Positions 1 through 39,862 of a DNA stretch of 39,862 nucleotides are shown in pieces. The notes beneath the pieces are model-generated. The model was given only the letters and a program-made list of their open reading frames with translations, was not told the DNA's origin and searched no databases. The position numbers and the translations under genes were made by a program. Positions within the stretch are counted from its first letter, which is position 1. Every line of letters begins with the position of its first letter. Source of the stretch: a virus; IMG/VR virus record IMGVR_UViG_3300029797_000242, positions 1-39,862 of that record; one strand, given 5' to 3'.

Positions 1-417
1 TTATTCCTCGCTTTCTATCAGACTGTATAAGTATTCTACTCGTTCAAAAGGATCCACTGGCATCTTATTATCTGCCTTTTTCATTTTGAATCGTTCTTTG
101 GGTGGAGGAGAGGTGAAAGCAGCAAGCTCTACCACTCGTCCTAAATCCTTTGCACGTTTGTCTCTAACTTCTTCAGCTTTATCAAATATCTCTTTATCAA
201 TAATTGCTGGATACGTATCATTTCCGAGGTAGTTGACGTTTTTCAAAATGCGCCCCATCACAGAATGTGTCTTTTCAATACCTGCCTGTTCGCCAGCCAC
301 TGTAAGGGATAGTCCTGATATGTATTTCTCAAAGAATACCTTTACTTGACCTGCTGCCTTTTCATCGACAGTAACCACTCCATCTTGAATTTTGTATCCA
401 TATGGAATATATGCCAT
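1..417 (-). CDS. Recombinase-domain protein lacking the catalytic domain
   Basis: This 138-residue protein matches only the DNA-binding 'Recombinase' region of large serine recombinases. It opens with the typical IPYGYKI segment that normally follows the resolvase domain, then a helical stretch and a YLG-type turn. The N-terminal resolvase domain with its catalytic serine is absent. Its ATG directly follows the stop of the full recombinase (TAA then ATG), with AAAGGTGGTGAG as Shine-Dalgarno, so the two are translationally coupled. Such partners are common beside serine integrases of clostridial elements. By inference it may bind att DNA or modulate the integrase, for example in directionality or synapsis, but no function is proven. 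The stop codon sits at the very edge of the window, so further recombinase genes may lie beyond it. Confidence 0.8.
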   Translation of the reverse strand: MAYIPYGYKIQDGVVTVDEKAAGQVKVFFEKYISGLSLTVAGEQAGIEKTHSVMGRILKNVNYLGNDTYPAIIDKEIFDKAEEVRDKRAKDLGRVVELAAFTSPPPKERFKMKKADNKMPVDPFERVEYLYSLIESEE

Positions 418-1977
418 TTATCTCACCACCTTTTCTTTCAGGGAAAGACCGCATTTCAAATTGAATGTCAGCTCATCCCTGGAATTTACAATGATGTTTT
501 CTACATACTTTTCAAATGCCTCGTCTGTATAATTGCCATCAAACTTATCTTTCGACACATACTCAAGAAGTGCTTTTACCTCATCTGCCTGTGATGTTCC
601 ACTTGTAAATGACATGACCAGGTTCGTCTTCTCAGTGGTTAGCTTTTTCATTTCGCTATCCAGAACATTTCGTTCTTTACTAAAAAGTGCCGGTTCAAGA
701 AATCCTTTTGTCATAAGGCCAATAAGCGTATTGCGCTCTTCGGTCAATTGCTCCATTCGCTTATCAATGGCATCAATTCTTTCGAGGTCGCATTCTTCTT
801 GGGTTTTGTTTATAGCATCATAAAGTGGCCCAAGGATAATCTTTCTGCTGTAGGCAAGCTTATTCATCATGGTGGCAAAGGTTGCCTTTATCTCTCCATC
901 ACGCAGGAACAGCATGGAGCAGCTGTTCTTGTCTTCAATATGCCCTTTGCAGCTCCAGGCTATATAACTTCTGCCAGCAGAGTAGTTTGTTTTTCTCCTA
1001 AACGTGGACCCACACTCTCCACAGATGATTCTGCCGCTTAATACATATCTATTTTGATAAGCTTTTTTGTTAACACCCTTACTCTTCGCTCTTTGTGTGA
1101 TCAGCTTTTGTGCCTTAGAAAACACTTCTTTGCTGACGATAGGCTCATGATGATTCTTGCAGTAAAATTGGTCTTTCTCACCTTTATTAGGTCGTCGATT
1201 GTAGTTGTTATCCGTGTAAGTCTTTTGAAAAAGCGCATCCCCTTTGTATTTTTCATTTCGGAGCATATCAATCACTGTTCCTGTGCTCCAATGATTACCT
1301 CTTCTTGCAGGAATCTTGTCCCTGTTAAGGCCCTTTGCGATCACACTACCACCTTTACCTGAAAGGCACTCTGAAAAAATGCGCTTAACAACTTCTGCTT
1401 CTTCTGGAACGATGACCATCTCACCATTCACATTGGCATAACCATAAGGTGGACTGCCAATAATGAAACTGCCATTTTGAAATTTTTTGCTGATTGACCA
1501 TGTCATGTTCTGTGAAATGGATGCGGACTCTTCTGCCGCAAACCCAGATAAAATAGAAAGCATTAACTCACCTTCCATATCACCTGTGTTTAGATTTTCC
1601 TTTTCAAAATAAATGAAAACACCGATATTTAAGAGCTGTCTTACCAGTTCTAAACAATCCATGGTATTACGTGCAAACCGGCTTATGGATTTGGTGATAA
1701 TAAAATCAACCCGATTACTTTCACAATCGCGAATCATGCGAAGAAGCTCAGGTCGCTTTTCTTTTTTCGTCCCTGATATCCCTTCATCATAATAAAGCCC
1801 TGCAAACTCCCATTCTGGATTGGATTTGATGTAGTTTTCATAGTGCTCCCGCTGAGCTTTAAGGCTTTCTAACTGTTCATCGCTATCTGTTGAAACCCTG
1901 GCATATGCGGCCACTCGAAGCTTGTTTTTCGATAACTGTGATCTTGTAAGTTCATCGATTTTCGTTATCTTTTTCAT
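418..1977 (-). CDS. Large serine recombinase (phage integrase)
   Basis: This is a complete large serine recombinase of 519 residues, within the usual range for the family. The resolvase domain begins near residue 20 with AAYARVST, where Ser29 is the predicted nucleophile. The Recombinase domain follows from about residue 170 (PPYGYANVNG). A zinc beta-ribbon carries CGECG and a later Cys pair near residues 325-360. A coiled-coil segment rich in Glu and Lys lies in the C-terminal third. It is expected to integrate and excise the prophage by recombining attP with attB. The start is supported by GCGAGGTGAGACA before ATG. It is the last complete integrase-type gene of the phage and is preceded by a 34-bp motif also found before the gene at 22799-23482. 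Confidence 0.93.
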   Translation of the reverse strand: MKKITKIDELTRSQLSKNKLRVAAYARVSTDSDEQLESLKAQREHYENYIKSNPEWEFAGLYYDEGISGTKKEKRPELLRMIRDCESNRVDFIITKSISRFARNTMDCLELVRQLLNIGVFIYFEKENLNTGDMEGELMLSILSGFAAEESASISQNMTWSISKKFQNGSFIIGSPPYGYANVNGEMVIVPEEAEVVKRIFSECLSGKGGSVIAKGLNRDKIPARRGNHWSTGTVIDMLRNEKYKGDALFQKTYTDNNYNRRPNKGEKDQFYCKNHHEPIVSKEVFSKAQKLITQRAKSKGVNKKAYQNRYVLSGRIICGECGSTFRRKTNYSAGRSYIAWSCKGHIEDKNSCSMLFLRDGEIKATFATMMNKLAYSRKIILGPLYDAINKTQEECDLERIDAIDKRMEQLTEERNTLIGLMTKGFLEPALFSKERNVLDSEMKKLTTEKTNLVMSFTSGTSQADEVKALLEYVSKDKFDGNYTDEAFEKYVENIIVNSRDELTFNLKCGLSLKEKVVR

Positions 1978-2001
1978 TGTCTCACCTCGCTTTCTTTCAT
2001 T

Positions 2002-2035
2002 ACATATATCACTCTAAAAGCCACTAATAGCAAGT
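2002..2035 (-). promoter_or_regulatory. 34-bp promoter-like motif, copy 1 (before recombinase)
   Basis: On the minus strand this reads ACTTGCTATT, eight variable bases, then TTAGAGTGATATATGT. The same two blocks with the same 8-base spacing recur at 23511-23544. In both places the motif ends about 25-28 bases before the start codon. TTGCTA and TGATAT with a 16-base spacer could serve as -35 and -10 elements. That reading is inference; the repeated block itself is seen directly. Confidence 0.55.
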
Positions 2036-2038
2036 GAT

Positions 2039-2254
2039 TTAAGACATAATCTCAGCTAGCTTTGGTAAGAATTTCTGGCGGTTTAACGCTGATATTTTTT
2101 GTCGTTCATCCTCTGTAATTTTGCCTTCTTTCTGAAGCATCCTGATAATACTTTCTGCTATATAAAAGTCATACTCTCTCTGCAACTGTTCTTCTGTCAT
2201 CGGTTCTGTTTCACCCTTGATCGGGCTGCCATCTTTCACTTCAATAATCTTCAT
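2039..2254 (-). CDS. Small conserved protein, SHOCT-like C-terminus
   Basis: This is a 71-residue acidic and charged protein. The start was set at the ATG preceded by AGGAGGTG and a T-run, not at the upstream alternative. The C-terminal half resembles a SHOCT-type short helical domain, with a MLQKEGKITEDE pattern, often seen in small proteins of mobile elements. It lies just upstream of the recombinase and downstream of DNA polymerase. It is led by the first of three copies of the shared structured leader, whose stem would cover its Shine-Dalgarno. The function is unknown; it could be a recombination accessory factor. Confidence 0.7.
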   Translation of the reverse strand: MKIIEVKDGSPIKGETEPMTEEQLQREYDFYIAESIIRMLQKEGKITEDERQKISALNRQKFLPKLAEIMS

Positions 2255-2309
2255 AAAAAAACACCTCCTACCTGGTAGCCACGGCAAGAGGTGAAATCTG
2301 ATGTTTTAA
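2255..2309 (-). promoter_or_regulatory. Structured leader, copy A
   Basis: Read on the minus strand, a weak hairpin (around AACATCAGATT) is followed by CACCTC (2293-2288), a 9-base bulge and CTAC (2278-2275). A 3-base loop follows, then GTAG (2271-2268) and GAGGTG (2267-2262). The last segment is the Shine-Dalgarno of the next gene, so the stem would hide the ribosome site. Related copies at 7049-7095 and 34122-34170 share the core CCNNGGCTACCANNTAG. Confidence 0.6.
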
Positions 2310-4259
2310 CTAATCTTTCTTATAAAATTCGCATTCATAACCATCAGCATCAAGGATGAGTCCCTTTGCCCAGGGAGGGACTCTACTCATCTGCTGGCAC
2401 ACCCTATCAAGTGACATGCTAGAATCCGCTTCAATAATAACTTCATCATGCACATGAGCCACAATGCGGTAAGAGCTTAGAGTCTTTATGGCATGCATCA
2501 AAATATCACGAGAGATTGCTTGGACAATGTTTTCTACAAACTTAGGCCCATAGCTTTCAAGTTGATCCCATTTTTTAGTAGCACCGACACCTTCGTAAGT
2601 GACCGATTCACCACCGAAGATATTCTCACCAATCTTTGGTTTAACATAGGCAAGCTGCCTACCAGAAGGAAGAACGATAAAGAGCATTCCACTCCTGTAA
2701 TGAAACTTAATATTTTGTATTTCTTGAGACTGCTTTTCCTTAATACACTTCTTAGCTGCTCTATCCACATCCCACCAGAATTTTACGATGTACGGATTGG
2801 CCTGCCTCCAGGCATTAACCAGGGGTTTTAATTCTTCCTCTTCAAGGCCCATATCCAGTGCGCCCATAGCCTTTAAAGCTCCCACTGATCCACCATAACC
2901 TAGGGCCAGTTCTGCGATCTTGCCTTTCTGCCTTAAATGACCGTTCACACCATGCTTTTCTACCGGTACATTAAACATCTGTGATGCGGATGCACAATAA
3001 ATGTCACCGCCGCTTGCAAACACTTCACTTCTCCACTTTTCGCCTGCAAGCCATGACAGCACACGAGCCTCAATGGCAGAGAAATCGGCAACAATAAACT
3101 TACATCCTTTCTTTGGCACAAAAGCTGTCCGAATAAGCTGTGAAAGAGTATCAGGTATATCTTCATAAAGCATTTCGAGAACTTCAGAATCACCACTTTT
3201 TACGATACCTCGTGCCTCTTTTAAATCCAGGATATGGTTTTGTGGTAGATTCTGCAGCTGCACTATTTTTGAGCTGAAGCGTCCTGTCCGATTGGCGCCC
3301 AGAAAAGTAAACATGCCACGAATCCTGCCATCACTGCAGACTGCGTTTTCCATTGCAGAATATTTCTTAACAGATGACTTTGCCAGTTGCTGACGGAGTT
3401 TAAGCACCTCAGCTAGATGCTCTGGTGCGTCCTTCAATAGTTCTGCCACAGCCTTTTTACCAAGGGTATCTGTTTCCACTCCATTTTCAGAGAGCCACCC
3501 TTTCATCTGTTGCAGTGAGTTTGGGTTATCAAGTTCTGTTACTTTCTGCATCTGATCGATCAGCTTGGTGCGTGACACCTCATCCATAGTAATGGCCTGT
3601 TTTACAAAGTCCATATCTACCTTTATGCCTCGATCATTGATTCTCTCACTCAAATGGTATTCATCCCAGATGAAATCTGGCACAGGAAATTTAATCAATT
3701 TCTGCTCAATCTCCATCTCTGCCTCGACATCACGTATGTTATAGGATTTGAATCTCTCCCATTTGACTGGATCGTCAGATGGTAAATTTCTTGTGCGGTT
3801 TCTATTAGTCTTAGTCGGGCTACAAGGACCACAAAAGAATCGAATCAGATCTTTACCTTCCGTCATTTTTTGCTTCCCAAGGCCAAGAACTGCGCCTACA
3901 CCTACTAATGATAACGGCAGCCCCATATATGCTGCCCATGTCATTGTGCACCTCCATGATTCAGGAGAAATATACTTGCCCACTGGGTATCCTAGAAAGC
4001 GCGAGAAGCATATCCGCTCAAAGGAAGCATTATGAGCATATTTTATAATTTTATCATCTTCTATTGCAGAAAGTATCAATGGTGGTATCTTTTCACCGCG
4101 GGCTAAATCGATTATTTTAACCTCACTTCCGTCTGTGGAATAGGCAAAGAGCAGTATTTCAAAATCATCTGCTTGAACATAACGATACACACCACACTTT
4201 GCTAAATTGACGCTACTATAAGTTTCAATATCACAATGTAATGTTTTTATTTCAGCCAT
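2310..4259 (-). CDS. Phage DNA polymerase, family A
   Basis: This is a 649-residue family A DNA polymerase with proofreading. The 3'-5' exonuclease motifs are CDIET (D10, E12), YAHNASFE (residues 74-81) and YNIRDVEAE (about 173-181). Polymerase motif A is ADFSAIEAR around D392. Motif B is RQKGKIAELALGYGG at about 443-457. Motif C is HVHDE at about 602-606. It should replicate phage DNA. The start ATG overlaps the end of the upstream HNH gene by 13 bases. The length fits clostridial prophage polymerases with no 5' nuclease domain. It sits downstream of the lysis genes, away from the other replication genes at 27.8-32.4 kb, which is unusual. Confidence 0.95.
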   Translation of the reverse strand: MAEIKTLHCDIETYSSVNLAKCGVYRYVQADDFEILLFAYSTDGSEVKIIDLARGEKIPPLILSAIEDDKIIKYAHNASFERICFSRFLGYPVGKYISPESWRCTMTWAAYMGLPLSLVGVGAVLGLGKQKMTEGKDLIRFFCGPCSPTKTNRNRTRNLPSDDPVKWERFKSYNIRDVEAEMEIEQKLIKFPVPDFIWDEYHLSERINDRGIKVDMDFVKQAITMDEVSRTKLIDQMQKVTELDNPNSLQQMKGWLSENGVETDTLGKKAVAELLKDAPEHLAEVLKLRQQLAKSSVKKYSAMENAVCSDGRIRGMFTFLGANRTGRFSSKIVQLQNLPQNHILDLKEARGIVKSGDSEVLEMLYEDIPDTLSQLIRTAFVPKKGCKFIVADFSAIEARVLSWLAGEKWRSEVFASGGDIYCASASQMFNVPVEKHGVNGHLRQKGKIAELALGYGGSVGALKAMGALDMGLEEEELKPLVNAWRQANPYIVKFWWDVDRAAKKCIKEKQSQEIQNIKFHYRSGMLFIVLPSGRQLAYVKPKIGENIFGGESVTYEGVGATKKWDQLESYGPKFVENIVQAISRDILMHAIKTLSSYRIVAHVHDEVIIEADSSMSLDRVCQQMSRVPPWAKGLILDADGYECEFYKKD

Positions 4260-4756
4260 GCATATCTATCTCCATTCTTTATTTTGCTTATAGCCTGATG
4301 ACCCACACCATACAACTCTCCAAGCCGAGTGCAGGTAAACCCGCAGAATAATCCGAATCGTATTCCTTCAACATCATCCATGGTAAGTTTCTTCCATGCC
4401 TTGCCTTGGCGATAAACATCATAAACATTTTCAGTCTGCGTATCATATCGAAGGTTCACTAGACGGTTATCTCTGGGATCCCCATTTGCATGAAGCACAT
4501 ACATACCATCTCTTTCACCTACAAAAGCAGCCATCACCAAATGATGAACTGCAAAGCTTTTTCTTGGGTCATTTAGGACAACCATTAGGTAATTACCTCG
4601 CTTTCCGGGTCGAAGTATTCTTTCCTTTAATAAATAATCAAACTCGCCATTTTGATTGCTACTATGAATTACACGTTCAAGACTCTTAATTCTGCCCTCA
4701 CTGCTTGCCTGGTACTTCCCCTCATATCCGGGTATGTCTTTCCATATCTCATCCAT
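4247..4756 (-). CDS. NUMOD4-HNH endonuclease, probably homing
   Basis: This 169-residue protein begins with a NUMOD4 motif (WKDIPGYEGKYQASSEGRIKS, residues 5-25). It continues with an HNH region, AVHHLV near residues 74-79 and HANGDPRDNRLVNL at about 93-106. It ends in a helix-turn-helix-like specificity segment (about 130-165). Such free-standing HNH enzymes usually cut a specific phage site and spread by homing. It separates the SSB (DUF2815) and polymerase genes, which normally adjoin, consistent with intrusion. AGGAGG precedes the ATG, and a terminator-like hairpin lies just upstream of that. Confidence 0.88.
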   Translation of the reverse strand: MDEIWKDIPGYEGKYQASSEGRIKSLERVIHSSNQNGEFDYLLKERILRPGKRGNYLMVVLNDPRKSFAVHHLVMAAFVGERDGMYVLHANGDPRDNRLVNLRYDTQTENVYDVYRQGKAWKKLTMDDVEGIRFGLFCGFTCTRLGELYGVGHQAISKIKNGDRYAWLK

Positions 4757-4770
4757 TTAATATACCTCCT

Positions 4771-4806
4771 AAAAAAGCAGGTGGCAGAGGAAATACCCCC
4801 ACCACC
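4771..4806 (-). terminator. Terminator-like hairpin before the HNH gene
   Basis: On the minus strand GGTGGTGGGGG (4806-4796) can pair, with some G-U pairs, with CCTCTGCCACC (4790-4780) across a 5-base loop. TGC and six T follow. The T-run runs directly into the AGGAGG of the next gene. It could end DUF2815 transcripts or be read through. Confidence 0.5.
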
Positions 4807-4824
4807 ATCAATTGCCCTTCTCTA

Positions 4825-5379
4825 TTAAGCAAGGAAGTCATCGTCTGCAAGTGTTGTAAAATCATCTGCTGCAGAAGTCTTACCACCAAGAGGCTCGCCA
4901 TCTTTAATTTTTTGAATGTTGCCAAGTCCGCAAGCAACACCCTTATTTCCATTTGAGTTGAAGGCAAAGAAATTGAGAGAAACCCTTGCAAAGCAGCCGC
5001 TGTACACCTCACCTCGATCCATGATTGGCTTTACACTCTTGTCCACAATCTGTGGAGGCGTTTTGCTGTTGGCATTGATGAAGTAATGTCCTTTATAAGC
5101 CTCATCGTCACGCTCTACATCTCCATCGCGCAAAGGAATCTTAATTGCGGCCTTATTAGGCTTCTTGCCACCAAACTTTGCGATACCTTCCTCGATAGCG
5201 GCATCAATTGCAGCATTTACTGCGTTAATGGTTTCTGTATCGTCTTTTGGGATGAGTACAGATACACTATACTTTTCAGCACCACCATTCACGGAAACAG
5301 GCTCCCACCCGTGGAAGTAAGAGAGTCTTGTATTTACACCTGTAATAACCTTTGTAATATTGTTCTTCATATTGATCAA
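4825..5379 (-). CDS. DUF2815 phage single-strand DNA-binding protein
   Basis: This 184-residue protein has the layout of the DUF2815 family: an N-terminal VNTRLSYFHGWEP segment, a central VSVLIPKDD, a GHYFINANSKTPPQIVDK stretch and an acidic C-terminal tail (DDFTTLADDDFLA). An acidic tip is typical of single-strand DNA-binding proteins that recruit partners. The family is a known companion of DUF2800 and PolA in clostridial prophages and is thought to protect ssDNA during replication. The start overlaps the end of the DUF2800 gene by a few bases, so the two are coupled. Confidence 0.85.
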   Translation of the reverse strand: MINMKNNITKVITGVNTRLSYFHGWEPVSVNGGAEKYSVSVLIPKDDTETINAVNAAIDAAIEEGIAKFGGKKPNKAAIKIPLRDGDVERDDEAYKGHYFINANSKTPPQIVDKSVKPIMDRGEVYSGCFARVSLNFFAFNSNGNKGVACGLGNIQKIKDGEPLGGKTSAADDFTTLADDDFLA

Positions 5380-6512
5380 TCCTCCATAATTTCATTAAAT
5401 TCGTTTTTTGCGTTCGTTACGTTCATAGCCACTCTTTTATCTGTTTTAGGAACAATCGTTGGCCTTCCCGGTGGTTTTACTATGAGGCTTCCTAAGATTT
5501 CCTCAAATTTGGTTTTGCCCATCAGTTTCTGCATCTCTGTCAAAGGAATAAGGCTCTTACGGTAAATATCTTTATATCCACTCTCTACAGCTTTTTGTGC
5601 TACAGCATCTTCATCTTTGTACTTACGAACTGAGCGACCTTCCACAACTTTAAAACCACTCCACTCTTTCCCGTGGTTAACTGCTGCATCTGTGGCATAA
5701 GCAGTTATTTCACTCGCCCACTTCGTGAGATCAGGAATAATGTTTAGAATTTCTTCAATCTCACTATCTGTAAGCAGTGGTGGCATCTTAAACTCCTTCT
5801 GGGCCAGTTTGAGCTTTTCATCAGCTCTTGCACGGCATCTTATGGATGCTCTGCAGAAAGTACACCACGGGCCAGGGATATATTCACCTTCTCCTTGATA
5901 GGCTTTTGCTGCCTTAGGTTTTAGTTCTTCTTCTGCCCAGGCTTTAAGTTCTTCTACCGGAACAGTCCAGGTGCTGACGTTTTCTCTTCGCGGCTGAAAT
6001 ATTGTCATTGATACTTCTTTGATGTCGTAGAGACTGTCATAGATTTCAAGAGCCCCTAACGCATAGAGTTTCATCTGCGGATTATTTTCTGCGTCCACAA
6101 GGACTCCAATTCCGTATTTGAAATCCACTATGTGAAGCTTGTCATCTGAAATGATTACACAATCTCCCGTACCAAATCCATCTGGCACATAGCAAGAGAA
6201 GTCAAGACGTTGTTCAATAAGAACGATAGGGTCAGTACAAGACTTTCTTGCAAGTTCTACCTGCTCCATGATGAAGGCAACATAGTCATCTGTGCATTCT
6301 TCCATTTCATCTGAATCATACTCTGACACGGGCCTCTTACTTCTAATGTGGAGCGCTTTTTTCAGTTTGTGTTCTGATAGTTCATGTGCTGCAGTACCTG
6401 CTTTTGCCGCCTCTCCACTTGTGTTTTCAAACTCAAGTTCAAGCCTTGCAGATGGCAAGCAGTGAAGCCATCTGTGTGAAGAAGATGCAGATAGTATTGC
6501 GTGATTACCCAT
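5376..6512 (-). CDS. DUF2800 RecB-like nuclease
   Basis: This 378-residue DUF2800 protein belongs to the PD-(D/E)XK/RecB-like class. Visible marks are an N-terminal SASSSHRWLHC helix, a central HIVDFKYGIGV (the D and K of the nuclease core) and a cysteine cluster CTFCRASIRC that may hold an iron-sulfur cluster as in Cas4/AddB-type nucleases. By family analogy it processes DNA ends during phage replication or recombination with its DUF2815 partner. The start was placed at MGNHAILS, 9 bases after GGAGG. It overlaps the end of the preceding small gene. Confidence 0.88.
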   Translation of the reverse strand: MGNHAILSASSSHRWLHCLPSARLELEFENTSGEAAKAGTAAHELSEHKLKKALHIRSKRPVSEYDSDEMEECTDDYVAFIMEQVELARKSCTDPIVLIEQRLDFSCYVPDGFGTGDCVIISDDKLHIVDFKYGIGVLVDAENNPQMKLYALGALEIYDSLYDIKEVSMTIFQPRRENVSTWTVPVEELKAWAEEELKPKAAKAYQGEGEYIPGPWCTFCRASIRCRARADEKLKLAQKEFKMPPLLTDSEIEEILNIIPDLTKWASEITAYATDAAVNHGKEWSGFKVVEGRSVRKYKDEDAVAQKAVESGYKDIYRKSLIPLTEMQKLMGKTKFEEILGSLIVKPPGRPTIVPKTDKRVAMNVTNAKNEFNEIMED

Positions 6513-6828
6513 TGCCAAGAACCTCCGCATCTTTCAAGATGTCAGCATAGTAGGCCTTGTCAACTGCACTGAGCTTATCCGCACCATACTTCCCGATAAT
6601 AGCTCTGACTTCCGCAGTAAAACCAAGCTGACTTTTTTCAGCAAGGACCATACGCACTTTTTCAAGTGGGATATCCGGCTCTTTTGCTGTTTCCGACTTT
6701 GTGGTAGGGACTTCTTCAGGTGTTGCATCACTTTCTGTCATTGCCTTACAAACCACTTCTATGCTGTCTGCAAGGCTTCGCATATCGCTTACCACATCAA
6801 GCAGTAACTTTACTTTGCTCAAGTTCAT
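6505..6828 (-). CDS. Small conserved phage protein (rrp5-like annotation)
   Basis: This protein of about 107 residues starts MNLSKVKLLLDVVSDMRSLA. Relatives in clostridial prophages are often labelled 'rRNA biogenesis protein rrp5', which I regard as a misnomer. It has an amphipathic N-terminal helix, a low-complexity linker rich in Thr, Glu and Pro, and a C-terminal helical part (EVRAIIGKYGADKLSAVD) that resembles DNA-binding helices of phage SSB-like accessory proteins. It always travels with DUF2800. The ATG lies only 2 bases after AGGAGG, so the TTG at residue 3 may be the true start. Confidence 0.7.
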   Translation of the reverse strand: MNLSKVKLLLDVVSDMRSLADSIEVVCKAMTESDATPEEVPTTKSETAKEPDIPLEKVRMVLAEKSQLGFTAEVRAIIGKYGADKLSAVDKAYYADILKDAEVLGNG

Positions 6829-7015
6829 TTCCTCCTTTCGTAGTCTCACAGATAGCAAGTTCCTCGACACTGTCCCCTGGAATCAGAATTGTTACACGCT
6901 GTTTATCTCCAAGGAGGAAACGTAGAATGCGCTCCCTTACGGTGACATTACGGCAAGTAACGATTCCGCCTGTCTGTGGCATTTTTGAAACACTGATCTT
7001 CAGGTTGTGTTTCAT
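6797..7015 (-). CDS. Small conserved prophage protein, unknown function
   Basis: This 72-residue protein reads MKHNLKISVSKMPQTGG onward, with a VRERILRFLLGDKQRVTIL core. The family recurs as the first gene of DUF2800 operons in clostridial mobile elements. I chose the ATG with GAGGTGAAGGAT upstream. An in-frame ATG 9 codons earlier also has a GAGGGG site, which lies inside the structured leader. It may be a small regulator or replication accessory; nothing in the sequence decides this. Confidence 0.65.
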   Translation of the reverse strand: MKHNLKISVSKMPQTGGIVTCRNVTVRERILRFLLGDKQRVTILIPGDSVEELAICETTKGGNELEQSKVTA

Positions 7016-7048
7016 ATCCTTCACCTCTTTCTGAAGGGTCATTATTTG

Positions 7049-7095
7049 TTCCCCTCTATCTGGTAGCCTTGGGAAGGATGGAAATCTGACGATTT
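7049..7095 (-). promoter_or_regulatory. Structured leader, copy B (DUF2800 operon)
   Basis: On the minus strand there is a hairpin AAATC-GTCA-GATTT (7095-7082), then TTCCC (7075-7071), AAGG and CTA. A 5-base loop follows, then TAG and GGGAA (7053-7049). TTCCC/GGGAA and CTA/TAG form nested stems that cover a GAGGGG ribosome site. It starts about a dozen bases after a terminator-like T-run, leaving no room for a normal promoter between them. A 'DUF2800 RNA motif' is known among Firmicute RNA families; I cannot test whether this is the same. Confidence 0.6.
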
Positions 7096-7106
7096 TATGA
7101 AATAAC

Positions 7107-7149
7107 AAAAAAATAATGCCCTCAGAAGTTTTAAACCTCCAAGGGCATA
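7107..7149 (-). terminator. Terminator after the amidase gene
   Basis: On the minus strand ATGCCCT pairs with AGGGCAT around a partly paired inner region, and the stem is followed by TTATTTTTTT. It lies just after the amidase stop codon and marks the end of the late structural-lysis transcript. The DUF2800 leader follows almost immediately. Confidence 0.75.
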
Positions 7150-7157
7150 ATGCTTAA

Positions 7158-7847
7158 CTAATCAGTTTTGATAAAGGCATCAGTAAAGCCTGCAGCTTTT
7201 GCTCTGGCTAACATAGCATCTGCATTTGACTTAACGCTAAAAGCACCGACCTGTACCCGGTAAAGTTTTTTAGTCGGTGGAGCAGAGGGTGTTAGTAGCT
7301 TTTTCACATCAGACCTAAAGGTATCCATACTCTTACCATGCCTGGAAAACCAGTGACGAGGGTCTCCATGATTACTGGCGATTTTCTTCTGATAGCCTTC
7401 ATAGTGGCCGATGATGTCTTTCTCAGTCAGGTTATAGAGTTTGCAGAGGTGCGCACAAAGCTCTGTGGCTTCTCTATACACTGCATTAAAATACGAGGCA
7501 TCGGTCAAACCGTCCTCGCAGATTTCAAAACTGATATGCGTATTATTAGCAGCGCCTCCTGCATGCCAGCCTCTATGATCCCATGGCAGGGTCTGATAGG
7601 AAGCGATGGTGCCATTTTTTAGCTTTCCAACAAAGGCATGGACACAGACTTGTCTGCCACTGGGTCTATGCTGGTTCCAATGATTGTTGTACTGGTTTTG
7701 TCCAAGAAGGCCATCATCCGGACCAACATATCTACGAAGATAAGGGTTATTGGCCCCAGTGCTGTGGACCATAATGCCCTTGGGCTTGATTTTTCTACCT
7801 GCTTTATAGCATTCATTTTCTGTAAAGATAAGTTTTTTTAGGTTCAT
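7158..7847 (-). CDS. Endolysin: N-acetylmuramoyl-L-alanine amidase with SPOR-like tail
   Basis: This is a 229-residue phage lysin. Residues about 20-165 form an Amidase_2 domain, with the zinc motif MVHST (H28), GWHAGG (H95), IGHYEG (H148) and HGDPRHWF near residue 160. Residues about 192-229 (LYRVQVGAFSVKSNADAMLARAKAAGF) match a SPOR-like peptidoglycan-binding repeat. It cleaves the amide bond between muramic acid and the stem peptide to release phage. It has no signal peptide, so it depends on the holin encoded two genes upstream. It is the last gene of the late operon. Confidence 0.93.
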   Translation of the reverse strand: MNLKKLIFTENECYKAGRKIKPKGIMVHSTGANNPYLRRYVGPDDGLLGQNQYNNHWNQHRPSGRQVCVHAFVGKLKNGTIASYQTLPWDHRGWHAGGAANNTHISFEICEDGLTDASYFNAVYREATELCAHLCKLYNLTEKDIIGHYEGYQKKIASNHGDPRHWFSRHGKSMDTFRSDVKKLLTPSAPPTKKLYRVQVGAFSVKSNADAMLARAKAAGFTDAFIKTD

Positions 7848-7891
7848 AGATTTTCCCTCCTACGATTTGTTGCAATCTATAGAAAAATATA

Positions 7892-7918
7892 AACGCCACA
7901 GGCTTGGCCTATGACGCT
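7892..7918 (-). terminator. Terminator-like hairpin before the amidase gene
   Basis: A stem of about 12 pairs (three G-U) forms on the minus strand: GCGTCATAGGC, loop CAA, GCCTGTGGCGT, followed by TATATTTTT. It lies between the small zinc-ribbon gene and the amidase. It may lower or condition lysin expression. Confidence 0.65.
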
Positions 7919-7922
7919 TCTA

Positions 7923-8099
7923 CTAGAATAGGTATTCTTGATCAGTTATGTCGTCTTCATTTAAATCCCTTGTTTCATTCTCTTTCCCACATACTGGGCA
8001 TGTGCCATAATAATCTCTAAAAGTTAAACTCCCTTCCAAGTGCATCCGATACTTTTGTAAGAGTATCGTCGCCCCACAATGGCATTTCATTTTCGTCAC
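7923..8099 (-). CDS. Small zinc-ribbon protein (lysis cassette)
   Basis: This protein of about 58 residues has a CHC pair near the N-terminus and a CPVC pair near residue 35, so it probably binds one zinc. The GTG start was chosen because GGGAGG lies 8 bases upstream; the upstream ATG touches the Shine-Dalgarno. It has the same layout as the neighbouring gene at 8150-8332, so the two look like diverged duplicates. It sits between holin and amidase. The function is unknown. Confidence 0.6.
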   Translation of the reverse strand: MTKMKCHCGATILLQKYRMHLEGSLTFRDYYGTCPVCGKENETRDLNEDDITDQEYLF

Positions 8100-8149
8100 T
8101 TTCATCCCCTCCCAAAAGTATTATACGAAGAGAGAGAAAGTATATTCAG

Positions 8150-8332
8150 CTAATCTAATTTTTCTTCATCAAAAATCTGATCGCTGTTTTCATGCCATAA
8201 GAAATCTAGAGTTTTCTTGCAGCTCGGACATTCCTCTTGATAGTTTCTCAGCACCATCTTGTCACTGAGTAGTAAGTTGTAATTGATGACGCATAATGGT
8301 TCTTCGCAATAGCTACAATGAATAAATACCAT
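8150..8332 (-). CDS. Small zinc-ribbon protein, paralogue of next gene
   Basis: This 60-residue protein has CSYC near residue 6 and CPSC near residue 36, the spacing of a minimal zinc ribbon, followed by an acidic C-terminal tail. It starts at ATG after GGAGGTGTTCAA. The shared pattern (Cys pair, LxDxxxLRNYxxxCPxC, acidic tail) links it to the downstream gene. Small Cys-pair proteins of this kind are common in clostridial prophage late regions and have no assigned role. It could act on host transcription or regulate lysis. Confidence 0.65.
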   Translation of the reverse strand: MVFIHCSYCEEPLCVINYNLLLSDKMVLRNYQEECPSCKKTLDFLWHENSDQIFDEEKLD

Positions 8333-8388
8333 TTGAACACCTCCATAACTTACATATGCAAAGAATGCTCAAATGGCAAAATCATTTA

Positions 8389-8805
8389 TTACTTTGTTCC
8401 ATCTTTATCTCCACCGTCTTTAAGTTGTTCCAAAACATCGCGGAGCTTTTCTGGAATAGGCAGTCCAAGTCTTGTGGCATTTTCAATAATGCTGATTCCT
8501 TCATTGGATAGGTAGAAGAAGATCACTGCCGTTCTGATAACACCACCATCACCTATGATGTTTTGATCAATGATGTGGGCAATGCCTACCAATGAAAAAA
8601 TAACGACTTTCTTGAAGATGCCCCGAGCACCCACGTCACTGGATAAATGCTTCTCGATAATGGCGCACATGACACCAAGCAGATAGTCAATGACAACAAA
8701 GGCAATCAGGGCATATAAAAATCCATCGTAACCTCCGAGAAACCAGCCAAGCCAACCGCCAAGGCCAGCAATAGCCAGTTGAATATAAGTCCAAATGTCT
8801 CTCAT
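8389..8805 (-). CDS. Holin (phage_holin_4/TcdE type)
   Basis: This 138-residue membrane protein fits the toxin-secretion/phage lysis holin family. It has hydrophobic segments at about residues 6-24, 28-50, 66-82 and 88-104, with the family landmark FVVIDYLLGVMCAI and a charged C-terminal tail (KLRDVLEQLKDGGDKDGTK). It opens the membrane at the end of the lytic cycle so that the amidase reaches the wall. It starts after GAGAGGAAAAACA and lies downstream of a terminator-like hairpin. Confidence 0.9.
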   Translation of the reverse strand: MRDIWTYIQLAIAGLGGWLGWFLGGYDGFLYALIAFVVIDYLLGVMCAIIEKHLSSDVGARGIFKKVVIFSLVGIAHIIDQNIIGDGGVIRTAVIFFYLSNEGISIIENATRLGLPIPEKLRDVLEQLKDGGDKDGTK

Positions 8806-8837
8806 TGTTTTTCCTCTCTTTCATGTAGATTTATATA

Positions 8838-8863
8838 TAAAAAGACGCCCAGCTAAAGGCGTC
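8838..8863 (-). terminator. Intrinsic terminator between tail and lysis genes
   Basis: On the minus strand a perfect 6-bp stem GACGCC/GGCGTC with an 8-base loop is followed by TTTTTATATA. It lies 25 bases after the tail gene stop and just before the holin RBS. Confidence 0.75.
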
Positions 8864-8888
8864 ATAATCTGATAATAAAGGGCTTCAA

Positions 8889-9962
8889 TTAATAAGGTGC
8901 ATAGTAAACATACCCGCTGGCTTTGGCATAGAACCCGTCTCCGGGAATGTACATGGCACCGTCAAAGGTATCGTATTGGGAAGTTGTGAACCCTGACTGA
9001 TGCAAGCATTCCCAGGTAATCCCATCAGAGGATACACAAAGGCTGCTTTCTTTTAGAAGTGCAAACTTCCCCCAATCCGGCATCCAGATGATGTTTCTTG
9101 GATTAGGGATATTGTTATTGGCAAGATCGCCTACCCAGGAAAGGTTGGTTTCTGTAATCTGCGTTGCGTCATCATTCATAACGCATAGCCTTACATGGTA
9201 GGTATAGGTCCCGCCTACATTGGTATAGTTGAACTTCATGACAAAGAGCACACCATTGATAGAACGAATGAACATGTACCTAGTATCATTCACATCTTCA
9301 GGAATGGTTGTTCCCCAGCTTCCTGGACTTGATGTGCTGGCTCTGGCGATGGATTTGTCACCACCAACAACTCCTACAAAGTATCCTTTATGCTTGGTTA
9401 GGTATTTGAAGATAGGGACAGAGGTTCCATCGGAACCTACTAATGTCCAAGCTGTTCTCTCCTCAAGTGAATCAAAGCTATAATAGACCGGCGATTTGTA
9501 GTACCACCAGCTGACAATCCCAGAGCCTCTGCCCATATCATAAGCACCACAGGTCATAGCGTTTTGCGCTCCGGCGCAGTACCCAGCGTTATGCCAGGTG
9601 ATACCGTCAAAGGATGCGATGATATTGGCGAGGCCCACGATCTTGGCGATAAATACACCATCTGCAGCATAAAGAATTTCTGGCTGTCCATGACTCCACC
9701 AAGGAACACTGACAACGGTCCATTGTTTAGTGGTCTTGTTCCAATAGGACATGTATGGAGTCTTTGCATAATAAACAGCTATCTGAGCGTTTCCGTTATC
9801 ATAGACATTAATCTGTCTTTCACTTCCGTATTGGGTGTAGCCAAAATTGTTATAGTACTTCTTGGTCCAGTTTAAGGTAGGAATAGGAAGGACAATGCTG
9901 CCTCTACCACCAAAAGCAGTCCAGATGGCCAAGGTGTTATTAAAATTACGATCATAGCTCAT
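8889..9962 (-). CDS. Tail-tip protein, predicted beta-propeller receptor-binding protein
   Basis: This 357-residue protein is rich in aromatic residues, Gly and Ser. It has repeated blade-like segments such as SFDGITWHNAG, SFDSLEERTAW and SSDGITWECLH, the pattern of sialidase/kelch-like beta-propellers in phage tail or host-recognition proteins. It directly follows the tail endopeptidase gene and precedes the lysis cassette, the usual place for the receptor-binding protein. There is no signal peptide and no enzyme motif I can name. The receptor is unknown. Confidence 0.65.
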   Translation of the reverse strand: MSYDRNFNNTLAIWTAFGGRGSIVLPIPTLNWTKKYYNNFGYTQYGSERQINVYDNGNAQIAVYYAKTPYMSYWNKTTKQWTVVSVPWWSHGQPEILYAADGVFIAKIVGLANIIASFDGITWHNAGYCAGAQNAMTCGAYDMGRGSGIVSWWYYKSPVYYSFDSLEERTAWTLVGSDGTSVPIFKYLTKHKGYFVGVVGGDKSIARASTSSPGSWGTTIPEDVNDTRYMFIRSINGVLFVMKFNYTNVGGTYTYHVRLCVMNDDATQITETNLSWVGDLANNNIPNPRNIIWMPDWGKFALLKESSLCVSSDGITWECLHQSGFTTSQYDTFDGAMYIPGDGFYAKASGYVYYAPY

Positions 9963-9973
9963 GGGTTTCCTCC

Positions 9974-11101
9974 TTAAACTTTCTCAATGGCTGTAATTCT
10001 TCCACTGGAATCAGTGGAGTAGGAGTAGCTTCCAGTGGAGCCATCGGCATAGGTTACTTCAAAGGCTGCAGCATCAATCAGAAGCGAAGAAACCTCTTTA
10101 AGGAGAAGCTCTGAGAAAATGTCTTCTAAGGTGATGCTGGTGATCCTGCCACTGGAATCAGTGGTGAAGCTGTACTCGGCATGATACTGGTGGGTATCAC
10201 CTTTTTCCACTTCATAGGTCACATTAATTTTGTTATCAACCACCGACAGCGTTTTTACAATGGTGTAGGAGACACCTAAGTCATAGACCTGGTTTTGAAG
10301 ATCATCCACGGAGCTTCCAACATTGGAAATTGAATTTTCTATGCGATAGAAGGTATCAGAAATACTTGGCCTGTATCTTCCCACCTCAACGCGGATGTTG
10401 AATCTGTAAAATGGATTGTACTCAAGTGAGATGATCCTGGTTTTCACATTGATTCCTAATGGATTGAAGATGATGTGCACATTATCGCCTACAGCCAAAT
10501 CCATCAGTTTGAAAAAGGAAATGTCATAGGATGATGCATTCTCCCTGGAATCATGGGATACAGCCACGTTTGTAACATTCTTTGAACCCATCACAGGGAT
10601 ATAATCATTGGAGCCTCTATGGCTACGAATATTTATGCTATAGCCATCGTACTGGATTTCACCACCCAAAATAGCAATGAACTGCATAAGGGCAGCTCGC
10701 CTTGAAACCTTCTGGTTGATTTTCATCGTGACGCTCTCTGTAAAATCCACAATCCCTGCTGAATAGGGAGTGCCTGCAAGGAGCTGGGATAATCCTACTG
10801 AAGGATCACCCGTGAAGTCAAAACTGCTTATTTGATACATTTCATGATTCAAAAGATAAGACACATGCTCACAAAGAACAGAGCAGACTGGTAGGCTCCC
10901 TTGAATTGATTTACTGATTTGAACAAGTTCAAAATACTGATTATCTAGTTTTGCAATTTGCTTTGTTTTTAAAGCCAATGCAGACTTCGCCATAACAGTA
11001 AATGAGAGGGTAAATTCACCCTCTAAGGTTTCTCTAATGTTTGAGCTGATGACTTTCTTAACGGACTGAATCATGGTTGCTCCTGCGTAAATTTCAATCA
11101 A
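9974..11101 (-). CDS. Tail-associated protein (prophage endopeptidase tail family)
   Basis: This 375-residue protein resembles the N-terminal gp44/Tal-like hub of siphovirus baseplates (Prophage_tail, PF06605). It has an N-terminal IYAGATMIQSVKKVISSNI beta-rich segment and DNQYFELVQISKS. A long beta-rich body follows (ISLEYNPFYRFNIRVEVGRY, about 240-260), then a short coiled coil (NSISNVGSSVDDLQNQVYDLG). The C-terminus has two similar repeats (TTDSSGRITSITLEDI and STDSSGRITAIEKV). No peptidase motif is visible, so it may be purely structural. No separate distal-tail (Dit) gene lies between it and the tape measure. Confidence 0.75.
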   Translation of the reverse strand: MIEIYAGATMIQSVKKVISSNIRETLEGEFTLSFTVMAKSALALKTKQIAKLDNQYFELVQISKSIQGSLPVCSVLCEHVSYLLNHEMYQISSFDFTGDPSVGLSQLLAGTPYSAGIVDFTESVTMKINQKVSRRAALMQFIAILGGEIQYDGYSINIRSHRGSNDYIPVMGSKNVTNVAVSHDSRENASSYDISFFKLMDLAVGDNVHIIFNPLGINVKTRIISLEYNPFYRFNIRVEVGRYRPSISDTFYRIENSISNVGSSVDDLQNQVYDLGVSYTIVKTLSVVDNKINVTYEVEKGDTHQYHAEYSFTTDSSGRITSITLEDIFSELLLKEVSSLLIDAAAFEVTYADGSTGSYSYSTDSSGRITAIEKV

Positions 11102-11119
11102 GGGACCGCCTCCTTTCTA

Positions 11120-13390
11120 TTAACTTCCTGCCACACCAAGGTTTCTAACTGTGACGGTGTTTTGGTTCCACTGAAGTTGTGCAATAACTCTTGTTAGAAT
11201 ATTACCGTCAATGGTAAGAGGGATAGTTACATCAAAGACTGCTCCGTCAGAGCCACCGAGACTTCCTGTTACTTGAGAGTTCAGGTCCAAATCAAAGTCT
11301 GTAGGAATAGCGCCCTGCATATCTTTTTCCACATCACCCATGGCTTTTTCGAAGCCCTCTCCAATACCTTCACCCATGTTGGAACCAATGCCTGCAAATA
11401 CCTTTGAAGGAGATCTAATACCAAGAACCTTCTTAACGCCACCAACGATCCCGTTGACCATGTTTTTTACTTTTTCTCCAAGCCAACCAATCATCGATGC
11501 AATACCGTCCCATAAACCTCTGGCGATATTTCTTCCCACTTCTAGTATGGATGGAATCCCACGGGCTAGTCCGGTGACAATAGACATGATGATCTGAGGC
11601 AGTTGAGCCACGATCTGAGGAATGGCACGAATAAGTCCCATACCAAGCTGAATGGTCAGCTGAACCCCCATTTCAATGAGCTTTGGTAGGTTACTGGTGA
11701 TGAAGGTAATGATGCTGTTAATAATCTGAGGTAAGGACTGAATCAGTGTTGGCAGAGAGTTTAAAAGTCCCATAGCCAAGCCGCTGATAATCTGAAATGC
11801 TGCATCTAGTACCAAGTCCAGATTGTTGATTAAGGTGGTAGCGATCAGAATAACCGCTTCTACAATGGATGGAATAAGTTCCGGCAGCGCATCTCCAAGT
11901 CCAGTAGCTAAAGTTACAATCATCACTAGCGCCGCTTCCACCAGGGCAGGAAGATTGGTAATAATCCCATCCACCAATGTTAGAACAAGCTGCAAAGCAC
12001 CGTCTGTAATTTGAGGTAAGGCTTCGATGAGGCCACCTACAATGGTCATGATGATATTGGTTGCAGCTTCAATAAGAGTAGGAAGATTATCTAAAATCCC
12101 ACTTACAAGCGCGAGAATCAAATCAGGTGCTACTTCAGCAATAGCTGAAATAAGCCCTGTGACCACTTCCAAGATTTGAGGAAGGATGACAGCAATCTGT
12201 TCAACCGTCTGCCTTGCACCTTCCTTAAGCTGCTCAGCGGCCCCCTCTTGGCCAGTGATCAGGCCCGTCAAACCATCTAATATCATGGTAAAGCCAGGGA
12301 GGAGCTGTGAAGTGATATTGTTTTTCACACCAGTGAAGGAGCGAGTGAGATTATCCATGGCGTCCGTGTAGTTCACTGCAGCATCCACAGATTCATCGCT
12401 CATAACCAGCCCCAGCTCACTGGCTTTGTTCTTAAGGGCATCGGTGCTTTCAGCGGTCTGGTTTAGAAGCGCCCCTAGCTCAACTGAGGACGTACCAAGT
12501 AGGTCATTGGCAATGGCCGCTTTTTCACCTTCATCAGAGATGCCTTGAAGACCTTTAATGGTCATCTCAAAGACTTCTTCTCTGGATTTGCCCTCAAGGT
12601 CGGCCATTGAAATCCCTAGTCGCTGAAATTTTTCTGTGGCTGAGGAACTACCGTTGATGGCATCGTCCACGGTGTTGTTAAGCTTCTTCATTCCGTTTTC
12701 TAAGGATGAGATACTGGCACCGTTTTGGGAAAGGACATAATCCCATTCTTGATAGCCCTGTCTGGAAAGACCTAGCCTTTGGCTGGCCTTATCGATTTCA
12801 TCCCCTGCAGCCGCGGCATCATTGGCCATATCAAAGAGCTTTTTACCTGCCGTGACAGCAGCAGTTCCAATGGCCGCCATGGCAACACCAATCCCCGCAG
12901 CCACACCTTTCATAACTGAACCGAGCTTTTCAAACTTACCACCGGAATCATCTGCTACTTTAGCTGAATCTTTAATCTCATCTCCAAATTTGTCTGCTTC
13001 TTTACCTGCATCATCAAACACATCACTGGCTGCATCTAATGCCTTATTGTTATCATCCAGCTCTTTTTCCATTTTATTTAGGTCTGCATTTGCATTGTTT
13101 AGCTGAATCTGCCAGGCTTTTGTTCGCTTGTCATTTTCCCCAAAGGACTCAGCAGCATTTTTCAGCGCAGCTTCAAGGGTGGATACTTTGCTTTTCTGAG
13201 CATCGATCTCTTTATTTAACACTTCATTTCTTGCTGTAATAGCTTTGATAGATTTATCTTGCTTATCAAACTGTGAGGTGACCAGATTCATTTCAGAACC
13301 CAGCACTTTGAATGTTTGATTGATATCTCGAAGAGAGTTCTTAAATTCTTTCTCACCCTCAACACCTATTTTTAGGCCGAAGTCCGACAT
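11120..13390 (-). CDS. Tail tape measure protein
   Basis: This 756-residue protein has an N-terminal coiled coil (about 40-130), then a Gly/Ala-rich hydrophobic segment (GVAAGIGVAMAAIGTAAVTAG, about 166-186). A long array of about 38-residue hydrophobic helical repeats with LPxLIxxxxxIIxxIxxGL phrasing covers about 400-620. It sets the tail length, exits the tip during DNA injection and can aid membrane passage. I chose the ATG at MSDFGLKI, 8 bases after AGGAGG; the annotated upstream GTG lies inside the Shine-Dalgarno. It follows the chaperone pair, the standard order. Confidence 0.93.
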   Translation of the reverse strand: MSDFGLKIGVEGEKEFKNSLRDINQTFKVLGSEMNLVTSQFDKQDKSIKAITARNEVLNKEIDAQKSKVSTLEAALKNAAESFGENDKRTKAWQIQLNNANADLNKMEKELDDNNKALDAASDVFDDAGKEADKFGDEIKDSAKVADDSGGKFEKLGSVMKGVAAGIGVAMAAIGTAAVTAGKKLFDMANDAAAAGDEIDKASQRLGLSRQGYQEWDYVLSQNGASISSLENGMKKLNNTVDDAINGSSSATEKFQRLGISMADLEGKSREEVFEMTIKGLQGISDEGEKAAIANDLLGTSSVELGALLNQTAESTDALKNKASELGLVMSDESVDAAVNYTDAMDNLTRSFTGVKNNITSQLLPGFTMILDGLTGLITGQEGAAEQLKEGARQTVEQIAVILPQILEVVTGLISAIAEVAPDLILALVSGILDNLPTLIEAATNIIMTIVGGLIEALPQITDGALQLVLTLVDGIITNLPALVEAALVMIVTLATGLGDALPELIPSIVEAVILIATTLINNLDLVLDAAFQIISGLAMGLLNSLPTLIQSLPQIINSIITFITSNLPKLIEMGVQLTIQLGMGLIRAIPQIVAQLPQIIMSIVTGLARGIPSILEVGRNIARGLWDGIASMIGWLGEKVKNMVNGIVGGVKKVLGIRSPSKVFAGIGSNMGEGIGEGFEKAMGDVEKDMQGAIPTDFDLDLNSQVTGSLGGSDGAVFDVTIPLTIDGNILTRVIAQLQWNQNTVTVRNLGVAGS

Positions 13391-13413
13391 AGCGTTCACC
13401 TCCTTTGGGGCAT

Positions 13414-13438
13414 GAAAAAAGACACCGTTGTAGGTGCC
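13414..13438 (-). terminator. Terminator-like hairpin before tape measure gene
   Basis: On the minus strand GGCACC, a 6-base loop and GGTGTC are followed by TTTTTT and CATGCCCC, then the AGGAGG of the tape measure gene. The same junction (hairpin, T-run, ATGCCC, Shine-Dalgarno) recurs before the portal gene and before the packaging HNH gene. Confidence 0.6.
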
Positions 13439-13454
13439 ACTCTAAATGGTTTTG

Positions 13455-13661
13455 TTATAGAAATTCCGGTATTATTTCATCGATGTAGCGCTCTTGTTTC
13501 GGTTTCGATATTCCGGTAAATTGCTTGTGACATTCCCAAAGGTCCATCAAATAGCCAATGGGCATGAGCCACACTTCATCTTCTAAACGTCTTAAATGGA
13601 CTGTTCCAAAGTAGATAAGTCGGGTAAAGACTTGTTCATCACTTACCCGACCACCTCGTTT
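13455..13661 (-). CDS. C-terminal extension of tail assembly chaperone (GT part, -1 frame)
   Basis: This open frame has no start codon and lies in the -1 frame relative to the upstream chaperone. It is joined to it through the slippery site at 13658-13664. The extension reads KRGGRVSDEQVFTRLIYFG and ends ERYIDEIIPEFL before a TAA at 13455-13457. The fusion product would be about 199 residues. This is the classic lambda G/GT arrangement: G is made in excess, and the rare GT fusion loads the tape measure protein through its T part. The coding quality and position just before the tape measure support it. Confidence 0.85.
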   Translation of the reverse strand, partial: KRGGRVSDEQVFTRLIYFGTVHLRRLEDEVWLMPIGYLMDLWECHKQFTGISKPKQERYIDEIIPEFL

Positions 13662-14053
13662 TTTGAGTCGTCACTCTCCACATTCCTTTTTGTGCCTTTC
13701 ATCATACTGGCCATAATGGCGTTTTTGTAATTAGCCAGGTCAAAGGGAGTGGTAAGAAGCTCCACTTCATCTTCTGTGAGCAGTTCTTTTTTATCATCCT
13801 TGTTCCTAATATTGTGGATCAGGATGGACTGATTGGCTAGGAGGGTGATGAGCCAAACAACCTCCTCTAGCGCCATTTCAAAGTTCTCAGTTTTCATAAG
13901 CTTATCGCCCAGGTTTTCAAGTCCTCCATAGCGTTTGGCAATTTCCTTTGTAGCTTTAGTGGTAAGAATCATCTTAAACTCCGTGCCGCCAATATCAATG
14001 GTGGTACTTCGTTCTTCAGCGGCCTCATCAACCTTTAATTTTTCATCTGTCAT
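13643..14053 (-). CDS. Tail assembly chaperone (gpG-like)
   Basis: This is a 136-residue acidic protein between the major tail protein and the tape measure. It is mostly helical after a short beta start (TTIDIGGTEFKMILTTKATKEIAKRYGG). Similarity and position mark it as the G-type tail assembly chaperone that holds tape measure protein until tail tube polymerisation. I chose the ATG at MTDEKL, 7 bases after GGAGG, instead of the TTG two codons upstream. Ribosomes shifting -1 at A AAA AAC near its end make the longer GT form. Confidence 0.85.
   Translation of the reverse strand: MTDEKLKVDEAAEERSTTIDIGGTEFKMILTTKATKEIAKRYGGLENLGDKLMKTENFEMALEEVVWLITLLANQSILIHNIRNKDDKKELLTEDEVELLTTPFDLANYKNAIMASMMKGTKRNVESDDSKNEVVG
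13658..13664 (-). promoter_or_regulatory. -1 ribosomal frameshift slippery site A AAA AAC
   Basis: Frame-0 codons TCA AAA AAC GAG contain the heptamer AAAAAAC, a standard XXXYYYZ slippery sequence. Five frame-0 codons later the chaperone ends (TAA at 13645-13643). The -1 frame stays open for 68 more codons. The layout matches programmed frameshifting in tail chaperones of many siphoviruses. Confidence 0.88.
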
Positions 14054-14067
14054 GATCAACCCTCCCG

Positions 14068-14949
14068 TTAAGAAACAACAACAGTAGCCACTGTAGTCGT
14101 CACGTTTTCTGCACCACTAGAGCTTAAGACGCAGTAGTAGTAATAGGTATCCGCCAGAAGGTCCGTTGGAATATCAAAGCTCGCAGAAGTTTCTCCATTA
14201 ATGGTAGTACCGCCAGTGGTGCTATCAGTGGTATTTTCATACCATTGATAGGTTACAGGGTTTGAGGTGTTGGAATTTGCCACAACAGAAAGGCTTCCAG
14301 AAATGCTTCCTGTGGTTACTTCAGTTAAGCTTGCTGGTTGAGTTGTGATTGTAATGGTTGGGGTTACGGCTGTAAAGTCTGGTTCATACACAGAAGCAAA
14401 CCAACTTGTAATTGTTGATGCCGATACACCATTATCTCCTTCAGTAACTTCCGCTTTCCAAGGATGTTTGCTTTCTCCGTCCAGTTTGTTTCTTCTAAAG
14501 ACGGTTCCTTCTATGGTGGGACTGCTAAATGTAATGGAATCGCCTTTGGTGGCAAGACTTGTGGCAGGAACAGAGAAAATAACCCTGTAAAGCCAAAAAT
14601 AGCGATACTTTCCATTGGCTTTCTTGGCACGAAACCCAACTGCCACAGGGCTACCACCATCTTCACTTCTTGAAACCACCACATTATTACTGTCGATTTT
14701 ACACCCTGTCAAATCCTGCGCTACCAATGATCCGATATCATCAATACCCAGTGTCAGGGCACCACTCTTAAATTCTTTTACTACCTCGCTGGCACCGTCA
14801 TCTGCGTAGAGAATAGCTTCAATGAGCTCAATGCTCAGCTCCGCAGTCATGGCTTTAGCCAGTACTTTAGGGGTGCCATAGGTTTCAATGCCGTTTTGAT
14901 CTTCTGTGATCTTGGCATAATATAGAGAATCCAATCCGATTGTTGCCAT
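14068..14949 (-). CDS. Major tail protein with C-terminal Ig-like domain
   Basis: This 293-residue protein has a tail-tube core at about 1-195 (GLDSLYYAKI start, TAELSIELIEAILYADDGA, YRYFWLYRVIF), matching the phi13-type major tail protein family. From about residue 200 a Thr/Ser-rich Ig-like beta-sandwich follows (TITTQPASLTEVTTGSISGS and YQWYENTTDS). Such surface Ig domains decorate the tail outside and may stick weakly to cells or glycans. GGAGGAAGAATAA precedes the ATG. Confidence 0.9.
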   Translation of the reverse strand: MATIGLDSLYYAKITEDQNGIETYGTPKVLAKAMTAELSIELIEAILYADDGASEVVKEFKSGALTLGIDDIGSLVAQDLTGCKIDSNNVVVSRSEDGGSPVAVGFRAKKANGKYRYFWLYRVIFSVPATSLATKGDSITFSSPTIEGTVFRRNKLDGESKHPWKAEVTEGDNGVSASTITSWFASVYEPDFTAVTPTITITTQPASLTEVTTGSISGSLSVVANSNTSNPVTYQWYENTTDSTTGGTTINGETSASFDIPTDLLADTYYYYCVLSSSGAENVTTTVATVVVS

Positions 14950-15294
14950 TTATTCTTCCTCCGTTTCATATTCTTTCATTACGTCAATGGCGTAATGATG
15001 AAATTTAGTATCATGTTCGTAACCAACATACTGCCTATCTGTGATGGTGATTCCTCCGGATTGAAGGGCTTTAGTTAGTTCTTTCTTGCGCTTCATATAG
15101 TTCTTCTTCGTGAAAAAAGAAAGCCTAGCTTCTGAAAGAACCATATTTGCTTCATTATCTGCAAAGAGATCAAGCCTATCAGACATGGGGGTGATAACCA
15201 GATATTCATCAGGCGGCGTATCTGAAAACACTCCGGTCTCCGCAGGAATGTTTAGGGGATCTAGTATTTGGTTTAAATCCGCAAGTAAGCTCAT
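14950..15294 (-). CDS. Tail completion / tail terminator-type protein
   Basis: This 114-residue protein is placed after the HK97 gp10-like gene and before the major tail protein, where siphoviruses keep the tail terminator or completion protein. It has SDTPPDEYLVITPMSDRLDLFADN and a terminal HHYAIDVMKEYE beta-hairpin typical of this alpha-beta family. It caps the tail tube and joins it to the head. The assignment rests on position and overall pattern, and the start overlaps the previous stop. Confidence 0.7.
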   Translation of the reverse strand: MSLLADLNQILDPLNIPAETGVFSDTPPDEYLVITPMSDRLDLFADNEANMVLSEARLSFFTKKNYMKRKKELTKALQSGGITITDRQYVGYEHDTKFHHYAIDVMKEYETEEE

Positions 15295-15722
15295 AGCTTT
15301 TCAATCTCCTTATCCAGTTCTGATTTCATAGTTTCAATGCATGCCTTCCGAGATGCGGACTTTGCTGGCTTCAAGAAGGGCTTAGGAGGCTGACCTGATT
15401 TACCATATTCAATGATATTTGCAATCTTAGCATTCGAATCTCCATCGTCACGAGGCTCATTGAAGCCAACCTTCACGTTAAAGTTTCCGTTTCTGTCTAG
15501 CTTAGTTGGAGATAGCCCAAGGGATGAGACCAGCTCACCAGTAGAACGGCTTTTCTCCTTTGTACCACTTCCGATAACACCTTTCAGGTTGGCTTTGGCT
15601 TTATCCAGAACTACTTCACCGCCAGCTTCTAATACTCTTGAGACTATCTCATCTGTCTTATCACCAAGCTTTGTAAGCTTCATTAAAAACTCATCGGGCA
15701 TTTTCATGGTTGCGTTAGCCAC
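15291..15722 (-). CDS. HK97 gp10-like tail/neck protein
   Basis: This 143-residue protein resembles the HK97-gp10 family (SRVLEAGGEVVLDKAKANLKG, later IANIIEYGKSGQPPKPFLKPA, a strong signature of the family). It acts in the head-tail connection or tail completion. It starts at GTG, with AAGGAGGTGG well placed upstream. It overlaps both neighbours by a few bases, as expected of coupled neck genes. Confidence 0.85.
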   Translation of the reverse strand: MANATMKMPDEFLMKLTKLGDKTDEIVSRVLEAGGEVVLDKAKANLKGVIGSGTKEKSRSTGELVSSLGLSPTKLDRNGNFNVKVGFNEPRDDGDSNAKIANIIEYGKSGQPPKPFLKPAKSASRKACIETMKSELDKEIEKL

Positions 15723-16047
15723 TTGGAACCACCTCCTTAGCTAGAACTTCAAGATACATTCCGCGTCCTTTCACATCCTCAACAGATGTGATTTCAAATC
15801 TCTTATCACTGTGGATGATCACCATAGATGCCGTAATGGTAATACCAGGGATGCAGCGAAAGCGAAAAAGGTCTGTGGCTTCAGTAAAGGAAGCTCTATT
15901 TGCCCATTTCTCATTGCCATGTCGACCTTCACGATACGCCCTAACAGAAGCTGCAATGTTATCAACTTCAGTTTTAAATCCTTCAGCATCTTTAATGGTG
16001 ACGCTTTCTACAATATCGATAAAGGTATTCATTTTGCCAAAGCTCAT
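15715..16047 (-). CDS. Head-tail adaptor (head closure) protein
   Basis: This 110-residue protein of the SPP1 gp16/HK97 head-tail adaptor type starts MSFGKMNTFIDIV and shows the usual DLFRFRCIPGITITASMVI strand followed by an F-E-I-T-S-V-E-D segment. It closes the portal vertex after packaging and forms the neck. I chose the ATG with GGAAGGTG upstream, not the ATG five codons earlier. It begins 3 bases after the connector gene ends. Confidence 0.82.
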   Translation of the reverse strand: MSFGKMNTFIDIVESVTIKDAEGFKTEVDNIAASVRAYREGRHGNEKWANRASFTEATDLFRFRCIPGITITASMVIIHSDKRFEITSVEDVKGRGMYLEVLAKEVVPSG

Positions 16048-16049
16048 AT

Positions 16050-16358
16050 CTACACCTTCCAATCCCGATCAAGCCGCAGTAGAAGATTGACTGTATTCCA
16101 TACTTGCTGTCCAGCCTGAACATTATCTGAGTAAAAACCACCAGTGCTGCCATCTCGTGATTCATAGAAGTGAGATGACAGCATGATGATGGCTTGCTGT
16201 GTGGTGGCTGGCATAACTGCTTCCACATAGTGGTTCTCAGGATGATGCTGATAGCTTTCTGCGTACCTAGTAGCGGCAGTGATGTACATCTCAAGCAGGT
16301 CATCATCAGCTGAGTGATGAAGAATAAGATTTGCTTTTACTTTTTCCAGCAGTGTCAT
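16050..16358 (-). CDS. Head-tail connector (HK97 gp6-like)
   Basis: This 102-residue, mostly helical protein shows the gp6-like pattern MTLLEKVKANLILHHSADDDLLEMYI, an AAxRYAESY helix and a final AVWNTVNLLL-type helix. It forms the ring under the portal. It sits directly after the capsid and the small head protein, and is followed by the adaptor. Confidence 0.85.
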   Translation of the reverse strand: MTLLEKVKANLILHHSADDDLLEMYITAATRYAESYQHHPENHYVEAVMPATTQQAIIMLSSHFYESRDGSTGGFYSDNVQAGQQVWNTVNLLLRLDRDWKV

Positions 16359-16376
16359 ACCACCACCATCCTTTCA

Positions 16377-16589
16377 TTAGTCTGAAATCATAAGCCCTGC
16401 AGTCTTAAGTTTGGTGAGAAGGGCATTGAAATCTGTCACCAAATCTTCAACTGTGGTAGCAGCGCTTGCTGCTTGATTATCAAGAATAGGGAGGCCAGTA
16501 ACGACCGCCCCTTCCTTGATTTCAAGAGTTCCACCAATGACGGTTTTTTCACCGCCCTGTTCGGTAAAGTTCTTTGTGTTATAACTCAT
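16377..16589 (-). CDS. Small head fibre-like protein
   Basis: This 70-residue protein reads GGTLEIKEGAVVTGLPI, an Ala/Thr stretch, then LVTDFNALLTKLKTAGLM. It resembles the phage head fibre family next to HK97-type capsid genes. GGAGGTGCCCT lies before the ATG. It probably decorates the capsid, but it could instead be a minor connector part. Confidence 0.65.
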   Translation of the reverse strand: MSYNTKNFTEQGGEKTVIGGTLEIKEGAVVTGLPILDNQAASAATTVEDLVTDFNALLTKLKTAGLMISD

Positions 16590-16601
16590 AGGGCACCTCC
16601 A

Positions 16602-17810
16602 TTACGCTTTCTGCTGAAGCACTTTGATGGCTTCAGGTAGAATCAGCTTTCCATCCACACGCTGAGTAGCAACAAAGCCTACCTGACCAGTGGCTGCATA
16701 AAGCTCATTAAGTCTCTTGAATACTCTACCTTGACGATCCGCTACCCAGTAATAACCAAAATCACCGAAGATGACGGACTTTGCAGATGCGGCGATGGTA
16801 GGAACGTAGGATGAAGTGTAAACAGGTCTGTTCAGAATGGTATCTGGTGTTCCTGCCTGAAGTGAAGGCTGCCAGATATACTGACCCTGACCATCTTTTA
16901 GCTTTCTAATGGCCTTAATGGTGGCATCGTTCATAACAAACACGGACTTATTTCTGTAAGGCGATTTAAGAGAGTAGAAGAGGTCCAAAATCTCATCGAT
17001 GGAAATAGCTGTAGCACTAGCAGCGGTTACACCGATTTGTGCTCCACCGCTAGCGGCAAGGATACCTGTAGGCTTACCAGAGCCATCTCCTGTGAAGAAA
17101 GCATCTTCTTCCTTGTTGCCGATACGTCTTGCAAACTCTCTAGCAATATAGTTTTCAAGATTAAAGACGCTGTCATTAAGAAGCTCTTCAGACACCTTGA
17201 TCATGGTACCTAGCTTGTAAGCACCGATAGACACCTGTCCAAAGCTATCATCGCTTTCAGGAATGGCACCTTCTTCATCAATCCAAGATGCGGTTCCTTT
17301 TGAAGCCACTACTGGAATCTTACGGTCACCAGAAGAAGTGGAGATGACGTTGGCCAGCTTTCTGAAGATATTCTCTTCATCCAAAGCTTCAATAAGAGTA
17401 CGCTCGAACTCATCTGGTACAAGATACCCACCTTCAGTGTCAGTGCCAATCTGAAGTGCGTTCTTAATAACAGGATCAAGCCCTTCACCAGAACGGGTTC
17501 TCATGGCATTCCAGAAGGCTTTCTGGTATTCCGAAGAAGCTCTACCGCCTTTGGATTCCATACCTTGGAAAATTGGCTTCCCGGTAAGTGGTGTGTTAAG
17601 TGGCTTTGAAAGCTCACGGTCTAGTGCTTCTTGCTTTTCAAGACGATCAATCTCTTTACCGAGGGCAACCACATCTGCTTCCATCTTTTCATAGGTTGCA
17701 GTGTCTTCAGCAGATACAATGCCATCTGTACCTCTTTTGGTATCCAGGAATGCTTTAGCAGCTTCCCAGGACTTTGCTCTTTTTTCACGCAGTTCAAGAA
17801 TTTTATTCAT
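16602..17810 (-). CDS. HK97-fold major capsid protein
   Basis: This 402-residue major capsid precursor has an N-terminal coiled-coil delta (scaffold) domain at residues 1 to about 75 (LELREKRAKSWEAAKAFLD, then MEADVVALGKEIDRLEKQ). The HK97 core begins near residue 110 (IGTDTEGGYLVPDEFERTLIEALDEENIFRKLA). Family marks include YKLGTMIKVSEELLNDS, FFTGDGSGKPTGIL and FGDFGYYWVADRQG. The delta domain is expected to be removed by the ClpP-type protease encoded just upstream. No separate scaffold gene is seen. Confidence 0.96.
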   Translation of the reverse strand: MNKILELREKRAKSWEAAKAFLDTKRGTDGIVSAEDTATYEKMEADVVALGKEIDRLEKQEALDRELSKPLNTPLTGKPIFQGMESKGGRASSEYQKAFWNAMRTRSGEGLDPVIKNALQIGTDTEGGYLVPDEFERTLIEALDEENIFRKLANVISTSSGDRKIPVVASKGTASWIDEEGAIPESDDSFGQVSIGAYKLGTMIKVSEELLNDSVFNLENYIAREFARRIGNKEEDAFFTGDGSGKPTGILAASGGAQIGVTAASATAISIDEILDLFYSLKSPYRNKSVFVMNDATIKAIRKLKDGQGQYIWQPSLQAGTPDTILNRPVYTSSYVPTIAASAKSVIFGDFGYYWVADRQGRVFKRLNELYAATGQVGFVATQRVDGKLILPEAIKVLQQKA

Positions 17811-17829
17811 AGTGTTTTCCTCCTAAAAT

Positions 17830-18528
17830 TTAGTGTTGAATCAAAGAAAGCCGCTTTTCTAGCGACTCAATTGGGGTGCCAGTATTCTCTTTTGGTAGTT
17901 TGGGTTTTACCTTATCCAGCAGGGAGTTGGTAACAGCTCTGCGGCTAAAGGCATAGGTAAAGTCCTCGGTCTGATTTCTTTTCTTTTCATCCTCCAAGAT
18001 GCCATCAGCAAAGCCAAGCTCGATGGCCTTCTTTGCATTGAGCCAGGTTTCTGCATCCATAAGGTGCGAGAGCTTTGTCCTTGACTGACCTGTCTTGATT
18101 TCGTAGGCATTGATGATGCTCTCTTTAACTTCAGAAAGCATGGCAATGGCCTTTTTCATCTCCTCGCTGTCCCCAATGGCCACTGTAAGGGGGTTATGGA
18201 CCATCATAAGGGCAGTTGGGGCCATGAGCACCGTTGTCCCCGCCATGGCGATGACTGAGGCAGCAGAAGCGGCAATGCCATCAATCTTTACGGTAACAGT
18301 GCCTTTGTAATCCATTAGCATGGTGTAAATCTGACTAGCAGCAATACAATCACCTCCTGGAGAATTGAGCCAAATAACAATGTCACCCTCACCGGCAGTA
18401 AGCTCTGCCTTAAATGCCATAGGGGTGACATCATCGTCAAACCATGAGTCTTCGGCAATAACGCCGTCTAGGTAGAGTGTTCGGACACCAGTGTTTTCAT
18501 CTCGTGCCCAGTTCCAAAACTTCTTCAT
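17830..18528 (-). CDS. ClpP-like head maturation protease
   Basis: This 232-residue ClpP-fold serine protease is used in capsid maturation. The triad is visible: Ser88 in GIAASAASVIAMAG, His111 in MMVHNP and an Asp in the MDAETWLNAKKAIELGFAD block near residue 160. LNSPGGD (54-60) forms the oxyanion region. It removes the capsid delta domain. The start overlaps the portal stop by 4 bases, so the two genes are coupled. It lacks the N-terminal axial loops of housekeeping ClpP. Confidence 0.94.
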   Translation of the reverse strand: MKKFWNWARDENTGVRTLYLDGVIAEDSWFDDDVTPMAFKAELTAGEGDIVIWLNSPGGDCIAASQIYTMLMDYKGTVTVKIDGIAASAASVIAMAGTTVLMAPTALMMVHNPLTVAIGDSEEMKKAIAMLSEVKESIINAYEIKTGQSRTKLSHLMDAETWLNAKKAIELGFADGILEDEKKRNQTEDFTYAFSRRAVTNSLLDKVKPKLPKENTGTPIESLEKRLSLIQH

Positions 18529-19781
18529 TTAGGTTCCTCCGTTTCTTTGATATTGGCGAACGCGCCTGCGTCCTGTAATTTTGTCATGGCACCGTTGATG
18601 AGGTAGAGGTCGCCACCTAGGGATTCTGGAATTCTATCCAGATTTTCAAGCTCTCTGATATCATTGGCGCTCATCCAACCGTTCTGCCTTGCAGTTGCAT
18701 AACCGCTCATACGGCTCACATAATCACCACGCAGTAGGCCATCCACATTAAACTTGATAAATACATTAGGTTTCTCACTTTCCATGAGAAGCGCTCTGCA
18801 CATGGACTGTTCCCAGCGGACCACCCAAGGGTCGAGGGTGTATTTTACAAACTCCAGTGATTGCTGTTCGATGTTGCTAAAGGATGACTTCTCTAAATCA
18901 GCAAGCATATGTGGTGGGACTCTAAAAATACGAGCGATCTCATTGATCTGAAACTTTCTGGTTTCAAGGAACTGTGCCTGCTCAGGAGATATACCAATAG
19001 GTTGATACTTCATACCTTCTTCAAGGACAGCCACCCGATGGGCATTACCGCTTCCTTGATAGGCAGCGTTCCAGGATTCTTTAATCTTCTGAGGGTCTTT
19101 GATAGTACCGGGATGTTCTAAGACGCCACCCGGTGAAGCCCCATTAGCAAAGAATTTAGCGCCGTACTCTTCAGTAGCTATGGCAAGGCCCACAGCATTT
19201 TTAGCCATGGCAATGGGTGAATATCCCACCAGTCCATCAAAGCCAAGTCCGGGGATATGAAGGACGTCTGATGGTGAAAGATACACCTGGTTCTCTCTAC
19301 CAAGAGTAGGAGCATCTTCACTACCGCGCTGGTACAAATAGAAAAGCCGACCACTTGAATCGCGATCGACCGTCATTTTGTTTGGCATTAATGGGTACAG
19401 GGAAATCACTTCACCTCGTGCATTTCGAATAATCTGAGCATAGGCATTTCCCCATAATAAAAGATGACTCATCAGCGTTTCTCTAAACGCAAAAGAAGTC
19501 ATCTCAGGGTTTGGTTCATCATGAAGCAGCTTGTATAGCGGGTGATTTAGGTTTTTCTCTTTGCCGCCTGAATCATTGTATTTATAGACATGAAGCGGTA
19601 GACCAGCCAACGTCTCCGATAAGATTCTTACGCAGCTGTAGACCGCTGTCATTTGCATAGCAGTTTGCTCATTAACTGGTTTACCAGCACTAGTACTTCC
19701 AAAAAAGAAACTATAGCGGCTTCCACTAAGAGCGTCTTTAGGCTTATCACGTGCCTTAAATATTCCTTGCAGTATTCCCAT
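18525..19781 (-). CDS. HK97-family portal protein
   Basis: This 418-residue portal protein forms the dodecameric ring for DNA entry and exit. Family phrases are AMQMTAVYSCVRILSETLAG near the start, YPLMPNKM, DVLHIPGLGFDGL, FFANGASPGGVLEHPG, EIARIFRVPPHMLADLEKSSFSNIEQQ and TLDPWVVRWEQ. I placed the start at MGILQGIF; an ATG two codons earlier is equally possible because AAGGAG lies 4 bases before it. It follows a terminator-like hairpin and the inserted lnu-like gene. Confidence 0.95.
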   Translation of the reverse strand: MGILQGIFKARDKPKDALSGSRYSFFFGSTSAGKPVNEQTAMQMTAVYSCVRILSETLAGLPLHVYKYNDSGGKEKNLNHPLYKLLHDEPNPEMTSFAFRETLMSHLLLWGNAYAQIIRNARGEVISLYPLMPNKMTVDRDSSGRLFYLYQRGSEDAPTLGRENQVYLSPSDVLHIPGLGFDGLVGYSPIAMAKNAVGLAIATEEYGAKFFANGASPGGVLEHPGTIKDPQKIKESWNAAYQGSGNAHRVAVLEEGMKYQPIGISPEQAQFLETRKFQINEIARIFRVPPHMLADLEKSSFSNIEQQSLEFVKYTLDPWVVRWEQSMCRALLMESEKPNVFIKFNVDGLLRGDYVSRMSGYATARQNGWMSANDIRELENLDRIPESLGGDLYLINGAMTKLQDAGAFANIKETEEPK

Positions 19782-19809
19782 GGACATCACTCTCCTTAAA
19801 ATGGGCATG

Positions 19810-19835
19810 AAAAAAGCACCTCTATTGAGATGCTT
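19810..19835 (-). terminator. Terminator-like hairpin between lnu-like gene and portal
   Basis: On the minus strand AAGCATCTC, loop AATA and GAGGTGCTT (one G-U) run straight into TTTTTTC, then ATGCCC and the portal Shine-Dalgarno. Because the same junction precedes two other late blocks, it probably belonged to the phage before the lnu-like gene arrived. Confidence 0.75.
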
Positions 19836-19936
19836 AATATATACTTTTGAATTCACATTAACAGTAGCTCATATAATATAAATGATATGACATAGCCATA
19901 ATAAAATTTCTGCTTATATAATTTAGCGGTTGTTAA

Positions 19937-20431
19937 TTACTTGTACTCTCTCGGAATAGGAATACCAAATCTTTCACATAAAAGTTTTACATCATGTACA
20001 TCATTTTCATTATGTTCATAGCCCAAGTGAAATAGCACTTGATTTTCAGCGTCAATGCACTTTACCTCTTTATTACCTATTTCCCCAATACCACTAAACA
20101 CATTTGGTGGATATTCTTCTCCTTCAAAAACAATGTATCCCTGTTCATTAAATTTGAATATATGAAGATCAATTATCCTACCTTTAGTATCCTTCCAAAC
20201 CGTGTGAGATTCTGTTGTATATGATTCAACAATTTCAATAAAGCCTTTTTTCTTTAATATACTAATAAATTTTTTGCCGTTGCTTTCCTCCACAAATAAA
20301 TCAATATCATTGTGTGCTCTAGTTTCTTCTTTCAACAGGGCATCTACACCCCAACCACCATCTATCCAAATACTAATTTCATTTTCTTCGGCCCATGTTA
20401 TTATTTCAATAGCGTCAGTTTTATTCACCAT
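19937..20431 (-). CDS. Lincosamide nucleotidyltransferase-like protein (Lnu(C)/(P) type)
   Basis: This 164-residue minimal nucleotidyltransferase shows WIDGGWGVDALL (22-33) and RAHNDIDLF (38-46), which supply GG and two Asp (D42, D44). A third acidic residue lies in RIIDLHIF (D88). The ending HLGYEHNENDVHDVKLLCE is very like Lnu-type enzymes as I remember them, and the length matches. Such enzymes adenylylate lincomycin and clindamycin. The gene has its own promoter and good RBS (GGGGTGATTGT ATG), and is visibly more AT-rich than the flanking terminase and portal genes. It looks like a moron acquired by the phage. Other small-substrate adenylyltransferases of the PF10706 group remain possible. 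Confidence 0.8.
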   Translation of the reverse strand: MVNKTDAIEIITWAEENEISIWIDGGWGVDALLKEETRAHNDIDLFVEESNGKKFISILKKKGFIEIVESYTTESHTVWKDTKGRIIDLHIFKFNEQGYIVFEGEEYPPNVFSGIGEIGNKEVKCIDAENQVLFHLGYEHNENDVHDVKLLCERFGIPIPREYK

Positions 20432-20517
20432 ACAATCACCCCGTTCAAATTACAATTTATTAAAAATTGTTACGCATATATCCACTTATCTGCAATTAAC
20501 TTTGGACTATTATATTT

Positions 20518-20545
20518 ATTATACCATAGGGAAATGGAATTAAAA
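20518..20545 (-). promoter_or_regulatory. Promoter of the lnu-like gene
   Basis: On the minus strand TTTTAA (20545-20540) and a perfect TATAAT (20523-20518) are separated by 16 bases. The -35 overlaps the end of TerL. The leader to the ATG is about 80 bases and AT-rich. This would allow expression in the lysogen independent of late phage transcription. Confidence 0.6.
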
Positions 20546-22105
20546 GATTAAAAGACCCCGATCGTCATAAACAGAATTACCAGTTTCTCCACCACAGCGG
20601 ATCGCTCGGTCAAGAGCCATGATTGTGGCTACAGCACCGTCAATCTTCTCGGTGGATTTTTCTTTGTCTGCTTTGATGTTCCCCGCAGGATCAGTTCTAA
20701 TGAAGATATTATCCATCATCCAGCGGAGAACAGGATGACCACCGTGGGCTATCTTTTCTTCCAAAGTCAGCTTCATTAATTCTTTTGTTGGCGGAGACAT
20801 GTCTTTAAATCCCTGACCAAAAGGGACAACTGTGAACCCTAAGTTTTCTAGGTTCTGAGTCATCTGAACTGCTCCCCAGCGGTCAAAGGCAATCTCGCGG
20901 ATGTTATATTTCATCCCAAGTTCCTCAATGAAAGCCTCAATGAATCCGTAGTGAACTACGTTACCTTCGGTAGTAAGAAGGAAGCCTTGTTTTTCCCACA
21001 CATCATAATTCACATGATCCCGTCTAACCCTAAGGTCAATGCTGTCTTCCGGTATCCAGAAGTATGGAAGAACCACATATTTGTCGTCTTCATCCTGTGG
21101 AGGGAAGACCAGTACAAAGGCTGTTATGTCTGTAGATGAAGAAAGGTCCAGTCCACCATAGCAGACGCGACCTTTAAGTTCTTCAGGATTAACCGGGAAA
21201 GCGCAGGCATCCCATTTATCCATTGGCATCCATCGGATGGCCTGCTTCACCCATTGATTGAGTCGAAGCTGTCTGAAGCTGTTTTCCTCAGCAGGATTTT
21301 GTCTTGCAGACTCGTAGGCCGTTTTTACTTTATCCATACTGACAGTGATGCCGAGGGATGGATTTGCTTTCTTCCATACCTTTGGATCAGACCAGTCATC
21401 TTCTAGAGCTGCACCATAAATGACGGGATAAAAGGTAGGATCAGTTTTTCTACCGTTCATAATATCCAGAGCCTTTTGATGGACTTCCCAGCAGATACTA
21501 TTTTGGTTATCACCTGCAGTGGTGATTAAAAAATATAGTGGCTGCATCCTGGCGTCACCACTTCCTTTGGTCATAACATCAAAGAGCTTTCTGTTTGGCT
21601 GTGTGTGTAACTCATCAAATACAACACCATGCGTATTGAAACCATGTTTATTTCCAACATCCGCTGATAATACTTGATAGATACTTCCTGTCGGCTTATA
21701 GATGAGCCTTTTCTGTGAATCTAAAATCTTCACCCGTTTGGATAAGGCTGGGCACATTCGTACCATATCCGCTGCCACGTTAAAAACAATAGATGCCTGA
21801 TTACGATCTGCAGCGCAGCCATAAACTTCTGCACGTTCTTCGTTATCTCCACAGGTTAAGAGCAGGGCAACAGCCGCCGCAAGCTCACTTTTTCCCATCT
21901 TCTTTGGTATTTCCACATAAGCAGTATTAAATTGACGATAGCCATCAGGTCTTAAAGTGCCAAATAGATCCCGGATTATTCTCTCTTGCCAATCTATCAG
22001 TTCAAAGGGCTTTCCTGCCCATGTTCCTTTGGTGTGAGAAAGGCATTCAATAAAACCCACTGCATAGTCCGCCATCTCTTTGCTATAATGGGAATCTTTC
22101 GACAT
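20540..22105 (-). CDS. Terminase large subunit
   Basis: This 521-residue packaging motor has an N-terminal ATPase with Walker A-like EIPKKMGKS (65-73), Walker B GVVFDELH (160-167), and a C-terminal RNase H-like nuclease beginning at YGGLDLSSSTDITAF (about 313). The type is PF03354/HK97-like, usually cos packaging. The ATG used has no good RBS. An AAGGAGGTG lies about 40 bases upstream. In that stretch the frame stays open (RKLKKYKPTVY, which looks like the normal N-terminus of relatives) but begins at ATC (22141-22139), so the true start may be a non-standard codon. Confidence 0.95.
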   Translation of the reverse strand: MSKDSHYSKEMADYAVGFIECLSHTKGTWAGKPFELIDWQERIIRDLFGTLRPDGYRQFNTAYVEIPKKMGKSELAAAVALLLTCGDNEERAEVYGCAADRNQASIVFNVAADMVRMCPALSKRVKILDSQKRLIYKPTGSIYQVLSADVGNKHGFNTHGVVFDELHTQPNRKLFDVMTKGSGDARMQPLYFLITTAGDNQNSICWEVHQKALDIMNGRKTDPTFYPVIYGAALEDDWSDPKVWKKANPSLGITVSMDKVKTAYESARQNPAEENSFRQLRLNQWVKQAIRWMPMDKWDACAFPVNPEELKGRVCYGGLDLSSSTDITAFVLVFPPQDEDDKYVVLPYFWIPEDSIDLRVRRDHVNYDVWEKQGFLLTTEGNVVHYGFIEAFIEELGMKYNIREIAFDRWGAVQMTQNLENLGFTVVPFGQGFKDMSPPTKELMKLTLEEKIAHGGHPVLRWMMDNIFIRTDPAGNIKADKEKSTEKIDGAVATIMALDRAIRCGGETGNSVYDDRGLLIF

Positions 22106-22169
22106 ATAGACAGTAGGTTTATACTTTTTTAATTTTCGGATATGCGGACACCTCCTTACATAGTGACAT

Positions 22170-22196
22170 AAAAAATAGACCCTAAGGTCTTCTATA
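22170..22196 (-). terminator. Terminator-like hairpin before TerL
   Basis: On the minus strand ATAGAAGACC, a short loop and GGTCTAT are followed by TTTTTTATG, then after about 12 bases the AAGGAGGTG used by TerL. It occupies the roughly 150-base gap between the small gene at 22262 and TerL. No other feature is seen in that gap. Confidence 0.65.
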
Positions 22197-22261
22197 ACGA
22201 GGAAAAGAGCTATTACGCCCTGTTCCTATGTGAAATATAATCTTGTTTTTAGCCTATCAGT

Positions 22262-22573
22262 TTAATCTTCAATCGCAGTGTACCGAGGATATTCGTAGCC
22301 TTCAGGATTGGTGAGTATCTTTTCACCAGTGTCTTTATTAATGATCCTTATGCATCGAAGCTCACCTTTTTCATTAATCCCTCCATCTGATTTCTTGATC
22401 CATGGTTGGTCCTCTAGAAAATTACTGGTGAACTTTTGAAACTCTAAATCACCGAGCTCTACTTCTCGAATCACAGTGTAATCAGAGCCTATTACACCAT
22501 CTTCCTTTGCTTCTTCAGTTGCTTCTTTTAGTTCCTTTATACTGTAGAACTTTCTACCAAATAATGCCTTCAT
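22262..22573 (-). CDS. Conserved hypothetical phage protein
   Basis: This 103-residue protein starts MKALFGRKFYSIKELKEA and has a strongly charged body with no motif I recognise. Its ATG shares a base with the stop of the DUF4314 gene (TAATG), showing translational coupling. It lies in the conserved block between the methyltransferase and TerL of clostridial prophages. The function is unknown. Confidence 0.7.
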   Translation of the reverse strand: MKALFGRKFYSIKELKEATEEAKEDGVIGSDYTVIREVELGDLEFQKFTSNFLEDQPWIKKSDGGINEKGELRCIRIINKDTGEKILTNPEGYEYPRYTAIED

Positions 22574-22815
22574 TAGAATGCCTCCTCAGATCTTTCTTCG
22601 ATTACTTTGCAGGAATCAACACCATAAACCACACTGAGGTTACTGCCATTGTCCCATTGAACCATTATGGATCCTATGTCATCCACGCCCCACACGGTGC
22701 CTTTTGTGCCCTTTGGTGGTGCTTGCGCATCATCCATCCAAAGAAGCTCGACCCTGGCGCCAGCGGAATACTGCTTGCGCAGGTGGGCCAATTTTTCTTT
22801 ACTTATCGGTTTCAC
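22573..22815 (-). CDS. DUF4314 protein
   Basis: This 80-residue protein has the DUF4314 pattern: ISKEKLAHLRKQYSAGARVEL, then GTKGTVWGVDDIGSIMVQWDNGSNL and VYGVDSCK. The small SH3-like beta-barrel is of unknown function. The GTG start follows AAAGGAGGTGACCCTA. The longer upstream reading is rejected because it lies wholly in the preceding gene. It is common next to methyltransferase genes of clostridial elements. Confidence 0.82.
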   Translation of the reverse strand: MKPISKEKLAHLRKQYSAGARVELLWMDDAQAPPKGTKGTVWGVDDIGSIMVQWDNGSNLSVVYGVDSCKVIEERSEEAF

Positions 22816-23482
22816 TAGGGTCACCTCCTTTGAATGCACTGCTGCCAGAAAGATTTTGAAGGAGAATCTTTCTGTGGGTTTTAAATTCTTCTCCGATAAA
22901 TCCAAGGCGGAGGAGGAAGCACCTAAATGCGTATTTCTCATTGTCGACTTCTTTCTCTTTTACGGTGATCCTCTTTTGAGTTTTCGCCATCTCACAAAGC
23001 TTCGTGATGAACTCCGAGTAGGCTTTTATCTCATCTGGATTTGGCAGCTCTGAAAACCAAGGGAAGCTAATGCATTCTTCTCCGTCTTCAATGGGAAGGG
23101 CATCTACACCCAGTGCCTTTTTAATAAGATTTCCTTTAGCTCCTATGAGTTTCTTAAGTTTCTCCAAGTCCTCATCGGAAAGAGAGTCTTTTGGTATCTG
23201 GATGATGAGCCCAGTTTCCTCAGGTTCTGCTGCAGCTGGAGCTGGTTCTTCCACTTCAGCTTCAAAGCCTGCATCTGAAAGGTGTTGCATTAGCGACTTG
23301 ATATCCTCTGGTGCCACTTCACTGTCATAGTTTAGCTCTCCATCTTTTCCAATGTTGTAAGGACCAACTTGGTAAGCACAGGACGGAACACCCAGGTACT
23401 TTGAAGAAACTTCTGTGATTTCGCTAACGAGCCTCACCAGCTTTTTACGTTCTTGTCCACTTACATTGTAATTAATTTTCAT
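22799..23482 (-). CDS. Conserved 'virulence-related' type prophage protein
   Basis: This 227-residue protein starts MKINYNVSGQERKKLVRLVSEITEV after AAGGAGGTCAAGTATT. The N-terminal part (about 1-75) resembles a small fold repeated in clostridial mobile-element proteins often labelled virulence protein. A Pro/Ala/Glu linker follows, then a helical C-terminal region with PWFSELPNPDEIKAYSEF and KYAFRCFLLRLGF. No enzyme motif is visible. It is preceded by the second copy of the 34-bp promoter-like motif. It overlaps the DUF4314 start by 17 bases. Confidence 0.72.
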   Translation of the reverse strand: MKINYNVSGQERKKLVRLVSEITEVSSKYLGVPSCAYQVGPYNIGKDGELNYDSEVAPEDIKSLMQHLSDAGFEAEVEEPAPAAAEPEETGLIIQIPKDSLSDEDLEKLKKLIGAKGNLIKKALGVDALPIEDGEECISFPWFSELPNPDEIKAYSEFITKLCEMAKTQKRITVKEKEVDNEKYAFRCFLLRLGFIGEEFKTHRKILLQNLSGSSAFKGGDPSETDK

Positions 23483-23510
23483 AATACTTGACCTCCTTTT
23501 TATTCTTACT

Positions 23511-23544
23511 ACATACATCACTCTAATTGATGTAAATAGCAAGT
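23511..23544 (-). promoter_or_regulatory. 34-bp promoter-like motif, copy 2
   Basis: On the minus strand this reads ACTTGCTATT, eight variable bases, then TTAGAGTGATGTATGT. It differs from copy 1 (2002-2035) by one base outside the variable middle and lies about 28 bases before the next start codon. The repeat is seen; promoter function is inferred. Confidence 0.55.
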
Positions 23545-23563
23545 CTATCTTTCGATAGTTCTC

Positions 23564-24796
23564 TTATTTATTTTCTAGGAGGTCACTATAGCGGTATTCT
23601 TTTCCATCACGAATAAGGTAAACTTCATCTGCTGATTCAACACTAGAAATAAACCTTTCCACTATAACATCACAAAACTTCTCATCAAGCTCAATGGTGT
23701 GACAAATTCTCTGGGTTTGTTCACAGGCAATAAGCGTACTACCTGAACCGCCAAAGGGATCCAGGACGATGCAGTTACTAAGACTTGAATTAAGAATTGG
23801 ATGAGCCACAAGCGCCACAGGCTTCATTGTTGGATGAGATCCATTCTTCTTAGGTTTTTCAAATTCCCATATAGTCGTTTGCTTTCTATCAGCATACCAC
23901 TTGTGCTTGCCCTTATTCTTCCACCCAAAGAGCACAGGCTCATGCTGCCACTGGTAAGGGGACCTACCAAGAACTAGAGATTGCTTTTTCCAGATGCAGG
24001 TACCTGATAGATAAAAACCAGCATCCGAGAAGGCTTTTCTAAAGTTCAGCCCTTCCGTATCCGCGTGAAAAACATAGATAGAAGAGTCCTCTGTCATCAC
24101 TGCTTCCGCATTGGTGAAAGCCGCTAGCAGGAATTCATAAAAAGCAGAATCGCCCATGTTATCATTTTTAATTTTTCCAGCAGACCCTTCGTAGTTCACA
24201 TTGTAAGGCGGGTCTGTCACCACCAAATTTGCTTGCTTTCCATCCATAAGGATCATGAAGGTTTCAGCCTTGGTAGAGTCACCGCAAATAAGTCTATGGG
24301 GTCCAAGCTTCCAAACGTCACCAAGTTTTGTCATAGCTGGTTTTTCAAGCTCCCCGTCCACATCAAATTCATCATCATGAATGCCATCCTTCAAGGAATC
24401 TTTAAATAGATCGTCCAGTTCAGCAGGATCAAATCCTGTAAGGGAAACATCAAAGTCAGCACCTTGGAGGTCAGCGATAAGTAGAGCCAATTTATCCTTG
24501 TCCCAGTCACCACTGATTTTATTAAGAGCAATGTTGAGAGCCTTTTCTTTTTCTTCATCCATTTCAATAACTACGCACTCAACTTCATCCATTCTTAAAT
24601 CAAGGAGCACTTTTAATCTCTGGTGGCCACCTACAACTCTTCCAGTAGTCTTATTCCAGATAACAGGTTCGACATAGCCAAACTCTTCAATGGATCGCTT
24701 TAGCTTTTCGTATTCAGCATCCCCAGGCTTTAAGTCCTTTCGTGGATTATAGTCAGCGGGGATGAGGTTTTTAGTCTTCAATTTTTCGATCTTCAT
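23564..24796 (-). CDS. ParB-domain DNA methyltransferase
   Basis: This 410-residue fusion has a ParB/Srx-like N-terminal domain (about 1-95, with GGHQRLKVLLDL at 56-67) and a C-terminal beta-class DNA methyltransferase. Catalytic motif IV DPPY is at 195-198 and SAM-binding motif I DPFGGSG at 346-352, in the order IV then I expected for N6-adenine or N4-cytosine enzymes. It is probably an orphan modification enzyme that protects phage DNA from host restriction; no cognate restriction gene is seen. The start overlaps the end of metK by 26 bases. Confidence 0.92.
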   Translation of the reverse strand: MKIEKLKTKNLIPADYNPRKDLKPGDAEYEKLKRSIEEFGYVEPVIWNKTTGRVVGGHQRLKVLLDLRMDEVECVVIEMDEEKEKALNIALNKISGDWDKDKLALLIADLQGADFDVSLTGFDPAELDDLFKDSLKDGIHDDEFDVDGELEKPAMTKLGDVWKLGPHRLICGDSTKAETFMILMDGKQANLVVTDPPYNVNYEGSAGKIKNDNMGDSAFYEFLLAAFTNAEAVMTEDSSIYVFHADTEGLNFRKAFSDAGFYLSGTCIWKKQSLVLGRSPYQWQHEPVLFGWKNKGKHKWYADRKQTTIWEFEKPKKNGSHPTMKPVALVAHPILNSSLSNCIVLDPFGGSGSTLIACEQTQRICHTIELDEKFCDVIVERFISSVESADEVYLIRDGKEYRYSDLLENK

Positions 24797-25952
24797 ATCT
24801 TTCCGCCGCCTTTCTTAAATTCAAGTTAAAGTCTACATTCTCCCAGGGGAATAGACAGGAATTAAAATGACCGTAGGTTGCTGTATCGGAGTAAATTGCA
24901 TTTCTAAGTCGCAGCTTTTCGATAATGGCCGCTGGACGTAGATTAAAGGTTTCTAGAACAACTCCACATAAATGCTCGTCACTGATTATTCCAGTTCCAA
25001 AAGAGTTAACACTAACTGCTACGGGATTTGCTTTTCCGATGGCATAAGAAAGAGCGACCTCACATTTTTCAGCAAGCCCGCTCCAAACAATATTCTTAGC
25101 AATGTATCTGGCCATATAGGCGCCGCTCCTATCTACCTTGGTTGGATCCTTTCCGCAAAGTGCACCTCCACCGTGAGAAGCCAGTCCACCATAGGTATCA
25201 ACCATAATCTTTCTTCCTGTAAGGCCTGTATCAGCAGCAGGGCCACCTTCGACAAATCGTCCTGACGGATTGATGAGGATTTCAGTGTCATCATCAACCG
25301 GTAAATCCTCAAAACACTGCCAGAGCACGTTATTTAAGATATCTGATTCTAGTTGCTCCATTGTTTTATCCTTGTGATGCTGAACAGATACCACAACTGT
25401 TTTAACGCGAATAGGTTTATCGCCATAGTACTCAATAGTGACTTGAGCCTTTCCATCGGGTAAGATGCCCTTGATGATTTTACCTTCGCGACATTCATCA
25501 ATGCGCTTAACAATTCTATGAGAAAGAAGTAGTGGCAAAGGCAGCTTTTCTCTTGTTTCATTTGTTGCATAACCATAAACAGTGCCTTGGTCACCAGCAC
25601 CGATGGAACCGTATGGGTCTATAATTCCATTTCTTACTTCAAGAGCTGTATCTACACCAGAAGCAATATCTACACTTTGATGATGTACAAACACGGATAC
25701 TCTAAATTTCCTTGGGTTATATCCAACTTCACGAAGTACATTTCTTACAATGAGACGAATATCTATTTTTTCGCTGCAGGTGATCTCGCCCGCCACGATA
25801 ATTTTTCCCTTAGTAGCCATAACCTCACAGGCAACTCTTGAAGCCTTATCTTTTCGAAGGCACGCATCTAAAATACTGTCTGCAACTAAATCACAAAGCT
25901 TATCAGGATGTCCCTTACATACACTTTCTGCGGTTCTGTAGTTTTTACTCAT
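24771..25952 (-). CDS. metK: S-adenosylmethionine synthetase (phage-borne)
   Basis: This 393-residue MetK joins methionine and ATP to make SAM. The motifs are ESVCKGHPDK (9-18, the first His-Pro-Asp-Lys), GAGDQG (118-123) and GGGALCGKDPTKVDRS near 265-280. Compared with housekeeping MetK the P-loop-like motif carries LC in place of the usual FS, and the N-terminal segment is diverged, so this is a phage lineage rather than a recent host copy. Its overlap with the methyltransferase gene suggests it supplies SAM for that enzyme. Confidence 0.93.
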   Translation of the reverse strand: MSKNYRTAESVCKGHPDKLCDLVADSILDACLRKDKASRVACEVMATKGKIIVAGEITCSEKIDIRLIVRNVLREVGYNPRKFRVSVFVHHQSVDIASGVDTALEVRNGIIDPYGSIGAGDQGTVYGYATNETREKLPLPLLLSHRIVKRIDECREGKIIKGILPDGKAQVTIEYYGDKPIRVKTVVVSVQHHKDKTMEQLESDILNNVLWQCFEDLPVDDDTEILINPSGRFVEGGPAADTGLTGRKIMVDTYGGLASHGGGALCGKDPTKVDRSGAYMARYIAKNIVWSGLAEKCEVALSYAIGKANPVAVSVNSFGTGIISDEHLCGVVLETFNLRPAAIIEKLRLRNAIYSDTATYGHFNSCLFPWENVDFNLNLRKAAERYEDRKIED

Positions 25953-25972
25953 TTCATAATCTCCAATCTATA

Positions 25973-26524
25973 TTATTTTCCCCTTCGAGCAGAAAGAAGT
26001 TTTTCCATCACATCATCTTGGGGATTTGCTTCTTTATAATCGCCGGTGCAGTTTTCTTTTACAATCTGAAATATCTCAAGCCACAAACGATTGGTCTGGT
26101 TCATGTAGTTTTGACCTATAGAAACATAAGGACTTTGAATAGCATTTCCTGTAGTAGGGTGCTTGGCAAGAAATCCATACTCCGTTATAGCTTCTTCACA
26201 CTGAATCCAACGGGCAACACTCATAGCGTATCGCTCTAAGAGCTGGGGAGAGACTAGAGAAGAACACCCACGCTTATCAAGCCACTTCCATGTTGTTTTA
26301 TAGATTTCACCTGCGACCAGAGCTTTACCGTCTTTTTGTATGGCTTCAAGCATTTTATTTGGTTTTGGCATTTCTTGTCCTTCAAGATCTGCAGTATTTG
26401 AAAACTCCATAACGGTGAGTTTCCTACCGCCCGGGTTACCTTCAGATATTTTATCAGCTAGTGGCTTCTTTTTTGCCCCTGCACCAATACGAGGGCCACC
26501 TCTATTTGTACCGTCTTTTGCCAA
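25973..26524 (-). CDS. Terminase small subunit (P27 family)
   Basis: This 183-residue P27-type small terminase has a basic Gly-rich N-terminus (TNRGGPRIGAGAKKKPLADKISEGNPG), a helical middle (LLERYAMSVARWIQCEEAI, then GFLAKHPTTGNAIQSPYVSI) and a C-terminal assembly helix. It recognises the packaging site and loads TerL. The TTG start follows AAGGAGGTGTGATTA. TerS and TerL are separated here by metK, the methyltransferase and three small genes, a layout also known from other clostridial prophages. Confidence 0.9.
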   Translation of the reverse strand: MAKDGTNRGGPRIGAGAKKKPLADKISEGNPGGRKLTVMEFSNTADLEGQEMPKPNKMLEAIQKDGKALVAGEIYKTTWKWLDKRGCSSLVSPQLLERYAMSVARWIQCEEAITEYGFLAKHPTTGNAIQSPYVSIGQNYMNQTNRLWLEIFQIVKENCTGDYKEANPQDDVMEKLLSARRGK

Positions 26525-26628
26525 TAATCACACCTCCTTTTTGGGGATTGGCCTATACCCTTGTTTGATTCTGCGTTTTTTCACACGATGCCCCAGCCCG
26601 CTGTCCAAAATTTTTAGTCGTAGGGATT
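26525..26628 (-). other. Candidate cos region
   Basis: These 104 noncoding bases lie between the packaging HNH gene and TerS, where cos phages with HK97-like terminases keep the packaging site. They hold a GC-rich block (GGACAGCGGGCTGGGGCATC) beside AT-rich runs. I see no perfect palindrome. The call rests on position and base composition. Confidence 0.35.
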
Positions 26629-26988
26629 TTACCTCCCCCACCGGTCGCCACTCTCAGCAGTGATCTTTGAGTGGCAAGACTTACAAAGGGCCATCAGGTT
26701 ACTGGTTTCATTGCCACCACCTTTTGATAAAGGGAGGATGTGGTGGACTTCTTCTGCAGCTTTAATCCTTCCGTTCTTTTCACACTCCTCACAAAGAGGA
26801 TGAGCTTTGATGTAGCGGTCTCTTATTCGTTTCCAGGCCCTGCCGTATCTTTTATTGGACTTAGGATCTCGTTGGTACTGGTTGTAACGCTTCATAACAA
26901 TCTTTTTATGTTCACTGCAGTACTGTCCACTGTCTGATAGTTTGCTGCAACCGGGATAGGCGCAGGGTCGTTTAGGTTTATATGGCAC
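26629..26988 (-). CDS. HNH endonuclease, packaging-associated
   Basis: This 119-residue HNH protein has two zinc-binding Cys pairs (CAYPGC and CSEH; CEEC and CKSC) around a VHHILPLSKGGGNETSNLMALC core. The start is GTG with AGGAGGTGAAGCA. HNH proteins encoded directly beside terminases of cos phages are needed for efficient cos cleavage (HK97 gp74 type). That role, rather than homing, is the better fit here. It is the first gene after the candidate late promoter and its downstream hairpin. Confidence 0.88.
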   Translation of the reverse strand: MPYKPKRPCAYPGCSKLSDSGQYCSEHKKIVMKRYNQYQRDPKSNKRYGRAWKRIRDRYIKAHPLCEECEKNGRIKAAEEVHHILPLSKGGGNETSNLMALCKSCHSKITAESGDRWGR

Positions 26989-27009
26989 TGCTTCACCTCC
27001 TTTTGGGCA

Positions 27010-27044
27010 TAAGAAAAGCCCTGCAGGTCGAACCCACAAGGCTT
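27010..27044 (-). terminator. Hairpin right after the candidate late promoter
   Basis: On the minus strand a 13-pair stem with a TCG loop (AAGCCTTGTGGGT / ACCTGCAGGGCTT, three G-U) is followed by a T-rich TTCTT and then ATGCCC and the HNH Shine-Dalgarno. It begins about 20 bases after the TATAAT. This is where a terminator controlled by an antiterminator would lie. Confidence 0.65.
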
Positions 27045-27063
27045 AAGTTTATTCTTTTTGCTA

Positions 27064-27127
27064 ATTATACTATAACACAAAGGTGACTGTGGTATCTTGT
27101 TGCAAAGTGTTGCAAAGTGTGCAAATT
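27064..27127 (-). promoter_or_regulatory. Candidate late promoter with direct repeats
   Basis: On the minus strand a perfect TATAAT (27069-27064) has no recognisable -35. About 30 bases upstream lie two exact 10-bp direct repeats ACTTTGCAAC (27118-27109 and 27108-27099) and a partial third ending at 27127. The 10-bp period puts them on one DNA face. An activator, possibly the DUF1492 protein encoded just upstream, may bind there. Confidence 0.55.
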
Positions 27128-27551
27128 ATATTTTAATAGGAACATCTGGAAGCACTGCATGTTTAAGGGCTGCATTGTGCCACCTATAAACCGTTGTCCT
27201 GTCAGCGTCAAGTGCATCGCCTATTTGCTCCCATGTAAAGTTATGAACGTAGCGGTAGCGTAGAACCATGCGTTCATCAGTATTAGACACTTCATTGATG
27301 ACAAATCTAATCTGTTCTTTTAGGGCTATAAGATTATCTACTTCCGCATTGATCCTTCTTTCCAAATCCATGATTCTTTCCACGCACCTTACAAATTTTG
27401 CTTCTTCGCATCTTGAAGTTTGAACTCTTTCATCCCAACTAGGTGAGGATACACTTGTTGCCATTTCTCTTAAACTTTCCATTTCCTCAATGTTTGATTG
27501 GATTCTTTTATCTAGCCTATAGGCCTGATGCAGGTATTCTTTTATTTTCAT
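27126..27551 (-). CDS. DUF1492/ArpU-like late transcription regulator
   Basis: This 141-residue protein has a long N-terminal coiled coil and a C-terminal helix-turn-helix resembling sigma-70 region 4 (RMVLRYRYVHNFTWEQIGDALDADRTTVYRWHNAALKH, about 95-130). The family (DUF1492/ArpU/RinA-like) regulates late genes in Gram-positive phages. Its position, last before the terminase block and next to a promoter with direct repeats, fits a late activator. Its start overlaps the previous stop (ATGA), so it is coupled to the early operon. Confidence 0.82.
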   Translation of the reverse strand: MKIKEYLHQAYRLDKRIQSNIEEMESLREMATSVSSPSWDERVQTSRCEEAKFVRCVERIMDLERRINAEVDNLIALKEQIRFVINEVSNTDERMVLRYRYVHNFTWEQIGDALDADRTTVYRWHNAALKHAVLPDVPIKI

Positions 27552-27769
27552 TCACTTACCTCCGATCTTATTTTTTCGATTAGAAAATTCCCATCAACAG
27601 AGGTAAGTTCTCTATACCAACTGGAGCGAAAGAACCTCTCCACCTCTTTTATAATCATCTTTGCTGGCTCATAATTAGATCTTTTTTCAAGTTTATTTAA
27701 AGCCCATCTATAATCTTTAACTGCCATTAAAATTATGGCATTTGCTAAATTTTCATAAGGATCAGTCAC
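27548..27769 (-). CDS. Small conserved phage protein
   Basis: This 73-residue protein starts at GTG (MTDPYENLANAIILMAVKDYRWALNKL) after GGAGGTGAAAAG. It is all-helical, with the FFRSSWYRELTSVDGNFLIEKI ending that recurs in proteins between the SNF2 helicase and late regulator of clostridial and lactic phages. The function is unknown. It overlaps both neighbours by 4 bases. Confidence 0.75.
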   Translation of the reverse strand: MTDPYENLANAIILMAVKDYRWALNKLEKRSNYEPAKMIIKEVERFFRSSWYRELTSVDGNFLIEKIRSEVSE

Positions 27770-29123
27770 CTTTTCACCTCCAGTTTAGCTTTCACTGCCT
27801 CAATTAGAGAGTTTTGAGTTTTTTCTTTTTTACTCAGGGCAGCCATCACATTTTCATCAATGGTACCCTTAGCTATAATGTGGTGAATGACAACCGTGTT
27901 CTTTTGCCCCTGTCTGTAGAGACGAGCATTGGTTTGCTGGTAAAGTTCTAGAGACCAGGTCAGACCAAACCAGATCAGAGTGGATCCGCCACTTTGAAGG
28001 TTAAGTCCATGTCCTGCACTTGCTGGATGGATAACAGCTATGGGGATATTCCCTTCGTTCCACTCTTTAATATCTTTTGATGACTTTAGCTGCCTTACAG
28101 TAAATCTCTTCTGAATGCGTTCCAGATCATGTTTGTACCAATAGGCCACAAGAACAGGTTTACCGTTTGCCCCTTCAATTAGATCTTCAAGGGCATCGAG
28201 TTTTCTATCATGAATGACATGCGCCTTCTTTTCGTCATCATAGACAGCGCCATTTGCCATTTGAAGAAGCTTTCCTGAAAGCACTGCAGCATTTATAGCA
28301 TCTATCTCACTATCACCTAACTTAGTGACCATATCCTCTTTAAAGCTTGAATACAACTTCCATTCCTTTTCGCTCATAGAAACAGGTACTTTGTTTATGA
28401 TGCATTCTGGCATTTTAAGATAATCGATAGATTTCATGGAAATGGTGATGTCCGATATTTGCTCATAGATTTTATCTTCTGCTCCTGGTATGGGCTTATA
28501 TGAAAAGATGATCTGACCATTTCGTTTATCCGGTTTAAAGTATGCATTTCTATAGTGGGTTATATATCTCCCTAGTCTTTGGCCCATATCAAGAATTCGA
28601 AACTCTGCCCATAGGTCCATAAGTCCATTCGTTGAAGGTGTTCCAGTAAGCCCTACTATTCTTTTTACTTTGGGCCTTACTTTTAAAAGACTTTTAAAGC
28701 GCTTAGCACTATAAGATTTAAAGGATGATAATTCATCAATAACCACCATATCAAAATCAAAAGGGGTGCCGCTTTTATTTATAAGCCAGCCTACATTTTC
28801 ACGGTTTATAATATAAACCATGGATCTTTTCATAAGGGCTTCTTTTCTTTCTTTTTCAGTCCCCACTGCTACTGAATAGGGTAAGCCCTTTAGATGATTC
28901 CATTTTTTGATTTCTAAAGGCCAAGTATCTCTAGCGACTCTTAGGGGAGCTATAATCAGCACTTTTCTGATTTCAAATCTATCAAGGCATAGACTGTAAA
29001 TAGACGACAAGGTTATAACGGTTTTACCGAGACCTAACCCATGTCCAAAAACAGTGCTGATATCTCATTCTTATCGATATAGTCGATACAAAATTTTTGA
29101 TAGTCATACGCTTTGAACATCAT
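27766..29123 (-). pseudogene. SNF2-type helicase, frameshifted at Walker A
   Basis: The gene starts at ATG 29123, overlapping the HNH stop, and reads FKAYDYQKFCIDYIDKNEIS, then ALFLDMG, then hits TAG at 29036-29034. The rest continues in the -1 frame (GLGKTVITLSSIYSLC) to 27766. The downstream part has DEL for the DEAH box, a TGTPSTNGLMDLW motif III and the QQTNARLYRQGQ motif VI. Removing 5 bases (TAGGT) from this spot would give an ordinary LDMGLGKT Walker A and a protein of about 450 residues. As it stands the ATP site is split. An internal TTG start would give 414 residues without Walker A. It is either a real inactivation or a sequence error. Confidence 0.8.
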
Positions 29124-29629
29124 AAGGGCATCACCTCCTCTATCACTTTCAAAGGTATTTCTCCCTTATCAAAGAACTTTCTAATCTGAGCGTGATATCT
29201 CATATGATCTGAACTTGAAGAGAAAACCATCAAGTTATCAGGATCATTATTTCTTCGATTGCCGTCAATGTGATGTACAACCTCATTCTTTTTTAATTTT
29301 CTACCAAGTTTTTGTTCTGCCACCACCCTATGAGCATGTCTCCCATAATATTTTGTATATGTTTTTCCTTCACCTGTACCTAGCCTAGCTTTTCTCATTT
29401 TTGTTCTCATCTCTTTTGTCATCTTTGTTGGGTTCAACTTGCGATTTAACTCTGAGAGATGCTCTGACATATTTGTATAGTCTTTGAGTTCATGATATCC
29501 AGTAGGGTTTATACTTTTATTGCTAAAATCGGATAAACACTTGCGAGAACAAAAATTATGCTTTTTTATTTGTGATGGGTATTTATAAATTTCTTTACCA
29601 CACCAATTACATTCCATTTTTAATTTCAT
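29120..29629 (-). CDS. HNH endonuclease, probably homing
   Basis: This 169-residue protein has an N-terminal zinc site (CNWC at 7-10 and CSRKC near 26-30), a basic middle (TKMTKEMRTKMRKARLG) and a C-terminal HNH (VVHHIDGNRRNNDPDNLMVF, about 125-145). I chose the ATG at MKLKMEC with GGAGGGG 8 bases upstream. It lies between VRR-NUC and SNF2, genes that are usually adjacent, and overlaps both. It is probably a homing enzyme that entered the replication operon. The indel in the helicase lies less than 100 bases downstream. Confidence 0.88.
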   Translation of the reverse strand: MKLKMECNWCGKEIYKYPSQIKKHNFCSRKCLSDFSNKSINPTGYHELKDYTNMSEHLSELNRKLNPTKMTKEMRTKMRKARLGTGEGKTYTKYYGRHAHRVVAEQKLGRKLKKNEVVHHIDGNRRNNDPDNLMVFSSSSDHMRYHAQIRKFFDKGEIPLKVIEEVMPL

Positions 29630-29891
29630 CCAGCACCCCTCCAATCTGATCCACACCATCAATGCAGTAGACCAAAAAACCTAACGCTTCCAGTTGCCTT
29701 TTTCGCCTTACCTGAAGAGGCCGCATCTTTTTACCTGGTGCTTTTAATTCAACAAAGGCCATTCTTGCCATGGGAAGAAGTACAATCCTATCTGGCACAC
29801 CATCAAACCCTGGACTAGTGAATTTAAGGGCCCTACCTCCCATGGCTTTTACTGCTTTTACTAATTTTTGCTCTATATATTTTTCAGTCAT
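29607..29891 (-). CDS. VRR-NUC nuclease
   Basis: This 94-residue single-domain VRR-NUC (PD-(D/E)XK) protein has MTEKYIEQKLVKAVKAMGG, PGFDGVPDRIVLLP (catalytic D), MAFVELKAPGKK (E-x-K) and a LGFLVYCIDGVDQI end. Single-domain VRR-NUC proteins act as Holliday-junction-type resolvases in phages and usually pair with the SNF2 helicase. The start follows GGGAGGAAAAAA. Confidence 0.93.
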   Translation of the reverse strand: MTEKYIEQKLVKAVKAMGGRALKFTSPGFDGVPDRIVLLPMARMAFVELKAPGKKMRPLQVRRKRQLEALGFLVYCIDGVDQIGGVLDEIKNGM

Positions 29892-30039
29892 TTTTTTCCT
29901 CCCATCTGACACAAGAATCACAAGTTCACAACTATTCCCCTATATTTACTTACGCGCGTGCGCTCACAGGTATTTACTATGTGCTTTTAAGAAAAAGCAT
30001 TTTGAATATAAGGGAAAATCTTGTGTTGTGTTGTGTTCA
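29892..30039 (-). other. Noncoding gap with facing CACAA/TTGTG arrays
   Basis: Between VirE and VRR-NUC there are three TTGTG units in tandem on the plus strand at 30021-30035 and three CACAA units, 8-9 bp apart, at 29910, 29919 and 29927. They face each other across about 90 bases. The middle contains a 7-bp perfect hairpin (TGCTTTT/AAAAGCA) and a GCGCACGCGCG tract. It could be a protein-binding or origin-like site; the call is weak. Confidence 0.4.
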
Positions 30040-32388
30040 TCATTTTCCGTATTGGTAGAGTCGCTGCCTGCCATAAATCGGCAAACGCTTAATACTACTG
30101 GTACGTTCCCAACCAGGAATCTGGGCCATAAGGGCAGCAATCTGGTAACTATCCGTAGCCTTAAGCTCCGATAGGTTCCTATTAAGACATTCGCACCATA
30201 TCTCAGCATTGCTTACCTCGGTTCTAGTAATCGTTCCATTGCGTTCTAAGCTTCCAAACTCACTTCCATTTAGGTAGTTGCGGCGGGAGAACAGATCCAT
30301 GCTATCCCAGTCATCTGGTAATTTTGTATTCAGGTACTCTTCCACCATACCAACACGCTCATCAGCTTCCATAGCACCTTTTTGCGCTTTTTCAGCCTCC
30401 TCTAGAACATCACCTTCTAGATACAGTTTTTCACCAGACTTCCATATTTCTTTTGCTTCCGCCCAGAACTGGCGCCTATATTCTTCAGTGAAGTTCCAAG
30501 ACTTTTTCTGTTTTTTCTGGTGGACCTTTATAATCCAGAAGCGTCGGTTACCTGTAATATCTCGAAGGTATCCACGCTCACCATTGACCGTTGCAATGAT
30601 GATACACTGCCTTGGATGGCTTTCAACAACTCTGCCATAAGATGGCCTGTACTTATCATCTGATGTCGAGAGGAAGGCCTTCACTTTTTCAATGTCAGCT
30701 TTTTTCATACCGGCAAGCTCACCAATCTCTACCACCCAGAAGCCTTGGAGTTTCTCAGCACCTGACTTATCGTCCATATCAGTAAGAGATAAGGTTTCTG
30801 AATAATAATCTGATGAGACTAGGTCCTTTACAATAGTACTTTTACCGATGCCTTGGTCTCCATCAAGCACAGGTACGCAGTCAAATTTTATCCCTGGAAC
30901 ATAAATCCGAGCTACTGCAGCTGCAAATGTCTTGCGAGTCACTGTACGGATATACTCTGTATCATCTGCTTTTAGATATTTGATAAAGAGATCTTCCACA
31001 CGTTTCACACCATCCCAAGCTGGCAGCGCATTTAGATAATCCCTAACTGGGTGGAACCGCCTATCATCAGCTACTTTGGTAAAAGCCACATCATGATTTC
31101 TACTTGAAAACGGAAGATAACGTATATCTATAATTGATTTAAGCTGGGCTGTATCGGCATCCCTCCAGAAAGCATTGCCTTCTGGTCTTCCCCAAGGAAG
31201 TGGACCCTTCACCTGGATTCGATTGGCCATCTCGTTAAAGGCAAAGTCCCTAAAATCAGGATCGTTATTGAGAATAAGATTTAAGTTGTAGACACTGTTT
31301 TCCAGTACTTGGCTTCGGGGCTGGTATCTAAGCTTCTTTGTCCAGTCTCCATCAATATTTTCAAAGTCCACTTCAGCTTCAGTTAATCGTTCAGCGGTAG
31401 CAAGTTGTTTTACATCCTCATCCTTCATGGCAAATTCGCACATATTTTTGAAGGATTTTTTATCATCACCATCGCCAAACTTATGGATGCGAACGATATC
31501 AAAGGCATTACAAAGACTTAAATATGCAGGGTCCTTGGCATGGTGGCTATAAACGAATTTACCACCTTCAATAATTTCAACACCAGCCATGCTGCTTGAC
31601 TCAGTAAGGTGATACCTATTTTCATTTTCTGTAGACTGATATATGTCATTAAGAAATTTATCTAGTGCTTTTGTTATAGGGAAATAGACCCTGTTAAAAA
31701 GTCCTACAATACCGTCCTTTTCGAGAGGATCTTCCACCTTCTTATAACTTGCTGTGTTGGCCTTACTCTCTCTAGACGATGTGGGCAGTCTTGTAGGGTC
31801 TGTCCACTGGGGATGAGCTGATAATATTTCATCTGGATCAAGCCATGCCTTATCCACTTCTTTATAAACAAAGTGTCCGTTGGCTGATGTGCTGGGCCAA
31901 TACATCAGCTGATTAGGTTGATAGGAGCATTCATCAAAGTTGTCCATGCCAAGCATCTCTGCCAGATATCTTGAAACTGCAACAAATTCTTCAGGCGTCA
32001 CATCTCTTGTTAGTGGGAAAACGAGCCTAACTCTTGGATTATCTTCTGTACTGCTGTGTGTGGTATAAAGAGCTGATGTATAAGGCGCTCTGGATTCATA
32101 ATTATCTAGGAAATCTTTATCAATCTTGTCCCCATCTAGGGCAATCATGGAACGCAGGTCTACCGCGTCAATTTTTCTTCGTCCGTCCTTTAATGCACCG
32201 GCAACAAAACCTCCATGATCCTTGGCATTGTCCTTTTGTGATTTACTGAACTTGGCATATTCTTCAGCCGACTCCGTTGTTCTAATAGGAACCTTTAATC
32301 TTTCCTTTAAATCTTCAAAGGTAATTGTCTTATTTATCCACTTCTTTGCTTGCCGGCTATTTCCGTAGGCAATGGCTAAATTACGCAC
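30040..32388 (-). CDS. VirE-family primase-helicase
   Basis: This 782-residue prophage replication protein starts at GTG after GGAGGTGGATGCTGA. The N-terminal 200 residues resemble a primase-like domain (MIALDGDKID, NPRVRLVFPLTRDV, YQPNQLMYWPS). The C-terminal VirE domain is a D5-like superfamily 3 ATPase with Walker A DGDQGIGKST near 509-518 and the WVVEIGELAGMKKADIEKVKAFLS block near 570. It should unwind and prime DNA at the phage origin. It heads the VRR-NUC/SNF2 set. Confidence 0.93.
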   Translation of the reverse strand: MRNLAIAYGNSRQAKKWINKTITFEDLKERLKVPIRTTESAEEYAKFSKSQKDNAKDHGGFVAGALKDGRRKIDAVDLRSMIALDGDKIDKDFLDNYESRAPYTSALYTTHSSTEDNPRVRLVFPLTRDVTPEEFVAVSRYLAEMLGMDNFDECSYQPNQLMYWPSTSANGHFVYKEVDKAWLDPDEILSAHPQWTDPTRLPTSSRESKANTASYKKVEDPLEKDGIVGLFNRVYFPITKALDKFLNDIYQSTENENRYHLTESSSMAGVEIIEGGKFVYSHHAKDPAYLSLCNAFDIVRIHKFGDGDDKKSFKNMCEFAMKDEDVKQLATAERLTEAEVDFENIDGDWTKKLRYQPRSQVLENSVYNLNLILNNDPDFRDFAFNEMANRIQVKGPLPWGRPEGNAFWRDADTAQLKSIIDIRYLPFSSRNHDVAFTKVADDRRFHPVRDYLNALPAWDGVKRVEDLFIKYLKADDTEYIRTVTRKTFAAAVARIYVPGIKFDCVPVLDGDQGIGKSTIVKDLVSSDYYSETLSLTDMDDKSGAEKLQGFWVVEIGELAGMKKADIEKVKAFLSTSDDKYRPSYGRVVESHPRQCIIIATVNGERGYLRDITGNRRFWIIKVHQKKQKKSWNFTEEYRRQFWAEAKEIWKSGEKLYLEGDVLEEAEKAQKGAMEADERVGMVEEYLNTKLPDDWDSMDLFSRRNYLNGSEFGSLERNGTITRTEVSNAEIWCECLNRNLSELKATDSYQIAALMAQIPGWERTSSIKRLPIYGRQRLYQYGK

Positions 32389-32819
32389 TCAGCATCCACC
32401 TCCTCAAAGTTTTTATTGAAATATCTGACCCGCTGCTTACGTTTATTTGCCTTTTCTATTTCAATACGCATACCTCTTGAAATGGTGTCACCAAGGACCC
32501 ATACTTCCTGGCATTTACCCATAAGGATGATGTCCATGAAAATGGCGAGTTCTCTTTCTTCTTCATTTGTATCATCCATAAACTGCGGAAACATAAGATG
32601 CGGAGCCAGAGGAATGTTCCCCTTTTCTAAGGCAAAACGACAAAATTTCTGTGCACGTTTAACATTTTCTTCGATATCTCCACTAAAAGGTGAGCATATA
32701 TATACAAGAGGTCTAAAGGCGGGCTTTGATGCCGCCTTCTCCTCTTTAGTAATATTGGTGAGTGCTTCAAAAGGAGTCGGGTCATGGTAGCCTTCTGAAT
32801 TATATTTATTTATGCTCAT
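32376..32819 (-). CDS. DUF4406-like nucleotide-binding protein
   Basis: This 147-residue protein has a Rossmann-like pattern: PLVYICSPFSGDIEENVKRA, GNIPLAPHLMFPQFMDD, and CQEVWVLGDTISRGMRIEIEKA. It resembles DUF4406/nucleoside 2-deoxyribosyltransferase-like proteins, which recur in phages and may handle nucleotides or nucleotide signals. No catalytic assignment is safe. It overlaps VirE at its end and follows a GAGGAGG site. Confidence 0.8.
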   Translation of the reverse strand: MSINKYNSEGYHDPTPFEALTNITKEEKAASKPAFRPLVYICSPFSGDIEENVKRAQKFCRFALEKGNIPLAPHLMFPQFMDDTNEEERELAIFMDIILMGKCQEVWVLGDTISRGMRIEIEKANKRKQRVRYFNKNFEEVDAECVI

Positions 32820-33339
32820 AAGACTTGCCTCCTCTAGATAGCGCTCTAAGAAAACCTATTAAAAATTCTGGTAAAAATATCCCACATTCTTCTGTTTCAA
32901 GCCATAAAGCATTTTTTTCACCAACAAACCCGGTGATAACTGTATCTTGTAAATGTTCATTGATATTAATAGTTGCTCTAAGTGGGAATAATTCATCTAC
33001 TGTTTCAACTAAATCTATTGAATCTAAAACTTCGACCACACTAGAGTTTCCTACTTTTTTCGCCACTTCTTTGGCTGTAGCTACCGCGTCTTCGTATGAT
33101 ACACAATGCCACTCTCCCATAGTTCTATATTTCTTTAACCGTGCTAGAATTTTACTTTCTACTTCATATCCATTCTGATAAGGCCCTAAGGCTATACATC
33201 TTAAAGAGAAAAACCCACCAGTTCTTTCTAAATACTTAATTCTTTCTATATAATTTTTCGAAACCCCAACTTTGACTTGGTTTTTAGGTTTTTCAATTAC
33301 ATAAACCCACTGTTCTGGCTCCTTAAATTTCTTACACAT
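32806..33339 (-). CDS. GIY-YIG/T5orf172-like protein
   Basis: This 177-residue protein has a core near residues 10-85 that fits the T5orf172/MUG113 branch of the GIY-YIG superfamily: WVYVIEKPKNQVKVGVSKNY, ERIKYLERTGG, EVESKILARLKKYR, GEWHCVSYEDAVATAKEV. The C-terminal 80 residues are unassigned. Such proteins often sit beside phage antirepressors, as here. It may be a nuclease or a DNA-binding helper. ATG follows GGAGG at 6 bases. Confidence 0.8.
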   Translation of the reverse strand: MCKKFKEPEQWVYVIEKPKNQVKVGVSKNYIERIKYLERTGGFFSLRCIALGPYQNGYEVESKILARLKKYRTMGEWHCVSYEDAVATAKEVAKKVGNSSVVEVLDSIDLVETVDELFPLRATININEHLQDTVITGFVGEKNALWLETEECGIFLPEFLIGFLRALSRGGKSYEHK

Positions 33340-33340
33340 A

Positions 33341-34090
33341 TTAATCCTCCATTTCTATCTGAGGCGAAATACCATCTGCCTTCATCAGTTCATAAATAAA
33401 AAGTCTTCCTTTTTGAGTCCAATAGGTATGAACTTTTGTATGTTGCTGACCATTTCTACCAAGATAATTATGTGTTTTAGTGCTTGTATAGCCTCTTTCT
33501 GCATACTTCTGATATAAAAGCCAGATGTTACCTTGCTTAAACTGTATTCCTTTCTTCTTCAGATAGCGGTTCATCCATATAGCTGATTTACCATAGTCCT
33601 TAGCAATAGCTGACGTTGAAATAAGATCCTTACAATTTAGAACAACATCATAATACGAGACCTTTGGTTTCATTTCTGTAATTTGCTGACTTTGAACAGC
33701 TATAGTATTTTCAAGCAGTTCATTTTGATGTTTTACTATGGCAAGTTGCTTGCTAGCATATTGCAGACCCCGCGCCATAATTGCCTCTGGAGAATTCCAT
33801 TTTTCCTCGATTGCAAGAAAGTACTTTCGGCACTCTTTTCCCTTTGGAGTGCGTTGAATCATGCATATTTCTTTTGCCATATTAATAGTTAGCTGATGAT
33901 TAGTACTTGGCCTACCTCCATTACTTTCGCTCAAAAATGAGCTAAAGTCTGTTCCCTCTACAAATCCATATTCACACATTCTTGGAAACCAATCTTTGTA
34001 AGCTGTTTTCACCTCTAAGGCTTGATGTAAATCGCGCCCAAGCACAGTAGGTTGTTCATTTTCATATTCAATTCTCACTAATTCTCTCAT
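33341..34090 (-). CDS. Phage antirepressor (AntA/AntB + KilAC)
   Basis: This 249-residue antirepressor has an N-terminal AntA/AntB-like domain (about 1-95: LVRIEYENEQPTVLGRDLHQAL, YKDWFPRMCEYGFVEGTDF, QRTPKGKECRKYF). A coiled linker (about 105-135) follows, then a C-terminal KilAC DNA-binding domain (SYYDVVLNCKDLISTSAIAKDYG to the end). It would counter the CI-type repressor during induction, but no repressor gene is in the window. It has AAGGAGGTAATTCTG before ATG and the third leader copy further upstream. Confidence 0.92.
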   Translation of the reverse strand: MRELVRIEYENEQPTVLGRDLHQALEVKTAYKDWFPRMCEYGFVEGTDFSSFLSESNGGRPSTNHQLTINMAKEICMIQRTPKGKECRKYFLAIEEKWNSPEAIMARGLQYASKQLAIVKHQNELLENTIAVQSQQITEMKPKVSYYDVVLNCKDLISTSAIAKDYGKSAIWMNRYLKKKGIQFKQGNIWLLYQKYAERGYTSTKTHNYLGRNGQQHTKVHTYWTQKGRLFIYELMKADGISPQIEMED

Positions 34091-34121
34091 CAGAATTACC
34101 TCCTTAATTTTTTTGAAGGTC

Positions 34122-34170
34122 TTGACCCTTCTAAGTGGTAGCCTTGGGAAGAAGTCAAATCTGACGATTT
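34122..34170 (-). promoter_or_regulatory. Structured leader, copy C (antirepressor operon)
   Basis: On the minus strand there is a hairpin AAATC-GTCA-GATTT (34170-34157) that overlaps the last codons and stop of the sigma-like gene. TTGAC (34158-34154), TTCTTCCCAAGG, CTA, a 5-base loop, TAG, AAGG and GTCAA (34126-34122) follow. TTGAC/GTCAA shares two bases with the first hairpin, so the two may exclude each other. The usual Shine-Dalgarno of the antirepressor lies about 20 bases further on, outside the stem. Confidence 0.6.
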
Positions 34171-34727
34171 TTATATTCTTTTTGAAGTTTTTTTGTTGCC
34201 CGCTTTAATTTCTGAGTGATATTATTCTCATCAGCTCCTATAGTTCTTGCATATTCACGTATAGAAATGCCATTTATGCGAACTGCAATAAAAGCATCTG
34301 CCCACTCTGGTTTCTTAACTAAGACTTCTCGGATCCAACTAGTAATTTCTTCATTTTCATAGTCTCTACTTCGTGAATCTTCATCTGATGAAGTGCACAG
34401 ATAATCCATAATGTTAAAGGACTTATCATCTTGTTCTGCCTGGATATATCCTGCTTTGCCATTCATTTTTTTCATCTTAGGAGTAGCATCGATATGTCTG
34501 GTTTCTCTTCTCCACCCGTTGTATTCACGCTTGTTCATAATGTCAAATACTTCCTGAACCGTTTCACAGCGCTTAACCTCGTCTTTCTTTTCAGACTTAG
34601 CCTCTGCAAGACGTTGCTCATAGTCGATATCCAGCATGACGCTGTAATCTCCATCTGGAATTTCAATTGTGGTGTAGTTCTTGTGGCCGTTTTTGATGTT
34701 GTCTTCATATAAAACTCGAATCTTCAT
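34155..34727 (-). CDS. Sigma-70-like phage regulator
   Basis: This 190-residue protein has a C-terminal region (about 125-188: EITSWIREVLVKKPEWADAFIAV, NGISIREYARTIGADENNITQKLKRATKKLQ) resembling sigma region 4/helix-turn-helix. The N-terminus is short and beta-rich (KIRVLYEDN, TIEIPDG). Such proteins occur in clostridial mobile elements as sigma-like regulators. It is the first larger gene of the early block. Its RBS (AAAGGAAT) lies in the 3' arm of a hairpin GTATTCC/GGAATAC, so translation may be controlled. Confidence 0.75.
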   Translation of the reverse strand: MKIRVLYEDNIKNGHKNYTTIEIPDGDYSVMLDIDYEQRLAEAKSEKKDEVKRCETVQEVFDIMNKREYNGWRRETRHIDATPKMKKMNGKAGYIQAEQDDKSFNIMDYLCTSSDEDSRSRDYENEEITSWIREVLVKKPEWADAFIAVRINGISIREYARTIGADENNITQKLKRATKKLQKEYKNRQI

Positions 34728-35028
34728 AAAGTATTCCTTTCCGCCTTATGCATTGGGCGGCGGAATACAAAAGAGCCTGTAGTGAAGATGACCACAGACT
34801 CCGCTTGTCCTAAAAAAGAGCGCACGAAAGTACGGTGGGTGCATCTTCATTCCAAACACAGTCTTTATTACTGTGTTCTGAACTCTTATGCATCCCGCCG
34901 TCCGTATGCGCACTAGGACTTTGAGATTGATTTTGTTGAGCGATAACCGCTCTGGATAGATTTCTCCCTTAGGGAAGATAGGTAGGCTGATTATTCAAAT
35001 CTGTCGCTACCTATCATTTGTTCTGAAA
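34728..35028 (-). ncRNA. Structured leader RNA candidate before sigma-like gene
   Basis: These 300 bases contain no credible gene but hold a chain of hairpins on the minus strand: GATAGGTAG/CTACCTATC, the palindrome TCCCTAAGGGA, GAGCG-GTTAT-CGCTC, AACACAGT/ACTGTGTT, and CGTAC-TTTC-GTGCG followed by CTCTTTTTT (terminator-like). The last is GTATTCC/GGAATAC with an inner CCGCC/GGCGG that encloses the next RBS. The element TGCATAAG appears twice. The arrangement resembles a long cis-regulatory leader with an attenuator and a masked RBS, or a stable phage ncRNA. I cannot match it to a named class. Confidence 0.6.
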
Positions 35029-35169
35029 TTACTTTTTCTTGCTTGGTCTTGTTTGACTTAAAGCACTTCCAGCAACCGACTTGGCTTTCTTGCTGTAGCG
35101 ACCATCGTTAAGAATTTTGCTTGCTTTTGACGCAACTCTCTTAGATGTTTGCTTCGTATTCTTTCGCAT
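35029..35169 (-). CDS. Small basic conserved protein (46 aa)
   Basis: This is a short gene with a strong RBS (GTAGGAGGTGAACATA ATG). The product starts MRKNTKQTSKRVASKASKIL and ends with RPSKKK. It is rich in Lys, Ser and Arg and contains RYSKKAKSVAGSALSQ. Similar 45-50-residue basic proteins precede regulatory genes in clostridial elements. The charge suggests nucleic-acid binding, but the role is unknown. Confidence 0.7.
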   Translation of the reverse strand: MRKNTKQTSKRVASKASKILNDGRYSKKAKSVAGSALSQTRPSKKK

Positions 35170-35299
35170 TATGTTCACCTCCTACATCTAATGAATTTCA
35201 AAGATAATCCTTTGATATTTCTATTATCGCTAATAGTTCGTCTTCAAAATATGGATGCAGTAGGGATGGAATATGGATAGTGTATGGTAATTAAAAAAG

Positions 35300-35334
35300 G
35301 ACAAAAAAAAGCCCCCTGCATTTCTGCAGGAGGC
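35300..35334 (-). terminator. Strong terminator after hamB
   Basis: On the minus strand a GC-rich stem GCCTCCTGCA/TGCAGGGGGC with a GAAA loop is followed by eight T. It lies within 50 bases of the hamB stop and closes the defence operon. The 130 bases between here and the 46-aa gene are AT-rich and should hold the early promoter, but I see no convincing -35/-10 pair. Confidence 0.88.
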
Positions 35335-35351
35335 CTAATTAATGCTTAAAA

Positions 35352-37967
35352 CTAGTCAATAAATAGTTCAGGCATATTAAATTGTATATCGTGTGCTTCG
35401 GTTTCAACGCCGATATTACCACACGTGAGTATCGAACGGTGGATTTTTATTTCACCATCAACTTCTATTAAATATTTATTCTGATTAGATGGTTGTTCTA
35501 TATATTTTGAAGATTCTCGTGAAAAACCACTTTGTTGAAGAAAAATAGTCAAAGGATTTGTTGTACCGTATTCCACATATTCATACCAATCATTTTGGAA
35601 ATGATCTACTTGATGTACATCCTTATATTCCAGGGAAAATTTCCTAAAATAATTTGAGATACTAAATAAAAGGACATTTTCAATTACACCAAGTGTTTCA
35701 GCAATAATATAGTTTTTGTGGGATTTGGAGTTCTTATTATAAACATCAGCCATTTTCATATTGCCAACCCATACACCTGTATTTGGATTTTTCTCTTTAT
35801 ATTTAAGTGCATGGTATATAATCTGACTAAGACCACTGCCCCTAATCCATCTTAATAGGATAACCGCATACCATCTTATAACGGAATCCTCTCGATAAAT
35901 ACCTGTTTTGCCTATTGTTCGTTTTTCATAGATATCCCATTTGAACACCTTTCTAAGCTTCATTAGAAAATCAACAACTTCTTCGAAATCGACCTCATCA
36001 TTTTCTCCTGTTAATTTTGGATATTCTTGCCCACTTTCAACAAGGGCCCTTAAGTTAATAATTTGGTCGTATGAAAAATTGATATCGTCACTTGTCTTTT
36101 CGACAGGAAAGTTTTCTTTTATTTTATATTCACTTTCTTCATCTAATAGCGATGAAAAAGCTTCTCGTATAGGTGTAATATTATCCTCTGCAATATCTTT
36201 GGTAAAAATCATTGCAAATTTTCGCAACGCTTCAAAGTCCTTTGAGGTTGTTGCTTCACGAACCTTGGTCAGTTCCATGTCACCACGAGCTAAATCATCA
36301 ACTACCAAGTTCAAATATTTTTTGTTATCTATTATGTTAATGGAAATCTCCTGTTCCGGAACGTCGTTTTGAAGTAAATTAATATAATTCTGAGTTTTAA
36401 GTCTATCCTCCATGCGAATCAAGAACACATTTCCATATAAATTATATTTTATCCGCCCAACACGTCCTACCAAGTTTCTAAATTCCACTTCATCCATATT
36501 AGAATTTCCGTTTCTATAGCTTGTAATAAATAAGTTATCTGCTGGTAGATTTACTCCTTCAACAAGTGTGCTAGTACAGAATATTGTTCTTAGAATACCA
36601 TCAACAAAACTCTTCTCTATTCTTAATCGGATGTTGGTAGGGAGGTATCCGACATGATATGCTACCCCTCGTTGTATTAAATCAGCAAGATAACAATCAC
36701 TATGGACCTCAGTACGGATATCATTAGCTAATGAGATAAGCTTTTCATCATCTTTAATAGGAAGTTTGGTTGCATATTGTACAGCATAATCGACAACTTT
36801 TTGTCTCGAATTGCAATAGATAATGTTTTGTTGTGTGGATCCAACTCGATTAACAATATCACTCAACTCATCTTCTTGTGGTATATCTCCTATCAATGAT
36901 AATGATTTAGAATAATCATTATGAAAGTAGGCTTGACCTTCGCATAAATCCAGAAAATATTTAAACTGGCATACTGGTGTATATTTTGATGCTAGTTTTT
37001 TTACTTCATCTATATTGATTTTTGGTATCAAACCGAGGTAAACTTCTGGGTTTGGAATATTTGGAGACGCAAAAACTACTGTTGGCATTTCCTTCATCTT
37101 AGATAGCTGTGCAATCACTTTATAATAATAAGCACTACGCCCACCTCTGTCTGATATTTTATGAGCCTCATCTACAAACAGAAAATCAATTTTTATTTTG
37201 GGCATACCTATCATCATATGAAGCAGACGTTCTGGAGTCATAACAAAAATAAAGCTGTGTTCTTGTTGTAATACAATATCTCCAGATGCACTGACAACAC
37301 GATAATTTGTTTCTTTTAGCTTTTCTTGAAGACTTCCAATTATTTCACTTCGTACTTCGTTTATTAAAGCTTTCGTGGGTACAAGAATAGCATAATTCTT
37401 GGTTGAACCTTTTTCTATTTGTTGTTTAATATATGTTTGTACGACAAATGATTTGCCCATTGAGGTAGGTCCAGAATAGCTAAAGTACTTATAATTTAAT
37501 CCATCATATACATCTTTCTGATCATGAAAAAAATAACTTCCCTCATCACCTGGTATTTGTAATCTAGATTTATCATACTCAAAATACAAACCATCAAACA
37601 CATCAGAAGTTTGAAATCCCTCAATATAAGTAGATTTCAAGCCACGATAATTACCAACTGTCGAAAGAACAGAACCGAGGTAATACTTGACTACTAAGTC
37701 TTCCGGATAAACAATACTTAATAAAATTACGAGTTCCTGACCCCACAATCGATGTTTATCACGTTTGTCTGGTAGGGTAGATTTTGCTAACAGGTCCGCA
37801 AATCTTAATGCATCTTTTATGTTTATCTCTTTTTGCTGTTTCCTTAACTTAAACAAATTGATTGAGTAATTATAAAGCAATGATTCGTATATCTCTTTTA
37901 AATAATCATTCTTGTCAATATCTCTATACAACGCTTCGGCAAGAGTTTGATTTCTTGGTGTTTGCAT
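35352..37967 (-). CDS. hamB: HamB, Hachiman-type superfamily 2 helicase
   Basis: This 871-residue superfamily 2 helicase has Walker A GPTSMGKS (166-173), TPERLL, DEAH (266-269), a FASPN motif III, QNIIYCNSRQK (motif IV), CTSTLVEGVNLPADN (motif V) and NLVGRVGRIKYNLYG (motif VI). The C-terminal 300 residues are a helical helper domain. Its start at MQTPRN has GGGAGG 7 bases upstream and lies 4 bases after the hamA stop. In Hachiman, HamB is thought to sense damaged or foreign DNA and license the HamA effector. It is visibly AT-rich, like hamA. Confidence 0.88.
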   Translation of the reverse strand: MQTPRNQTLAEALYRDIDKNDYLKEIYESLLYNYSINLFKLRKQQKEINIKDALRFADLLAKSTLPDKRDKHRLWGQELVILLSIVYPEDLVVKYYLGSVLSTVGNYRGLKSTYIEGFQTSDVFDGLYFEYDKSRLQIPGDEGSYFFHDQKDVYDGLNYKYFSYSGPTSMGKSFVVQTYIKQQIEKGSTKNYAILVPTKALINEVRSEIIGSLQEKLKETNYRVVSASGDIVLQQEHSFIFVMTPERLLHMMIGMPKIKIDFLFVDEAHKISDRGGRSAYYYKVIAQLSKMKEMPTVVFASPNIPNPEVYLGLIPKINIDEVKKLASKYTPVCQFKYFLDLCEGQAYFHNDYSKSLSLIGDIPQEDELSDIVNRVGSTQQNIIYCNSRQKVVDYAVQYATKLPIKDDEKLISLANDIRTEVHSDCYLADLIQRGVAYHVGYLPTNIRLRIEKSFVDGILRTIFCTSTLVEGVNLPADNLFITSYRNGNSNMDEVEFRNLVGRVGRIKYNLYGNVFLIRMEDRLKTQNYINLLQNDVPEQEISINIIDNKKYLNLVVDDLARGDMELTKVREATTSKDFEALRKFAMIFTKDIAEDNITPIREAFSSLLDEESEYKIKENFPVEKTSDDINFSYDQIINLRALVESGQEYPKLTGENDEVDFEEVVDFLMKLRKVFKWDIYEKRTIGKTGIYREDSVIRWYAVILLRWIRGSGLSQIIYHALKYKEKNPNTGVWVGNMKMADVYNKNSKSHKNYIIAETLGVIENVLLFSISNYFRKFSLEYKDVHQVDHFQNDWYEYVEYGTTNPLTIFLQQSGFSRESSKYIEQPSNQNKYLIEVDGEIKIHRSILTCGNIGVETEAHDIQFNMPELFID

Positions 37968-37971
37968 CCTC

Positions 37972-39429
37972 CTACCTCCCATCAAGCATTTCCGATATAA
38001 TACTGCTTTTCTCTAATGGAGCATCATTAAAGGGCACAACGTAAAAATAAAAATTATACCCACTCATACCGTTATCAAAAATTTTCTGTTCAATATACGG
38101 CTTTAGAGCAGAAATATCTTTCTTCATCTGTTCTTTGACTGCAATACGATACTTGTTATTATTAGTTTCTGTGTAGCCTAACGAAAGTGTATAACCAAGG
38201 AAAACACCAAAGGCCATATCTGGTTTTGCTACACTAGCTTTATTAGGTATCAGAAGATTAACCATATAATTTGTTGTATCCGAATCATATATGCTTCCGT
38301 GTGTGGTGTTCTCCACCATCTTTAATTCAGTGTCACTGTTACTTTCAATCTCAATAATCTTATCGAATGCGCGGTCAATCGCTAAGGCTAAATCTCCATA
38401 AACATCTGATGCACCAAAGACAAGTTGATGGAATAGCTGGCCATTATCATTTATAGCAAGCAGGTGAACCCCATCACTTTTACTTTCGATATTTCTACCT
38501 AGATCATTTATTTCGATTTTGCTCATTATTTTAGGTGCATTTAGCTCTTGTTCCATAAATACATAAAGGAGCATTTCTCCTAGGACCGTTTCTGCAGAGG
38601 CTCCATAAGCTTGCATAAATTTAATTAAAGCTTGTGATCCTATAGCAGAACTTTTCTTTGAAGTAACAAGTCTGTTTGTTTTGGCTCTAGAAAAGACATA
38701 GTTTCCTATGTTATCCACAAGATATTCCTTTAGCGCCCTAAACTTAAACTTGCAATTATTAGCGTCAACACCGTATATATGTACATTGGACGGATTAGAT
38801 AAACCGAATATGTTTATAGATGAGGCTTTTTCAAATACCCTGTCAAAAGTCGGGTCATGTAAAGTCTTTTGCAAAGGAATTTGAGTTTCTGTTTTTGTAT
38901 CTTCAAAATAAATTTGCTCGTCAGATAGATCAAAAGACTCAACAAATTTTTTATCGATCTCTTTTATTCCTTCTTGACATCCTTGGTTTTTTACTTCAAT
39001 TATTGCATAATAAAACACCGAGGCTAAAAGCGCAGAAAAGCTAAATGTAGAGCTACTTATAATATTGCTTTTTTCATACCCCTTAAAATATCCAATCACA
39101 AAATGGTCTTGAAGTGATACATCCTCGCGCAAAACTTCCTTAATAGCCCTAACTACCGATTCCCGCTTACTATCTTTTATTAACTTAACTACTTTATTTT
39201 GAAATACTCTTTCTGCATCTTCAAATGATGTATCTCTAGCAGCGGCAATCACATCTGGTGGTACATTATTCCGGCCACTTTTGAGATGTCCAGGCAAGGA
39301 ACTATCAAAAGAATTTGTTGTTTGAGAATAAGAAGAAAAGATAGCATCGCACAACAAATCATTCGTAACTTTCTGGTTACGAGCTTGATACAATATGTGC
39401 ATAAGTGTACCAAAACATAATCGTTTCAT
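37972..39429 (-). CDS. hamA: HamA-like (DUF1837) Hachiman effector, long variant
   Basis: This 485-residue protein starts at MKRLCFG, 7 bases after AGGAGG; the longer reading by 26 codons has no RBS. Residues about 275-420 match the HamA C-terminal domain (GEMLLYVFMEQELNAPKIMSKIE, KSDGVHLL, QLVFGASDVYGDL, AIDRAFDKI). About 250 residues in front form a helical domain (GTLMHILYQARNQKVTNDLL, RNNVPPDVIAAARD, FSALLASVFYYAI) that I do not recognise and that typical HamA lacks. Where the family normally shows an E-x-K nuclease motif this one reads GASD, so the active site may be lost or moved. Pairing with hamB supports the Hachiman call. Confidence 0.8.
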   Translation of the reverse strand: MKRLCFGTLMHILYQARNQKVTNDLLCDAIFSSYSQTTNSFDSSLPGHLKSGRNNVPPDVIAAARDTSFEDAERVFQNKVVKLIKDSKRESVVRAIKEVLREDVSLQDHFVIGYFKGYEKSNIISSSTFSFSALLASVFYYAIIEVKNQGCQEGIKEIDKKFVESFDLSDEQIYFEDTKTETQIPLQKTLHDPTFDRVFEKASSINIFGLSNPSNVHIYGVDANNCKFKFRALKEYLVDNIGNYVFSRAKTNRLVTSKKSSAIGSQALIKFMQAYGASAETVLGEMLLYVFMEQELNAPKIMSKIEINDLGRNIESKSDGVHLLAINDNGQLFHQLVFGASDVYGDLALAIDRAFDKIIEIESNSDTELKMVENTTHGSIYDSDTTNYMVNLLIPNKASVAKPDMAFGVFLGYTLSLGYTETNNNKYRIAVKEQMKKDISALKPYIEQKIFDNGMSGYNFYFYVVPFNDAPLEKSSIISEMLDGR

Positions 39430-39499
39430 TGCGATGCCTCCTATTATTCTATTACAGCAATTTTTATATAATCGATCGACTCCATCACCATGACTATGC

Positions 39500-39638
39500 T
39501 TAATCATTAGACTCAGAGTATCTACAGTCTAGCTTGGAAGGGTTCTCTTCTATATAAAATGATAGCTCCTTGTATATTTCATTATAAAATAGAGCTTTTA
39601 CGACATCCCTAAAAGAGTTTATTTCCCCATTCCTCCAA
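39500..39638 (-). pseudogene. Gene remnant upstream of hamA
   Basis: Between ydbC and hamA one frame stays open, reading NGEINSFRDVVKALFYNEIYKE, then LSFYIEENPSKLDCRYSESND and a stop. It has no ATG, GTG or TTG in frame and opens right after the ydbC TAG. It looks like the C-terminal end of a lost protein, or a short read-through extension. The call is weak because the region is short. Confidence 0.35.
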
Positions 39639-39640
39639 CT

Positions 39641-39862
39641 CTAAAGTTCCATTTCATTCAGTATCTCCCTAAGCTTTTTAAGTTCTTCTACGCTTAAGGT
39701 TACACCTTTGCCCATCTTCTCATGTTCAGGTGCCCAATCTCTGATGTCATATTTAGGTTCCCTGTCATTCCAGCTGATTAAATTCAGCTCCTTTGACCAA
39801 CCTTTATTGTTTTCGGATAGAGCACCCACAGTTTTTTTGATTTCGTATTTTATATCCGCCAT
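39641..39862 (-). CDS. YdbC/PC4-like ssDNA-binding protein
   Basis: This 73-residue protein has the PC4/YdbC pattern: IKYEIKKTVGALSENNKGWSKELNLISWNDREPKYDIRDWAPEHEKMGKGVTLS, ending in an ELKKLREILNEMEL helix. The family binds single-strand DNA as a dimer and is found in many Firmicute prophages. The start codon is at the window edge, so the upstream region cannot be judged. It precedes the hamA/hamB pair, but no coupling signal links them. Confidence 0.9.
   Translation of the reverse strand: MADIKYEIKKTVGALSENNKGWSKELNLISWNDREPKYDIRDWAPEHEKMGKGVTLSVEELKKLREILNEMEL

Follow-up and report, generated by a model that had tools for sequence, protein, structure and literature searches.

A candidate trio of promoters and a putative sigma-like factor in a Firmicutes phage

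A short element stands before three gene blocks of a viral genome (IMG/VR record IMGVR_UViG_3300029797_000242; "the window" is the whole stretch analysed, 39,862 nucleotides), and its recurrence raises the question of whether it acts as a structured leader RNA, as a reading made from the sequence alone had proposed, or as a DNA signal such as a promoter.

Three copies of a two-block motif and their relatives

The motif TCAGATTT-N13-GGCTACCA-NN-TAG matches the window three times, all on the minus strand, versus none in 100 shuffles, and the three copies (A, B and C) lie where the sequence-only reading had placed them. Each has a −35-like block, which reads CGTCAGATTT at B and C and CATCAGATTT at A; after 13 nt comes the −10-like block GGCTAccA, and TAG follows after another 2 nt. 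The core GGCTACCANNTAG alone has three exact matches in the window and, with up to two mismatches allowed, six, which is not above the chance mean of 6.87; significance is therefore carried by the whole motif, and TCAGATTT-N13-GGCTACCANNTAG likewise gives three matches against none in 100 shuffles. The gene blocks behind the copies are also as previously described, i.e., a SHOCT protein and recombinases behind A, the series phrog_7234 protein-DUF2800-DUF2815-HNH-PolA behind B, and an antirepressor and VirE/VapE primase behind C.

All features given here are on the minus strand. In copy A, sequence inspection and motif scan place the −35-like block TAAAACATCAGATTT at 2294..2308, and the scan places the −10-like block and start region GGCTACCAGGTAG at 2268..2280, with the A or G of TAG (2269/2268) as putative start. 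The spacer between the blocks holds the 5' arm of an outer stem, P1 (CACCTCTT, 2286..2293), whose 3' arm (AGGAGGTG, 2262..2269) also serves as ribosome site for the gene that follows, encoding a 71-aa SHOCT-domain protein (PHROG 2996; 2039..2254). In copy B, the −35-like block AAAATCGTCAGATTT (7082..7096; sequence and motif scan) and the −10-like block and start region GGCTACCAGATAG (7056..7068; motif scan) lie directly behind an intrinsic terminator consisting of a 15-pair stem and then TATTTTTTTG (7106..7148), and a hairpin termed P2 runs from the G of TAG (GAGGGG with ACCCTT, 7034..7056; read from sequence and family statistics). Behind copy B the first gene is conserved (MKHNLKISVSK..., PHROG 7234; 6797..7015); it heads the DUF2800-PolA block, starts at 7015 and has its ribosome site at about 7022-7028. 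In copy C, the −35-like block AAAATCGTCAGATTT (34157..34171) overlaps the last codons of the gene for a 190-aa sigma-region-4 protein, the proposed trans factor (34155..34727), which ends inside the copy; the −10-like block and start region GGCTACCACTTAG follow at 34131..34143 (motif scan). Here the P1 5' arm GACTTCTTC (34148..34156) has one bulged base, and the GAAGG of the 3' arm GAAGGGTC (34124..34131) is shared with P2 as its 5' strand (GAAGG-GTCAAGA-CCTTC, 34115..34131; read from sequence and family statistics). The CCTTC strand of P2 may instead pair with the ribosome site AAGGAGGT (34098..34105; from sequence) of the AntA/KilAC antirepressor gene behind (33341..34090), in a putative anti-ribosome-site role.

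The copies are members of a large family found in phages of Firmicutes, and a search for further copies upstream of phage genes found them in relatives, ahead of the corresponding three gene blocks. Lacticigenium naphthae DSM 19658 (G004) and Petroclostridium sp. X23 (G009) each have three strong matches. In IMG/VR, the TCAGATTT type occurs with the exact 13-nt spacing in at least 117 stretches, with spacings of N3-12 in none and with N14-23 in one, which reads as unrelated DNA; the family thus shows two conserved blocks at a fixed spacing, as a promoter class does. Nine distinct contexts that lack TCA ahead of GATTT (L006, L007, L021, L027, L034, L050, L108, L111 and L117) were omitted as chance, and two weak model matches (L186 and L193) also look like chance. 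The class rules use neighbours, A being assigned partly by the 3' arm and C partly by the upstream ORF; ten contexts with no assigned class, nine of which have no sigma gene nearby, were left out of class tests. One-base block variants (GTCAGATTC, GTCAGATAT) occur among the B copies of TCAGATTT records. The pattern is found at 5 of 24 DUF2800 loci and is therefore not general to such loci.

Within each class the orientation is fixed and the distance to the downstream gene start is nearly constant, which argues against a role in recombination or replication as a repeated DNA site with no link to transcription, a very improbable reading to which the replication and recombinase genes flanked by the copies would otherwise lend some support.

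A sigma-region-4 protein and its matched block variation

In all 34 C contexts the end of a sigma-like ORF falls at −60 to +110 nt relative to the core, and the context abuts or overlaps the end of that gene; the figure holds partly by construction, as class C is partly defined by the upstream ORF. Sigma70_r4_2 and TIGR02937 are each found in 10 of 11 members, and the C-terminal part of the predicted model resembles sigma region 4; such structure matches may reflect common helical arrangements and were used only jointly with sequence profiles. The window member's own sigma family matches fall below curated cut-offs, a Foldseek search with its model gave none at E <= 0.001, and the N-terminal half of the protein is modelled at low confidence. 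No sigma region-2 family is among the Pfam matches of the 11 members, P0001 or P0002. The lack of a recognisable sigma region 2, together with the fact that GGCTACCA is no ordinary −10, speaks against the promoter reading.

Six types of upstream block were observed. Each goes with a recognition helix of its own, and the helices sort by block; GTCCTTTT is the block type of one relative. Where a block other than TCAGATTT occurs at two or more copies, it is common to all copies (18) in 6 of 7 records. The exceptions are G603, in which tandem copies carry two different blocks, and G803, whose recognition helix differs although its block is TCAGATTT. The −35-like block of C doubles as codons of the sigma-like gene, which makes its match to that gene partly trivial there; only A and B test the correspondence freely.

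These data could also be accommodated if the motif were bound as DNA by a phage regulator other than a true sigma factor, with the region-4 protein acting as an activator or Q-like antitermination factor and a host sigma reading the −10. It would suit this reading that region 4 alone is recognisable, that the protein matches both PHROG 79 ("anti-termination protein Q-like") and, no less weakly, PHROG 1740 ("RNA polymerase sigma factor") at a weak level only, and that terminators precede B. However, GGCTAccA is unlike a host −10, and because B comes after its terminator, antitermination at that site would be no help to it. We consider this reading unlikely.

Pairing around the motif

The conserved part had been taken for a structured leader RNA, i.e., a cis-acting element bound by a protein or ligand, in which the blocks would form an RNA recognition site and P1 a switching stem. 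Some of the pairing data agree with it. The whole structure of the sequence-only reading, placed on 28 relatives, has 79.1% of cells paired versus 75.9% when shuffled (2 of 500), and slid versions reach at most 51.5%. P1 covaries in A and C: its arms in C give −9.87 kcal/mol versus −8.72 with swapped arms (0/1000 reach), and in A −11.37 versus −7.62 with the 5' arm shuffled (0/300 reach). In C, P1 and P2 cannot form together, and in A the 3' arm is the ribosome site. The claim that the outer stem pairs and covaries in every copy thus stands for A (CACCTC/GAGGTG) and C but not for B, where it is not kept in relatives and 40 distinct arm pairs do no better than swapped arms (505/1000 reach) and worse than shuffled ones. 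Similarly, the 3' arm includes a ribosome site in A as proposed, but not in B, where the site lies further on and the ATG beside the arm is absent from many relatives.

The shared first hairpin fared worse, its column pair 5-12 failing in 23 of 28 relatives with none of the five pairs changed on both sides. In a wider set this middle pair forms in 3/12 A (the 12 being an undercount from a filter that demanded C or G before TC), 6/48 B (failing in the other 42) and 16/27 C, and block types exchange U-A for A-U at it, so that the hairpin is possible for C. Pairing of CTA with TAG, also part of the proposal, never varies in the 28 relatives and is therefore uninformative. A structure kept in all copies, which would mark a leader RNA, was not found, as B has no kept outer stem and the first hairpin is poorly kept. 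Moreover, the register of P1 shifts relative to the core (L185, L211) while the blocks hold at 13 nt.

Terminators bear on the same question. A terminator-like hairpin precedes 42/47 B, 5/35 A and 0/31 C contexts (4, 1 and 0 in letter-shuffled sequence), its T-run lying 7-27 nt before the block in B contexts; 42 of 47 B copies hence start within 27 nt of a T-run, leaving scant room for another promoter. P2, for its part, starts at the G of TAG in 31/32 B and 27/29 C when folded from that base, in 26/34 and 25/29 with 4 upstream nt included, in 22/34 and 18/29 with 8, and in 16/34 and 5/29 with 12. The rigid spacing, the terminator before B, the hairpin at TAG and the concerted change of block and DNA-binding recognition helix together fit a promoter better than a leader RNA, which we regard as quite improbable.

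Predicted opening of the ribosome site falls from the RNA beginning at its own start to the read-through RNA, from 0.57 to 0.09 in A (28) and from 0.65 to 0.15 in C (32). It also falls in B, from 0.69 to 0.32, so the effect is partly generic; shuffling the arm changes the read-through value in C little, from 0.15 to 0.21, with the real value below the shuffled one in 27/32. At A directly and at C via P2, the candidate promoter lies on or between the two strands of a hairpin that covers the ribosome site; B shows no such layout.

Three further ideas were set aside. A riboswitch or ligand aptamer, considered first, was set back because the register of P1 moves while block spacing is fixed; translational coupling could not serve as the general mechanism and was dropped, B having no close upstream gene; and for a leader peptide, no conserved start was visible by eye.

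A search of Rfam, which had been suggested as a check, returned nothing relevant in Rfam 15, which may hold no DUF2800 model: three chance-level matches to other families in the window (E<=5), two in five group-B loci (E<=2), and no match in sixteen DUF2800 loci (E<=1). Only some of these sixteen carry the element, so that search mainly asks about known motifs near DUF2800 genes. What the DUF2800 RNA motif, presumably that of Weinberg et al. 2017, has in common with the element is its location ahead of DUF2800 genes, and this with B copies alone; these have hairpin P2 and no conserved outer stem. Among the papers listed by a literature search, no title or opening of an abstract gives a description of this promoter, which is no proof that it is unpublished.

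A proposed middle regulon with read-through silencing

Taken together, the data are best explained, in our judgement with fair though incomplete confidence, by a middle regulon of three promoters driven by a phage sigma-like factor, in which stems silence read-through RNA. The computed part comprises the family and its spacing, the terminator, where the hairpins lie, the sigma homology and the matched variation; from these we infer transcription starts, sigma activity and read-through silencing. A, B and C would be copies of one phage promoter with transcription from TAG, and the sigma-region-4 protein would select all three, switching on the antirepressor-primase, DUF2800-PolA and SHOCT-recombinase blocks together. 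The earlier suggestion that one trans factor could control all three blocks is supported, with one phage factor as its probable form. Because the 5' arm of P1 lies between the promoter blocks, P1 would form only in RNA reading through from upstream. At A, it would hide the ribosome site directly; at C, P1 would take the 3' arm from P2, whose freed other strand would cover the ribosome site; B lies behind a terminator and has no conserved P1. For copy A, silencing of read-through from promoter B would bring little gain in timing if both share one factor.

A similar arrangement is described for T4 gene e, soc and I-TevI, where longer upstream transcripts form a helix hiding the ribosome site, while the late promoter encodes the 5' strand of the helix and its own transcripts lack that strand (PMC3014915, PMC2988022). 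The likeness to gene e is a promoter within a ribosome-site hairpin, as proposed at A and C; here, in contrast, one candidate promoter sequence recurs at A and C in one Firmicutes phage, a region-4 protein is the proposed factor, and control at C would be indirect via P2. SPO1 gp28/gp34 and T4 gp55 are phage factors that redirect RNA polymerase to phage promoters in temporal order (PMC9429907, PMC3014915). The shared feature would be a phage-encoded factor for a promoter set, proposed here, whereas the present protein is small with only region 4 recognisable, the −10-like block is unusual and block specificities differ between related phages.

More broadly, and only tentatively, Firmicutes phages may harbour a widespread, apparently undescribed promoter-specificity system, with small sigma factors in which region 4 alone is recognisable, a non-standard GGCTAnnA −10, at least six −35 specificities, promoters that each phage has re-tuned to its own factor, and stems muting read-through. 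The case also cautions that conservation and local covariation upstream of genes can come from a promoter crossed by a stem and not from a leader RNA. If the promoter reading is true, a large group of Firmicutes phages would owe its temporal switch to one early gene, three promoters and the replication blocks; the matched block-helix pairs would offer a natural data set from which to work out a code for the specificity of sigma region 4; and the phage would provide an independent example of silencing read-through RNA in the T4 manner.

Three copies of a promoter-like element

The pattern TCAGATTT-N13-GGCTACCA-NN-TAG, which joins a -35-like upstream block to a -10-like core, occurs three times on the minus strand of the window, at 2268-2301 (copy A), 7056-7089 (copy B) and 34131-34164 (copy C), and in none of 100 shuffles, bearing out the sequence-only reading that three related elements are present. 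When up to two mismatches are allowed, the core by itself is not enriched in the window (6 matches versus a chance mean of 6.87). The downstream gene blocks are likewise those proposed: copy A lies between the polA stop and a SHOCT protein with two recombinase genes, copy B between an amidase gene with a terminator and a DUF2800-DUF2815-HNH-PolA block, and copy C overlaps the end of gene 34155-34727, 5' of an antirepressor and a VirE/VapE primase. Elsewhere on this strand, HamB (35352-37985) and HamA (37972-39507) form a phage-borne Hachiman defence system that looks complete (35352-39507). Also on the minus strand, a type II DNA methyltransferase gene (23564-24796; PADLOC MTase_II) overlaps an S-adenosylmethionine synthetase-like gene (24771-25952), so named by eye, and a small protein (19937-20431), which by eye we take to resemble aminoglycoside/lincosamide nucleotidyltransferases, sits between the terminase and portal genes; PADLOC returned no match for either of the latter two.

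The spacing between the blocks is strict. In IMG/VR, the TCAGATTT type with spacers of N3-12 has no matches, and with N14-23 a single one that reads as unrelated DNA. When relatives' copies were classed by their neighbours, terminator-like hairpins, called by a simple home-made rule, were found upstream in 42/47 B, 5/35 A and 0/31 C contexts (4, 1 and 0 in letter-shuffled controls), the T-run of the B hairpins beginning 7-27 nt before the block. In the window, a standard scan places a 15-pair intrinsic terminator 5' of copy B (7148-7116, minus strand), and finds no sigma-70-like promoter within 6950-7350 on that strand. Folded from the G of TAG, a hairpin (P2) starts at that very base in 31/32 B and 27/29 C sequences (mean z -2.9 and -2.8), and A shows no P2-like pattern (27 sequences, z -0.4). 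With 4, 8 or 12 upstream nucleotides added, this start is kept in 26, 22 and 16 of 34 B sequences and in 25, 18 and 5 of 29 C sequences, rival pairings competing at 12. The position of P2 agrees, short of proof, with transcripts that start at TAG and carry a 5'-terminal hairpin.

A sigma-like protein and its recognition helix

The protein encoded at 34155-34727 matches Sigma70_r4_2 below the Pfam cut-off (E 0.0026); of 11 family members, 10 match this profile (best 1.6e-6) and 10 TIGR02937 (best 2.1e-6). Its AlphaFold2 model is confident only at about residues 121-187 (whole-chain mean pLDDT 62.8); sigma factors, chiefly region 4, make up most of the top Foldseek matches, all of which have E above 0.001, and VIA-align to CnrH gives Z 9.5 over 67 residues at 2.5 Å. 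A sigma-region-4-like gene ends at the element in 34/34 C contexts, a class partly defined by its upstream ORF. In phages with CTCAACTTT or GGTTACCA blocks, the gene directly 5' of the DUF2800 block encodes such a protein too: P0001 matches Sigma70_r4 above cut-off (E 2.8e-8), and P0002 matches UPF0122 best and Sigma70_ECF next, both barely above cut-off. A second sigma-region-4-like protein of the window (27126-27551, minus strand; DUF1492, Sigma70_r4), encoded near the terminase genes, is a candidate late regulator.

Comparison of C-termini shows that upstream blocks and recognition helices sort together. TCAGATTT goes with (D/E)ENNI(T/S)QKLKRA (25 distinct C-termini, 20/20 of those listed), TCAGTTTT with DPTTVTHWLRRA (n=2), GTCCTTTTA or GTCCTTTTT with AN(N/T)VSHRYRRA (n=5) and also with two looser relatives, PNTLNHRLQRA and EANKISKKYNRA, CTCAACTTT with VSxSAISHRLDTA (n=3), GGTTACCA with a distinct helix (n=1) and GTCCAAT with LKRDTVYKRLQRA (n=1). 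At C the block is itself part of the final codons of the gene, which partly forces this match; the A and B copies, being distant, are free of that constraint. All 18 copies read in six records (G793, G795, G797, G799, G800 and G540) share one block type within each, and CTCAACTTT and GGTTACCA were seen at one place per phage. Exceptions are G603, with two block types in tandem, G803, with a TCAGATTT block and a different helix, and one-base block variants in some B copies of TCAGATTT records. The sigma-like protein has one of two kinds of N-terminus, whose distribution does not follow block type: one accompanies the TCAGATTT helix at loci L012, L068 and L149, the other a new helix at L196.

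Spread in phages and genomes

The further copies sought in relatives were found, and the element proves more widespread than the window alone could tell. The exact pattern matched at least 117 IMG/VR stretches, which with the window gave 87 distinct contexts (9 judged chance matches). It also matched 39 stretches of GTDB species genomes; going by the record titles, these come from many Clostridia genera and from Lacticigenium, Megasphaera and Parvimonas. At E <= 0.001, the sequence model R1 matched 8/250 genomes of one family and 9/391 of one class, counts that include query genomes and a few doubtful weak matches; in the class of G004 it matched 1/151, namely G004 itself. Streptococcus phage Javan630 and Erysipelothrix phage phi1605 each have three matches. 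Among virus records of at least 40 kb (14 of 24), 12/14 carry three or four matches (E <= 0.01); the remaining two, G801 and G811, carry a single one each. The pattern is present at 5/24 DUF2800 loci from Clostridia genomes and is thus not general to such loci.

Several copies have unusual surroundings. In phi1605 (L319), copy B and the amidase gene are separated by an annotated tetM (3183-5102), some 0.9 kb upstream of the copy. L291 and L294 each have tandem B copies about 80 nt apart, and two copies with differing -35-like blocks lie 85 nt apart at L192/L258 (G603). L233 (about 944-1080) has a row before the DUF2800 block, with upstream block GGTTACCA and core GGCTAATA; two copies fit the pattern and a third is, by eye, degenerate. 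Full or near-full copies at L128/L171, L133/L167, L157/L172 and L182 lie near neither an assigned gene start nor a sigma gene; among these, the Blautia and L133 copies share a TGATTACGTATAAGGGC stretch after the element.

RNA pairing around the proposed promoter

The copies had been taken for a structured RNA leader, with a shared first hairpin and a covarying outer stem (P1). Across 28 distinct relatives, this whole structure pairs 79.1% of cells versus 75.9% in shuffles (2/500 reach it), and also beats its slid versions. The first hairpin does not hold as a common structure: columns 5-12 are mismatched in 23/28 relatives, and no pair is changed on both sides. In a wider set, pair 5-12 forms in 3/12 A, 6/48 B and 16/27 C sequences and shows U-A/A-U exchange between block types, so a weak hairpin may exist at C. 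CTA/TAG is invariant in the 28 relatives, and Rfam gave nothing above chance level for the window, five group-B loci and sixteen DUF2800 loci.

The outer stem fares better in part. In the same relatives, 4/6 of its pairs are changed on both sides, yet just 66% of cells are paired. By position (15 A, 40 B and 29 C distinct arm pairs), P1 pairs strongly in A (-11.37 kcal/mol versus -7.62 with a shuffled 5' arm; 0/300 reach) and in C (-9.87 versus -8.72 kcal/mol with swapped arms; 0/1000), and is not conserved in B (-6.70 versus -6.71 kcal/mol, 505/1000 swaps reaching; 300/300 arm shuffles pair as well or better). Swapping says little in A (152/1000 reach) because its arms are nearly invariant. 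At L185 and L211 the stem is in a different register, with block spacing still 13. As a reading of the conserved blocks, an RNA leader is probably mistaken; for the outer stem it probably holds in two of the three copies.

For the element as a promoter, RNA starting at TAG cannot form P1, since the 5' arm lies between the two promoter blocks; read-through RNA can. Compared with own-start RNA, read-through RNA is predicted to leave the ribosome site less open: 0.09 versus 0.57 in A (n=28), 0.15 versus 0.65 in C (n=32) and 0.32 versus 0.69 in B (n=46). With a shuffled 5' arm, read-through openness is 0.25, 0.21 and 0.34 in A, C and B. The site is more closed with the native arm than with its shuffles in 27/28, 27/32 and 26/46, respectively; the drop is therefore partly generic, and its dependence on the arm is evident in A, modest in C and almost absent in B. 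In C, the ribosome site has its complement in the 3' strand of P2 (CCTTC or CCTCC); P1 would take the 5' partner of this strand, freeing it to pair with the site.

In T4 gene e, the longer early transcripts hide the ribosome site, which lowers lysozyme about 100-fold, and the region encoding the 5' strand of the hairpin contains late promoters (PMC3014915); PMC2988022 describes I-TevI and others as similarly arranged. Gene e is a documented precedent for a promoter overlapping the 5' strand of a ribosome-site stem, and we file the present element as a probable phage sigma-directed promoter with read-through silencing. The benefit of the stem at A is less clear. At C a timing role is sensible: the early transcript encoding the sigma-like protein would extend through the antirepressor gene but leave it untranslated, and the antirepressor would be made once the sigma-like protein switches the promoter on.
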